Source of the DNA: Ramlibacter paludis
Lineage (GTDB): Bacteria > Pseudomonadota > Gammaproteobacteria > Burkholderiales > Burkholderiaceae_C
Length of the DNA stretch: 64,000 bases
Assembly (NCBI RefSeq): GCF_022012305.1
Contig: NZ_JAKLTM010000003.1
Location: forward strand, 620,001-684,000
Direction of reading: 5' to 3'
The position numbers were made by a program, and so were the translations under genes. Under the pieces are notes generated by a model. That model searched no databases, had not been told where the DNA came from, and was given only the letters and a program-made list of their open reading frames with translations. This document shows positions 1 through 64,000 of the stretch, piece by piece. The stretch's first letter is position 1; each line of letters starts with the position of its first letter.

Positions 1-2
1 CC

Positions 3-1277
3 GTCGCCATCGTCGGCGCCGGCGCCTGCGGCCTCGTGGCGGCGATCGCCTTGCGCGATGCGGGCGTCGACTGCCTGCTGCTGGAACGCGACACGGCGCC
101 CACCGGGTCGACGGCGCTCTCCTCCGGCTTCATCCCCGCTGCCGGCACGCATGCGCAGGCTGCGCAAGGCATCGCGGACAGCCCGGAAGCCTTTGCAGCG
201 GACATCCAGCACAAGGCGCGTGGCACGGCCGCGCCGCACCTCGTGCAGGCTTACGCCAATGCCGCCGCGGCGGCGATCGACCGGCTCGCCACGCACGGCC
301 TGCGCTTCCAGGTCCTCGACAACTTCCTCTATCCCGGCCACACGGTGCACCGCATGCACACGCTGCCGCAGCGCACCGGGGCCGCACTGGTGGCCGCCTT
401 GCTGGACGCCGCGCAGCGGGCCGGCGCCGATCTCCTCACCTCCGCGCGCGCGGTGGAACTGCACGTGGACGCCGGCGACCGCGTCCTGGGCCTCGCGTTC
501 GAGCGCCCGGACGGCGCCATTGAACGCGTCGCCTGCGACGCCCTGCTGCTCGCCTGCAACGGCTTCGGCGGCAATGCGACGCTGGTGCGCGAGCTGTTGC
601 CGGAAATGCGCGATGCGACCTTCGCCGGCCATGCCGGCAACGACGGCAGCGCCATCGTCTGGGGCCAGGCACTGGGCGCGGCGACCGCCGACCTCGGCGG
701 CTACCAGGGCCACGGCTCGTGGGTCGTGCCGCAAGGCGCGCTGATGACGTGGGCGGTGATGATGGAAGGCGGCGTGCAGCTCAATGCGCGCGGCGAGCGT
801 TTTCACGACGAGACGGCGGGCTACTCCGAAGCGGCGGTGCAGGTGCTGGCGCAGCCGGGCGGCATCGCCTGGAACGTGTTCGGCGACCGGCAGCTGGCGC
901 TGGCACGCGAGTTCCCGGATTTCGTCGCGGCGGAAAGTGCCGGTGCGCTGCGGACCGCGCAGGACCGGACTGCGCTGGCACGCATCATCGGCTGCGCGCA
1001 AGACGCGCTCGCCCCCGAGATTGCCCGCTTCGGCCCGCCTTTCCATGCGGTGCGCGTAACCGGCGCGCTGTTCCACACCCAGGGCGGACTCGCCATCGAC
1101 GAACTCTGCCGGGTGCGGCGAGCCGACGGCACCGTCTTCCCCAACCTGCTCGCCGCCGGCGGCGCCGCCCGCGGCGTCAGCGGCAATGCGGTCTGGGGCT
1201 ATCTTTCCGGCAACGGCCTGCTGAGCGCCGTCGCCGGCGGCTGGATCGCCGCCCACACCCTCACGGAGGCTTCATGA
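3..1277 (+). CDS. FAD-dependent oxidoreductase, fumarate reductase/tricarballylate dehydrogenase-like (5' end missing)
   Basis: This is a flavoprotein of the FAD_binding_2 (fumarate reductase/succinate dehydrogenase flavoprotein-like) family. The reading frame is already open at base 3 and encodes the FAD-binding Rossmann motif VAIVGAGACGL followed by an acidic end of strand two (LLLERD). The true start therefore lies upstream of the window and the GTG at base 36 is internal. The C-terminal part carries the family's second FAD contact, LLAAGGAARGVSGNAVWGY, ending in GNGLLSA. There is no transmembrane segment or haem motif, so it is a soluble dehydrogenase. The stop overlaps the next gene's ATG (ATGA at 1274-1277), so the two are co-translated and probably act on the same organic-acid route. 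The substrate cannot be told from sequence. Confidence 0.85.
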   Translation, partial: VAIVGAGACGLVAAIALRDAGVDCLLLERDTAPTGSTALSSGFIPAAGTHAQAAQGIADSPEAFAADIQHKARGTAAPHLVQAYANAAAAAIDRLATHGLRFQVLDNFLYPGHTVHRMHTLPQRTGAALVAALLDAAQRAGADLLTSARAVELHVDAGDRVLGLAFERPDGAIERVACDALLLACNGFGGNATLVRELLPEMRDATFAGHAGNDGSAIVWGQALGAATADLGGYQGHGSWVVPQGALMTWAVMMEGGVQLNARGERFHDETAGYSEAAVQVLAQPGGIAWNVFGDRQLALAREFPDFVAAESAGALRTAQDRTALARIIGCAQDALAPEIARFGPPFHAVRVTGALFHTQGGLAIDELCRVRRADGTVFPNLLAAGGAARGVSGNAVWGYLSGNGLLSAVAGGWIAAHTLTEAS

Positions 1278-2122
1278 AGGAACTGCTGCAACGGCCCCAG
1301 CCGCTGCTGGCCCCCGGCGTCTACGACGCGCTCAGCGCGCTCGCCGCGCAGCAGGCCGGCTTCGAGGCGCTTTACCTGTCCGGTGCGTCCATCGCCTACA
1401 CGCGGCTGGGACGGTCGGACGTCGGGCTCACCACGGCCAGCGAAGTGGCGAACACGCTGGCCAACATCACGGACCGCGTGTCGCTTCCGGTGATCGTCGA
1501 CGCCGACACGGGCTTCGGCAATGCCCTGAACGTGCAGCGGACGGTGCGCGACTTCGAACGCGCGGGCGCCGCCATGATCCAGCTGGAGGACCAGGGCTTT
1601 CCCAAGCGCTGCGGGCACCTCGATGGCAAGACGGTGGTCGCCACCGGCGAGATGGTCGGCAAGCTGAAGGCGGCGCTGGATGCGCGCCGCAGCGCCAGCA
1701 CGCTGGTGCTGGCGCGCACCGATGCGCTGGCGATCGAAGGGCTGGACGCGGCGCTGGAGCGGGCCGAGCGCTACCTGGAATGCGGGGTGGACGCGCTGTT
1801 CATCGAGGCCTTGCGCTCGCCGGAACAGATGCAGGCGGCCTGCGCCCGGTTCGCGTCCCGTGTGCCCCTGCTGGCGAACATGGTGGAAGGCGGGAAGACG
1901 CCGATCCTGAGCGCCGCCGAACTGGGGCGGATCGGCTTCCGGATCGTGATCTTCCCCGGCGGCACGGCGCGGGCGGTGGCGCATACGCTGCAGCGGTACT
2001 ACGGAACGCTGAAGAAGGATGGCACCACCGCGGCGATGCGCGGGGAGATGCTGGACTTCGACGGGCTGAACGAAGTGATCGGAACGCCGGGCTTATTGGC
2101 GGCGGGGAAACGCTACGAGTGA
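1274..2122 (+). CDS. Isocitrate lyase/PEP mutase superfamily enzyme (2-methylisocitrate lyase-like)
   Basis: A 282-residue TIM-barrel enzyme of the isocitrate lyase/phosphoenolpyruvate mutase superfamily. Hallmarks are the metal-binding VIVDADTGFGN strand, the gating-loop motif KRCGH with the cysteine typical of C-C lyases, and the LARTDA strand. Cysteine in that loop favours a lyase (2-methylisocitrate, dimethylmalate or oxaloacetate type) over a phosphonomutase. The ATG at 1274 overlaps the upstream flavoprotein stop by four bases, indicating translational coupling. A propionate methylcitrate role is possible, but no prpC or prpD homologue is adjacent and this window instead encodes the methylmalonyl route, so a role in catabolism of a substituted dicarboxylic acid is equally plausible. 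Confidence 0.8.
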   Translation: MKELLQRPQPLLAPGVYDALSALAAQQAGFEALYLSGASIAYTRLGRSDVGLTTASEVANTLANITDRVSLPVIVDADTGFGNALNVQRTVRDFERAGAAMIQLEDQGFPKRCGHLDGKTVVATGEMVGKLKAALDARRSASTLVLARTDALAIEGLDAALERAERYLECGVDALFIEALRSPEQMQAACARFASRVPLLANMVEGGKTPILSAAELGRIGFRIVIFPGGTARAVAHTLQRYYGTLKKDGTTAAMRGEMLDFDGLNEVIGTPGLLAAGKRYE

Positions 2123-2132
2123 GCCCCAGCCC

Positions 2133-2162
2133 TTGTCATTGCGGGCTTGACCCGGGATGACA
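2133..2162. repeat. Short dispersed palindromic repeat, copy A (intergenic hairpin)
   Basis: A 30-bp imperfect palindrome starts TTGTCATTGCGGG and ends CCCGGGATGACA. Its arms TGTCAT/ATGACA and CGGG/CCCG can pair. It lies between the convergent ends of the isocitrate lyase-like gene (2122) and fdx (2168). A longer relative lies at 12256-12340, also between convergent genes. It may act as a bidirectional terminator; that role is inferred. Confidence 0.6.
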
Positions 2163-2167
2163 TTCGT

Positions 2168-2506
2168 TCAATGCTTCTCTTTGGCGTGGTTGATCGAGTA
2201 CTTCGGAATCTCGACCACCAGGTCCTTCTGCGCCACGATCGCCTGGCACGACAGGCGCGAGTCCGGCTCCAGGCCCCAGGCGCGATCGAGCAGGTCTTCC
2301 TCGCTCTCGTCCATCTCGTTGAGCGAGCTGAAGCCCTCGCGCACGATCACGTGGCAAGTGGTGCAGGCGCAGCTCATGTCGCAGGCGTGCTCGATCTCGA
2401 TGCCGTTGTCCAGCAGCGCCTCGCAAATGGAAGTGCCGCCGGGCGCATCGATCTGCGCGCCGTTGGGGCAGTACTCGGGATGGGGAAGGATCTTGATGAC
2501 GGGCAT
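2168..2506 (-). CDS. fdx: Isc-type [2Fe-2S] ferredoxin Fdx
   Basis: A 112-residue adrenodoxin-type ferredoxin that supplies electrons to the IscU/IscS cluster-assembly machinery. The loop HACDMSCACTTCH matches the Isc ferredoxin pattern (ligand cysteines plus the extra non-ligand cysteine), and the fourth ligand is in LSCQAI. Length and motif match Isc Fdx rather than plant-type ferredoxins. It is the last gene of the isc operon; its ATG directly follows the hscA stop with no intervening base. No iscX gene follows: the next gene is convergent, with a hairpin repeat between. Confidence 0.95.
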   Translation of the reverse strand: MPVIKILPHPEYCPNGAQIDAPGGTSICEALLDNGIEIEHACDMSCACTTCHVIVREGFSSLNEMDESEEDLLDRAWGLEPDSRLSCQAIVAQKDLVVEIPKYSINHAKEKH

Positions 2507-4366
2507 TCAGATGGCCTCTACGTTCTTGCCGGCAAGAGCCTTGCGGATGCCCTCGTTCATCCGTTGCGCCGCGAAGGCTTCGGTGCCTTTCGCCAGCGCC
2601 TGCACCGCGGCTTCGACCGCCGCGGGATCGGTGCTCGTTTGCGCCACCTGCCGCAGCGCGACGACCAGCGTTTCGATGGCCTCGCGCTCGTCCGGCCGCA
2701 GCAGGTCGGCGTCGGCATCCAGCGCGCTTTGCGTCGCCAGCAGCATGCGCTCGGCATCCACCCGCGCGGTGGTCAGCGCGCGCGCCTTCATGTCCGCTTC
2801 GGCGGTGGTGAAGCTCTCGCGCAGCATGGTGGCGATCTGGTCGTCCGAGAGCCCGTAGGAGGGCTTGACGGCGATCTGCGCCTCGACGCCGCTGCCCTGC
2901 TCCCGCGCCGACACGTTCAGCAGGCCGTCGGCGTCGACGGTGAAGGTCACGCGGATGCGCGCGGCGCCGGCGGCCATCGGCGGGATGCCGCGCAGCTCGA
3001 AGCGCGCCAGGCTGCGGCAGTCGGCGACCAGGTCGCGCTCGCCCTGCACCACGTGGATGGCCATCGCGGTCTGGCCGTCCTTGAAGGTGGTGAAGTCCTG
3101 CGCCTTGGCGGTGGGGATGGTCTCGTTGCGCGGCACGATGCGCTCCACCAGCCCGCCCATGGTTTCTATGCCCAGCGAGAGCGGGATGACGTCCAGCAGC
3201 AGCAGGTCGCCCTGCGGGTTGTTGCCCGCGAGCTGGTTGGCCTGGATGGCGGCGCCCAGCGCCACCACCTCGTCGGGATTCAGGTTGGTCAGCGGTTCGC
3301 GGCCGAAGAACTCGGCGACGGCCACGCGCACCTGCGGCATGCGGGTCGAGCCCCCCACCAGCACCACGCCTTGCACTTCGTGCCGCTGCAGTTTCGCGTC
3401 GCGCAGGGCCTTGCGCACGGCGACCAGCGTCTTCGCGGTCAGCTCCTTCGTCGCCGCATCGAATTCGGCGCGCGTGACGGTGACATCCACGCTGCGGCCC
3501 TCGAGCGCCACCGGCACGGTGACGGTGGCCACATCGGACAGCCGCTCCTTGACCGAGCGCGCCAGCATCTTGATGGCGGCCTTGGCGGAAGCGCTGCTCG
3601 CCTGCAGGCCCGAGCGCGCCAGCAGCACGTCCGCCAGCGCGCGGTCGTAATCGTCGCCGCCCAGCGCGGAGTCGCCGCCGGTGGACACCACCTCGAACAC
3701 GCCGGCCGTGAGGCGCAGCACGGAGATGTCGAAGGTGCCGCCGCCCAGGTCGTAGACGGCGTAGAGCCCTTCACTGCCGTTGTCCAGCCCGTAGGCGATC
3801 GCCGCCGCCGTGGGTTCGTTGATCAGCCGCAGCACGTTCAGGCCGGCCAGCCGCGCGGCGTCCTTGGTCGCCTGGCGCTGCGCTTCGTCGAAGTAGGCCG
3901 GCACGGTGATCACCGCGCCGTACAGGTCGTCGTTGAAGGTGTCTTCCGCCCGGAAGCGCAGCGTGGCGAGGATCTCGGCGCTGACTTCCACCGGCGACTT
4001 GCGGCCCGCGCGCGTCTCCAGCATCACCATGCCGGGCTCGTCGATGAAGCGGTACGGCAGCTTCTCGCGGTTGGCGATGTCCGCCAGGCCGCGGCCCATG
4101 AAGCGCTTGACCGAAGCGATGGTGTTTTCGGGGTCCTCGGCCTGCGCGGCCTGCGCGGCGTCGCCGATCTGGCGGCGATCCTCGGGCAGGTAGCGCACCA
4201 CGGAAGGCAGGAGCACGCGGCCCTGGTCGTCGGGCAGGCATTCGGCGACGCCGTTGCGCACGGAAGCGACCAGCGAATGCGTGGTGCCGAGGTCGATGCC
4301 GACGGCGATGCGGCGCTGGTGCGGGTCGGGCGAGGCGCCCGGTTCGGAGATCTGGAGCAGGGACAT
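2507..4366 (-). CDS. hscA: Fe-S assembly chaperone HscA (Hsp70 class)
   Basis: A 619-residue specialised Hsp70 that, with HscB, releases clusters from IscU to acceptor proteins. The ATPase domain begins with the phosphate loop [13 protein letters not shown], followed by [28 protein letters not shown] and [13 protein letters not shown]. The substrate-binding domain contains [13 protein letters not shown]. Upstream in-frame codons exist, but the ATG at 4366 gives the expected HscA length and places the start 10 bases after the hscB stop. It sits in isc order between hscB and fdx. The partner motif LPPVK is present in the IscU encoded here. Confidence 0.96.
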
Positions 4367-4376
4367 GGTCAGCCCG

Positions 4377-4895
4377 CTATTGTCCCAGTTGCGCGAGCCG
4401 GTTCTCCACGTCCGCGCCAAAGCGCTCAAGGAACATGAGGGCTCTGACCTGCTGGGCCGCCGCGGCGGCATCGTGGTCGACGTCCAGCAGCTGCGCGATG
4501 CAATCCAGCACGCCCTGGCGGCCGCTGGCCAGTTCGTCCGCCAGCGCCTCGAGCTCTTCCTCGCCTTGCGCCTCTTCCAGCGATTCCCGCAGCTCCATCT
4601 GCTGGTGCAGGAACTCGGCCGGCATGGCGGTGTTGTGGTGGGCGTCGATCGGCGCCCCGAGCAGCTCGCAAAGGTAGGCCGCGCGCTTGAGGGGGTCCTT
4701 CAGGCGCTGGTAGGCCTCGTTGATGCGCACCGACCATTGCAGTGCCACCCGCTGCGCCGACGCGCCCTGCGCGGCGAACTTGTCGGGGTGGGCTTCGCGC
4801 TGCAGCTGCTTCCAGTGCGCGTCGATGACGGCCCGGTCCTGCGCGAATTGCTGCGGCAGGCCGAAGAGCTCGAAGTCGGTGGCTTGCAGGTTCAC
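4377..4895 (-). CDS. hscB: J-domain co-chaperone HscB
   Basis: A 172-residue J-protein that delivers IscU to HscA. The N-terminal J domain holds the HPD tripeptide in REAHPDKF, followed by the C-terminal three-helix IscU-binding domain. I chose the GTG at 4895, which begins [14 protein letters not shown]. It gives the usual HscB length and a four-base gap to the iscA stop. The ATG at 4970 would add 25 low-complexity residues and overlap iscA by 71 bases, so it is less likely. No strong Shine-Dalgarno is seen, consistent with coupling to iscA. Confidence 0.93.
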
Positions 4896-4899
4896 CGGG

Positions 4900-5223
4900 C
4901 TAGACGCGGAAGGATTCTCCGCAGCCGCAGCGGTCCCGCTCGTTCGGGTTGTTGAACTTGAAGCCTTCATTGAGGCCCTCGCGCACGAAGTCCAGCTCCG
5001 TGCCGTCGATGTACGCCAGGCTCTTCGGGTCGATCAGCAGCTTGACGCCGTGGTTCTCGAACACGATGTCTTCCGCCGCCACTTCGTCGACGTACTCCAG
5101 CTTGTAGGCCAGGCCGGAGCAGCCGGTGGTCTTCACGCCCAGGCGCACGCCCACGCCCTTGCCCCGCTTGGCAAGGTAACGCGTCACGTGCCGCGCCGCG
5201 GCTTCGGTCAGGGATACAGCCAC
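4900..5223 (-). CDS. iscA: A-type Fe-S carrier/scaffold IscA
   Basis: A 107-residue A-type carrier that binds iron or Fe-S clusters for transfer to apo-proteins. The three conserved cysteines are present: one in [13 protein letters not shown] and two in the C-terminal CGCGESF. The start is the GTG at 5223 ([12 protein letters not shown]), five bases after the iscU stop. Upstream in-frame codons run into iscU and are rejected. It could be annotated ErpA-like by similarity, but its place inside the isc operon supports IscA. Confidence 0.94.
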
Positions 5224-5228
5224 GGCAC

Positions 5229-5615
5229 TCAGTTCGCGTGTTTCTTCTTGTAGTCCTCGACGGCCGCCTTGATGGCGTCCTCGGCCAGGATCGAGCAGTG
5301 GATCTTCACCGGCGGCAGCGCGAGCTCCTCGGCGATCTGGCTGTTCTTGATCGAGGCCGCCTGGTCGAGCGTCTTGCCCTTGACCCACTCGGTCACGAGC
5401 GAGCTGGAGGCGATGGCGGAGCCGCAGCCGTAGGTCTTGAAGCGCGCGTCCTCGATCACGCCCGTCTGCGGGTTGACCTTGATCTGCAGCTTCATCACGT
5501 CGCCGCAGGCGGGCGCGCCGACCATGCCGGTGCCCACGCTCTCGTCGCCCTTTTCGAAGGAACCGACGTTGCGGGGATTTTCATAGTGCTCGACGACTTT
5601 TTGCGAATAGGCCAT
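5229..5615 (-). CDS. iscU: Fe-S cluster scaffold IscU
   Basis: A 128-residue scaffold on which [2Fe-2S] clusters are assembled from IscS-derived sulfur. The three cluster cysteines lie in [18 protein letters not shown] and [11 protein letters not shown], with the conserved aspartate right after the first. The LPPVK chaperone-recognition motif bound by HscA is intact just before the third cysteine. Length matches the family exactly. It lies 24 bases after iscS. Confidence 0.97.
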
Positions 5616-5639
5616 GGTGGTACTCCGTGATTCGTTTCT

Positions 5640-6860
5640 TCAGTGGGCGGTCCACTGGATGGTGCTGATGTCGATGCCGTCCTGGTACATCTCCCAGAGC
5701 GGGCTCAGCTCGCGCAGCTTCGCCACGTTCTGCTTGATGGTGGCGATCGCGTAGTCGATCTCTTCCTCGGTGGTGAAGCGGCCGATGGTCATGCGCAGGC
5801 TGCTGTGGGCAAGCTCGTCGCTGCGGCCCAGGGCGCGCAGCACGTAGCTGGGTTCCAGCGAGGCCGAGGTGCAGGCCGAGCCCGACGACACGGCCAGGCC
5901 CTTGATGCCCATGATCAGCGACTCGCCTTCGACGAAGTTGAAGCTGATGTTCAGGTTCTGCGGCACGCGGTGCTCGAGGTTGCCGTTGACGAACACCTGC
6001 TCGATGTCCTTCAGGCCGTCCAGCAGGCGCTGCTGCAGCTTGCGGGCGTGCTCGGCGTCCTTGTGCATCTCTTCCTTCGCGATGCGGAAGGCCTCGCCCA
6101 TGCCGACGATCTGGTGCGTGGGCAAGGTGCCCGAGCGCATGCCGCGCTCGTGGCCGCCGCCGTGCATCTGCGCTTCCAGGCGGATGCGGGGCTTGCGGCG
6201 CACGTAGAGGGCGCCGATGCCCTTGGGGCCGTAGGTCTTGTGCGAGGCCAGGCTCATCAGGTCGACCGGCAGCTTCTTCATGTCGATCTCGACCTTGCCG
6301 GTGGCCTGGGCGGCGTCGACGTGGAAGATCACGTTCTTCTCGCGGCAGATGTTGCCGATGGCCATGATGTCCTGGATGACGCCGATCTCGTTGTTGACGA
6401 ACATGACCGAGGCCAGGATGGTGTCCGGGCGGATCGCCGCCTTGAACGCCTCCAGGTCCAGCATGCCGTCTTCCTGCACCTCGAGGTAGGTCACCTCGAA
6501 GCCCTGGCGCTCCAGCTCGCGCATGGTGTCCAGCACCGCCTTGTGCTCGGTCTTCACCGTGATCAGGTGCTTGCCGCGCGACTGGTAGAAGTGCGCCGCG
6601 CCCTTGATCGCCAGGTTGTTCGACTCGGTGGCGCCGGAGGTCCAGACGATCTCGCGCGGGTCGGCGGCTATCAGGTCGGCGACGTAGCCGCGCGCCTTCT
6701 CGACCGCTTCTTCCGCTTCCCAGCCCCACGCGTGGCTGCGCGAAGCCGGGTTGCCGAAGTGCTCGCGCAGCCAGGGGATCATGGCGTCGACCACGCGCGG
6801 GTCGACCGGCGTCGTCGCGCCGTAGTCCATGTAGATCGGGAAATGAGGCGTCATGTCCAT
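5640..6860 (-). CDS. iscS: Cysteine desulfurase IscS
   Basis: A 406-residue PLP-dependent class V aminotransferase-fold enzyme that converts cysteine to alanine and hands sulfur to IscU and other acceptors. The PLP lysine is in [14 protein letters not shown]. The catalytic cysteine loop is [17 protein letters not shown], whose length is that of group I (IscS) desulfurases. The N-terminus [21 protein letters not shown] is typical; the second ATG at 6854 is an equally possible start. It follows iscR by 31 bases. Confidence 0.97.
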
Positions 6861-6891
6861 TTGCTGGCTCTTCTTGGCTGGCGGGTTGCTC

Positions 6892-7428
6892 TTACTGCTT
6901 GGCGAAGGAATTGCCGAGCGCGAACACCGAGTTCGGCGCGTTCACGCGGATCGGCTTGACCACGGGCTGGCTCGAGATGGCCCGCTTGGTGGCCGGCTTG
7001 TCCTCGATCTGGATGCCCTTGGCGAGCTGGTCGTCCACCAGCTTCTGCAGCGTGATGGAGTCCAGGAATTCCACCATGCGCTGGTTCAGCGCGGCCCACA
7101 GCTCGTGCGTCATGCAGCGGCCGCCATCGCCCTGGCAGTTTTCCTTGCCGCCGCACTGGGTGGCATCGATTGGCTCGTCGACCGACACGATGATGTCGGC
7201 GACGGTGATTTCGGTGGCCTTGCGGCCCAGCGTGTAGCCGCCGCCCGGGCCCCGCGTGGACTCCACGAGTTCATGGCGGCGCAGCTTGCCGAACAGCTGC
7301 TCCAGGTAGGACAGCGAGATCTGCTGGCGCTGGCTGATGGCCGCGAGCGTGACCGGCCCGTTGTTCTGGCGCAGGGCCAGGTCGATCATTGCGGTGACCG
7401 CAAAGCGGCCTTTGGTAGTGAGACGCAT
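6892..7428 (-). CDS. iscR: Fe-S cluster-sensing regulator IscR
   Basis: A 178-residue Rrf2-family repressor that senses Fe-S status and autoregulates the isc operon. The N-terminal winged helix starts [19 protein letters not shown]. The cluster ligands are C92, C98, C105 and H108. The spacing between the second and third cysteines is six residues, one more than in E. coli IscR. The ATG at 7428 is chosen because it gives the standard N-terminus and has a Shine-Dalgarno-like AAAGGAG upstream; longer in-frame extensions run through the operator. A type-1 IscR operator lies at 7564-7588, so [2Fe-2S]-IscR repression of its own operon is expected. Confidence 0.96.
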
Positions 7429-7563
7429 CGTCAGCTCCTTTTGCTGGCTTGGCTTCCATACCCCGGCAACGCCCGCTGCCGAGGCCGTCTCCACCCATGT
7501 TCCGGCTTGTTCCGCCGGCCCTCTGCCGGCACTCGCGGCCGGCTCAGTTCGTCGTTTTCTTGG

Positions 7564-7588
7564 GTTCCTGACTGTTTCCGTCAAGTAT
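7564..7588 (-). promoter_or_regulatory. Type-1 IscR operator and probable isc promoter
   Basis: Read on the minus strand, this 25-bp site runs ATACTTGACGG, AAACAGTC, AGGAAC. It agrees with the published E. coli type-1 IscR consensus ATA-SYYGAC-TRWWWY-AGTC-RRSTAT at 22 of 25 positions by my alignment. A TATACT hexamer (minus strand 7590-7585) overlaps its upstream end and could be the -10 element, so bound IscR would block transcription. It lies about 136 bases upstream of iscR; the remainder of 7429-7666 shows nothing else I can name. Confidence 0.7.
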
Positions 7589-7666
7589 ACCCGAAAACCC
7601 AGCTCCGAGCTCGGGTACTCCGGGCTTTCTGCGGTGCAGCAAGGCAACCGTCAGGTCTGGCTTCGC

Positions 7667-8782
7667 TCAGCCCGTGAGGACCTGCCCACCGGACGGCGCA
7701 ACGGCCGGCCCTTCCTTGATGTATGGGCGGCGCAGCCGGAGGAAAGGGGACTCGACGAACGTGTAGCTGAGCCAGGCCGGTACGAACATGAAAGCGTAGA
7801 AGAGCACCGTCCAGGCCAGCGCCAGGTAGATGTTCGAAATCGCCATGACATGCGTGTGCACGTACCTGGTCGCCTCGAACACGAAGAAGAAGTGCAGCAG
7901 GTAGATCGAGTAGGAAAGTTCGCCGAAGCGCGCCAGGGTGCGCGAGAACCACCCTGCTCCCGGCGTGAACGAGCTTTCGTACCAGGCGATGAGCAAGCCG
8001 TAGGCGGCGCCCTCGAGGGTCGGCAGGACGATCCAGAAGGGGCTCGGCGAGGGATAGACCGGCAGGTTGTCGAACCCGCCGCGCAAGTCGAACAGCCAGT
8101 ACATCGCGCTGAACAGGAGGAAGACGCCCGCGGCGACCACGTGCCGGCCGGTGAAGATGCGGCGCGCATGGAAGAAGAACATCCCCAGCGCGAACTGGTC
8201 GAACCGCCCCACCAGGCTCCAGTACGCGGGACCCTGGACCTGGCCGAGGCGCCACCACAGCACGGCGCGCAGCAGGACCGCGGCGGCGACCAGGCCCAGG
8301 AGCCACGCCGGCGAGCGGCGCGCGGCCAGCAGCAGCAAGGGCAGGATCAGGTAGAAATGCGCCTCGACCGTGATCGACCAGGCCCCGTTGGGCAACACCG
8401 GCCAATACGTTCCGCGCCCCATCGCCTTGAGGTACTCGCCGACGGTGATCGCCCCCGCGTGCACCCACATCGCGCCCACGATGGCCAGGACCAGCAGCAG
8501 CAGCGGCAGCAGGCGCAGCGCGCGATTCAGCAGGAAGGCGCCGTAGTCGATCCGGCGCGTGCCTATGAGCTTGGCAAACAGGTAGCCGCTCAGGGTCATG
8601 AACAGGGCGACGCCCGTGTGCCCTTCGTCGAGCAGCGCAAGAGGGAAGAAGTTGGGCGCGCCCCGCATGGGGACCGGCCCGCCCGCGAATCCGTGGAAGA
8701 AGTGCCAGGCGATGACGATGAAGACCGCCACCGCGCGCACATGATCGAGAGCGGCGTAATGCGCGCCGCTTGAGGACTTCAT
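7667..8782 (-). CDS. OafA/YrhL-type membrane acyltransferase (Acyl_transf_3)
   Basis: A 371-residue integral membrane O-acyltransferase, a family that acylates cell-surface glycans such as O-antigen or exopolysaccharide. The N-terminus carries the family signature LDHVRAVAVFIVIAWHFF with its conserved arginine and histidine, then GVALFMTLSGYLFAKL and the RALRLLPLLLL helix. About ten hydrophobic segments follow, and it ends with a short hydrophilic tail. No SGNH domain is fused. It is a lone gene between uvrB and iscR; no glycan gene cluster is nearby, so the substrate is unknown. Confidence 0.85.
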   Translation of the reverse strand: MKSSSGAHYAALDHVRAVAVFIVIAWHFFHGFAGGPVPMRGAPNFFPLALLDEGHTGVALFMTLSGYLFAKLIGTRRIDYGAFLLNRALRLLPLLLLVLAIVGAMWVHAGAITVGEYLKAMGRGTYWPVLPNGAWSITVEAHFYLILPLLLLAARRSPAWLLGLVAAAVLLRAVLWWRLGQVQGPAYWSLVGRFDQFALGMFFFHARRIFTGRHVVAAGVFLLFSAMYWLFDLRGGFDNLPVYPSPSPFWIVLPTLEGAAYGLLIAWYESSFTPGAGWFSRTLARFGELSYSIYLLHFFFVFEATRYVHTHVMAISNIYLALAWTVLFYAFMFVPAWLSYTFVESPFLRLRRPYIKEGPAVAPSGGQVLTG

Positions 8783-8804
8783 AGCGCGCGGATCATAGCA
8801 GCGC

Positions 8805-10946
<2,142 letters not shown>

Positions 10947-11040
10947 GCGGGTAAGTCTCTAGGGCTAGCCATTAAAATTGCGGGCAGCCGGCCAGCTTAC
11001 GACAGGCCGGGCGTTCTTGCCACCGTCCACTAGGAACCCC

Positions 11041-12240
11041 ATGTCTCTCTTCACCGCCGTCGAAATGGCGCCCCGCGACCCGATCCTGGGCCTGACCGAG
11101 CAATACGTCGCCGACACCAACTCCAAGAAGGTGAACCTGGGCGTGGGCGTCTATTACGACGACAACGGCAAGCTGCCGTTGCTGGAGTGCGTGCAGAAGG
11201 CGGAAGAGAAGATGATGGCGGCCCATGCGGCGCGCGGCTACCTGCCCATCGACGGCATCGCGGCGTACGACGCGGCCGTCAAGAGCCTGGTATTTGGGGC
11301 CGAAAGCGAGGCGGTCAAGAGCGGCCGCGTCGCCACCGTGCAAGGCCTGGGCGGCACCGGCGCGCTGAAGGTCGGCGCGGACTTCCTGAAGAAGCTCAAC
11401 CCCGCGGCCAAGGTCCTGATCAGCGACCCGAGCTGGGAGAACCACCGCGCCCTGTTCACCCAGGCCGGCTTCCCGGTCGAAACCTATCCCTACTACGACG
11501 CGGCCAAGCGCGGCATCAACTTCGACGGCATGCTGACCGCGCTGAACACCGCGGCCGCCGGCACCATCGTCGTGTTGCACGCCTGCTGCCACAACCCCAC
11601 CGGCTACGACCTGACGCCCGCCCAGTGGGACCAGGTGGTCGCCGCGGTCAAGGCGCGCAAGCTGGTCGCCTTCCTCGACATGGCGTACCAGGGCTTCGGC
11701 CAGGGCATCGCCGAAGACGGCGTGGCGGTGCAGAAGTTCATCGCCTCCGGCGAGAACTTCTTCGTGTCGACCTCCTTCTCCAAGAGCCTGAGCCTGTACG
11801 GCGAGCGCGTGGGCGCCCTCTCGGTGCTGTGCCAGGACAAGGAAGAATGCGCGCGGGTGCTGTCGCAGCTGAAGATCGTGATCCGCACCAACTACAGCAG
11901 CCCGCAGATCCACGGCGGCCAGATCGCAGCGACCATCCTCAACACGCCCGAACTGCGCGCGCTGTGGGAGAAGGAACTGGCTGCGATGCGCGTGCGCATC
12001 AAGGAAATGCGCGTCTCGCTGGTCGAGAAGCTCAAGGCCGCCGGCGTGAAGCAGGACATGGGCTTCATCGCGCAGCAGGTCGGCATGTTCAGCTATTCCG
12101 GCCTGAGCAAGGACCAGATGGTGCGCCTGCGCGACGAGTTCGGCGTGTACGGCATCGACAGCGGCCGGATCTGCGTGGCGGCGCTGAACACGAAGAACAT
12201 CGACTACGTTGCCGGCGCCATCGCCAAGGTGATGCAGTAA
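11041..12240 (+). CDS. tyrB: Aromatic/aspartate aminotransferase (class I)
   Basis: A 399-residue PLP-dependent aminotransferase of the AspC/TyrB type that exchanges amino groups between aromatic or acidic amino acids and 2-oxoglutarate. The N-terminus FTAVEMAPRDPILGLTEQY and the motif HACCHNPTGYDLT are diagnostic. The PLP lysine is K248 in STSFSKSLSLYGERVG, and the substrate carboxylate arginine is expected in the C-terminal SGRICVAALN. The ATG at 11041 gives the standard N-terminus. AspC versus TyrB specificity is not resolvable by eye, so the symbol is tentative. Confidence 0.9.
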   Translation: MSLFTAVEMAPRDPILGLTEQYVADTNSKKVNLGVGVYYDDNGKLPLLECVQKAEEKMMAAHAARGYLPIDGIAAYDAAVKSLVFGAESEAVKSGRVATVQGLGGTGALKVGADFLKKLNPAAKVLISDPSWENHRALFTQAGFPVETYPYYDAAKRGINFDGMLTALNTAAAGTIVVLHACCHNPTGYDLTPAQWDQVVAAVKARKLVAFLDMAYQGFGQGIAEDGVAVQKFIASGENFFVSTSFSKSLSLYGERVGALSVLCQDKEECARVLSQLKIVIRTNYSSPQIHGGQIAATILNTPELRALWEKELAAMRVRIKEMRVSLVEKLKAAGVKQDMGFIAQQVGMFSYSGLSKDQMVRLRDEFGVYGIDSGRICVAALNTKNIDYVAGAIAKVMQ

Positions 12241-12255
12241 GCACAACCGGCCGCC

Positions 12256-12340
12256 TTGTCATTGCGGGCCTGACCCGCAATCCAGCGACGGCGGTCGATC
12301 GAGTGCGGAGCTGGATCCCGGGTCAAGCCCGGGATGACAA
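12256..12340. repeat. Long imperfect inverted repeat, copy B of the dispersed element
   Basis: Two 31-bp arms (12256-12286 and 12310-12340) are near-complementary around a 23-bp centre. The left arm starts TTGTCATTGCGGGCCTGACC and the right arm ends GTCAAGCCCGGGATGACAA. The element occupies most of the gap between the convergent aminotransferase and dioxygenase genes. Its outer part matches the repeat at 2133-2162. It looks like a non-coding REP/MITE-like element that could form a strong hairpin and terminate transcription from both sides. Confidence 0.7.
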
Positions 12341-12342
12341 GC

Positions 12343-13227
12343 TCAAGACCAGACCACCGACCGCATCGCCATCGACATGGACTGATAACGGTCGTTGAAG
12401 AAGCGCACCTTGTCGCGCGGCTCCGCCGCCCCGGCCGCCGTCAGCAGCGGCAGGAAGTGGTCGTACGTGGGATGCGCAGCTTCCGCCAACGCCCCGAGCT
12501 TCTGGAACTCCGCCAGCTCCTTCAACGCGCCCTTCTCGATCAACGCCGCCGTCTTCCGATCGAACTCGTACGCCCAGTCATACGCCTGCATCGCGCTCGC
12601 CCCGCGCTTGCTCGCACGCAGGTTGTGCACGATGTTGCCGCTGCCCACCACCAGCACGCCGCGCTCGCGCAGCGCCCGCAACTGCCGGCCCAGTGCGTAG
12701 TGCGCCTGCGGGGTTTGCGAATAGTCGATGCTCAATTGCACGACCGGGATGTCGGCTTGGGGGAACATCGGCTTCAGCACCGACCAGGTCCCGTGGTCGT
12801 AGCCCCATTCGTGGTCGTCCAGGCCCGCGCCCAGGCCGCCGGCGATTTCACGCGCGACGGCGGGCGCGCCGGGCGCCGGGTACTCCTGGTCGAACAGCTC
12901 CTGCGGAAATCCGCCGAAATCGTGAATCGTGCGCGGCTGGGCCATTGCCGTCAGGCGGAAGCCAGGCGTGATCCAGTGCGCCGAGATGCACAGGATCAAT
13001 TGCGGCTTGGGGTAGGTCTTGCCGAATTCCGTGCCCAGCGCCTGCCAGCTGCGGCGGAACTCGTTCTCGGTGATCGCGTTCATCGGGCTGCCGTGGCCCA
13101 GGAACAGCACCGGCAGCCTCGGGCTGGCGCGCAATTTTTCCGCGGCGGAGGTCGCCGCCTGCAGCGTGCCCAGCAGCGACGAACCCGCCAGGGCTGCGGC
13201 CCCGGCGATCCAGTTTCTTCTCTTCAT
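12343..13227 (-). CDS. ygiD: Extradiol dioxygenase of the DODA/YgiD (LigB-like) family with N-terminal signal
   Basis: A 294-residue class III extradiol dioxygenase-fold protein related to E. coli YgiD (4,5-DOPA dioxygenase). Metal-site motifs are visible: VLFLGHGSPMNA, CISAHW, and the loop YDHGTWSVLKPMFP. GSGNIVHNL is a further family signature. The ATG at 13227 yields MKRRNWIAGAAALAGSSLLG, a twin-arginine-like signal, so this copy is probably exported or membrane-anchored, unlike cytoplasmic YgiD. Upstream in-frame starts would overlap the phaZ promoter. The physiological substrate is unknown; a catechol-type compound is likely. Confidence 0.85.
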   Translation of the reverse strand: MKRRNWIAGAAALAGSSLLGTLQAATSAAEKLRASPRLPVLFLGHGSPMNAITENEFRRSWQALGTEFGKTYPKPQLILCISAHWITPGFRLTAMAQPRTIHDFGGFPQELFDQEYPAPGAPAVAREIAGGLGAGLDDHEWGYDHGTWSVLKPMFPQADIPVVQLSIDYSQTPQAHYALGRQLRALRERGVLVVGSGNIVHNLRASKRGASAMQAYDWAYEFDRKTAALIEKGALKELAEFQKLGALAEAAHPTYDHFLPLLTAAGAAEPRDKVRFFNDRYQSMSMAMRSVVWS

Positions 13228-13323
13228 GTCAGCCTTGTCGTTGTGCTGTCCCATCCGAGACATTCCAAGCTCTAGAGTTCCCAACCCATCCGTAGTTTCA
13301 CCTGACCACGCTTGCGCTTCCAC

Positions 13324-13341
13324 TGGTATATTGCACTGCAA
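13324..13341 (+). promoter_or_regulatory. phaZ extended -10 promoter element with adjoining TTGCAnTGCAA palindrome
   Basis: TGGTATATT (13324-13332) is an extended -10 element 30 bases before the phaZ ATG. It runs into the palindrome TTGCACTGCAA (13331-13341). Palindromes of this TGCA-rich form are associated with the PHA-responsive repressor PhaR in related bacteria, so PhaR control of phaZ is a reasonable guess. No convincing -35 box was seen. Confidence 0.4.
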
Positions 13342-13361
13342 CAACACCTACCCAACGCAGA

Positions 13362-14714
13362 ATGCTCTACCAGATCTACGAAGCGCAGCGGTCCCTCATG
13401 GAACCGTTTGCCGATTTCGCGCAGGCTGCGTCCAAGCTTTACAGCAACCCGCTCTCGCCTTTCGGCCAGAACCCGTTCGCCCAGCGCATTTCGGCCGGCT
13501 ACGACCTGCTGTATCGCCTGGGCAAAGACTACGAGAAGCCGTCCTTCGACATCAAGACCGTCGACGTCGACGGCACCGACGTCGTCATCTACGAATCGGT
13601 CGCGATCGACAAGCCCTTCTGCGAACTGCGCCGCTTCAAGCGCTTCACGGACGACTCCGCCACGCTCGACAAGCTCAAGGGCCAGCCCGCCGTGCTGGTC
13701 GTCGCGCCCTTGTCCGGCCACTACGCCACGCTGCTGCGCGACACCGTGCGCTCGCTGCTGCGCGACCACAAGGTCTACATCACCGACTGGAAGAACGCCC
13801 GCATGGTGCCGCTGGAAGACGGCGCCTTCCACCTGGACGACTACGTCAACTATGTCCAGGAATTCATCCGCCACCTGCAGGGCCACTACGGCAACTGCCA
13901 CGTGATCAGCGTCTGCCAGCCCACCGTGCCGGTGCTGGCCGCGGTGTCGCTGATGGCCTCGCGCGGCGAGACCACGCCCCTGACGATGACCATGATGGGT
14001 GGCCCGATCGACGCGCGCAAGTCGCCGACGGCCGTCAACAACCTGGCGATGAACAAGAGCCACGACTGGTTCGAGAACAACGTCATCTACCGCGTGCCGA
14101 CCAACTTCCCGGGCGCCGGGCGCCGCGTGTATCCCGGCTTCCTGCAGCACTCCGGCTTCGTGGCGATGAACCCCGACCGCCACCTCTCCAGCCACTACGA
14201 CTACTTCAAGCACCTGATCGCCGGCGACGACGCCAGCGCCGAGGCGCACCGCCAGTTCTACGACGAGTACAACGCGGTGCTGGACATGGATGCGGACTAC
14301 TACCTCGAGACCATCGAGACGGTGTTCCAGGAGTTCAAGCTGGTCAACGGCACCTGGGAAGTCCGAAACCCGGAAGGCGAGCTCGAACTGGTGCGGCCCG
14401 AGGACATCAAGACCACGGCGCACTTCACCATCGAAGGCGAACTGGACGACATCTCCGGCAGCGGCCAGACCGAAGCCGCCCACGCGCTCTGCTACAACGT
14501 GCCGAAGGCGCGCCAGAAGCACCTGGAGGTGAAGGGCGCGGGCCACTACGGCATCTTCAGCGGCCGCCGCTGGCGCGACGTGGTCTATCCGCAGGTGCGC
14601 GACTTCATCCAGCAGTTCAACGTGGTGCCCGCCGCCCGCGGCGCGAGCCGCGCTCCGGCCAGGCAGGCCGCGGCGCGCAAGTCCGCGAAGACGGCGCGCA
14701 CCACCGCGAAATGA
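13362..14714 (+). CDS. phaZ: Intracellular polyhydroxyalkanoate (PHB) depolymerase
   Basis: A 450-residue granule-associated depolymerase that mobilises stored poly-3-hydroxybutyrate. It has no signal peptide, matching the intracellular i-PHB class. The nucleophile is C185 in SVCQPTVPVLAA, where this class uses cysteine in place of the usual lipase serine. The C-terminal histidine is in VKGAGHYGIFSGRRWR. The last 25 residues are an Ala/Arg/Lys-rich tail that could bind DNA or granules. The stop overlaps the next ATG (ATGA, 14711-14714). Carbon from PHB feeds acetoacetyl/acetyl-CoA metabolism. Confidence 0.93.
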   Translation: MLYQIYEAQRSLMEPFADFAQAASKLYSNPLSPFGQNPFAQRISAGYDLLYRLGKDYEKPSFDIKTVDVDGTDVVIYESVAIDKPFCELRRFKRFTDDSATLDKLKGQPAVLVVAPLSGHYATLLRDTVRSLLRDHKVYITDWKNARMVPLEDGAFHLDDYVNYVQEFIRHLQGHYGNCHVISVCQPTVPVLAAVSLMASRGETTPLTMTMMGGPIDARKSPTAVNNLAMNKSHDWFENNVIYRVPTNFPGAGRRVYPGFLQHSGFVAMNPDRHLSSHYDYFKHLIAGDDASAEAHRQFYDEYNAVLDMDADYYLETIETVFQEFKLVNGTWEVRNPEGELELVRPEDIKTTAHFTIEGELDDISGSGQTEAAHALCYNVPKARQKHLEVKGAGHYGIFSGRRWRDVVYPQVRDFIQQFNVVPAARGASRAPARQAAARKSAKTARTTAK

Positions 14715-15355
14715 ATGCACTGGCGGCGCGCCTGCACGCCGCCCTGCCGCAGACGCAGTGCACGCGCTGCGGCTATCCCGATTGCGCCGGCTACGCCGCC
14801 GCCATGGCCGAGGGCGCCGCGGAGATCAACCAATGCCCGCCCGGCGGCCAGGAAGGCGTCGCGCGCCTCTCCGCGCTGACGGGCCGCCCCGCCCTGCCCC
14901 TGAATCCCGCCAACGGCGTCGAAGGCCCGCGCACGCTGGCCGTGATCGACGAGGGCTGGTGCATCGGCTGCACGCTCTGCCTCGACGCCTGCCCCACGGA
15001 TGCGATCCTCGGCGGCAACAAGCGCATGCACACGGTGATCGAGGAGCACTGCACCGGTTGCGAACTGTGCGTGCCGGTGTGTCCCGTGGATTGCATTTCG
15101 CTGATCAACGCCAGCGGCGAGCGCACCGGCTGGGACGCCTGGTCGGAAGCCGACGCAGAGCGCGCCCTGCAGCGCTACGAGTTCCACCTGTTCCGCTACC
15201 GCCGCGCCGAGGGCGAGAACGCGCAGCGGCTCGAGGCCAAGGCGCAGGCGAAGCTCGCCGACCTGGCAGCCCAGACGAAGGGCGAGGACCTGGACCGCAA
15301 GCGTTCGGTCATCGAAGCGGCACTGGCGCGCGCGCGGGCGAAGCGCTCAACCTAG
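14711..15355 (+). CDS. rnfB: RnfB-like Fe-S protein
   Basis: A 214-residue iron-sulfur protein resembling RnfB/RsxB. It has a four-cysteine Fe-S domain near the N-terminus (CTRCGYPDCAGY with a later INQCPPGG) and two ferredoxin-type [4Fe-4S] motifs (WCIGCTLCLDACPTDA and HCTGCELCVPVCPVDC). The hydrophobic N-terminal helix of canonical RnfB is missing, and no other rnf gene is adjacent. It is therefore probably a soluble electron carrier rather than part of a full Rnf complex. It is translationally coupled to phaZ, and its 3' end overlaps the convergent CBS gene by nine bases. It could donate electrons to or accept them from the oxoacid:ferredoxin oxidoreductase nearby; that link is inference. 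Confidence 0.85.
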   Translation: MNALAARLHAALPQTQCTRCGYPDCAGYAAAMAEGAAEINQCPPGGQEGVARLSALTGRPALPLNPANGVEGPRTLAVIDEGWCIGCTLCLDACPTDAILGGNKRMHTVIEEHCTGCELCVPVCPVDCISLINASGERTGWDAWSEADAERALQRYEFHLFRYRRAEGENAQRLEAKAQAKLADLAAQTKGEDLDRKRSVIEAALARARAKRST

Positions 15356-15787
15356 CGCGTCGTTCACCTGCTCGTTGAATTCGGCTTGGCTCAGGGCCGT
15401 GCCGATCTCGCGCGGCAAGGCGTCGCGCACGGAGAACACGCCCAGGATCTTCCGGTCCGGACTCACGATCGGCAGGTGGCGGAAACCGCGTTCCAGCATG
15501 ATGAGCACGGCATCCGACACCTTGGTCTCGGGCGCCACGCAGACCGGGTGCGTGGTCATCACCTCGCTGGCCGGCGTCTTCTTCGGGTCGAGCGCGCGCG
15601 CCACCAGGCGGGTCATGAGGTCGCGCTCCGTCAGGATGCCCAGCAGCTTGTCGGGCGGCTCCATCACGAGAATGCTGCCGCAGTTGGCGCGGGTCATGGC
15701 GCATGCGGCTTCCCAGACGCTGGCATGCGGGCCGCAGCTCAGCACGTGCTTCTGCGAAAGCGACTGGAACACCGTGCGTTCGGCCAT
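15347..15787 (-). CDS. Tandem CBS-domain protein
   Basis: A 146-residue protein made of two CBS motifs, the first ending GILTERDLMTRLVAR and the second GVFSVRDALPREI. Paired CBS domains (a Bateman module) bind adenine nucleotides and act as energy or redox sensors for partner proteins. There is no fused catalytic domain. It lies 18 bases downstream of the oxoacid:ferredoxin oxidoreductase beta gene on the same strand, so it may be the last gene of that operon and regulate it; this is inferred only from position. Confidence 0.85.
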   Translation of the reverse strand: MAERTVFQSLSQKHVLSCGPHASVWEAACAMTRANCGSILVMEPPDKLLGILTERDLMTRLVARALDPKKTPASEVMTTHPVCVAPETKVSDAVLIMLERGFRHLPIVSPDRKILGVFSVRDALPREIGTALSQAEFNEQVNDALG

Positions 15788-15805
15788 CGATGGCTCCTTC
15801 GCGCT

Positions 15806-16861
15806 CTACCGGAGTGCGGCATTGATTTTCGCCAAAGCGGTCGCGCCTGGACAGAGCTCATTCGCATCCAGGGCATTCAGCGGACGAGCGGTCGTGTTCA
15901 GCGCGGTGTGCAGGTCCGTCGCCAGCGGGTCGACGTAAAGCAGCCCGGTCACGATCTCGCCGCGCGCCTGGTGCGACTGCATGAAAGCCATGGCGGCGAA
16001 ACGGTCGGTCGCGTCGTAGTCGGCATGCAGGCTGCGCAGGCGCAGCAGGCTGCCGTCGTGCTGGCGCACGTCGACCGCTTCGCCCGGCGCCATCTCGGCC
16101 GTGATCTCCTCGCGCGAGGAGATGAAGTCGATGCGGCTGACGGCCTCGTTGTGCTCGCGCACGTAGTCGTAGCTCTTGGTGCTGCCGGGGTGGTTGTTGA
16201 AGGCGACGCATGGACTGATCACGTCGATGAAGGCCGCCCCGCCATGCGCCATCGCGCCCTTGATCAGCGGCACCAGCTGGGCCTTGTTGCCTGAGAAGCT
16301 GCGGCCGACATAAGTGGCACCGAGTTGCAGCGCCATCGCCACGAGGTCGACCGGGCTGTCGCTGTTGACCACGCCCTTCTTGCTCTTGCTGCCGCTGTCG
16401 GCGGTGGCCGAGAACTGGCCCTTGGTGAGGCCATAGACGCCGTTGTTCTCCACGATGTAGGCCATTCGCACGCCCCGGCGCATCGCATGGGCGAACTGGC
16501 CGAGTCCGATCGAGGCCGAGTCGCCATCGCCCGAGACGCCCAGGTACAGCAGGTCGCGGTTGGCGAGGTTGGCGCCGGTCAGCACCGAGGGCATGCGGCC
16601 GTGCACGGTATTGAAGCCGTGCGAGGCGCCGAGGAAGTAGTCCGGCGTCTTCGAGCTGCAGCCTATGCCGCTCAACTTGGCCACGCGGTGCGGCTCGATG
16701 TCCAGCTCCCAGCAGGCCTGGATGATCGCGGCGGAGATCGAATCGTGGCCGCAGCCGGCGCAAAGCGTGGAGATCTTGCCTTCGTAGTCGCGCCGCGTGT
16801 AGCCGACCTTGTTGCGCTCCAGCGTCGGATGCCGCAGCGGCGGCTTGGCGATATAGGTCAT
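15806..16861 (-). CDS. korB: 2-oxoacid:ferredoxin oxidoreductase, beta subunit
   Basis: A 351-residue thiamine-diphosphate-binding subunit of a 2-oxoacid (2-oxoglutarate or pyruvate-type) ferredoxin oxidoreductase, which oxidatively decarboxylates 2-oxoacids to acyl-CoA. The cluster cysteines begin in LCAGCGHDS with another in GIGCSSKTPDYF. The ThDP/Mg motif is SGDGDSASIGLGQF, continuing NNGVYGLTKGQ. The ATG at 16861 overlaps the alpha-subunit stop (ATGA). The LTKGQ sequence is typical of KorB-like subunits, but substrate specificity cannot be fixed from sequence alone. Confidence 0.9.
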   Translation of the reverse strand: MTYIAKPPLRHPTLERNKVGYTRRDYEGKISTLCAGCGHDSISAAIIQACWELDIEPHRVAKLSGIGCSSKTPDYFLGASHGFNTVHGRMPSVLTGANLANRDLLYLGVSGDGDSASIGLGQFAHAMRRGVRMAYIVENNGVYGLTKGQFSATADSGSKSKKGVVNSDSPVDLVAMALQLGATYVGRSFSGNKAQLVPLIKGAMAHGGAAFIDVISPCVAFNNHPGSTKSYDYVREHNEAVSRIDFISSREEITAEMAPGEAVDVRQHDGSLLRLRSLHADYDATDRFAAMAFMQSHQARGEIVTGLLYVDPLATDLHTALNTTARPLNALDANELCPGATALAKINAALR

Positions 16862-18675
16862 GCCGCGGTCTCCCTGTGTGCCTGCATGTGCGCGGTGATG
16901 GCGCCGGTGATGAAGCGCGCGGTGATCGGCGTGCCGTCGTAGTGCAGCACCTTCACCAGCCGCTGCGGCGCGATGTCCAGTTCGGTCATGAGCAGCGTGC
17001 GCATCTGGGCGTCGCGGTTCTGCTCGACGACGAACACGTGCTCGTGGCGGGCGATGAAGTCGACGACATCGTCGTTGAAGGGGAAGGCGCGCACGCGCAG
17101 CGCGTCGAGCGCGATGCCTTCGGCGGCCAGCACCTCCAGCGCTTCCTGCATGGCGGGACTGGTCGAACCGAAATACAGCACGCCGAGCGGCGTTTCCCGG
17201 TCCGCGCGTTTCAGCACCGGCTTCGGCACCAGGGTCGCCGCGGTCGCGAACTTGCGCAGCAGCCGCTCCATGTTGTAGACGTAGTCCGGCCCCCGCTCGG
17301 AGTAGCGCGCATACGGGTCGCGCGTCGTGCCGCGGGTGAAGTAGGAGCCCTTGGTGGGATGCGTGCCGGGCAGCGTGCGCCAGGGCACGCCGTCGCCGTC
17401 GACGTCCTTGTAGCGCCCGAAGTCGCGTCCGGCCTCCAGCTCCGCGGCGCTCATCACCTTGCCGCGGTCGTAGGCGCCTTCCTTCCATTGGAAGGGACGG
17501 CAAAGCCGCTGGTTCATCCCGATGTCCAGGTCGGTCATCAGGAACACGGGCGTCTGCAGGCGGTCGGCCAGGTCCAGCGCCAGCGCCGCCTGCTCGAAGC
17601 ACTCGTGCGGATCTTCCGGGAACAGCAGCACGTGCTTGGTGTCGCCGTGCGAGGCATAGGCGCAGGCGAGGATGTCGGCCTGCTGCGTGCGCGTGGGCAT
17701 CCCGGTGGACGGGCCGCCGCGCTGCACGTTGATGATGGTGATCGGGATCTCGGCGAAGTACGCCAAGCCGATGAACTCGGTCATCAGCGACACGCCGGGC
17801 CCGGAGGTGGCGGTGAAGGCGCGCGCGCCGTTCCACCCGGCCCCGACGACCATGCCGATGGAGGCGATCTCGTCTTCGGCCTGGACGATGGCATAGCGGT
17901 TCTGGCCGCTCTCCGTGTCCACGCGGTAGCGGCCGCAATAGCGCTGGAAGGCTTCCGCCACGGAGGATGAAGGCGTGATCGGGTACCAGGCCGCCACCGT
18001 CGCGCCGCCGTAGACGCAACCCAGCGCCGCGGCGCTGTTGCCGTCGACGAAGATCTGGTCGCCCACGCGGTCGGCCCGCTGCACGCGCAGGCCGATGGGC
18101 GCCAGGTGCTCCTGCGCGAACTCGCGCCCGAGCTGCAGCGCCTGCACGTTGGAAGCGAGCAGCTTTTCCTTGCCCTTGTACTGCTCGCCGAACAGCTTCT
18201 CGATCACCGCAGGATCGATCCCGAGCAGCACCGACAGCGCGCCCACGTAAACGATGTTCTTGAACAGCTGGCGCTGGCGGGGATCGGCGTAGACCGCGTT
18301 GCAGATCTCGGTGAGCGGCATGCCGATCACGTGGATGTCGGGGCGGAACCGGTCCGGCGGCAGCGGCCGCGTGTTGTCGTAGAAGAGGTAGCCGCCCGGC
18401 GACAGCTCCGCCACGTCGGCGTCCCAGGTCTGCGGGTTCATCGCCACCATCATGTCGACGCCGCCGCGCCGCCCCAGCCAGCCCTGCTCGCTCACGCGCA
18501 CCTCGTACCAGGTCGGCAGGCCCTGGATGTTGCTGGGAAAGATGTTGCGCGGGCTGACCGGCACGCCCATGCGCAGGATCGCCTTGGCGAACAGTTCATT
18601 GGCGGACGCCGAACCGGACCCGTTGACGTTGGCGAACTTGACGACGAAATCGTTGACCGCTTCGATCCGGTTCAT
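16858..18675 (-). CDS. korA: 2-oxoacid:ferredoxin oxidoreductase, fused gamma-alpha subunit
   Basis: A 605-residue subunit with the gamma domain fused in front of alpha. Residues roughly 1-190 are the gamma part (GSGSASANELFAKAILRMG, then FPSNIQGLPTWYEVRV). From about 215 the alpha domain starts at DGNSAAALGCVYGGATV, followed by YPITPSSSVAEAF and QAEDEIASIGMVVGA. This KorA architecture lets the enzyme run with only two subunits. The ATG at 18675 overlaps the GltD-like gene stop (ATGA), and the 3' end overlaps korB, so all three genes are translationally coupled. Confidence 0.9.
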   Translation of the reverse strand: MNRIEAVNDFVVKFANVNGSGSASANELFAKAILRMGVPVSPRNIFPSNIQGLPTWYEVRVSEQGWLGRRGGVDMMVAMNPQTWDADVAELSPGGYLFYDNTRPLPPDRFRPDIHVIGMPLTEICNAVYADPRQRQLFKNIVYVGALSVLLGIDPAVIEKLFGEQYKGKEKLLASNVQALQLGREFAQEHLAPIGLRVQRADRVGDQIFVDGNSAAALGCVYGGATVAAWYPITPSSSVAEAFQRYCGRYRVDTESGQNRYAIVQAEDEIASIGMVVGAGWNGARAFTATSGPGVSLMTEFIGLAYFAEIPITIINVQRGGPSTGMPTRTQQADILACAYASHGDTKHVLLFPEDPHECFEQAALALDLADRLQTPVFLMTDLDIGMNQRLCRPFQWKEGAYDRGKVMSAAELEAGRDFGRYKDVDGDGVPWRTLPGTHPTKGSYFTRGTTRDPYARYSERGPDYVYNMERLLRKFATAATLVPKPVLKRADRETPLGVLYFGSTSPAMQEALEVLAAEGIALDALRVRAFPFNDDVVDFIARHEHVFVVEQNRDAQMRTLLMTELDIAPQRLVKVLHYDGTPITARFITGAITAHMQAHRETAA

Positions 18676-20495
18676 GCGACTGCCTCCTGCCGGGCCGGCG
18701 TCCGCTTGGCCATCCCCGCCACCGCCGACTGGAACAGGAACTTCTGCATGTCCCAGGCGCCGGTGGGGCAGCGCTCGGCGCACAGGCCGCAGTGCAGGCA
18801 GACGTCTTCGTCCTTGACCATCACGCGCCCCGTCTTCAGTTCGTCCGACACGTACAGCGCCTGCAGCAGGTTGAGCGCCGGGGCCTTCAGCTGCGTGCGC
18901 AGTTCAGGCTCCTCGGCGTTGCCGGTGAAGGAGATGCAGTCCATCGGGCAGATGTCGACGCAGGCGTCGCACTCGATGCAGGTGCCGGCGTTGAACACCG
19001 TCTGCACGTCGCAGTTCAGGCAGCGCTGCGCTTCGCGGAAAGCGGTGGCGGCATCGAAACCCAGTTCCACCTCCACCTTGATGCTGGCCAGCGCCATTTC
19101 CGCCTTGGCCCAGGGCACCTTGAAGCGGGCGTCGAGCGAGGTCGAATTGTCGTAGCTCCACTCGTGGATGCCCATCTTCTGCGACATCAGGTTCACGGTG
19201 GGTGGCGGGCGCTCGGTGGGACTGGCGCCGCGCAGCAGCTGGTCGATCGAGATCGCCGCCTCGTGGCCGTGCGCCACAGCGGTGATGATGTTCTTGGGCC
19301 CCAGCGCGGCGTCGCCGCCGAAGAAGACATTGGGCACGGTGGAACGGAAGGTGCCGGGCTGCAGCTGCGGCAGGCCCCACTTGTCGAAGGCGATGCCGCA
19401 GTCGCGTTCTATCCAGGGGAAGGAGTTCTCCTGCCCCACCGCGACCAGCACCTCGTCGCATTCGAAGACCGCATCCGGCTCGCCGGTGGGCACCAGCTGG
19501 CGCTTGCCCTGCGCGTCGTACTCGGCGCGCACCAGCTCGAAAGCCATGCCCACCAGCCGTCCGTTCTCGTGGAGGAAGGCCTTGGGCACGTGGTAGTTGA
19601 GGATGGGGATGCCTTCGTGCATCGCATCTTCCTTCTCCCAGGGCGAGGCCTTCATCTCCTCGAAGCCGCTGCGCACGATCACCTTGACGTCGGTGCCGCC
19701 CAGGCGGCGGGCCGAGCGGCAGCAGTCCATCGCGGTGTTGCCGCCCCCGAGCACGATCACGCGCTTGCCGATCTGCGTGACGTGGCCGAAGGACACCGAG
19801 GCGAGCCAGTCGATGCCGATGTGGATCTGCCCGGCAGCCTCCTGCCTTCCGGGCAGCTCGAGGTCGCGCCCGCGCGGCGCGCCGCAGCCGACGAAGACCG
19901 CGTCGTAGCCCTCGGCCAGCAGCGCCTTCATCGAGTCTATGCGGCGGCCGGCGACGAACTCCACGCCGAGGTCGAGGATGTAGCCGCACTCCTCGTCGAT
20001 CACTTCTTCCGGCAGCCGGAAGCGCGGCACCTGCGTGCGCATGAAGCCGCCCGGCTTGGCTTCGCCCTCGAACACCGTGACTTCGTAGCCCAGCGGCGCC
20101 AAGTCGCGCGCGACGGTCAGCGAGGCCGGGCCGCCACCCACGCAGGCGATGCGCTTGCCGTTGGAGGCAACGCGCGCCGGCATGCGATGCCGCACGTCGT
20201 CCTTCATGTCGGCGGCCACGCGCTTGAGCCGGCAGATCGCCACCGGTTCCGGATCGCCGGCGTTGTTCTCCTCGACGCGGCCGCGGCGGCAGGCCGGCTC
20301 GCAAGGCCGGTCGCACGTTCGCCCGAGGATGCCGGGGAAGACGTTGGACACCCAGTTCACCATGTAGGCGTCGCCGTAGCGGCCCTGGGCGATCAGGCGG
20401 ATGTATTCGGGAACCGGCGTGTGCGCGGGGCAGGCCCACTGGCAATCCACGACCTTGTGGAAATACGCGGGGTCGGCAATGTTCGTCGGCTGCAT
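18672..20495 (-). CDS. GltD-like FAD/NAD(P)H oxidoreductase with N- and C-terminal Fe-S domains
   Basis: A 607-residue electron-transfer flavoprotein. Residues about 15-110 form the dihydropyrimidine-dehydrogenase-type Fe-S domain (CQWACPAHTPVPEY and CDRPCEPACRRG). FAD binding starts at CVGGGPASLTVARDL, with serine where glycine is usual. A second Rossmann motif, VIVLGGGNTAMDCC, binds NAD(P)H. The C-terminal 130 residues hold two [4Fe-4S] motifs, CIECDACVDICPMDC and CLHCGLCAERCPTGA. A strong Shine-Dalgarno (AGGAGG) precedes the ATG at 20495. As first gene of the kor operon it probably couples NAD(P)H and ferredoxin pools to the oxoacid oxidoreductase. It is not a glutamate synthase subunit because no gltB is present. 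Confidence 0.88.
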   Translation of the reverse strand: MQPTNIADPAYFHKVVDCQWACPAHTPVPEYIRLIAQGRYGDAYMVNWVSNVFPGILGRTCDRPCEPACRRGRVEENNAGDPEPVAICRLKRVAADMKDDVRHRMPARVASNGKRIACVGGGPASLTVARDLAPLGYEVTVFEGEAKPGGFMRTQVPRFRLPEEVIDEECGYILDLGVEFVAGRRIDSMKALLAEGYDAVFVGCGAPRGRDLELPGRQEAAGQIHIGIDWLASVSFGHVTQIGKRVIVLGGGNTAMDCCRSARRLGGTDVKVIVRSGFEEMKASPWEKEDAMHEGIPILNYHVPKAFLHENGRLVGMAFELVRAEYDAQGKRQLVPTGEPDAVFECDEVLVAVGQENSFPWIERDCGIAFDKWGLPQLQPGTFRSTVPNVFFGGDAALGPKNIITAVAHGHEAAISIDQLLRGASPTERPPPTVNLMSQKMGIHEWSYDNSTSLDARFKVPWAKAEMALASIKVEVELGFDAATAFREAQRCLNCDVQTVFNAGTCIECDACVDICPMDCISFTGNAEEPELRTQLKAPALNLLQALYVSDELKTGRVMVKDEDVCLHCGLCAERCPTGAWDMQKFLFQSAVAGMAKRTPARQEAVA

Positions 20496-20600
20496 GGGCC
20501 TCCTGGCGGCACTGTCTCCTGTGCCGCGGGCCAGTCTACGCCGGTCGCGTGAAGTGCGCTGCTACGGGATTCCCCCGATCACAAAACGCCCGCGCTGGGC

Positions 20601-22526
20601 TCAGCCCGAATGCGGCCCGCCGTCGGCGCCCGCCACGCGCGTCGGCTTGCCCACGCGCGCCAACCACTTCGCCGCGAAATTGATGCCGGTGACCGGTGCG
20701 CCGAAGAAGTTGCCTTGCGCCTGGTCCCAGCCGTTCTTCTTCAGGAAGGCCACCTGCTGCGCGCTGTCGACGCCCGTCGCCACGCAGTTCAGCTTGAGGC
20801 GGCGCGCCAGGTCGCCGATGCCCAGCACCATGGCCGCCACCGTGGGGTCCTTGTCCAGGTCGCGCATGAAGGAAGCATCGACCTTGATCTCGTCGACCTG
20901 CAGCTTGCGCAGCTGCGCCACGGAGGCCGTGGCGCCGAAGCGGTCCAGCGCGATCCGCATCCCCTTCTTGCGCAGCGCCACGATCGCCGCGGTGTCCCGC
21001 TGCGCCACGTTGGCGTCGGCCGGCAGCTGCTGCAGTTCCAGCACCAGCAGGCGCGGGTCCATGCCGCCGCTCAGCGCCGCGTTCACCAGGTAAGCCAGGT
21101 CGCGCAGCTGGATCTGCCCGAGCGAGGCCTTCACCGCCACCGGCACGGCCTGCAGGCTCGCCGTCTTCCAGTTGCGCGAGTGCTTGTGCACCTGCTCGAA
21201 CACCCACTCGGTCAGCGCCACGTCCATCTCGGACGTGCCGGCCAGGTCCATCAGCTCGTCGCCCTCGATGACGCGGCCGGAAGGATGGTTCCAGCGCACC
21301 AGGGCCTGGGCCGCCACCAGCCGGCCGGTGGAAAGCTCCACGCGCGGCTTGAACAGCAGCTCGATCTGGTCGCGGCTCACCGCATGGCGCAGCTCCGCGC
21401 CGAGGTCGAGACGCGCCTGCGCCTGTTCGGTGAAGCGCGGCGAGAAGAACTCGTAGCGGTGCGGGCCGGCCTGCTTGGCGTGGCGCAGCGCCAGGCCGGC
21501 ATTGCGCATCAGCACGTCGGCGTCGCTGCCGTCGGTGGGGAACACGGAGACGCCGACGCTGCAGGTCACGAAGACCTCGGGCGCGCCGGGCCGCTGGAAG
21601 CTGACCGTGGCGTCCTCGAGGATGCGGTTGATGAAGGCGGCGGCGCTGTGGATGCCGTCCATGTAGGGGATCAGCACCGCGAACTCGTCGCCGTCGAAGC
21701 GGTACAGCGTCGGGTTGGCGATATCCGAGCTCAGCTCGCCGCCGGCCTCGGTCTGCACGCAGCTGGCCAGGCGCTTGGCGACGCGTTGCAGCAACTGGTC
21801 GCCCACCACGCGGCCGAGCGCATCGTTCACGCGGCCGAGGCCGTCCACGCCCACGTGCAGGAAGGCGCCGGAGCTGCCTTCGGCGCGCGCCAGCCCCAGC
21901 AGGGCCGCCGCTTCCTTGCGATAGCGCTGCTTGTTCGGCAGGCCGGTCAGCGCATCGTGGTAGCCCAGGTAGTCGCGGTACGCGCTGGCCGCCAGCGTGT
22001 TGCGGATGCGCAGGCCCAGCTCGCTCGGGTCGACCGGCTTCGAGAGGAAGTCCATCGCGCCCAGCGCCAGCGCCTTCAGCTTCACCTGCGGGTCGATGCT
22101 GCTGGTGAGCACGATCACCGGGATGTGGCGCGCGATCGGGTCGTCGCGCATCTCGGCCAGGATGTCGAGGCCGCTCACCTTGGGCATGCTCAGGTCCAGC
22201 AGCAGCACGCCGGGGCGCTCCTTGCGCAGCATGGCCATCGCGCCCTCGGGCTCGTCGGTGTGGACGAAGTGCGTGTAGCCGGCTTCCATCAGGAAGGCCT
22301 GCGTCATCTCGATATTGAGCTGCTCGTCGTCGACCATCATGATCAACGCCTCCGACAGGCCGGCAACCGAGCGGTGCCGCCAGATCATCTCCTGCGGCGA
22401 CAGCGCGCGCAGTTCCTGTTCGGAGAGCTTGTCCTCGCCGGGCGCGAAGACGGTGGGAAAACTCAGGGGCTCGGTGTCGAGGCTGCTTCGGCTGGACTGC
22501 GGGCCGGAGGAGGAATCGGTTGCCAT
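20601..22526 (-). CDS. Response regulator: REC, DGDEF and degenerate EAL domains
   Basis: A 641-residue regulator. The REC domain (about residues 55-175) has the acidic pocket MVDDEQ, the phosphoacceptor aspartate in LLLDLSMP and lysine in LSKPVD. The diguanylate cyclase-like domain follows (DALTGLPNKQRY), but its signature is FDGDEF rather than GGDEF and no RxxD inhibitory site precedes it. In the C-terminal EAL-like domain the catalytic signature reads AQALVRW (glutamate lost), the DDFG metal motif reads DRFG and the late AEGVE reads ATGVD, so phosphodiesterase activity is unlikely. The ATG at 22526 is chosen; a TTG at 22547 would overlap the kinase stop. It is last in the giant-protein operon and presumably the kinase's partner. 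Role: c-di-GMP synthesis or binding, unresolved. Confidence 0.88.
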   Translation of the reverse strand: MATDSSSGPQSSRSSLDTEPLSFPTVFAPGEDKLSEQELRALSPQEMIWRHRSVAGLSEALIMMVDDEQLNIEMTQAFLMEAGYTHFVHTDEPEGAMAMLRKERPGVLLLDLSMPKVSGLDILAEMRDDPIARHIPVIVLTSSIDPQVKLKALALGAMDFLSKPVDPSELGLRIRNTLAASAYRDYLGYHDALTGLPNKQRYRKEAAALLGLARAEGSSGAFLHVGVDGLGRVNDALGRVVGDQLLQRVAKRLASCVQTEAGGELSSDIANPTLYRFDGDEFAVLIPYMDGIHSAAAFINRILEDATVSFQRPGAPEVFVTCSVGVSVFPTDGSDADVLMRNAGLALRHAKQAGPHRYEFFSPRFTEQAQARLDLGAELRHAVSRDQIELLFKPRVELSTGRLVAAQALVRWNHPSGRVIEGDELMDLAGTSEMDVALTEWVFEQVHKHSRNWKTASLQAVPVAVKASLGQIQLRDLAYLVNAALSGGMDPRLLVLELQQLPADANVAQRDTAAIVALRKKGMRIALDRFGATASVAQLRKLQVDEIKVDASFMRDLDKDPTVAAMVLGIGDLARRLKLNCVATGVDSAQQVAFLKKNGWDQAQGNFFGAPVTGINFAAKWLARVGKPTRVAGADGGPHSG

Positions 22527-22543
22527 TGGATACAGATTGTCCG

Positions 22544-25020
<2,477 letters not shown>

Positions 25021-25024
<4 letters not shown>

Positions 25025-28000
25025 GCGAATCCTCGCAGCGGGTCGGGGGCCTGGTCCGCAGCGGGCGGCAAGGCTTCGTCGTCGTCTTCTTCCTCGTCGT
25101 CGCCGGTGCGGGCCAGCACCGGCAGCGGGTCGAGCAGGCGCCAGGCGGGCAGCGCCGACAGGTAGCTGCCGACCAGCACGCCACCGCGGATCAGCCAGAG
25201 CACGTAGACCACCGAGACGCCGAGCGACAGGCCGGCGACGGTGATGCTGGTACTGCGATCCAGGTTGAAATCTTCCTGCAGCTGCTTGCGCAGCCGGTTC
25301 ACTTCCTCGACGAAGGCGCCGGCGCGCAAGGTCTGTTGCAGCTGCTGCACGCTCAGCCGGGTGACGCTGCCGTCGAGACCCTCGAAGCCCATGACCTTGA
25401 ACTCCGCCGGCGCGCCGAAGGCTTCGACGCGCAGGTCGCGCAGTTCCTGCAGGGAGACCGGGATCAGCCGCGCCGATTCCGAGGGCAACTGCAGTTGCTG
25501 CGGCGCGAAGCCCATGACCTGCTGCGGTGCTTGCGCCAGACCTGCGGTGTTGCCGAAGGCGTCGCCGAGTGCCGCTTCCACGGTGCCGCCGGCACGGCCC
25601 GGGGCTGTTGCCGGCGCGGGCGCGGGAGCAGCGGCCGTTGCGGGCGCCGGGGCGGCGACCGGTGCCGGTGCGGGTGCAGGAGTCGGGGCTGGCGCGGGCG
25701 CAGGCGCAGGCGCCGGCGCGGCAACCGTTCCGGCGTCGACCACGATGCGCACCGCGCCTGCGGCAGCGTCGACACCGCCGCCGGCGGTGCCGCCATCGTC
25801 GCGCACCAGCCAGGCCAGTTCGGCCACGCTGCCGGCGCTGCCGCGGGCGGCCATGAACTGCAGGCCCTGCAGCTGCGCCAGCGTGTAGGTGGCGCCCAGC
25901 TGCACCGGCGTCGTGCCATCTGCCAGCAGCACCGTGCCGACCTGGCTGGCGGGCAGCACCGTGATCGTTACGCCCAGCTGCTGGCCGGCTTCGTCGCTGC
26001 CGCCGCCTGCCGAATAGTCCAGGGTCGCGAGCTGCAGGGAAGCCGCCGGCGTGCCTTCGGCGACGACGACGCTGGGCGTCTGCGCGCCGGCCCCGCGCGG
26101 CACCGGGCTGTCGTTCACGGGCGTGATCGTGATGCTGGCGGTCGCCAGGCCGGCGCTGAAGGCCGACGTTCCGCCATGGACGGTGGTGTCGCCGCTGCCG
26201 TCGCCACTTTGGTCCCAGGCGCGGAACACCAGGCCGGTGGCCGTGCCGTTCCAGTCGGCGGCGGGCGTGAAGCGTATGCGGGTCAGGCGGTCGGCGCCCA
26301 GGAGTTCGGCATGGGCGGCGTCCGCCGATGCAAGGCTGGACCAGGTGGCGCCGCCGTCGCGCGTGAATTCCCAGCTGCCGCCGGCGCTCTGCGCGGACAC
26401 CACCGCGATGCCCAGGCGCCCGAGCGGATCGCTGGCCTGGCCGGCGATGAGGTCCGCCACCGACATGCCCTGGGCATCGATGCCGTCCTCGGGCATCGCT
26501 GGCAACACATTGGCGCCAGTCAGCTCCGGCGCCTGGTTGACCACCGAAACGGTGAACTGCTCCGCGAGCGTCGCGCCGCTGCCGTCGGCCACGCTGAAAG
26601 CGAAGGCGCCGCTGCCGCTGCTGACGTCCTTGCCCGCAAGGAACTGCATGCCGCGCAATTGGTCCAGCGTGTAAGTTGCGCCTGCCACCACGGTGGTGGT
26701 GCCGTCGGCCAGCACGATGGCGCCCAGCTTGTCCGGCAGCGCGGTGACGGTGAAGGCCAGCGCCTGCGAGGCTTCGTCGCTGCCGCCGCCCGGGCCGTAC
26801 CCCAGCGCGGCCAGGCCGAGCGGCATGGCGCCGCTGCCTTCGTCCACGGCCAGGTCGGCCGGCGCCGGAGACGTGCGCACCGGTGCATCGTCGACGGCGG
26901 TGACCGTGAGGAAGAGCGTGCTGCCGGCGCCCGTGTCGACGGTGTAGCGCACCGCCGGGACCGCGCCGTTCCAGTCGGCCAGCGGGGTGAAGAGGTAACT
27001 GCCGTTCGCCGCCAGCGTGAAGCTGCCGACACCGGCGATGGTGGCCGTCTCGCCCGCGGCATACGAGATGCTGCCGATCGTGAAGCCCGTGACCTGCAGC
27101 GCAGATTCGACGTCGCTGTCGTTGGCCAGCACGTTGCCGGTGGCGGCGCCGTCCTCTTGCACGGTGGCCGTGTCGGGGGTCGTCACCGTCGCGTCGTCGA
27201 CGGCGTTCAAAGTGATGTCCAGTGAGCTGCTCACCCCGGTGCTGGTGGTGTAGCCGACCTGCGGCACGGCGCCGTTCCAGTTGGCCAGGGGCGCGAAGAC
27301 GTAGTCGCCGTTGGCCGCCAAACCGAAGCTGCCGACCCCGGCGATCGCCACCGTGGTGCCCGCTGCGTAGTTGTTGCCCCCCAGCGTGAAGCTTGTCACT
27401 TGCAGCACACTGTCGATGTCGCTGTCGTTCGCCAGGACGTTGCCGGTGGCCGCGCTGTCTTCGTCGGCGGTGGCCGCATCGGCGGCGACGACGGTCGCAT
27501 CGTCGACGGCGGCGACCGTGAGCGTCAACGTGCTCGAGGCGCCGGTGGTCGTGGTGTAGCCGATGGCGGGCACCGCACCGTTCCAGTTCGCAACCGGGGT
27601 GAAGCTGTATGCGCCGTTGGCGCCGAGGGTGAAGCTGCCGATGCCGGCCAGGGCGACGGTGCTGCCGGCGGCGTAGCTGTTGCCGGCCAAGGTGAAGCTG
27701 GCGACTTGCAGGGCATCGTCGGCGTCGCTGTCGTTGGCGAGGACGTTGCCGGTGGCGATCGAGTCTTCGTTGACGGCTGCGGCGTCGGCCGCGACCCGGG
27801 TCGGGTCGTCGACCGCGGCCACCGTGATGTCCAGGGTGCTGGCAGCGCCGGTGCCGGTCGTGTAGCCGACCTGCGGCAGCGTGCCGTTCCAGTTGGCTGC
27901 CGGCGTGAAGCTGTAGGCGCCGCTGGCTGCGAGCGTGAAGCTGCCGACGCCGGCCAGCGCCACGGTGCTGCCGGCCGCGTAGGTGTTGCCCGCCAGCGTG

Positions 28001-31000
28001 AAGCTCGCGACCTGCAGGGCGTCGTCGACGTCGCGGTCGTTCGCCAGCACGTTGCCGATGGCCGCCGTGTCTTCGCTGGCCGTGGCGGCATCGGACGCGA
28101 CCACCGTCGCGTCGTCCACGGCGTTCAGCGCGATCGCCAGCGTGCTTGCGGCGCCGGTGTTCGTGGTGTAGCCCACGACCGGCAGCGTGCCGTTCCAGTT
28201 CGCCACCGGCGTGAAGGTGTAGCCGCCATTCGCCGCCAGCGTGAAGCTGCCGACGCCGGCCAGGGCCACCGTGCTACCGGCCGCGTAGCTGTTGCCCGCC
28301 AGCGTGAAGCTCGCGACCTGCAATGCGTCGTCGACGTCGCTGTCGTTGGCCAGGACGTTTCCGGTGGCAATGTTGTCTTCATTCACCGTCACGGCGTCGG
28401 CCGCCACCACGGTCGCGTCGTCGACCGCATTCAGCGCGATGTCCAGCGTGCTGGATGCTCCGGTGTTCGTCGTGTACGCCACCTGGGGCAGCGCACCGTT
28501 CCAGTTGGCGACCGGCGTGAAGCCGTAAGCCCCGCTGGCCGCCATCGTGAAGCTGCCGACGCCTGCCACGACCACCGAGCTACCCGCCGCATAGGTATTG
28601 CCGCCCAGCGTGAAGCTCGCGACCTGCAAGGCGTCGTCGACGTCGTTGTCGTTCGCCAGTACGTTGCCGGTGGCGATGCTGTCTTCGGCGACCGTGATGG
28701 CGTCGGCCGCCGCCACGGTCGGATCGTCCACGGCGGTCAGGGTGATGGCGAGCGTGCCGGTGGCGCCCGTGCCCGTCGTGTAAGTCACCAGCGGCGCGCT
28801 GCCGTTCCAGTTCGCGACCGGCGTGAACGTGAAGCTGCCGTCGGCGGCGATGGCCAGCGTGCCCCGGCCGGCGAGGACCGCGGTGCTGCCGGCCGCATAG
28901 CTGGCCGGGTCTCCCGCGACCTGGAAGCTCGCCACCGCGAGGACGTCGTCGAAGTCACTGTCGTTGGCCAGCACGTTGCCGATGGCGGTCGCGTCTTCCG
29001 GGACGGTCACGCCATCGGCCGCGACGACGGTCGCGTCGTCCACGGCGGCGACCGTGATCGCCAGCGTGCTCACAGCGCCGGTGTTCGTCGTGTAGCTGAC
29101 GACCGGCACGGCGCCGTTCCAGTTCGCCACCGGCGTGAAGGCGTAGTCGCCGTTGCCGCCAAGCGTGAAGCTGCCGACGCCGGCAAGCGCGACCGTGCTG
29201 CCCGCCGCGTAGCCGGTGCCGGCCAGCGTGAAGCTCGCGACCTGCAGGGCGTCGTCGACGTCGCCGTCGTTCGCCAGCACGTTGCCGCTGGCCGCGCCGT
29301 CTTCGTTGACCACGATCGCATCGGCGGCGACCGAGGTCGCGTCGTCCACGGCGTTCACGGTGATTGCCAGCGTACTCGCGGCCCCCGTGTTGGTGGTGTA
29401 GCCAACGATAGTGGCCGCGCCATTCCAGTCGGCTACGGGCGTGAAGGTGTAGGCACCATCCGCACCCAGTCTGAAGCTGCCGATGCCTGCCAAGGTCACC
29501 GTGCTGCCGGCAGCGTAAGTGGTCGCGCCCAGGGTGAAAGCGGCAACCTGCAAGGTGTCGTCGACGTCGCTGTCGTTGGCCAGCACATTGCCGGCGGCGA
29601 CGTTGTCTTCGGCGACAGCCACCGCATCCGGATTCACGACGGTGGGGTCGTCGACGGCATTCACCGTGATGTCCAGCGTGCTCGCGGCGCCGGTGTTGGT
29701 GTTGTAGCTCACCCGGGGCACCACACCGTTCCAGTGGGCCAGCGGCGTGAAGGTGTAGTCCCCGTTGGCGGCCAGCGTGAAGCTGCCGACGCTCGCGATG
29801 GTCACCGTGGCGCCCGCCGCGTAGGTCGTGCCACCTACCTCGAAGCTGGCCACCTGCAGTGCCGTCTCGACGTCGCTGTCGTTGGCCAGCACGTTGCCGG
29901 TCGCGGCCGTGTCTTCGGCGACGGCCACCGTCTCGGCGTTCATCACGGTCGGGTCATCGACGGCGGTGACCGCGAGATCCAGCGTGCTCGAAGCGCCCGT
30001 GCTGGTCGTGTAGCGCACCTGCGGCGCGGTGCCGTTCCAGTTGGCCAGCGGCGTGAAGATGTAGGCGCCGCCGGCGTCCAGCGTGAAGCTGCCGACGTTC
30101 GCGATCGCCACCGTGGCCCCGGCCGCGTAGCTGCTGCCGGCGATGCTGAAGCCCGCCACCTGCAGCGAGGAATCGACGTCGCTGTCGTTGGCCAGCACGT
30201 TGCCGCTGGCGACCGTGTCTTCTGCGACCGTGGCCGCATCGGCCGCAACGACGGTCGCGTCGTCGACCGGATTCACGGTGATGTCCAGAGTGCCGTCCGC
30301 GCCGGTCTGGGTCGTGTAGCCGACCTGCGGCACGGCGCCGTTCCAGTTCGCGATCGGCGTGAAGGCATAACTGCCGTCGGCCGCCAGCGTGAAGCTCCCC
30401 ATGCCGGCGATGGCGACGGTGGCGCCGGGCGCGTAGCTGGTGCCCGCGATCGTGAAGGCCGCCACCTGCAGCACGTCGTCGGCGTCGCTGTCGTTGGCCA
30501 GCACGTTGCCGGCAGCGACGTTGTCCTCGGCGACGGCCACGGCGTCCGGATTCACGACGGAGGCGTCGTCGACGGCAGCCACCGTGATGTCCAGCGTGCT
30601 GGCGGCGCCGGTGTTGGTCGTGTAGCTCACCTGCGCAACGGTGCCGCTCCAGTCGGCGACGGGCGTGAAGGTGTAGTCGCCGTTCGCAGCGAGCGTGAAA
30701 CTGCCCTGGCCGGCAAGCGTGACGCTGGCGCCGGCCGCGTAGCTCGTGCCGCCGATGACGAAGCTGCTCACTTGCAGGGCCGTCTCGACATCGCTGTCGT
30801 TGGCGAGGACGTTGCCGCTGGCCACCGTTTCTTCGGCCACGCTGGCGGCGTCCGGCGCCATCACGGTCGGATCGTCGACGGCACTGACGCCGATGTCCAG
30901 CGTGCTGCTCGCGCCGGTATTCGTCGTGTAGGTGACCTGCGGCAGCGCGCCGTTCCAGTTGGCGAGCGGCATGAAGCTGAAGACGCCGCCGGCAGAGAGC

Positions 31001-34000
31001 GTGAAGCTGCCGACTCCCGCGAGAGCGACGCTGCTCCCCGCCGCGTAGGTGTTGCCGCCCAGGCTGAACCCGGTCACCTGCAACACCGTATCGACGTTGC
31101 TGTCGTTCAGCAGGACGTTGCCGCTGGCGACGGAATCCTCGGTGATGCTGAAGTTGTCCGCGACCATGAAGGTCGGATCGGCCACCGCGGCGACCGTGAT
31201 GTCCAGCGTACTCGCGGCGCCGGTGTTCGTCGTGTACGCAACCTGGGGCACGAGCCCGTTCCAGTTCGCCACGGGCGTGAAGCCGAAAGTGCCGTCGGCG
31301 CCCAGCGTGAAGCTGCCGATCGCGGCCAGGGCCACGGTCGTGCCAGCCGCGTAGCTGGTGCCGCCGATCGCGAAGCTCGTCACCTGCAGCGCCGTTTCGA
31401 CATCGCTGTCGTTGGCCAGGACATTGCCGGTCGCGACCCCGTCCTCGGCAACCGTCACTGCCTCGGCGTTCATCACCGTCGGGTCATCCACCGCGGTGAG
31501 CGTCACGGCCAGCGTGCTGGTGGCGCCGGTATTCGTGGTGTAGGTGACCTGTGGCAGGCTGCCGTTCCAGTTGGCCGCCGGCGTGAAGCCGAAGGCGCCG
31601 TTCGCGCCCAGCGTGAAGCTCCCGCCGGCCACTGCCACCGTCGTGCCGGCGGCGTAGCTGGCCGCACTGCCCGCCAGCTGGAAGCTTGCGACCGCCAGCG
31701 CGTCGTCGATGTCCAGGTCGTTCGCCAGCACGTTGCCGCCGGCCACGTTGTCCTCGGCGACGGTGACGCTGTCCGGCGCAGTCACGGTGGCATCGTCCAC
31801 TGCCGTGACGATCAGAGCCAGGGTGCTGGAAGCGCCCGTGGTGGTCGCATAACTCACCACCGGCACGGTGCCGTTCCAGTCGGCCAGCGGCGTGAAGGCA
31901 TAAGCCCCGTCGGCGGCCAGCGTGAAGGTGCCGACGCCGGCAATGGCGGCCGTGGCGCCGGCTGCGTAGCTCGTGCCGGCGACCGTGAAACCGGCCACCT
32001 GCAGCGGCGAGTCGACGTCGCTGTCGTTGGCGAGTACGTTGCCGGTGGCCACGCCGTCTTCCGCAGTGCTGCCCGTGTCCGCCACCGCCAGCGTCCCGTC
32101 GTCGACCGCCGCGACGGTCACCGTGACGGTCGCCGTCGCCGTGCCGCCCTGGCCGTCGCTCACGAGGTAGCTGAAGCTGCCCGCACCGTTGAAGTTGCCG
32201 GCCGGCGTGAACACGATGTTGCCGCCGACGAGGGCCACCGTCCCTCCGGCGCCGTTGCTCACGGCGAGCACGGCGAGGGTCCCGCCATCGAGGTCGCTGT
32301 CGTTGGCCAGCAGGTCCGCGGGCAGCAGCGTCAGGGCCTGGTCTTCCGTGGCGTTCACCGTGTCGCTCCCGGCCGAGGGCGCGTCGTTGACGGATGCGAG
32401 GTTGACCGTGACCTGCGCGCTCGAAGTGCCGCCTTGCCCGTCGCTGACGGTGTAGGTGAAGCTCGCGGGTCCGTTGAAATTCAGTGCCGGCGTGAAGACG
32501 ATGTTGCCGCCGGCCAATGCGACCGAACCGCCGCTCACCGCGCTGACCGAGGCGATCGCCAGGGTGTCGCCGTCGACTTCCGCGTCGTTCAGCAGCAGCG
32601 AAGACACCGGAATCGCCAGCACCTGGTCTTCGGTCCCGGCCACGGCGTCATCCTGGGCGACGGGCGCATCGTCCACCGGCGCGAGGTTGATCGTGACCGT
32701 GCCGATGGACGCATTGCCGGTGGCATCGGTGACCGTGTAACTGAAGGCGGCCGGCCCGTTGAAGTTCGCGCTGGGCGTGAAGGTGACGACACCGCCGGCC
32801 AGGCTTACGCTACCGCCGGCCACCGCGGTCACCCCGGTGAGCGTGAGCGCACTGCCCTCCACGTCGTAGTCGTTGGCCAGCAGGTCGGCCGCGGTCAGCG
32901 CCAGCGGCGTGTCCTCGGTGCCGGCCAACGCTTCCCCGGCCACGCGGGGCGCGTCGTCCACGGCGGCGACGTTGACCGTCACCCGGCCGATGGAGCTGCC
33001 ACCATTGCCGTCCGAGACCGTGTAGAAGAAGCTGGCGACGCCGTTGAAGTCGGCGTCCGGCGTGAAGACGATGTTGCCGTTGGCGAAGTTCACCTGGCCG
33101 CCGGTGCCATCGGCCACGCTGGTGATCGCGAGCGCATTGCCTTCGAGGTCGGAGTCGTTGGCCACCAGCGTCGCCGGTGCGAAGGTGATCGGGACATCCT
33201 CGCTGGTCGCGGCGACGTCGTCCGTCGCCGTGGGCGCATCGTTCACGGCCGTGACGTTCACGGTCACCGTCGCCGCGGACGTGCCGCCGTTGCCGTCGGC
33301 GATCGCGTAGGTGAAGCTGGCCGGTCCCTCGTACTGCGCATCCGGGGTGAAGACGACGTTGCCGCCGACGAGGGCCACCGTCCCGCCGGTGCCGTTGGAC
33401 ACGCTCGTGATGGCGAGGGTGTCGCCCTCGACATCCGTGTCGTTCGCCAGCACGTCCAGCGGCGCCAGGACCAGCGGCGTGTCTTCGACCGCATTCACGA
33501 CGTCGGAGTGCGCGAGCGGCGCGTCGTTCACAGCCGCCACGTCCACCCGCACGTTGCGCGTGACGACGCCGCCGTTGCCATCGCTCACCGTGTAGCTGAA
33601 GGCGCCGGGGCCGTTGAAGTCGGCGGTGGGCGTGAAGACGATGTTGGGACCGGAGAAGGCCACCGTGCCGCCGCTGCCGTTCGCCAGGCCGGTGACGACC
33701 AGCGTGTCGCCGTCCACGTCGCCGTCGTTGGCCAGCAGGGTTGCCGGATCGATGACCAGGGGCGCGTCCTCCGTGCCGGCCACGACGTCGTCCAGCGCCA
33801 CCGGCGCATCGTTCACGGCGGCAAGGGTGACGGTCACGGTGGCGGTCGCCGTGCCGCCCTGCCCATCCGAGACCGTGTAGGTGAAGCTGGCCGGCGTGTT
33901 GCGGTTGGTCGCGGGCGTGAAGCTGATGACGCCGCCCGACAGGGTGACGGTGCCGCCGACGGCGTTGCCCACGCCGGTGACGGCCAGGCTGTCGTTCTCG

Positions 34001-37000
34001 AGGTCGGTGTCGTTGCCCAGCAGCGAGGCCGCGGCGATGGTGAGCGGCGTGTCCTCGACACCCGCCACGGTCTCGCCATTGGCGACCGGGGCGTCGTTGA
34101 CCGGTGCCACGTTGACCGTGACGGAGGCCGAGGCGGTGCCGCCTTGGCCGTCGGACACGGTGTAGCTGAAGCTGCCCGCCCCGTTGAAATCGGCCGTGGG
34201 CGTGAAGACGATGTTGCCGCCGACGAGCGCCACGGTGCCGCCGCTCGCACCGGCGACGGAGACGACGGTCAGCGCGTCGCCTTCGAGGTCGGTGTCGTTC
34301 AGTGCCAGGCCGGCCGCCGCGATCGTGAGCGGCGTATCTTCAGTCGCCGCCACCGTGTCCGCATTCGCGATGGGCGCGTCGTTCATGGCCGCCAGGTTCA
34401 CCGTGACGGTGGCGGTCGCGGTGCCGCCGTTGCCGTCGGCGACCGTATAGGTGAAGCTGCCGGCGCCGTTGAAGTTGGCGGTGGGCGTGAACACGATCGT
34501 GCTGCCGGACAGGCTCACGGTTCCACCGCTGCCGTTGGCGACCGCCACGACGGACAGCGTGTTGCCGTCGATGTCGGCGTCGTTCGCCAGCAGCGTGGCC
34601 GCCGTGATGGCCAGCGGCTGGTCTTCGGTGCCGTTCACCGAATCGGCGGCGGCGACCGGCGCGTCGTTGACCGGCGCCACGGTGACCGTCACCAGCGCCG
34701 TCGCCGTGCCGCCGTTGCCGTCGGACACGGTGTAGCTGAAGCTGCCGGTGCCGTTGAAGTTGGCGGCGGGCGTGAAGACGATGTCGGTGCCGGAAAGCGT
34801 CACCGTGCCGCCGCCGATGGCGGCCACGCCGGTGATGGTGAGCGTGTTGCCTTCGACGTCGCTGTCGTTGCCCACCAGCGTGGCGGCCGCGATCGTCAGC
34901 GGGGCATCTTCCACCGCGTTCACCGCATCGGCCACCGCCACGGGCGCGTCGTTCACGGCGGCCAGGTTCACCGTGACCGTGCCGGTCGCGGTGCCACCGT
35001 TGCCGTCCGCCAGCGTGTAGGTGAAGCCGGCTGCGCCGTTGAAGTTGGCCGTGGGCGTGAAGACGATGTTGCCGCCGACCAGGTCTACCGTGCCGCCGGC
35101 GCCGGAAGTGACGCCCGTGATCGTCAAGGCGTCACTCTCGGGGTCGGTGTCGTTGCCTGCCAGCGCGCCCGGCATGATGGTCAGCACCTGGTCCTCGGTG
35201 CCGCCCACCGTGTCGGCCCCGGCGACCGGGGCGTCGTTCACCGCCGCCACGTTGACCGTCACCGTGCCGGTGGAGGTCGCGCCGTTGCCGTCGTCCACCG
35301 TGTAGCTGAAGCGCGCGGGCCCGTTGAAGTTGGCGGTGGGCGTGAAGGTGATCACGCCGCCGGCGAGGCTCACGGTGCCGCCGGTGACGGCCGTCACGCC
35401 GGTCACGGTCAAGGCGTCGCCGTTGCTGTCCGTGTCGTTGGCGGCCAGCAGCGCCGCCGCGAACGAAAGCGGCGTGTCCTCGGTCGCCGCGACGCTGTCC
35501 GCATTGGCGACCGGCGCCGAGTTGCCCAGGATCACCGAGATGTTCACCAGGCCGGTGGCGGTTCCGCCGTTGCCGTCGCTCACGGTGTAGGTGAAGCTGG
35601 CGGGGCCGATGTACAGCAGGTCGGCGACGAAGGTGACCACGCCGCCGACCAGGCTCACGGTGCCGTGCGTCGCGCCGCCGACGCCGGTGACGGTGAGCGC
35701 ATCGCCTTCCAGGTCGGTGTCGTTGCCGAGCAGCGATGCGGCCGGGATCAGCAGCGGCACCGCGGGCAAGGCGGTCACGCTGTCGTCGGCAGCCACCGGC
35801 GCGTCGTTGACCGGTGCGACGTTCACGGTCACTGCGCGGGTCGCGCTGCCGCCCTTGCCGTCGGCCACGGTGTAGCTGAAGCTGGCGGTGCCATTGAAGT
35901 TGGCCGCCGGGGTGAAGACGATGTCGGTGCCGGAGAGAACCGCCGTGCCGCCGGTGCCGCTCGTGACGCCGATGACCGCCAGCGGGTCGCCGTCCACGTC
36001 GCTGTCGTTAGCCAGCAAGGCCGCGGCGGGAATCGTCAGCGGGACGTCCTCGGTGCCCGCCGCCGTGTCGGCATTGGCCGCCGGCGCATCGTTCACCGGT
36101 GCGAGGTTGACCGTGACGGTGGCGCTGGCCGTGCCGCCCTTGCCGTCGGACACCTTGTAGCTGAAGGTGGCGGGGCCGTTGAAGTTGGCAGTCGGCGTGA
36201 AGACGACGTTGCCGCCGGAGAGCACCACGGTGCCGCCGCTGCCATTGGTGACCGAGACGATGGACAGCGCGTCGTTGTCGACGTCGGTGTCGTTGGCCGT
36301 GAGCGCCGCCGCCGCGATCGCCAGCGCCTGTTCCTCGGTGCCGGCCAGGCTGTCTGCGGCGGCCACGGGCGCGTCGTTCACCGCAGCGACGTTGACCGTC
36401 ACGCTGCCGGTGGCGACGCCGCCCTGCCCGTCCGCCACCGTGTAGCTGAAGCTGGCCGCGCCGTTGAAGTCGGCGCTGGGCGTGAAAACGATGTTGCCGC
36501 CCGAAAGCACCACCGTGCCGCCGCTGCCGCCGGTGACGCCCGTGATCGCCAGCGCATCGTTCTCGGGGTCGGTGTCGTTCGCCAGCAGCGAGGCAGTCGT
36601 GAGGGTGAGCGGGACGTCCTCGGTCGCCGCAACCACGTCCCCATTCGCGACCGGGGCGTCGTTCACCGGGGTGACCGTCAGCAGGAGGGTCTGCACCAGC
36701 GTGTCGTCGCCGCCGCCGTCGTCGCGCACCGAGAAGCCGAAGCTGGCCGTGCCGGAGGCGTTGGCGGCCGTGACGAAGCGCATGCCGCGCAGGTCGGCCA
36801 GGCTGTAGTCGCCCGCGGCCACGTCCGTGCCGTCGGCCAGCGTCACGCGGCCGAAGCTCGCCGGCGGCAGGGCGGTCACGGTGTAGGTGAGCACCTGGCC
36901 GGCTTCGTAGCCGCCGCCGCCGGGGCCATAAGCCACGCCGGCCAGGCCGAGGCTGGTGCTCCCGCTGTCTTCCGCGACCGCCAGGTTGGACACCGTACCG

Positions 37001-40000
37001 CCGACGGGCCGATCGTTGACGGCAGCGACGGTGATCGTCGTGCTGGCGGTGGCCGTGCTGAAGGCCTTGGCCGCACCGGCGACCGTCGCGTCGGCCACGC
37101 CGCCGGCGGCGCCCGCGGTGCCGTCCCAGGCGGCCAGCGTCAGCGTGGCGGTGCCGCTCCAGTCGCTGGCCGGCACGAAGCGCACGCGGGTCAGCGTGTC
37201 GGCCAGCAGCAGGCGCGCGCTCGTCGCCGTGGCGGCGCCGAAGGCCGTCCACGTCGTACCGCCATCGCGCGTGTACTGCCAGCTGCCGTGGCTGTCGTCG
37301 ACCGCGGTCACGGCGATGCCGCGCGTACCGGTCGGGTCGGCTACCTGGCCGGCGATCAGGTCCGAGACCAGCGTGCCGTTGCCGACGGTGTCTTCCGCGA
37401 TCGCCGCCATGGCATTGGCGCCGTTCAGCACCGGTGCCCGGTTGGTGACCGTGAGCGTGAGGGACAGGTTGGAGAGGTCCACACCGCCGTTGGCGACGCC
37501 GCCGTCGTCCTGCACGCTGAACGCCACCACCACCGCGCCCGGCGTGGCGTTGGCGGCCGAGCGGAACAGCATCGCCTGGAACTGCGCCTGCGTGTAGGCC
37601 GTGCCCACGCTCACCGGCGTCACGCCGTCGGCCAGCAGCAACTGCACGTTGCCCGGGATGGAAGTGAAGTGGAAGGTCAGCGCCTGCGCCGCTTCGTCGC
37701 TGGCGGTCGCGGGGCCGGGTGCATAGCTGCCGGAAGCCAGGATGGAGGCCGGCGCCGCGCCCTCTTCCACGGTCCCGCCGGTGGCACCCACCGCGACCGG
37801 TGCGTCGTTGCGGGGGGTGACGGTGAAGACCGAGGTGGCGGTCGCCGCGCTGAAGGCGAAGGCGCCGCCGTTGTAGGAAGCGTCGGCCAGGGTGCCGTTG
37901 CTGCCCGTGGTCTGGTCCCAGGCGCGGAAGGTGAGCCCCGCGGTGCCCATGCTGCTGTTCCAGTCGGTGCCGGGCAGGAAGCGCAGCTTGGTCACGCCGT
38001 CGGCCGCCAGCTGCAGCGCACCGGTGTTGCTCACGCCGGTGATGCTGATCCAGCTGTTGCCGTCCACCGTGTACTGCCAGGTGCCGTTGCCGCTGGTGCC
38101 GACGATGGCGATGCCGCGGTCGCTGATGACGGCGTCGGTGACCTGCCCGGTGATGAGGGCGTCCACCAGCGTGCCGGCACGCTGCCCGGCGGACGACCAT
38201 GGCGGCGGATTGCCGCCCGGGATGTTGCCGCTCCAGTCGAAGTCCTCGTAGACGACGACCGGCGAATTGGCGCCGTTCAGCACCGGCGCGCGGTTGACGA
38301 TCACCTTGACGGTGAACGTGCCGGTGTCCACGCCGGTGTTCGCCGTGCCGCCGCTGTCCCGGGCGGCGAAGGAGAAGCTGCCGGTCCCGAGCTGGCCGAT
38401 GCCGGACGACAGGAACTGCATGCCCTGGACCTGCGCCAGCGTGTACTGCGTGTTGAGCGTGACCTGGGTCGTGCCGTTGGCCAGCCAGACCGTGCCCAGC
38501 GCCGACGGCAAGGCGGTGACGGTGTAGCTCTGGAGGGTCTGCGCGGCTTCGTCCGGGCCGCCACCGGGGCCGACGGTGAAGCCGGCGAGGCCCAGCGACG
38601 TGAGCGGCGAGCCATCGAGCAGGATCAGCGGGGCGGGCGCCACGCCGGCAACGTCGGTGCGCGCCGGTGCGTCGTTGACGGCGGTGACGATGACGGTCGC
38701 GGTGGCCGTCGTCGAACTGAAGGCCGTCGCGCCGCCGTTGACCGTCGTGTTGGCGGTGCCGCCACCGGTGCCCGCGCTGCGGTCCCAGGCACGGAAGGTG
38801 AAGCCCGGCGCCGTACCGTTCCAGTTGGCCGTGGGCACGAAGCGCACGCGCCACTGGCCGCCGGTTTCCAGCAGGATGGAGTTGGTCGCGCTCGCCGCGG
38901 CGAGCGAATTCCAGTTGCTGCCGCCGTCACTGTTGTACTGCCAGGTGCCGGCCGCGCCGCCGGCGGCCGCAGTGACGGCGATGCCGGTGGTATTGCTCAG
39001 GTCGGTGATCTTGCCGGCCACCAGGTCCGCGACCCGCATGCCGTTGCCCGGCACGTCTTCCAGGATCGAGGGCATGGTGTTGGCGCCGCTCAGCGTCGGG
39101 GCCTGGTTGAAGACCGAGATGGTCATCGAATCCAGCAGCGTGTCGACGCCCCCGTTGGCGGTGCCGGCGTTGTCCTTCACCATCCAGCTGAAGGTGCCGC
39201 TTGCGCTCTGCACGCCGTTCCCGGGCTTGAACTTCATGCCCTGGATCTGGCCGATCGTGTAAGTGGTGCCTGCGCTCACCACGGTGGTGCCGTCGGCGAG
39301 ATAGATCGTGCCGACCGCGGACGGCACCGCCGTGACCGTGTAGCTCACGCTCTGGTCGTTGTACTCGTCGAGCGCGTAGCCGGGGATGTAGTCGAGGCTG
39401 CCCAGGCCCAGCGAGGTGAAGGTGACCGTGGCTTCGCGCACCGACACGGCCGCCGGGGGCGGCAGCAGCGTGCCGAGGGCAACGCTGTAGCGCACCGGGA
39501 TGTCGTTCACCGGCGTCAGCGTCAGCGCCGCCGTCGCCGTCGTGGCGCTGAAGGCGGAGACGCCGCCGGGAGCACTGGTGCTCGCGAGGCCGCCTGCCAC
39601 GCCGGACGTGCCGTCCCACGCACGGAAGGTGAAGCCGGGGATGGCGCCGTTCACGTTGGTGCCGGCGTCACCGACGAAGCGCACCCGCGCGTCGGGGCCT
39701 AGCAGGCGCGCGTTGTTGGTGGTGCCGCTCAACGCCAGCCAGGTGCCGCCGCCGTCGACGCTGTATTCCCAGGTGCCGCCGATGTTGCCGTTCGGCATGC
39801 CGACCACCGCCATGCCGTAGGGGCCGCTGCCGTCGGTCACCGCGCCGGCCAGGATGGCAGACACCAGCGTGCCGTTGCCCGGCACGTCTTCGAGCTGGGT
39901 GAAGGGATTGGGCGGCGCCGAAAGCACGGGCGCCGCGTTGGTGACGGTCACGGCCAGCGACTGCGCCAGGCTGTCCGCGCCGCCATTGGCGGTGCCGCCG

Positions 40001-42903
40001 CTGTCGTTCACGCGGAAGCTGAAGCTGCCGGTTCCGATGGCGCCGGCGCGCAAGCGCATGCCTTGCAGCTGCGCCAGCGTGTAGCCGGTGCCGGAAGTCA
40101 CGGCGGTCCCGTCGGACAGCTCGATGGTGCCGGCGGCGCCCGGCAGTCCGGTGACGGTATAGGTGAAGGTCTGCGCGGCTTCGTCCGTGCCGCCGCCCGG
40201 CCCGTAGTTCAGGCCGGCGAGGCCCAGGGACACGATGGAACCTTCGGTGGTGCCCAGGTTGGCCACGGTGCCGGCGCTGCGCACCGGCGCATCGTTCACG
40301 CCGGTGACCGTGACCGTGGACGCCGCCGTCGCCGTGCTGAAGGCGCTGTTGCCGCCCGGGCTGGGCACGGCGACGACGGCGCCCGCGGCGCCGGTCGTGC
40401 GGTCCCAGGCGTGGAAAGTGATGCCCGCGCTGCCGGCGTAATTGGCGTTCGGCACGAAGCGCACGCGGGTGGTCGTGTCGGCGGCGAGCAGCAATGCATT
40501 GCCGCTCGCGGGGCTCGCCAGCGCCGCCCAGGTGCTGCCGTCCAGCGCGTACTGCCAGCTGCCGTTGGCCGTATCCACCGCCGTCACGGCGATGCCCTTG
40601 AGCGCGCCGGCGTCGAGGTCGGTGATGGCACCGGCCACCAGGTCGGCCACCAGCGTGCCGCCACCTGCGGCGGCATCTTCCAGCTGCGCCGGCAGGTTGG
40701 CCACGGCGCCGAGGACCGGGGCGCGGTTGAAGCCGCCGAACTGCGCCACCACGCCGTCGCCCCCGCTGCCGATCGTGGTCTTGTAGCCGTCGGTGGTCGC
40801 GAGGCCGCCGGTGCTGGTCGAGCCGACGAGGTACAGCCGGTTGCCGGCGCCCCAGGCGACGCCGCCGCTGTCCAGCCCCGTGCCGTAATAGCTGCCGTAC
40901 ACCATGTCGCTGCTGCCGCCGCCCACCGGGTTCAGCACGAGGACGAAGCCGGTCTTGCCGGCGGTGTTGGTGCGCTGGACCGCGTCGGCGGTGGTGGGGA
41001 AGTCGGACGTGTCGGTGCTGCCGACGATCGCCACGTAGCCCCCATTGACCGCGATGCCGGTCGGTGTGTCGGTCAAGCCGCCGGAAAGCGAACCGCTGGC
41101 GTTGCGCGAGCCGCCGATGAAGCTGGAATACACCATCGAGGCGCTGCCGGCCAGCGTGGTGTCGTAGATGCGCAGGAAGCCGGTCTGCAGCGTGTAAGGC
41201 GTGGTGGCAAAGGCGCCCGTCGTGGTGGGAAAGCCGTTGCTGGGATCCTTGGTCTGGCCGATCACGTAGGCCTTGCCGGCGTTGTCGGCGGCCAGGCCGG
41301 TGACGTTGTCGAACTTGGTCCAGCCGACGTAGCTCGAATAGAGCACCGTTCCCGCGGCCCCGTACTTCACCAGGAAGCCGTCGCCCGCGCCGCCCGCGCT
41401 GGACTGCGCGCCGCCGACGATCGTGTTGTCGGTGGAGAGCGTGTTGCCGGCGAGGTAGACGTTGCCGGCGCCGTCCACCGCCATGCCCATGCCCGCCTCG
41501 TCGCCGCTGCCGCCCCAGGTCCACTTGGCAAGCGACGTGCCGCCGGCGCTGTACTTGTTGACGAAGGCGTTGTCCGAGGTCCCGGTCACCGTGCCGGCGA
41601 GGTAGATGGTGCCGCTGCCGTCCACGGCGACCGCGGTGGCGGTGTCGTTGCCGCCGGCGCCGCCGAAGTAGGTGCTGAACACCAGCGCGTTGCCCGCCGC
41701 GTTCAGCTTGAACAGGAAGGCATCCTGGTTGCCGCTCCTGGCCGCCTGGTCGCCCGCGGCCGCGCCGACGAAGTCGGCCGACTTGGTCCAGCCGCCCACC
41801 ACCACCTGGCCGCTCGCGTCGACGGCGATCGCGTTGCCGGCTTCGTTGTTGCTGCCGCCCACGCGCGTCGCGTAGACCAGCGTCGTGAGGTCGGCGTTGA
41901 ACTTGGCGACGTAGGCTTCGTTGCCGTCCGGGCCGGCGTCCAGCCGCGTGCCGAAGCTGCCGCTGTTGGAGGTCGTCTGGCCGGTGACGTAGACCGCGCC
42001 ATCGCTGCCGACCGCGACGCCCAGCGCCGTCTCTGCGCCGGCTTCGCCGAAATAGGTGGCGTGCGACAGCACCGGGTCGACCACCAGCGCGCGGCGGGTG
42101 TCGTAGGCGCCGACGACGATGCGCACCGTGCCGTCGGCCTGCAGGGTGTAGTGGCTCTCCACGCTCTCGCGGCCGGCTGCGCCCTGCTGGTAGCTCACGG
42201 GCGCCTGGAAGCGCAGCTCGCGCCCGGTGCCCGCCACCTGCAGCAGCAGGTCGCCGTTTTCGGCGATGGTGGCGCCGTCCGTGCCGTGGAAGCGCAGCTG
42301 CAGCTGCGCAGCGTCGGCGCCCGGCGCCAGCAGGAAGTCGTATTCGAGCTGGCTCTGGTTGCCGTAGTAACGGATGTCGATGCCGTCCCAGACGCCCTGG
42401 TAGCGCACGCTGCCGTAGTTGGCGATGTCGGTCACCCACTTCGACGCGTCGGCGCCCACCAGGGAGTTGCTGCGCGTGGCCAGCAGGTCTTCGCCGACCG
42501 GCGTTCCCGCGTTCGCGCCGACCAGTTCCAGCCGCACCGGGTCCTGCGCGCCATCGAGCAGCAGTTCGGCCTGGCCGCCACCCCCCAGGCGCAGCGAATA
42601 GCCGAGGCCCGATGCGGCGAAGTCGACGCCCTCGCCCAGCTGGCCCGCATCGGCCTCGAACTGCAGCGGCGTCAGTGCATAGGCGGCGCGAACCTCCGCG
42701 CTCGCGGGCGCGGCGGCGGTGTCGGCGCTGTATTCGAAATCGGTGCCGAGCTGCCGGGTCTGCTGCAGCGCGCCGTCGTCCACCGCCAGCAGCAGGCTGG
42801 CCGCGTCGGCGGAATACAGCAGCCGCGGCTCCAGCCACTCTGCCTGCGGCGCGACCCGCGCCTTGCGGGCGGGCCGGGAGCGTCGCAGCAGGGCGCCGAG
42901 CAT
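25021..42903 (-). CDS. Giant 5960-residue LEPR-XLL / SBBP / cadherin-like repeat surface protein
   Basis: The N-terminus is basic ([17 protein letters not shown]) and leads into [11 protein letters not shown] at residues 23-33, the LEPR-XLL motif of large repetitive surface proteins; no classical signal peptide is seen. Residues about 75-275 resemble the domain that precedes SBBP beta-propeller repeats ([34 protein letters not shown]). SBBP-type blades follow to 725. Residues 726-2079 hold five alternating pairs of about 135-residue modules, 2080-3599 sixteen repeats of 95 residues, and 3600-5336 seventeen of about 102. Residues 5337-5722 return to the first module type. A Pro/Ala-rich linker (about 5728-5769), a C-terminal domain, one hydrophobic helix (about 5885-5905) and an acidic tail [10 protein letters not shown] complete it. 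There is no RTX nonapeptide or type I secretion end. Likely a surface fibre or adhesin, probably calcium-stabilised (inference). It starts seven bases after the HlyD-like gene. Confidence 0.93.
26896..32106 (-). repeat. Seventeen tandem ~102-codon repeats (VCBS/Big_9-like)
   Basis: This coding array encodes seventeen consecutive modules (residues 3600-5336) on the pattern VDDxTV, [17 protein letters not shown], LQVxSFxxxGxxYAAG, GSFTLxxxGxYxFTPxANWNG and YTTNTGAxSTL. Modules 10-15 are nearly identical in protein, whereas the outermost modules diverge. Neighbouring units differ at DNA level mainly at synonymous positions, for example around 27951-28020 versus 28251-28320. The acidic NDSDVDD segments are of the kind that bind calcium in cadherin-like folds. 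Confidence 0.9.
32107..36666 (-). repeat. Sixteen tandem 95-codon repeats (cadherin-like, tandem-95 class)
   Basis: Sixteen modules (residues 2080-3599, averaging exactly 95 residues) follow the pattern VNDAPVAxxD, xxTEDxPLxIxxxxLLANDxDxxGDxL, GGTVxLxGGxIxFTPxANFNG and [20 protein letters not shown]. They belong to the cadherin-like/Ig-like class seen in bacterial adhesins. They are more diverse than the downstream 102-codon array, so the two arrays amplified separately. Confidence 0.9.
36667..40728 (-). repeat. Five alternating module pairs of ~135 codons each in the giant gene
   Basis: Residues 726-2079 contain five copies of a module with GIAVT, W-Y--DGGxxW, RFVPxxxWNG and FRAWD, alternating with five copies of a second module with GPGGGxDEAAQ, LADGTxV, [11 protein letters not shown] and [11 protein letters not shown]. 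The same two types reappear near the C-terminus (residues 5337-5722). The repeat blocks are therefore bracketed by the same modules on both sides. Confidence 0.85.
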
Positions 42904-42910
42904 GCGGGAT

Positions 42911-43816
42911 TCAGATCCGCGGCTTGACGCGCAGGTCGGGCGACAGCTGCAGCTGCAGCTCGCTGCCGCGGCTGGTGCGCGACACCGGATTGGCGGCCGC
43001 GGGCGCCTCGGCGCCGGACAGGTCCGCCTTGCAGCGCAGTCCGGCCGGCAGCGTGTTGCCAGGGTTCGGCAGCGACAACCTGGCGCGGAAGGTGTTGCTC
43101 GCGCCCTCGATCACGCGGTCGACCAGGGCCACGGTCGCAAAGCGCGGCTGCGCGCCGGGAAACTCCGGCGTGATGCGCATCGCCACGCCCTTGCGCACCA
43201 CCGGGTACAGGCTGGCCGGCAGCACCACCTCGACCCGCAGCGGGTCGACCACGGCGACGCGGAACATCGGCTTGTCCTCGACCCGCTCGCCTACGGAGAG
43301 GTAGCGGTCGGCGATCACGCCGTTGGCCGGGCTGCGGATGGTGCGCAGGCCCAGTTGCGCGCGCGCCAGTTCGTGTTCGCGGCCGTAGATGTCGCGCTGC
43401 TCGCGCGCCTGCATCAGCCGGTTCTCGGCCACCATCGCTTCGGCGCGGGCCTGTTCCAGCGCCTGCGCGCTGATGAAGTCCTGGCGCGCCAGGTCGACCG
43501 CGCGCGTGAGCTTCTGGCGCGCGAGTTCCGCGTTGGCTTCGGCGGCCTTGAGTTCGCCCAGGCCCTGCGCGCGTCCCTCGGCCACGTTGACCGACATGCG
43601 CTCGACGTCGGCGCGCAGCGTGGCCAGCGGCTGCCCGGCGCGCACGGTGTCGCCGCGTTCGACGTGCACGGTCTCGATCACGCCCACCACCGGGCTGCCG
43701 ATGTCCGACACGCTGAAAGGCTCGATCAGGCAGCCCAGGGGCTGCGGCGGCGCGGCATGGAGCGCGGGCGCCAGCAGGCAGGCCGCGGACAGCAGCGTTC
43801 TACGGATCCAGTTCAT
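42911..43816 (-). CDS. Secreted/periplasmic HlyD-type adaptor protein
   Basis: A 301-residue membrane-fusion-protein-like adaptor. A cleavable signal peptide is visible (MNWIRRTLLSAACLLAPALH, then AAPPQP). The lipoyl-like half-motifs are VVGVIETVHVERGDTVRAGQ and TIRSPANGVIADRYLSVGE, flanking a long alpha-hairpin rich in Ala, Glu and Arg (about residues 70-150), then a beta-barrel region (PLRVEVVLPASLYPVV). Unlike HlyD of type I systems it has no N-terminal membrane anchor, so it is periplasmic. The ATG overlaps the SecA-like stop (ATGA). With the two other adaptor-type proteins of this operon it could form a periplasmic conduit, but no inner-membrane pump is encoded here. Confidence 0.85.
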   Translation of the reverse strand: MNWIRRTLLSAACLLAPALHAAPPQPLGCLIEPFSVSDIGSPVVGVIETVHVERGDTVRAGQPLATLRADVERMSVNVAEGRAQGLGELKAAEANAELARQKLTRAVDLARQDFISAQALEQARAEAMVAENRLMQAREQRDIYGREHELARAQLGLRTIRSPANGVIADRYLSVGERVEDKPMFRVAVVDPLRVEVVLPASLYPVVRKGVAMRITPEFPGAQPRFATVALVDRVIEGASNTFRARLSLPNPGNTLPAGLRCKADLSGAEAPAAANPVSRTSRGSELQLQLSPDLRVKPRI

Positions 43817-45735
43817 CCCAACCCCCAGCGACTGAAATTCAGGTCGCGTTCTTCGTTGTCCGCCAGGCGCGACAAGGCGACGCGCTGCCTGGAACGGGTA
43901 TTGGCCTCGCACCACTGCGCCGCCCGCAGGCTGGCCCAGGACAGGAAGCGCGGAAACTGCAGGCGCTGCAAGGCCGCGCGCCAGGGCGCGGGCAGCCAGC
44001 GCTGCGGCAAGGCGAAGTCCAGCGCCACCATCACCTCGCAGCTGCCCGGCTGGCCCTGGCGGCCGGCGCGGCCCAGGAACTGCCGGTCGATGCGCGGAGA
44101 GGCATTCAGCTGGCACAGCACGACGTGCAGGCCGCCCGCCGCCAGCACCCCGGGCGCCAGCGTGATGTGCGAGCCGCGCCCGGCCATGCTGGTGGCCACG
44201 GTGAGGCGGCCCGGCTGGCCGGCGGCCGCGATGATCTCGCTCTCCTCGCGGTCCTGGCGCGCGTTCAGCACCACCGGCTGCAGGCCGCGCGCGCGCAGCA
44301 CGGCGGCCAGCGCCTCCGACTGGCTGACGCTCTCGGTCCCGACCAGCACCGCACGGCCTTCGCCGCACAGGGCCGCGGCGCGCCCGGCCACCGCATCCCA
44401 CAAGGCGGCGCTGTGGCCGAACACGCGGGTCGCTTTGTGCCGCACCTGGCGCGGCGTGCGCGGCGGCACCCGCACGGTGCCCAGGCCATACACGGTGCGC
44501 AACTCGGAGCCCGAGCCGCGCAGCGTGCCGCTGATGCCGGCCAGCCGCAGGTAGCGCACGAAGAAGCGCTGGAAGGTGATCTGCGTGACGGTGGTGTTGC
44601 GCTGGGTCGGCGCCACCCCTTCCTTGATCTCCACCAGTTGGTGCAGGCCACGGCTCCAAGCGCGGCCGGGCGAGGTGCGGCCGGTGTTCTCGTCGACCAG
44701 CTGCACCTCGCCGTCGCGCACCACGTAGTCGTGGTCGCGCTGCAGCACGCGGCTGGCCGTCACGGCGAGTTCCAGCGTGGCGGCGCGATGCTGCGGATGG
44801 CCCAGCAGCGGGTGCGGGTCGGCCGGCCAGGCCTGCAGGTGCATGAGGCCGGCTTCCGTGAGGCGCACGGCGCCCGCTTCACGCTGGTAGTCGCGCCCTT
44901 CCTGCAGGCGCAGGGCCAGCATCAGCGCGCGGCGAAAGAAGGCGTTCTCGGCTAGCGCGGGCGCGGCCTGCGACAGCACCAGCGGCACGCGCGCCTCGTC
45001 GATCAGCGTGGTGTCGGCTTCGTCGAGGATGGCCATGCAAAGGCCGCGCAACACCGGTTCCTGGCCGCCCGGCGCCTTGTCAGCGCGCAGCCGCCGCTCC
45101 AGCGGCGACAGGTCGCCGGGCTGCAGCAGGCTGTCGCGCAGGTAGTCGAAGGCCAGTTCCTTGGCGGTGCAGTAGGTGACGTCGCAGGCGTAGGCCGCAC
45201 GGCGCTCGGCCATCGGCTGCTCCTGCGCGACGGCGCCGACGGTCAGGCCCAGGCGCGCATAGAACGACCGCAGTTCATCGGCATCGCGCTGCGCCAGGTA
45301 GTCGTTGGCGGTCACGACGTGGACCGGCGTGCCGGCCAGGCCGCCGACGGCGGCGGCCAGCGCGATGGCGACCGTCTTGCCCTCGCCGGTGTCCATCTCC
45401 ACCAGGCGCTGGTCCAGCAAGGCGCGCGCGGCCATCAGCTGCTGCCGGTAGGGCCGCACGCCCATCGTCTGCTCCATCGCGGCGGCGGCGATGCGCAAGG
45501 CCTGGCGCAGCCAGGCGTCCTCGCGGTGCGCCTGCGGCACCTGGCGCAGGGCATGCAGCGCCGGCGGCATGGCCAGCGGCACCTGCAGTTCGTTGTGCAG
45601 CTCGCGCGCGGTTTCGTCGAGGCCGCGCGGACGCAGGCGGGCCTTGCGCTGCAATTCCGCGATCGGCAGCCGCATCTGCGGATACGGACCCCACACGAGT
45701 CCCGGGAACGGCCACGACGCGGCGTGCGCGCTCAT
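43813..45735 (-). CDS. SecA-like ATPase lacking the C-terminal third
   Basis: A 640-residue homologue of the preprotein translocase motor SecA (usually about 900). NBD1 has Walker A MDTGEGKTVAIALA and DEAD-like ILDEADTTLIDEARVPLVLS. The peptide-crosslinking region ends at SGTLRGSGSELRTVYGLGT. NBD2 shows VGTESVSQSEALAAVL, ATSMAGRGSHITLA (canonical ATNMAGRGTDI) and PRIDRQFLGRAGRQGQPG with the arginine finger region intact. After that only about 70 residues remain, ending in what resembles the start of the long scaffold helix. The helical wing, two-helix finger and zinc tail are absent. The ATG overlaps the M50 stop (ATGA). Probably a dedicated motor or unfoldase for the giant protein; whether it works with SecYEG is unknown. 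Confidence 0.88.
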   Translation of the reverse strand: MSAHAASWPFPGLVWGPYPQMRLPIAELQRKARLRPRGLDETARELHNELQVPLAMPPALHALRQVPQAHREDAWLRQALRIAAAAMEQTMGVRPYRQQLMAARALLDQRLVEMDTGEGKTVAIALAAAVGGLAGTPVHVVTANDYLAQRDADELRSFYARLGLTVGAVAQEQPMAERRAAYACDVTYCTAKELAFDYLRDSLLQPGDLSPLERRLRADKAPGGQEPVLRGLCMAILDEADTTLIDEARVPLVLSQAAPALAENAFFRRALMLALRLQEGRDYQREAGAVRLTEAGLMHLQAWPADPHPLLGHPQHRAATLELAVTASRVLQRDHDYVVRDGEVQLVDENTGRTSPGRAWSRGLHQLVEIKEGVAPTQRNTTVTQITFQRFFVRYLRLAGISGTLRGSGSELRTVYGLGTVRVPPRTPRQVRHKATRVFGHSAALWDAVAGRAAALCGEGRAVLVGTESVSQSEALAAVLRARGLQPVVLNARQDREESEIIAAAGQPGRLTVATSMAGRGSHITLAPGVLAAGGLHVVLCQLNASPRIDRQFLGRAGRQGQPGSCEVMVALDFALPQRWLPAPWRAALQRLQFPRFLSWASLRAAQWCEANTRSRQRVALSRLADNEERDLNFSRWGLG

Positions 45736-47873
45736 GCCTGCCCCGTCGGGTTGAACTGCTTCAGGAACAGCTGGCGCAATTGCGCCAGCCACTGCAGCGC
45801 GAGCGGCTGCGGCGGCAGCACCAGCTTGACCCAGGCCCGCCCGCCGATGGTGCTGGCCTGCAGCGCCGGCACTTCGGCGTCGAGCAGGAACACGGGGACG
45901 CGCGTGCGGATGCCGGCCGGATCGGCCGGATCGAGCGGGATGCTGCCGCCGAAGCGGTCGCCCAGCGCGGGCGCCGGCAGCTCCAGCGTCGCGCCCGGGG
46001 CGGCTTCGGCCAGCCGGCCGGCGTAGGTGGTGGCGGGCGCGTCGGCGAGCCGCACTTCGAGGGCGCGCACGCGGCCGCGCGTGCGCAGGTAGTCGTCTTC
46101 CAGCAGCGCGATGCGCACGTGCGCCGGGCCGCCGGTCAGCACGTGGCCCAGCATGGCGCCGCGCTTGACGAAGCTGCCGGGCAGGTCTTGCGGGCGCGAC
46201 CACACCACTTCGCCCGGCAGGTGCGCCCGCACCTCGAGCTGCCCGAGTTGCTCCTCGACGCGTGCGAGTTCGGCGGCGTTGCGATTCAGGTCCTCCGCCA
46301 GTTCGGCGGCGCGCACCGGTTGCGACAGCAAGGCGGCGTATTGCTGCGCGAGCAGGCCGCCGCGCTCCGCCGTGACGCGCTCCTGCGTGGCCACCAGCAC
46401 CGGATCCTGCAGTTGCACCAGCTGCTCGCCGGCGATCGCCCGCTCGCCCTGCCCCAGCGCCAGCTTCTCGACGAAGCCGGCTGCGCCGGCGCGCAGCTGC
46501 GCCTGTTCGGGCGGCCAGACGACGCCCCGGGCCACCACCTGCTGCGGCGCCGGCACCAGCACCAGCAGCACGAGCGCCACGCAGGCGACGGCCGCCGCGG
46601 CGCGCAGCGAACGGCGGCGCGCGGAAACATCGCCGCCACCGGCCGTGGCCCAGCGCCACAGCTGCCGGCCGAGCCAGGCAGCCAGCGCGATGGCAGCCAC
46701 CCATCCCAGCAGCCAGGACTGCTGGCCGATCCAGAACACCAGCGCCAGCAGCAGCACGACGCGGTAGACCGCCGCGGCCGGCGCATAGGCGGCCAGCCAC
46801 TTGGCTTCACCGCGCGCCAGCAAAGGCGCCGGGCCGGCCGCCGGAACACGGATCCAGGTGCGCCAGCGGCGCGCCCACCAGGCCTGGCTGCGCTGCGCCA
46901 GGTTGGGCAGCTGCAAGGCGTCGGTCAAGGCGTAGTAGCCGTCGAAGCGCATCAGCGGATTGGCGTTGAACAGCACGGTGGACAGCGAACAGGTCAGGGC
47001 CACCACCAGCGCGATGTCGCGCACCAGGCCCGGGCTCACCGACAGCCACAGCCACAGGGCCAGGCAGGCCAGCGCCACTTCCACCAGGATGCCCGCGGCG
47101 CTGACGACCAGGCGGTGGCGCGGGGCGGGAAAAGCGTTGGCCGCGCTTGCATCCACGTACGGCGCCGGCGTCAGGAACATCAGCGACAGGCCCAGCTCGT
47201 GGACCTGGCCGCCGTAGCGGCGCACCGCCAGGCCGTGACCCAGTTCGTGCAGCAGCTTGACCAGCGGGTAGCAGAGCCAGGCGATGAAGTAGCTCGAAGG
47301 GGTGGCGAACAGGCGCCGGGCGTCGGCTTCGAGTTCGCCGAAATGGGCGCCCGCGGCCAGCAGGGCGAGCAGCACGGCAACCGTCCACGCCAGCAGCACG
47401 CCGGGCTGGAACAGCGCCTGCCCGAGCGGCGCCAGCCGGTCCAGCAGTCGCGCCGGATTGGCCAGCGGCATCCGCAGCATCAGCGGATTCATCATGCCGC
47501 GGCGGCGCTGCTTGTCGTCCTCGGCGCGGCGCGCGAACAGCAGCGACAGGTGCGGCGCGGCGTCGAAGCGCAACATCCCGCCGCGGAACAACTGGGCCAG
47601 CAGCCGCAGCACTTCGTCCTGGGTGGGCGCGTCGGCGCGCTGCTCGCGCAGCTGGCGCTGCCAGAGCTGCTCCACCGCCACGCTGCCGTCGAAGCGCGCC
47701 ACCAGGCCGTAGGCGGCGGGATTCAGGCGCAGCTGGCGGCCCGAAGCCGGCTCCACCAGCACGTGCCAGACCTGTTCGCGCACCTGTTGCCGCACCACGC
47801 GCAGGCCGGCCACCAGGCTGGGACGCAGGCCGGCGACCCGGTGCCAGGAGGCGCTGACCAGCGGCTCGTTCAC
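45732..47873 (-). CDS. PqqD-like domain - M50 (site-2-type) zinc protease - HlyD-like fusion
   Basis: A 713-residue membrane protein. Residues about 10-110 resemble the PqqD/RiPP-recognition fold (REQVWHVLVEPASGRQLRLN, YGLVARFDGSVAVEQLW). The M50 protease core has the zinc motif HELGH (H209, E210, H213) and the partner motif NANPLMRFDGYY with D311, among about six hydrophobic segments. From about 445 a lipoyl-like and alpha-hairpin region follows (VVARGVVWPPEQAQLRAG, VEKLALGQGERAIAGEQLVQ), like HlyD adaptors. I chose the GTG at 47873 because it forms a GTGA overlap with the upstream stop and has GGAAAG upstream; the GTG at 47894 is possible. Family members are annotated as peptide zinc metalloproteases. 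Inferred role: recognition, cleavage or handing over of the giant protein. Confidence 0.85.
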   Translation of the reverse strand: MNEPLVSASWHRVAGLRPSLVAGLRVVRQQVREQVWHVLVEPASGRQLRLNPAAYGLVARFDGSVAVEQLWQRQLREQRADAPTQDEVLRLLAQLFRGGMLRFDAAPHLSLLFARRAEDDKQRRRGMMNPLMLRMPLANPARLLDRLAPLGQALFQPGVLLAWTVAVLLALLAAGAHFGELEADARRLFATPSSYFIAWLCYPLVKLLHELGHGLAVRRYGGQVHELGLSLMFLTPAPYVDASAANAFPAPRHRLVVSAAGILVEVALACLALWLWLSVSPGLVRDIALVVALTCSLSTVLFNANPLMRFDGYYALTDALQLPNLAQRSQAWWARRWRTWIRVPAAGPAPLLARGEAKWLAAYAPAAAVYRVVLLLALVFWIGQQSWLLGWVAAIALAAWLGRQLWRWATAGGGDVSARRRSLRAAAAVACVALVLLVLVPAPQQVVARGVVWPPEQAQLRAGAAGFVEKLALGQGERAIAGEQLVQLQDPVLVATQERVTAERGGLLAQQYAALLSQPVRAAELAEDLNRNAAELARVEEQLGQLEVRAHLPGEVVWSRPQDLPGSFVKRGAMLGHVLTGGPAHVRIALLEDDYLRTRGRVRALEVRLADAPATTYAGRLAEAAPGATLELPAPALGDRFGGSIPLDPADPAGIRTRVPVFLLDAEVPALQASTIGGRAWVKLVLPPQPLALQWLAQLRQLFLKQFNPTGQA

Positions 47874-49252
47874 CACGGCGTGACTTTCCACCACGCCAGC
47901 CGCAGCCAGTCGATGCCGCGATGGGCCAGCAGCCAGCCGAGCGGGCGCCAGCCGGCATCGACCTTGGCGACGCCGCTCAGGCCCGGCCGCAGCTGCGGCA
48001 GCGCCTCCTGCAGGGCGGCTTCGACCTCGAAGAAGTTGCGGCCTTCGGCGGTGGCGGCCACCGGCACGATGCGCCGGGTGGTGAAGGCCAGCGTGCGATC
48101 GGGCTGCGCCGCCAGCGCCAGTTCGCCGCGCTGGCCGGGACGGATCGCGCCGACATCGGCTTCGTCGACTTCCAGGATCAGGCGAAAGCTGTCGTTGGGC
48201 GCCAGCACCATCAGCACTTCGCCGCGCTGCACCGGCGCGCCCAGGGTCTGGCTCAGGTCGCCCTTAATCACGATGCCGTCGAAAGGCGCTTCGATGCGCG
48301 CGCGCTGCAGCTGCGTTTCCACCAGCGACAGCAGCGCCTGCGCCTCGGCGGCCTTGGCCTGGAAGGCCACCATCTGCGCCCGGTCGGCGCGCGACTGGGC
48401 GGCGCGGTAGGCGTTCTCGTGCTGACGCAGTTCGCTCTCGCGGCGGCGCCGCTCCAGCTCCAGGTCCTGCGAATTCAGTTGGGCCAGCACCTGGCCGGCC
48501 TGCACGCGGTCGCCCGGCCGGACGTTGGCCTGCTGCAGGAAACCGTCGGTGGCGGCCACCACGGCGCGCTGCACCGAGCCTTCGAGCCGCGCCGGGGCGC
48601 TGACGCGCCAGGGCACGGGAATGGCGAGCGCCGCCGCGACGAGCGCGATGGCGCCGGCGATGGCGAGCCGGCGCCGCGAGGGCCGGGCCAGGCGTTCGCG
48701 CAGGTCGTGGCGCACGCGCCGGTGCCAGGGCAGCGCCAGTTGCTGCTTGAGGTCGAACACCGGGCCGGCCAGGCGGGACAGGTCGGCCAGCGCGGTCATT
48801 TCGGCCGCGGTGAAGGCGGGGGCGGCACGTTCCAGCGTGACGGCGCCCAGGACGCGGGTGCCGTCCACCAAGGGGATGCTGCAGGCCGCGCCGGCGGCGG
48901 CCAGCTGGCGGTGCGCGAGGGTGATGTGTTCGGGGCCGGCCGGCCAGGCGACCACCTGCTGCTGGTCGAGCGCCTCCTGCATGGCGTCCAGCAGGGCCGT
49001 GGCGCCCGGCTGCCCCGGCTGGAGCTCAGCGGGGTGCGAGCTGCCCGCGAGGCGCAGGACGCCGTCTTCCAGCAACCCGACCGAGGCGCGCGCACAGCCC
49101 AGCAGCTCGCACAGCTCGCTGCCGAAGGCGGCCGCCGCCTCGGCCAGTCCCGCACGCCCGAGGGCAGCCGCAACCGGCCGCATGAGCAGGCTGGAAGCGG
49201 GCGCAGCCGGCGCTTGCGCAACCGGCAGGGTCGGTGGGCTGGACAGGTCCAT
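47870..49252 (-). CDS. GAF-domain HlyD-type membrane adaptor
   Basis: A 460-residue protein. Residues about 30-165 form a GAF-like cytoplasmic sensor domain (LCELLGCARASVGLLEDG, ACSIPLVDGTRVLGAVTLER). A single membrane helix follows (RRLAIAGAIALVAAALAIPV), then an adaptor portion with VVAATDGFLQQANVRPGD, an alpha-hairpin, and RIEAPFDGIVIKGDLSQTLG. A ligand-sensing domain on a secretion adaptor is unusual and could gate export. The ATG at 49252 is preferred over a TTG at 49270. It is the first gene of the operon; the 101 bases upstream show no promoter I can defend, so read-through from the propionate operon is possible. Confidence 0.85.
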   Translation of the reverse strand: MDLSSPPTLPVAQAPAAPASSLLMRPVAAALGRAGLAEAAAAFGSELCELLGCARASVGLLEDGVLRLAGSSHPAELQPGQPGATALLDAMQEALDQQQVVAWPAGPEHITLAHRQLAAAGAACSIPLVDGTRVLGAVTLERAAPAFTAAEMTALADLSRLAGPVFDLKQQLALPWHRRVRHDLRERLARPSRRRLAIAGAIALVAAALAIPVPWRVSAPARLEGSVQRAVVAATDGFLQQANVRPGDRVQAGQVLAQLNSQDLELERRRRESELRQHENAYRAAQSRADRAQMVAFQAKAAEAQALLSLVETQLQRARIEAPFDGIVIKGDLSQTLGAPVQRGEVLMVLAPNDSFRLILEVDEADVGAIRPGQRGELALAAQPDRTLAFTTRRIVPVAATAEGRNFFEVEAALQEALPQLRPGLSGVAKVDAGWRPLGWLLAHRGIDWLRLAWWKVTPW

Positions 49253-49353
49253 GGTTACACTTGGCCACAATTGTCGCCGTCCGCAACCTTACGGACGAGG
49301 GCAAATTACCGCCTCGGTGCATCGGCGGCGGCCTGTATCCGCCGGGAGGTAGC

Positions 49354-49839
49354 TCAGGGTTGCTGCGCGGCCACAGCCGAGAAGGCTTTCACGACCTCGG
49401 GGGGCGCCTGGACCAGTTCGAGCAACACGCCCTCCCCGCCGACCGGGAACTCCTCGTTGCCCTTGGGATGGACGAAGCAGATGTCGAAACCGGCCGCTCC
49501 CTTGCGGATCCCGCCGGGCGCAAAGCGCAGGCCCTGCGCCGACAGCCACTCCACCGCCTTGGGCAGGTCGTCGATCCAGAGGCCGACGTGGTTCAGCGGC
49601 GTGGTGTGCACCGCCGGTTTCTTCTCGGGGTCCAGCGGTTGCATCAGGTCGACTTCGACCTTGAACGGGCCGGTGCCCAGCGCGCAGATGTCCTCGTCGA
49701 CGTTCTCGCGCTCGCTGACGAAGGTGCCGGTGACCTCCAGGCCGAACAGGTCGACCCAGAGCTTCTGCAGCTTCTTCTTGTCGGGGCCGCCGATGGCGAT
49801 CTGCTGGATGCCGAGGACTTTGAAGGGACGCTGGCTCAT
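49354..49839 (-). CDS. VOC-family protein, methylmalonyl-CoA epimerase-like
   Basis: A 161-residue glyoxalase/VOC-fold protein with two beta-alpha-beta-beta-beta modules ([20 protein letters not shown] and [18 protein letters not shown]). In this operon the obvious missing step is methylmalonyl-CoA epimerisation. Aligned by eye to the Propionibacterium epimerase, the metal ligands H91 and E141 have counterparts ([15 protein letters not shown]). The first histidine is replaced by glutamine (IQQIAI), and the second ligand, a glutamine, appears to be acidic. It may thus be a divergent epimerase or a different VOC enzyme. Its ATG overlaps the pccA stop (ATGA). Confidence 0.75.
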
Positions 49840-51887
49840 TTCTCGAACTCCACGATCGGCTGGTCCACGGCCAGTGACTCGCCCTTGGCCGCCAGCACCT
49901 TGCCGACGATGCCGTCCGCCGCGGCGAACAGCACGTTTTCCATCTTCATCGCTTCGATCACCGCGATGCGCTCGCCCGCCTGCACCTTCTGGCCGGGTTG
50001 CACGGCCACATCGACCAGCAGCCCCGGCATCGGCGACAGCAGGAACTTGCTCAGGTCGGGCGGCGCCTTGAAAGGCATCAGCGCGTGCAGTTCGGCGGTG
50101 CGCGGCGTCAGCACCATGGCATCGAGCCGGGTGCCGTTGTGGGCGATGCGCATCGCCAGCGGATTGCGCGCCACGCCGCGTTCGACCTGCGCCGCGAAGG
50201 CCTTGCCGTCGACGGTGCCGCGGATGCGCGCGCCGCCCAGGTGCCAGTTGCTGCAGATGGCATAACGCTTGCCGTTGGTCTCGACGACGCTGGAGCCGGA
50301 CTCGGTCTCGTAATCGAGCACCTTCGCTGCCTGCTGGCCGTGCTTGCCCTGCGCATCGAGCTTGACCACCACGTAGTCCTCGCCCACCTTGAACTCGTGG
50401 CCGCGCATCTGCCCGCTGATGCCGGCCGAGCGCTGCAGCGCACGCCGGTTGGCCCAGGCCGCCAGCGCCACCAGGAAGTCCGGATCGTCGTGCGGCACGT
50501 CTTCGGCCTTGAAGCCGCCGCCGTAGTTCTCGGCGATGAAGCCGGTGTTGAAGTCGCCGGCGACGAACTTCGGATGCGCCAGCAGCGCCGCCTGGAAAGG
50601 GATGTTGCTCGAGATGCCGCGGATCACGAAGGCGTTGAGCGCCTCGCGCATCTTGGCGATCGCGTCGCGCCGGTCGGTGCCGTGCACGATCAGCTTGGCG
50701 ATCATCGAGTCGTAGTACATCGGGATCTCGCCGCCCTCGGTGACGCCGGTGTCGACGCGCACGCCGTGCAGGTGCCCCGTGTCCGAAGCCCACATGCTCG
50801 GGCGCGGCGGCTGGAAGCGCACCAGCCGACCGGTGGAAGGCAGGAAGCTGCGGAAGGGATCCTCGGCGTTGATGCGGCACTCGATCGCCCAGCCGTTGCG
50901 CTGCACGTCCTTCTGCGCCAGCGGCAGCTTCTCGCCCGCGGCGACGCGGATCATCAGCTCCACCAGGTCCAGGCCGGTGATGCATTCGGTGACCGGGTGC
51001 TCCACCTGCAGGCGCGTGTTCATCTCCAGGAAGTAGAAGCTCTGGTCCTTGCCGACCACGAACTCCACCGTGCCCGCGCTCTGGTACTTCACGGCCCTCG
51101 CGAGCGCCACGGCCTGCTCGCCCATCGCCTTGCGGGTGGCGTCGCTGATGAAGGGCGACGGCGCTTCTTCGATCACCTTCTGGTGGCGGCGCTGGATGGA
51201 GCACTCACGTTCGTTCAGGTAGATCACGTTGCCGTGCGAATCACCGAGCACCTGGATCTCGATGTGGCGCGGCTCCTCGACGAATTTCTCGATGAACACG
51301 CGGTCGTCGCCGAAGCTGTTGCGCGCCTCGTTGCGGCAGGAGGTGAAGCCCTCGAAGGCTTCCTTGTCGTTGAAGGCGACGCGCAGGCCCTTGCCGCCGC
51401 CGCCGGCGGAGGCCTTGATCATCACCGGGTAGCCGATGTCCTTGGCGATCTGCACCGCCTGTTCGGCCGTTTCGATGGCGTCGTTGTAGCCCGGGATCGT
51501 GTTGACCTTCGCCTCTTTCGCGAGCTTCTTCGAGGCGATCTTGTCGCCCATCGCCGCGATCGAATAGTGCTTGGGGCCGATGAAGGTGATGCCCTCTTCT
51601 TCCACCCGCCTGGCGAAGCCTTCGTTCTCCGACAGGAAGCCGTAGCCGGGATGGATGGCTTGCGCGCCGGTCTGCTTGGCAGCGGCGATGATCTTGTCGG
51701 CCTGCAGGTAGCTTTCGCGCGAAGGCGCAGGGCCGATGTGCACGGCCTCGTCGGCCAGCGCGACGTGGCGGGCTTCGCGGTCGGCGTCCGAGTAGACGGC
51801 GACGGTGGCAATGCCCATCTTCTTCGCGGTGGCGATGACGCGGCAGGCGATTTCGCCGCGGTTGGCGATCAGGATCTTGGTGAACAT
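49836..51887 (-). CDS. pccA: Propionyl-CoA carboxylase alpha subunit (biotin carboxylase + BCCP)
   Basis: A 683-residue biotin-dependent carboxylase subunit that carboxylates biotin for transfer to propionyl-CoA. The biotin carboxylase half starts [18 protein letters not shown] and has the ATP-grasp glycine loop [15 protein letters not shown] and catalytic residues in [14 protein letters not shown]. The C-terminal biotinyl domain holds the target lysine in IEAMKMEN. A methylcrotonyl-CoA carboxylase cannot be excluded from this subunit alone, but the operon with scpA and meaB supports propionyl-CoA. Confidence 0.93.
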
Positions 51888-51900
51888 GATTGTCCTATTT

Positions 51901-53060
51901 TCAGAATCTGCGCGGATCGTCTTGGTTTTCCTGGGGCACCCGGATCACCCCCCTGAACCCCGCCTTGGCGAGAGCGTCCAGCCGTATATCCGTCTTCGAA
52001 TCGGGGGCGTCCACGCCCTTTGCCACGGAATCGGCAAGCGCCTTGATAACGAGAGGCATAACCGTCGACTCTTCCCTCCCCGGCAAACTCGCCACGACCA
52101 CCACGACGGCATCATGTTCCGGGAAGACGTAAATACGCTGTCCCTTGAACCCATTGGCAAAGAAGTAACGTGTACCGCCGGCATTCGCGTGACTCCCGAT
52201 CCACCAGTGCAAGCCGTATGCCGCGTTGGGGCCGGCGGTCCAGGCGGCATCCAGATACTCGGACGCGAAAATCCGATGGCCGTTCCATTCACCCTTCTGG
52301 AGGTAAAGCTGCCCCAGCTTGGCCATATCCATAGGCCTAAGGCGCAGGCCCCATCCCCCTGGATAGCGGCCAGCGCGATCCTTGAATGACCAAGCGACGT
52401 TGCTCATTCCCATCGGCTCGAAAAGCGTCCTTCGCGCAAAGGCGAGGAGGTCAGTCTCGGCCGCGGCAGCAACAACCGCACCCGTAATGGAAACATCCCC
52501 ATCCGAATACAAGAAGCGCGTACCAGGGGCGACTTGTTGCTCCGGCGACAGGGCAAAGGCAAGACGGTCTTCGCGCGTGTCATAAATGGGATTGTTGACA
52601 GGGTCGTGCTGGTAGGCCAGCCCGGACGACATCTGCATCACATTTCGCAAAGTGAGGCGCTGTGCGTTTTGCCAGCCTTGCTCGGCAAGCCGATCTGGCT
52701 TGGCCACCACCTCGGACACGCGCGTGTCTAGCGACCGCAGCTTGCCTTGATACAGCAGTGCGCCCACGAGAGTCGATGTCACTGACTTCGTCACCGAATA
52801 CACTGAGTGGTTATGTTCGCGGTTGAGCCCGTCTTTGTACCGCTCGAATACGACCTTGCATCCGCGCACCACGAGCAGCGCCCGGACTTCGTGGCGTCCG
52901 GCGTCCAGGGCCTCTACAGCAGCAGCCCACGCCTCGGAAGAGAGCCCAACTTCAGACGGAGCTGCTGTCGCCAGGTCACGGCCGACCCTATCCATACAGG
53001 CCGCGCCGGCATCCGCCACGGTCAGCAGAGCCAATAGCCACACCGCCGAAGTGCGCACCT

Positions 53061-53064
<4 letters not shown>
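51901..53064 (-). CDS. Beta-lactamase-family serine hydrolase (class C/NylB-like), probably exported
   Basis: A 387-residue serine hydrolase. A signal peptide is visible ([20 protein letters not shown], then AACMDR). The nucleophile motif SxxK is SVTK in [10 protein letters not shown], the second motif is YSDGD, and the third region is [13 protein letters not shown] with YGLHWW before it. This pattern fits esterase/amide hydrolases such as 6-aminohexanoate-dimer hydrolase better than true beta-lactamases. It sits between pccB and pccA (ATGA overlap with pccB, 13-base gap to pccA). Two 60-base lines I counted (52381-52440, 52561-52620) are 53% and 55% G+C, well below neighbouring genes, which suggests insertion by horizontal transfer. 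It has no evident role in propionate metabolism. Confidence 0.85.
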
Positions 53065-54585
<1,521 letters not shown>

Positions 54586-54593
<8 letters not shown>

Positions 54594-55605
54594 TCTTGGC
54601 TTCTCCGTTCACTTGCATGGCGGCCAGCAGTTGGCGGGCCGCCGTCGAGGCCGCCAGGCGGCCGTGTTCCACTTCCTGGGTCAATCGGGGCAGCAGAGCC
54701 TTCACCTCGGGCGCCTGCCGGAAGGCCTGCCTGAGGCCGCTCTCGATGCGCTCCCACATCCAGTCGCGCGCCTGGTGGCTGCGGCGCTTCTCCAGCCGGC
54801 CGCTGGCCTGCTGCAGCTGGCGGAATCGCTCCACCGTGGACCAGAACTTGTCGAGGCCCTGCGCCTTCAGTGCGCTCAGTTGCAGCACCTCGGGGTGCCA
54901 CAGCTTGTCGTCGTGGTGGGCATGGTCGGGATGGCCGTGCTGGCCCAGGATGCGCAAGGCGCTGGTGATCTGCGCCTGCGCGCGGGTCGCGGCATCGCCG
55001 TCGAGGTCGGCCTTGTTGATGACGACCAGGTCCGCCAGCTCCATCACGCCCTTCTTGATCGCCTGCAGGTCGTCGCCGGCGTTGGGCAGCTGCAGCAGCA
55101 CGAACATGTCGGTCATGCCGGCCACCGCGATCTCGCTCTGGCCGACGCCGACCGTTTCGACGATCACGATGTCGTAGCCGGCGGCTTCGCACACCAGCAT
55201 CGACTCACGCGTCTTCGCGGCGACGCCGCCCAGCGTCCCGCTCGCGGGGCTGGGCCGGATGTAGGCCTGCGGATGCACGGACAGGTGTTCCATCCGCGTC
55301 TTGTCGCCGAGGATGGAACCCCCGGAGACCGAGGACGACGGGTCGATCGCCAGCACGGCGACGCGGTGGCCTTGCGCGATCAGGTGCAGTCCCAGCGCCT
55401 CGATGAAGGTGCTCTTGCCGACGCCGGGCACGCCCGAGATGCCGAGTCGGAAGCTCTTGCCGGTGTGGGGCAGCAGCTGCGTCAGCAAGGCGTCGGCCTG
55501 CGTGCGGTGGTCGGCGCGGGTCGACTCCAGCAGCGTGATGGCCTTCGCGATGGCGCGGCGTTGCGCCGCGCCCTGGCTGCCGGTGATGGCCGCGAGAAGA
55601 TTCAT
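54586..55605 (-). CDS. meaB: Methylmalonyl-CoA mutase-associated GTPase MeaB
   Basis: A 339-residue SIMIBI-class GTPase that protects and reloads the B12-dependent mutase. Walker A is [16 protein letters not shown]. Downstream are [30 protein letters not shown] and the guanine-specificity motif NKAD. I chose the ATG at 55605, 21 bases after the mutase stop; a TTG at 55626 would overlap it. Older names are ArgK or LAO/AO transport ATPase, but genetic linkage to the mutase makes MeaB the right call. Confidence 0.94.
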
Positions 55606-55607
55606 GA

Positions 55608-55628
55608 AATTGGGTTCTGACCCCAATT
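55608..55628. repeat. 7-bp-arm inverted repeat at the scpA-meaB junction
   Basis: AATTGGG and CCCAATT are separated by seven bases, overlapping the scpA stop codon and ending two bases before the meaB ATG (minus strand). A hairpin here would cover the region in front of meaB and could modulate its translation. There is no T-run, so it is not a clear terminator. Confidence 0.5.
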
Positions 55629-57786
55629 AATGAGCGGCGATCGCGCGGCGGATCTGCTCCAGCACGTCCTTCGCACTGGCCGGGATCGGGGTGCCGGGGC
55701 CATAGATGCCCTTGACGCCGGCGTTGTAGAGGAACTCGTAGTCCTGCTGCGGGATGACGCCGCCGACGAACACGATGATGTCGTCGGCGCCCTGCTTTTC
55801 CAGCTCCGCGATGATCGCCGGGACCAAGGTCTTGTGGCCGGCGGCCAGCGTGCTGATGCCGACGGCGTGCACGTCGTTCTCGATGGCCTGGCGCGCGCAT
55901 TCTTCCGGGGTCTGGAACAGCGGGCCCATGTCGACGTCGAAGCCGAGGTCGGCATAGGCGGTGGCCACCACCTTGGCGCCGCGGTCGTGGCCGTCCTGGC
56001 CCAGCTTGGCGACCATCACGCGCGGGCGCCGGCCCTGCTCCTCGGCGAATTGCGCGATCTCCGACTTCAGTTTTTCCCAGCCCTCGGCCGAGTCATAGGC
56101 AGCTGCATACACACCGGTCACCTTTTGCGTATCGGCGCGGTGGCGCCCGAACACTTTCTCGAGCGCATCGCTCACCTCGCCCACCGTCGCACGCAAGCGG
56201 ATCGCCTGGATGCTCAGTTCCAGCAGGTTGCCCTGGCCCGTGCGGGCCGCCGTGGTCAGGGCCTCCAGCGCGGCATGCACCTTGGCGCCGTCGCGCGTGG
56301 CCTTGATCTTCGCCAGGCGCGCGATCTGCTGCTCGCGCACCATCACGTTGTCGACTTCGCGGATCTCGACCGCGTCTTCCTTGGCCAGCTTGTACTTGTT
56401 GACGCCGACGATCACGTCGCGGCCGCTGTCGATGCGCGCCTGCTTCTCGGCGGCGGCCGCTTCGATCTTCAGCTTGGCCCAGCCCGAGTCGACGGCCCTG
56501 GTCATGCCGCCCAGCGCTTCCACTTCCTCGATGATCTTCCAGGCCGCGTCGGCCATGTCCTGGGTCAGCTTCTCCATCATGTAGCTGCCGGCCCAGGGGT
56601 CGATCACGTTGGTGATGTGGGTCTCTTCCTGGATGATCAGCTGCGTGTTGCGGGCAATGCGCGCCGAGAACTCGGTCGGCAGCGCGATGGCCTCGTCGAA
56701 GCTGTTGGTGTGCAGCGATTGCGTGCCGCCGAACACCGCCGCCATCGCCTCGATGGTCGTGCGCACCACGTTGTTGTACGGGTCCTGCTCCGTGAGCGAC
56801 CAGCCCGAGGTCTGGCAGTGCGTGCGCAGCATCAGGCTCTTGGGATTCCTGGCGTTGAAGCCGCTCATGATGCGGTGCCACAGCAGGCGCGCCGCGCGCA
56901 TCTTGGCGATCTCGAGATAGAAGTTCATCCCGATCGCCCAGAAGAACGACAGCCGCCCGGCGAACTCGTCGACGTCCAGGCCCTTGGCCAGCGCCGTCTT
57001 CACGTACTCCTTGCCATCGGCCAGCGTGAAGGCCAGTTCCAGCGCCTGGTTGGCGCCGGCTTCCTGCATGTGGTAGCCGGAGATCGAGATCGAGTTGAAC
57101 TTCGGCATGTTCCTTGCCGTGTACTCGATGATGTCGCCCACGATCCGCATGGAGGGTTCCGGCGGATAGATGTAGGTGTTGCGGACCATGAACTCCTTGA
57201 GGATGTCGTTCTGGATGGTTCCGCTCAGCTGGTCCTGCTTCACGCCCTGCTCTTCGGCCGCCACCACGTAGCCGGCCAGCACGGGCAGCACCGCGCCGTT
57301 CATGGTCATGGAGACCGAGACCTTGTCGAGCGGAATGCCGTCGAACAGGATCTTCATGTCCTCCACCGAATCGATCGCCACGCCGGCCTTGCCGACGTCG
57401 CCCGTCACGCGCGGATGGTCGCTGTCGTAGCCGCGGTGCGTGGCCAGGTCGAAGGCCACGCTCACGCCCTGCCCGCCGGCGGCCAGGCCCTTGCGATAGA
57501 AGGCGTTGGATTCTTCGGCCGTCGAGAAGCCGGCGTACTGGCGGATGGTCCAGGGCCGCGCCGCGTACATGGTGGCTTGCGGGCCGCGCAGGAAGGGCGC
57601 GAAACCGGGCAGCGTGTCCGCATGCGGCAGCCCTTGCAGGTCGGCCGCCGTGTACAGCGGCTTCACCGTGATGCCGTCGGGCGTCACCCAGTTCAGGGCG
57701 GCGGGGTCGCCGCCGGGCGCGGACTTCGCCGCCGCCTTGTTCCACAGGTCCAGGTCCGTTGCCTTGTTCATGGTCGGTTCGCTCAT
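55627..57786 (-). CDS. scpA: Methylmalonyl-CoA mutase, B12-dependent
   Basis: A 719-residue single-chain mutase interconverting methylmalonyl-CoA and succinyl-CoA. The TIM-barrel substrate domain includes [40 protein letters not shown] and [19 protein letters not shown]. The C-terminal cobalamin domain has the base-off ligand motif DGHDRGAKV, with later [11 protein letters not shown]. Both domains are in one polypeptide, so no small subunit is needed. The ATG at 57786 is preferred over an in-frame codon at 57819 because the latter would start inside the operator at 57789-57807. First gene of the propionate operon. Confidence 0.95.
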
Positions 57787-57788
57787 AA

Positions 57789-57807
57789 CATCGCAATCTT
57801 CGCAAAA
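57789..57807 (-). promoter_or_regulatory. Putative operator copy 1, facing scpA
   Basis: On the minus strand this site reads TTTTGCGAAGATTGCGATG, directly upstream of the scpA ATG. It matches the site at 57863-57881 at 16 of 19 positions in opposite orientation. Each copy is a near-direct repeat of TTGCGAA-type units nine bases apart. Related short-chain fatty acyl regulators (RamB/ScfR type) bind TTTGCAAA-like sequences, so this is the likely target of the adjacent regulator. Confidence 0.6.
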
Positions 57808-57862
57808 CCCGGCCGGCAAGACAACGGCTAAACTAGAGCTGGAGCCCGATTTGGCTCTGTTA

Positions 57863-57881
57863 ATTTGCGAAGCTTGCGAAG
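57863..57881 (+). promoter_or_regulatory. Putative operator copy 2, facing the PrpR/ScfR-type regulator
   Basis: The plus strand reads ATTTGCGAAGCTTGCGAAG and abuts the regulator ATG at 57882. It is the mirror partner of 57789-57807. Position over the start codon suggests autorepression. No Shine-Dalgarno is visible in front of this ATG. Confidence 0.6.
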
Positions 57882-59324
57882 ATGACCAAAGCCTTCATGG
57901 GCGTGCGGCTCAAGACCTTCCGCGAACAGCAGCGGCTGACGCAGGCCGCCCTGGCCGCCTCGCTGAAGATCTCGCCCAGCTACCTGAACCAGATCGAGAA
58001 CGACCAGCGGCCGCTGACGGTGCCGGTGCTGCTGCGGCTGCAGTCGGCGCACGGCATCGACCTGCAGCTGTTCTCCGAGGACGAAAGCGCCCGCCGGCTG
58101 AGCGAGATCCAGGCCGTGTTCGCGGATCCGCGCGAGACCGACGCGGTGCCGCAAGCCGAAGCGAAGGTGGTCGCCTCGCAGCTGCCTTCGGTGGCCAAGG
58201 TGCTGCTGCACCTGCACAAGCGCGCCCGGGCGGCGGAAGACAGGCTGTCGTCCATCGCGGCCGACTCCGATGGCGACCGCGCCGAGGGCGAACCCGGCCT
58301 GCCGCTGCAGCCCTTCGAGGAAGTGCGCGAGTTCTTCTACGCGCGCCACCACTACATGGCCATGCTCGACGAGCGCGCCGAGCAGCTCTACGAGACGGTG
58401 ATCGCGTCCGCCTCCGACGTCCCCGTGACCGAGCTGCTGGCGCGCCTGCGCGAACGGCTGCAGATGCAGCACGGCATCGCGGTGCGCGAGAGCGCCGCCA
58501 ACCGCACCTTCGACCAGGCGCTGCGCAGCTACGACGCCGCCACCAAGACCATCGCGCTGGCCACCGACATGGATCCGGGCCAGCAGGCTTTCCAGCTCGG
58601 CGTGCAGCTGGCCTTCCTGGAAGCCGGCCCGCTGATCGACTCGTTCACGACGGCCGACGCCTTCACCACCTCGCAGGCCCGCAAGCTCGCCCGCCTGGGC
58701 TTCGCCAACCATTTCGCCGGCGCGCTGGTGCTGCCGAACCGGCGTTTCCAGGATGCGGCCGAGGCGCTGCGTTACGACCTGGAGCTGCTGAGCGACCGTT
58801 TCGGCGTGGGCGTGGAGACCATCGGCCATCGCCTGTCGACCATGCACCATGCGCCGGGCCGCGGCATTCCCTTCTTCTTCGTGCGGGTCGACCGCGCCGG
58901 CAACGTGTCCAAGCGCCAGTCCACCGGCGACTTCCACTTCTCGCGCCACGGCGGCACCTGCCCGCTCTGGAACGTCTACGAAGCCTTCTCGCAGCCGGGC
59001 AAGATCCTCACCCAGCTCTCGCGCATGCCGGACGGCCGCACCTACCTGTGGATCGCGCGCACGGTGGAGCACAGGCGCGGCGGCTACGGCTCGCCCAACC
59101 GCATCTTCGCGGTGGCGCTCGGCTGCGACGCACGCTATGCCGAACGGCTGGTGTACGCCAAGGGCGTGAACCTGGTCGACCCGGACGCGGCCACGCTGAT
59201 CGGCGCCGGCTGCAAGGTCTGCGACCGCGCCGACTGCGCGCAGCGCGCTTTCCCGCCCCTGGGCCGGACGCTGCAGATCGACGAGAACCAGCGCGGCTTC
59301 GCGCCCTACGCCGCCGGCATGTGA
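57882..59324 (+). CDS. Short-chain fatty-acyl/propionate regulator (XRE HTH + IrrE-like + DUF2083; PrpR/ScfR/RamB type)
   Basis: A 480-residue regulator with an N-terminal XRE helix-turn-helix ([20 protein letters not shown]), a middle IrrE-like domain and a C-terminal DUF2083-type domain. The C-terminus has a cysteine cluster CKVCDRADC (CX2CX4C) plus an earlier GGTCPLW; in mycobacterial PrpR a similar C-terminal cysteine set binds a [4Fe-4S] cluster, so redox sensitivity is possible here. The middle domain lacks an HExxH zinc motif, as in RamB-type regulators. It is divergent from scpA across 95 bases containing two matching operators. It most likely controls the propionate operon in response to an acyl-CoA. 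The ATG at 57897 is a possible alternative start. Confidence 0.88.
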
Positions 59325-59335
59325 AGGGAAGCTTG

Positions 59336-60238
59336 GTGCGCGACTTCGACCCGGTTTCGATCCGCCTCTTCCTCGCCACGCTGGAGGAAGGCAGCATCGC
59401 CAAGGCCGCGGCGCGCGAGAACATCGTGCCCTCGGCGGTGAGCAAGCGCATCTCCGAGCTCGAGTCGCAGCTGCGCGTGCCGCTGCTCGAACGCGGCGCC
59501 AAGGGGGCGCAGGCAACGCCCGCCGGCCTGGCCCTTGCCCACCATGCACGCCACCTGCTGCAAACCATGGACCGCATGCAGCGCGAGATGGCCGGCTACG
59601 TGGAAGGCGTGCGCGGCGTGATCAAGGTGCTGGCGAGCGTGACTTCGCTCTCCGGCGAACTGCCTTTGGACATCCTGCGCTTCCGCGCCGACCGCCCGCA
59701 GATCGAGGTGGACCTGGAGGAACGGGTCACGCCGGCGATCTACCGCGGCGTGCGCGAAGGCCTGGCGGACGTCGGCGTGGCTTCCGAGTTCGCCAGCCAC
59801 GAAGGCCTGCAGGTCTTTCCCTATCGCCGCTACGCGCTGGCCGCCGTGCTCCCGTCCGGCCACCCGCGCGCGCAGGCCCGCAGCGTGGCCTACGCCGAAC
59901 TGCTGGACGACGACCTGGTGGAGCTGGGCCGCGACAGCGGCATCACCCAGGTGTTCGACGAGGCCGCGCGCGAGGCCCGGGCCTCGCGGACGGTACGCGC
60001 GCGCGTGAGTTCCTTCGAGACGATCTGCACGCTGGTCGGGCGCGGAATGGGCGTCGGCGTGGTACCGCTCTACCTGAAAGCCAGCAAGGAAAGCGCGCTG
60101 GACGTGCGCTTCGTGCCGCTGTCGGACGCCTGGGCGCAGCCGCGCAGCTTCATCGCCGTGCGCGACCTCGACGCCCTGCCGCTGGCGGCGCAGGCCTTCG
60201 TGGCCCATCTGCGGGCCAGCTCCGTCGCGATCGACTAG
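59336..60238 (+). CDS. LysR-family transcriptional regulator
   Basis: A 300-residue LysR regulator. The N-terminal winged helix is DPVSIRLFLATLEEGSIAKA followed by AVSKRISELESQLRVPLLER, and the effector domain runs from about residue 90 to the end. I chose the GTG at 59336, which has an AGGGA Shine-Dalgarno at 59325-59329. A GTG at 59321 overlaps the upstream regulator stop and would add five residues. It is co-directional with the CoA-transferase, receptor and lyase genes downstream and probably controls them. The inducer is unknown. Confidence 0.9.
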   Translation: MRDFDPVSIRLFLATLEEGSIAKAAARENIVPSAVSKRISELESQLRVPLLERGAKGAQATPAGLALAHHARHLLQTMDRMQREMAGYVEGVRGVIKVLASVTSLSGELPLDILRFRADRPQIEVDLEERVTPAIYRGVREGLADVGVASEFASHEGLQVFPYRRYALAAVLPSGHPRAQARSVAYAELLDDDLVELGRDSGITQVFDEAAREARASRTVRARVSSFETICTLVGRGMGVGVVPLYLKASKESALDVRFVPLSDAWAQPRSFIAVRDLDALPLAAQAFVAHLRASSVAID

Positions 60239-60277
60239 CGGAGCCCGGGGGGTCTCCAAACGAGAAAGCCCCGGTTC

Positions 60278-60292
60278 CCAAGCATCGCTTGG
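60278..60292 (+). terminator. Small hairpin after the LysR gene
   Basis: CCAAGC-ATC-GCTTGG is a perfect six-base-pair stem with a three-base loop, 40 bases after the LysR stop. A wider CCGGGG/CCCCGG pairing lies just before it (60245-60274). No T-run follows, so it is at best an attenuator or weak terminator separating the regulator from the catabolic genes. Confidence 0.35.
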
Positions 60293-60344
60293 CGGGACTG
60301 CCGGCCGGGTGCAACATGCACGCTCCGCGCCGCAACGAGACCGC

Positions 60345-61550
60345 ATGACCGACTCCTCCGCCTACCTTCCCGACGATTCCCTGCCGCTGCGCGGCACCAA
60401 GGTGCTGGAGCTTTCGCACATGATCATGGGGCCGGCCGGCGGCCTGGTCCTGGCCGACCTCGGCGCCGAAGTGATCAAGGTGGAGCCCCTGGACGGCGAC
60501 CGCACCCGGCGCCTCAAGGGCTCGGGCATCGGCTACTTTCCCGTCTTCAGCCGCAACAAGCAGAGCCTGGCGGTCGACCTGAAATCCGCAGAGGGCCAGG
60601 AGCTGGTGCGCCGGCTGGCGGCCGGCTGCGACATGCTGGTGGAGAACTTCCGCGACGACAGCCTCGTGCAGTACGGCCTGGACTACCCCACGCTCAGCGC
60701 CACCAATCCCCGCCTCATCTACGTGTCGCTCAAGGGCTTCCTGTCCGGCCCCTACAAGCAGCGCACCGCGCTCGACGAAGTGGTGCAGATGATGGGCGGC
60801 ATGGCCTACATCAACGGCGGCACCGGGGCGCCGCAGCGCGTCGCGCCCTCGGTCAACGACATCCTGGGCGGCACCTTCGGCGTGGTGGGCGCGCTGGCCG
60901 CGCTGCACGACCGCGCCCGCACCGGCCGCGGCCGCCACGTGCGCGCGGGTTTGTTCGAGAACAACCTGCTGCTGGTGGCGCAGTTCATCGCCCAGTACCA
61001 GCTGACCGGCACCGCGCCCATCCCCATGGGCGACAAGCGCACGCCGCCCTGGGGCGTGTACGACATCTTCGACACGCAGGACGGCCGCGTCTTCGTGGCG
61101 GTGGTGAGCGACGCCAACTGGCAGACCTTCTGCCGCGACTTCCTGCCGCCCTCCTTCGGCGCCGACGACCGGCTTAGAACCGCGATCCAGCGCGAAGCAG
61201 CGCGCCCCTGGCTGGTCCCGGCCGTCGCCGAAGTGCTCAAGGCGTGGAAGACCGGCGAACTCTGCGCCGCGCTGGAAGCAGCCGGCCTGTCCTACGGCCC
61301 GATCCGCCAGCCGCACGACCTGCTGGATGATCCGCACCTGCGCCAGGGCGGCGCCCTGCTGCCCACCACCATGCCCGACGGCCAGCAGGTGCAGGCCGCG
61401 GCGCTGCCGATCGAGTTCGATGGGCAGAAGGTGGGCAAGCGCCTGGACCCGCAGCCGGTGGGGGCGCAGAGCCGCCAGATCCTGCGCGGCCTGGGCCTGG
61501 ACGAAACGCGCATCGAGGCTCTGGTGCGCCAAGGCGTGGTGGCCGGCTGA
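60345..61550 (+). CDS. CaiB/BaiF family (class III) CoA-transferase
   Basis: A 401-residue family III CoA-transferase that moves CoA between organic acids. Signatures are VLELSHMIMGPAGGLVLADL, GAEVIKVEPLDGDRTR, ENFRDDSLVQYGLDY, and the catalytic aspartate in RTALDEVVQMMGG. The ATG at 60345 gives the normal N-terminus; a GTG at 60309 would add 12 atypical residues. It is followed by a solute receptor (26 bases) and an HMG-CoA-lyase-family gene. The probable job is to activate the acid taken up with the receptor so that the lyase can cleave it. Confidence 0.88.
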   Translation: MTDSSAYLPDDSLPLRGTKVLELSHMIMGPAGGLVLADLGAEVIKVEPLDGDRTRRLKGSGIGYFPVFSRNKQSLAVDLKSAEGQELVRRLAAGCDMLVENFRDDSLVQYGLDYPTLSATNPRLIYVSLKGFLSGPYKQRTALDEVVQMMGGMAYINGGTGAPQRVAPSVNDILGGTFGVVGALAALHDRARTGRGRHVRAGLFENNLLLVAQFIAQYQLTGTAPIPMGDKRTPPWGVYDIFDTQDGRVFVAVVSDANWQTFCRDFLPPSFGADDRLRTAIQREAARPWLVPAVAEVLKAWKTGELCAALEAAGLSYGPIRQPHDLLDDPHLRQGGALLPTTMPDGQQVQAAALPIEFDGQKVGKRLDPQPVGAQSRQILRGLGLDETRIEALVRQGVVAG

Positions 61551-61576
61551 ACAGAGACAACACAGGAGACAAAACC

Positions 61577-62541
61577 ATGAACCGTCGCGACTTCAACCTT
61601 CTCGCCCTGGCCGCCGGCAGCCTGTACGGCCTGCCGTCCCTCGCGCAGGAATATCCGGGCAAGGCGATCCGCCTGATCATCCCTTCCACGCCGGGCGGCG
61701 GCACCGACTTCACCGGCCGCCAGATCGCCACCAAGCTGGCCGAGATCAACGGCTGGAACGTGGTGCCGGACAACCGGCCCGGCGCCGGCACCGCGCTCGG
61801 GCTGGCCGAAGCCGCGCGCGCCAAACCGGACGGCTATGAACTCGTGATCGCGCAGTCGGACAACGTCTCGCTGATCCCGCTGCTGATGAAGGTGGCCTAC
61901 GACCCGATCAAGGACCTGACGCCGATCGCCCTGTGCGCGGTCACGCCGCTGATCATCCTGGTCAACGAAAACTCGCCATACAAGACGCTGCCCGACCTGC
62001 TGAAAGCGGCCAAGGCGCAGCCCGGCAAGCTCACCTTCGGCACCTCGGGCACCGGCGGCGGCGTGCACGTCGCCATGGAACTGCTGCAGCTGACCGCGGG
62101 CGTGAAGATGCAGCACGTGCCGTACAAGGGCTCGAGCCCGGCGCTGGCCGACCTCATGGGCGGCCACCTGGACTTCGCCGGTTCCTCGATCTCGTCGGCC
62201 GCCGGCATGATCCATTCCGGCAAGGTGCGCGCGCTGGCCGTGACTTCCGCGAAACGCAACGCCAGCCTGCCGAACGTGCCGGCCGTCGCGGAGTTCGGCT
62301 ACAAGGACTTCAACGCCATCAGCTTCTACGGCGTGATGGGTCCGGCCGGCATTCCGGCGCCCATCGTCGCGCGCCTCAACGCCGACATCAACAAGATCCT
62401 GCAGCGCCCCGAAGTGAAAGCCGCGTTCCAGGCACAGGGCTTCGACGCCGGCGGCGGCACGCCGGAGGAATTCGCCGCGCTGATCCGCGCCGACATCCAG
62501 AAGTCGCGCGAAGTCATCACCACCGCCGGGATCAAGGTCGA

Positions 62542-62545
<4 letters not shown>
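61577..62545 (+). CDS. Tripartite tricarboxylate transporter receptor (TctC/Bug family)
   Basis: A 322-residue periplasmic binding protein of the Bug family, highly expanded in Burkholderiales and typically binding carboxylates. The N-terminus MNRRDFNLLALAAGSLYGLP ending SLAQ is a twin-arginine-like signal. Family motifs are IIPSTPGGGTDFTGRQIA, VVPDNRPGAGTALG, PYKGSSPALADLMGGHLDF and PNVPAVAEFGY. No TctA/TctB membrane subunits are in the window, as is usual for orphan Bug proteins. The stop overlaps the downstream ATG (ATGA). Confidence 0.92.
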
Positions 62546-63486
<941 letters not shown>

Positions 63487-63517
63487 TCCCACTGGACAAT
63501 ACGCTCGCCCGCTGGAC

Positions 63518-63870
63518 TCAGCGTTCCCGCGCAGCCTCCTTCGCTACCTTCTGCACGGGCGAGAGCAGATACTCCAGCACCGTGCGGTGCCCCTGGTGAA
63601 TCTCGGCCTGCACCACCATGCCGGGTGAAAGCTTCAGCGCCTCCCCCGCCGGTGCTTTGAACTCCTGGCTGCCGAGCCGAACCAGTGCCTTGTAGCTCTG
63701 GGGACTCTGCCCTTGCGCGGCCGCCTTCTGAGGATCGTTGGCGGACGAGTCCGCGCTAACCACTTCGACCGCCCCTTCGAGCATGCCGTACTTCTGGAAA
63801 GGGTAGGCCTGCAGCTTGACTTGACGCGCTGGCTGGCCACGACGAACCCGACGTCGCTCTGACTTGTCAT
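63518..63870 (-). pseudogene. Frameshifted C-terminal remnant of a type I secretion HlyD-family protein
   Basis: The last 88 codons (63784-63518) encode an adaptor C-terminus (KLSPGMVVQAEIHQGHRTVL, then EYLLSPVQKVAKEAARER). Upstream in the same frame is GQPARQVKLQAYPFQKYG, the conserved adaptor barrel, but the preceding family residues SDVGF are in another frame (63870-63841), so a single-base shift lies near 63841-63849. The shifted frame opens with ATG at 63870 behind a perfect GAGGAGGAG Shine-Dalgarno (63878-63886). The rest of the adaptor is absent from the 130 bases up to the window edge, so only a fragment remains. It could alternatively be a short new gene built on the junction. Confidence 0.65.
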
Positions 63871-63886
63871 TGGAATGCTCCTCCTC

Positions 63887-64000
63887 AATGTGGCAATCTG
63901 TTGCTTCTCATTCGTTGCCAGAACTGGCGCCGGGCAGGTCCCGGCACGACAGATTTCTCAAATGCTGCGGCGGCCGCCACGAAGGGTGCAGGCGTGTGAC
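63887..64000. other. Window-edge stretch without identifiable gene
   Basis: These bases lie upstream of the HlyD remnant's Shine-Dalgarno. I see no continuation of the HlyD frame and no recognisable RNA or repeat. It may contain the promoter of the remnant or the junction of a deletion. Confidence 0.4.

Follow-up and report, generated by a model that had tools for sequence, protein, structure and literature searches.

The window analyzed here, a 64,000-nucleotide stretch of the Ramlibacter paludis genome, contains a locus of seven minus-strand genes with tight or overlapping junctions (Table 1). All seven genes that an earlier note had read from the letters are present, and their domains were checked with Pfam and NCBIfam.

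Table 1. Genes and features of the seven-gene locus, with positions in the window
Feature	Position	Strand	Basis
GAF-HlyD, 460 aa	47870..49252	(-)	Pfam GAF and HlyD_3
RRE(PqqD-like)-M50 intramembrane protease-HlyD fusion, 713 aa	45732..47873	(-)	Pfam, NCBIfam, AF2 model
Short SecA-like ATPase, 640 aa	43813..45735	(-)	Pfam, NCBIfam, AF2, Foldseek, tree
HlyD/RND-type adaptor, 301 aa	42911..43816	(-)	TIGR01730, 115.9 bits (cut-off 94.9)
Giant LEPR-XLL protein, 5960 aa	25021..42903	(-)	Pfam/NCBIfam domains and motif
C-terminal membrane hairpin of the giant and start of its acidic tail	25069..25275	(-)	Sequence, conservation, hydropathy
Hybrid histidine kinase, PAS-HisKA-HATPase-REC-Hpt	22544..25024	(-)	Pfam
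REC-GGDEF-EAL regulator	20601..22547	(-)	Pfam

The GAF-HlyD protein joins its GAF domain, through one membrane helix read from the sequence, to an HlyD/barrel-sandwich adaptor. The gene for the RRE-M50-HlyD fusion begins with GTG, and an alternative, earlier GTG at 47894 is possible; the RRE occupies about residues 1–108 of the protein. The N terminus of the 301-residue adaptor is signal-peptide-like. The start of the kinase gene overlaps the stop of the giant, and the kinase is kept in all 10 congeners examined. In the REC-GGDEF-EAL regulator, the EAL tripeptide is intact in 0 of 11 orthologues, and the protein may thus sense c-di-GMP instead of acting as an enzyme.

The block of seven genes is real and inherited together. 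The gene order recurs in 10/10 other species of the genus, drawn from 16 other congeners that carry the genes on one contig, and across three species pairs the four core genes have dN/dS values of 0.23–0.35; together, these observations exclude a chance arrangement. The core (GAF-HlyD, RRE-M50-HlyD, short SecA, and HlyD) is present in four copies in the genome, all on contig C15, and the genome also encodes four giants, which counts in favor of the export proposal developed below. Among 59 genomes of the genus, the 26 that carry a giant with the C-terminal hairpin all carry the short SecA as well, compared with 3 of the 33 without such a giant (6 of 33 if contig-edge fragments are included). 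The core proteins also travel together. In 121 loci chosen by a strong class of M50 fusion, and not by SecA, a short SecA lies on the same strand as the M50 gene in 115, and GAF-HlyD relatives occur in 113. The 80 loci that we named are the best 80 of at least 549 confirmed, and several unnamed ones come from one genome.

The giants follow the same distribution. LEPR-XLL giants were found in 41 of 398 sampled genomes, about a tenth. The M50 family (E ≤ 1e-20) occurs in 40 of these 41 genomes versus 51 of the 357 others (Fisher p 2e-28), and the strong class in 32 of the 41 versus 5 of the 357 (37 of 398 overall). The nine LEPR genomes that lack the strong class, one of which (G212) lacks both classes, and the five strong-class genomes without any LEPR match count against the proposal. 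Taken with the co-inheritance of giant and machine within the genus, this co-occurrence bears out the description of the locus as dedicated.

Physical proximity is less uniform. In 15 chosen assemblies, 11 of which have LEPR giants, 15 of 17 giants have a family M50 gene no more than about 16 kb away, as read by eye. Some of these 15 giants adjoin cassettes that have no SecA. In the whole set, where many assemblies are broken and, outside the own genome, two M50 candidates were scored per genome, 25 of 56 LEPR giants lie within 30 kb of a scored M50 gene on one contig. These counts address the refuting condition set in the earlier note, that homologous giants regularly occur apart from these neighbors; we rejected the idea that every LEPR giant is near an M50 gene. 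Among the other 31 giants, which weigh against the proposal, 28 sit on contigs without any scored M50, and for the remaining 3 the scored M50 is more distant. Cassettes were later located beside three of the 31 (G006:1442689, G014:C17, and G014:C25); the giant G019:2506229, in a genome of three contigs, is still without a nearby cassette.

The window giant bears its 11-residue LEPR-XLL motif at residues 23–33, where it is plain by eye; against the LEPR-XLL model NF012209 the protein scores 15.4 bits, short of the 17-bit cut-off that three further giants in the genome exceed. Inspection of the sequence reveals no Sec signal peptide. The body consists of DUF7948 and SBBP repeats together with cadherin/Big repeats. 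The leader dialect of the giants tracks the class of the adjacent cassette in 20/20 S-type and 6/6 D-type cases, counted regardless of relatedness, in a sample where 42 of the 56 giants were retrieved and the neighboring cassette is known for 26 of the 42. Two genomes (G006 and G304) hold both dialects, each adjoining its own cassette class. S-type leaders read [E/D]-x-[LMI]-E-x-R.

At its other end, the window giant carries a membrane hairpin (YVLWLIRGG... and 13 further letters; hydropathy peak 2.19) with invariant residues in our alignment (A7). The C-terminal 161 residues are matched by 24 database proteins. A sister giant in the same genome has RTX-like repeats at its C terminus.

Against Pfam, the M50 fusion scores 20.9 bits for PqqD and 26.6 bits for M50, both just under the cut-offs; at E ≤ 0.01, PqqD matches 35 and M50 matches 42 of 46 aligned M50 proteins, the one from the window included. 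The HExxH motif (H209, E210, H213) and D311 are invariant in 46/46 sequences, the AF2 model has a pLDDT of 86.7, and the HlyD half matches MexA/MacA. The best NCBIfam family is the daptide leader protease NF041824 (157.4 bits, under the cut-off of 300; 139–166 bits for five relatives); the match spans the RRE and the M50 domain, and the family is the best in both cassette classes. Like the window fusion, the daptide leader proteases DapP/MpaP join an RRE to an M50 intramembrane protease. They act on a leader motif, ELExMEAP, and cleave after ELExxxxx, as described in PMC10036551 and PMC12338566. That motif shares few letters with the S-type leaders, and the window fusion differs further in its extra HlyD half and in its putative substrate, a giant protein where the daptide enzymes have a short peptide. 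As far as homology can tell, the suggestion that the fusion recognizes and cuts the giant fits, because its RRE-plus-protease half is nearest to a daptide leader protease.

The same protease could, however, serve a different end. The giant might be a periplasmic protein, Sec-exported or membrane-anchored, and the cassette might be a quality-control or signaling unit that cuts the hairpin by regulated intramembrane proteolysis, under control of the kinase and the c-di-GMP protein. M50 is a site-2 protease family, all 10 congeners examined retain the hairpin along with both regulators, and one adaptor carries a GAF sensor domain, all of which would suit such a unit. But in the phylum sample the hairpin is found in only 4 of 398 genomes, compared with 37 for the strong M50 class, and the giant shows no visible Sec signal peptide. 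We consider this explanation quite improbable. Because the hairpin is so rare, its cleavage was also dropped as a general role of the M50 protein and is retained only within this alternative.

The core module itself is in print. Kamneva, Poudel and Ward (2015; PMC4452313) described a GAF-HlyD/M50-HlyD/SecA_DEAD/HlyD module and proposed a SecA-driven, type-I-like exporter, with SecA as the ATPase and M50 as the pore. By composition, the window cassette matches it: a SecA_DEAD protein without the wing-scaffold region, adjacent to GAF-HlyD, M50-HlyD, and HlyD. As presented in that paper's main text, the published module has the same four proteins, the same loss of the SecA wing-scaffold, no ABC transporter, an OEP sometimes nearby, and a spread across phyla. 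Its authors reached the same ATPase role for SecA from other data, which counts for our proposal. In the main text, the words LEPR, giant, and cadherin each occur 0 times, and the cargo is unnamed. Thus, the statement in the earlier note that no machine of this composition has been characterized stands as to experiments, and not as to the module or the proposal that SecA is its ATPase, both of which are published there. LEPR-XLL is mentioned once each in the text of PMC10868602 and PMC9611531. In the literature outside subscription papers, we found no link between LEPR giants and the SecA module and no account of how LEPR-XLL giants leave the cell. The assignment of these giants, on sequence grounds, as the likely cargo of a SecA-containing module is new here, as are the two leader dialects by cassette class, the daptide-like M50 half, and the conserved membrane hairpin at the C terminus of this giant. 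The SecA-free sister class and the seven-gene unit with its kinase and c-di-GMP protein also go beyond the module as published in that main text.

The partners of the cassette bear on how it could work. The 143 kb of contig C15 that surround the window contain no ABC pattern (a simple pattern, not a profile), no match of either OEP profile, and no TpsB match. Locally, then, the reported lack of ABC, TolC, and TpsB is correct; for the family it is not, as an OEP lies inside the stretch examined for 26 of 115 SecA cassettes (24 of the 26 confirmed as Pfam PF02321, in a scan that covered all except L082 and L141), and TpsB occurs in 10 of 121 strong-M50 loci. The first OEP profile, made mostly of lipoprotein-type OEPs, had matched none of the SecA loci then tested, and its weak matches proved to be OEP; once the wider profile had found OEP in SecA loci, a strict alternation of SecA and TolC was dropped. 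TpsB as a general outer-membrane partner was dropped as well, given its presence in those 10 of 121 loci and in none of the 80 named (best 80 of at least 549).

Type I secretion offers the closest classical comparison. HlyD adaptors normally partner an ABC transporter and TolC, and a housekeeping ABC exporter with TolC could act on the giant in trans, leaving the cassette only to process, regulate, or tether it. The genome has 17 OEP domain matches, all on contigs other than the cassette-bearing C15, and the RTX-like repeats of the sister giant would suit such a route. Yet the ABC pattern (again a simple one, sought in the stretch examined around each locus) occurs in only 3 of 121 strong-M50 loci, and at its C terminus the window giant has a membrane hairpin instead of RTX repeats; this route seems unlikely. 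Like HlyB/HlyD/TolC systems, the cassette combines HlyD-type adaptors with a giant adhesin-like cargo and has TolC near some loci. It differs in that no ABC transporter was found in it, the ATPase is SecA-like, and the cargo has a conserved N-terminal leader.

The SecA-like protein comprises NBD1, PPXD, NBD2, and one scaffold helix. In alignment with canonical SecA, it lacks the helical wing, the two-helix finger, and the C-terminal linker; past roughly canonical position 680, the alignment occupancy of 38 short SecAs drops to 0.06 and finally to 0.00. In fold and motor motifs it resembles canonical SecA and SecA2 (AF2 pLDDT 87.1; the first 36 of 50 Foldseek matches listed are SecA or SecA2), but apart from its missing parts it also forms a branch separate from 16 canonical SecAs, in a tree without SecA2. 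The Walker A pattern is kept in 108 of 115 short SecAs, which counts for the proposal, and dN/dS is 0.23–0.27 in three species pairs; these two observations argue for a role of ATP use in SecA-bearing cassettes. Within the window's subfamily, motif V GTDI is GSHI in the window copy, motif VI GRQGD is GRQGQ in 11/11, and the window protein is the longest branch of the SecA tree (1.84), all of which count against the proposal. Despite the long branch, we rejected decay of the gene in view of its dN/dS and the motifs shared across the subfamily.

It is doubtful that a SecA-like protein is the sole motor. The two-helix finger is described as working with the clamp in SecA–SecY (PMC6599042), and its loss counts against a clamp-and-feed motor role. 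At five loci, the SecA relative retained in the cassette has neither Walker A nor DExD. SecA-free cassettes make up 4 of 121 in the strong class, where no contig end explains the absence, and 13/13 in the weak class; this weak sister class adjoins LEPR giants and consists of M50-HlyD and further HlyD proteins, with TolC in 11 of 13. These features would suit the same exporter with a different division of labor, in which the short SecA acts as a chaperone or gate, keeping the giant from folding and passing it on to the membrane parts. The driving energy would then come from elsewhere: the proton motive force, folding outside, or housekeeping SecA/SecYEG. The retained Walker A pattern and the purifying selection speak against this arrangement, which we regard as possible, if doubtful.

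We rate the chances as even that the locus exports a giant surface protein by a dedicated, non-classical route. For its operation, we tentatively propose the following scheme. The giant would enter export through its N-terminal LEPR-XLL leader, without a Sec signal peptide. By homology to daptide RRE-M50 proteins, the PqqD-like RRE of the fusion would dock the leader, and the intramembrane protease would cut beside it. GAF-HlyD, M50-HlyD, and HlyD, whose homology is clear, may assemble into a periplasmic conduit joined to a TolC-family channel, whose gene is close to the cassette in some species and probably elsewhere in this one. The short SecA would clamp the unfolded polypeptide within its PPXD/NBD groove, spending ATP to feed it into the inner-membrane entry, probably through the membrane parts of M50 and GAF-HlyD and not SecYEG; that M50 proteins are, to our knowledge, not known as channels counts against this step. 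In this genus, the hairpin in the last ~75 residues of the giant may stop export and provide a C-terminal anchor. The kinase, whose gene overlaps that of the giant, and the degenerate c-di-GMP protein may control synthesis or release of the giant.

This control would recall the LapA/LapD/LapG system, with which we take the locus to share a giant adhesin, a degenerate-EAL c-di-GMP protein, and possibly the theme of proteolytic release, presumably with M50 in place of LapG. The anchor would be the C-terminal membrane hairpin, as opposed to what we take to be an N-terminal plug in TolC for LapA-type proteins.

In a bolder reading, which we hold to be less likely than not, the locus would belong to a class of leader-gated exporters that combine RiPP-style recognition with protein secretion. 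RRE-M50-HlyD would read the N-terminal LEPR leader in cassette-specific dialects, clip it, and open an HlyD/TolC conduit; a SecA clamp without a finger would thread through it proteins ranging from several thousand to about fifteen thousand residues, independently of SecYEG or ABC, the hairpin ending export and anchoring the giant in this genus. Linking a SecA module that has been in print without a cargo since 2015 to the LEPR giants makes both the cargo of the module and the exit of the giants directly testable. The RRE and M50 leader recognition of peptide natural products is perhaps shared by some of the largest bacterial proteins, and, if the proposal is true, a SecA-type clamp would work outside the usual Sec channel.

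The seven consecutive minus-strand genes that an earlier note had picked out in the window are all present where it placed them, end to end (see the table), and they form one unit. Among 46 aligned M50 proteins, the PqqD domain is matched in 35 and M50 in 42 (E ≤ 0.01). Next after the regulator stands a GltD-like oxidoreductase, likewise in eight of the ten congeners fetched, which is probably a stable neighbor and not part of the locus.

Features of the window locus and of neighboring genes in other stretches (L numbers)
Feature	Position	Strand	Remark
GAF-HlyD	49252-47870	-	core gene; Pfam, NCBIfam
RRE (PqqD-like)-M50-HlyD fusion	47873-45732	-	core gene; Pfam/NCBIfam, PqqD and M50 weak in this copy
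SecA relative	45735-43813	-	core gene, 640 residues; Pfam, NCBIfam
HlyD with signal-like N terminus	43816-42911	-	core gene; Pfam, NCBIfam
Giant	42903-25021	-	7-base gap after HlyD; Pfam, NCBIfam
Hybrid kinase	25024-22544	-	start overlaps stop of giant; Pfam, NCBIfam
REC-GGDEF-EAL protein (regulator)	22547-20601	-	start overlaps stop of kinase; Pfam, NCBIfam
GltD-like oxidoreductase	18672-20495		
TpsB-like barrel	L064 14384-16504		also L066-L073, L076
SapC	L057 12895-13674		
DUF3467	L081 12968-13246		

The closest named relatives of the window giant are Ramlibacter proteins, and a giant with the same C-terminal membrane hairpin occurs in 26 of 59 genomes of the genus. All 26 carry a short SecA, against 3 of the 33 without such a giant (6 of 33 when contig-edge fragments are counted), short and canonical SecA having been separated by eye. 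Giant and short SecA share one contig in 17 of the 26, the window among them; ten of the other 16 same-contig cases were fetched, and the window gene order is seen in all ten (for genome G423, the giant's N terminus lies beyond the stretch compared). In three species pairs, dN/dS is 0.23–0.35 for the core genes and 0.32–0.62 for the two regulators, and kinase and regulator accompany the hairpin-giant type of locus in the genus.

The window's contig, C15, belongs to a 5.0-Mb genome and carries three further cores, at ∼138–145, 570–577 (where the HlyD gene is on the opposite strand) and 696–703 kb. Three other LEPR-XLL giants lie at C15:94988 (13,956-residue frame), C15:606854 (10,065-residue frame) and C12:13622, giving four cores and four giants in total. 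The last giant is truncated at the start of its contig, C12, and the fourth core at the end of C15; that C12 joins C15 is our inference. The 10,065-residue sister (L016–L018, C15:560001–620000) ends in RTX-like repeats, has no hairpin and adjoins its own SecA cassette.

In the last ∼75 residues of the window giant, two hydrophobic stretches surround RGG and are followed by a 13-residue segment and an acidic tail, a sequence that may be read as a stop-and-anchor element. Among database proteins, 24 giants match this end, and LE[PQ]R stands close to the N terminus in 12 of those. In our phylum sample the end occurs in 4 of the 398 genomes: in the window, in G102 (L109) beside a TolC-type cassette, in G186 (L078) beside a strong cassette lacking SecA, and elsewhere in G287. 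Across 11 orthologues of the regulator, DGDEF replaces GGDEF in every one, and none retains an intact EAL tripeptide, a loss that suggests a c-di-GMP sensor.

How general is the association of core and giant? Our M50 alignment matched 91 of the 398 genomes (E ≤ 1e-20, two candidates scored per genome), and the matches split into a strong class (at least 460 bits, 37 genomes) and a weak one. LEPR-XLL occurs in 41 genomes; M50 of either class is found in 40 of these against 51 of the 357 others, and strong-class M50 in 32 against 5. A scored M50 lies within 30 kb on the same contig for 25 of 56 LEPR giants, and in 15 hand-chosen assemblies, 11 of which have LEPR giants, an M50 of the family is near 15 of 17 giants. 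One orphan (G019:C1:2506229, a 12,249-residue LEPR frame in a three-contig genome) has no cassette within reach, and a cassette at 1.86 Mb may serve it in trans.

For the architecture of strong-M50 loci, we combined 41 loci with the best 80 of 549 confirmed in a wider genome scan, those 80 spanning, by record title, alpha-, beta- and gammaproteobacteria, Desulfobacterota, Nitrospirota, Rokubacteria and Omnitrophota. A SecA relative is present in 115 of the 121, always on the M50 strand, with a median gap of 58 bp (at most 400 bp in 109 loci); two of the six loci without it (L077, L179) stop at a contig edge. At the thresholds used, GAF-HlyD appears in 113 and the small HlyD in 94, and an ABC pattern falls within the stretch of only 3. 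SapC or DUF3467 genes, perhaps cargo-specific helpers, occur in the stretch of 63, often separating giant from cassette.

The weak-M50 loci have SecA in 0 of 13 and a TolC-family (OEP) protein within the stretch in 11 of 13. That SecA and TolC might be alternatives was an idea we dropped when an improved profile placed an OEP near 26 of the 115 SecA loci (24 Pfam-confirmed). Read most simply, these data point to a type-I-like conduit, its outer-membrane component often encoded away from the cassette, that comes with SecA in one class and without it in the other. Separately, a TpsB-like barrel directly adjoins the cassette in 10 of the 121 loci, none of them among the 80 from the wider scan; several have an FHA-like protein beside it, and the two may be a second secretion pair that moves with the cassette.

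The leaders follow the two classes. Of the 42 read among the 56 LEPR giants, 34 speak a first dialect, mostly [E/D]-x-[LMI]-E-x-R-h-[LM]-[LM]-S-[AG]-[DE], with E/D at the first place in all 34 and a few exceptions after the R (e.g. G143, G271); the other eight read A-LEPR-h-[LM]-[LFY]-D-[AG]-A. Among giants with a known neighboring cassette, all 20 that adjoin a strong-class cassette have the first dialect and all 6 that adjoin a weak-class cassette, which has no SecA, have the second, a match expected once in 230,230 random pairings, uncorrected for relatedness. Genomes G006 and G304 hold both dialects, each giant adjoining a cassette of its own class. Because G332, with a strong M50 and no SecA, has a first-dialect leader, the dialect seems to track M50 rather than SecA. 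In both classes, the family nearest to the RRE-M50 half is the daptide protease NF041824 (139–166 bits; cut-off 300). The RRE-fused daptide protease is described as removing leaders marked ELExMEAP (PMC10036551), with cleavage placed after ELExxxxx (PMC12338566). Daptide and giant leaders share few letters, and thus we take the parallel as a lead and not a test.

The AlphaFold model of the window SecA relative is confident (pLDDT 87), and the top 36 of its PDB matches all belong to SecA or SecA2. It spans the N-terminal part, NBD1, PPXD, NBD2 and one scaffold helix; unlike canonical SecA, it and the other 37 relatives in the alignment lack the wing, two-helix finger and tail. In SecA-SecY, finger and clamp are thought to act jointly on the chain (PMC6599042). 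Having no finger, the relative could still act as a clamp, though it could not push as SecA usually does. Walker A is intact in 108 of the 115 SecA loci, and five of the other seven (L086, L089, L145, L177, L186) have also lost DExD while keeping their position in the cassette. The three of these five that were scanned match Pfam SecA_DEAD, one slightly below cut-off; the five are possible pseudo-motors. In the window subfamily, motifs V and VI are altered, yet the gene is under selection.

The earlier note knew of no characterised machine of this composition. Its observation stands, and its interpretation is partly supported. The composition already appears in Kamneva, Poudel and Ward (PLoS One 2015, PMC4452313). 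These authors describe secondary SecA_DEAD proteins that have wholly or partly lost the wing-scaffold domain and are encoded alongside GAF-HlyD, M50-HlyD and HlyD proteins, sometimes with an OEP; they propose SecA as the ATPase and M50 perhaps as the pore, and name no cargo. A phrase search brought up one other paper that uses the authors' term. In the literature searched, the export machine is thus known on paper, as a proposal. The window contributes a likely cargo, a leader rule, a second cassette class and a seven-gene form with a presumed anchor.
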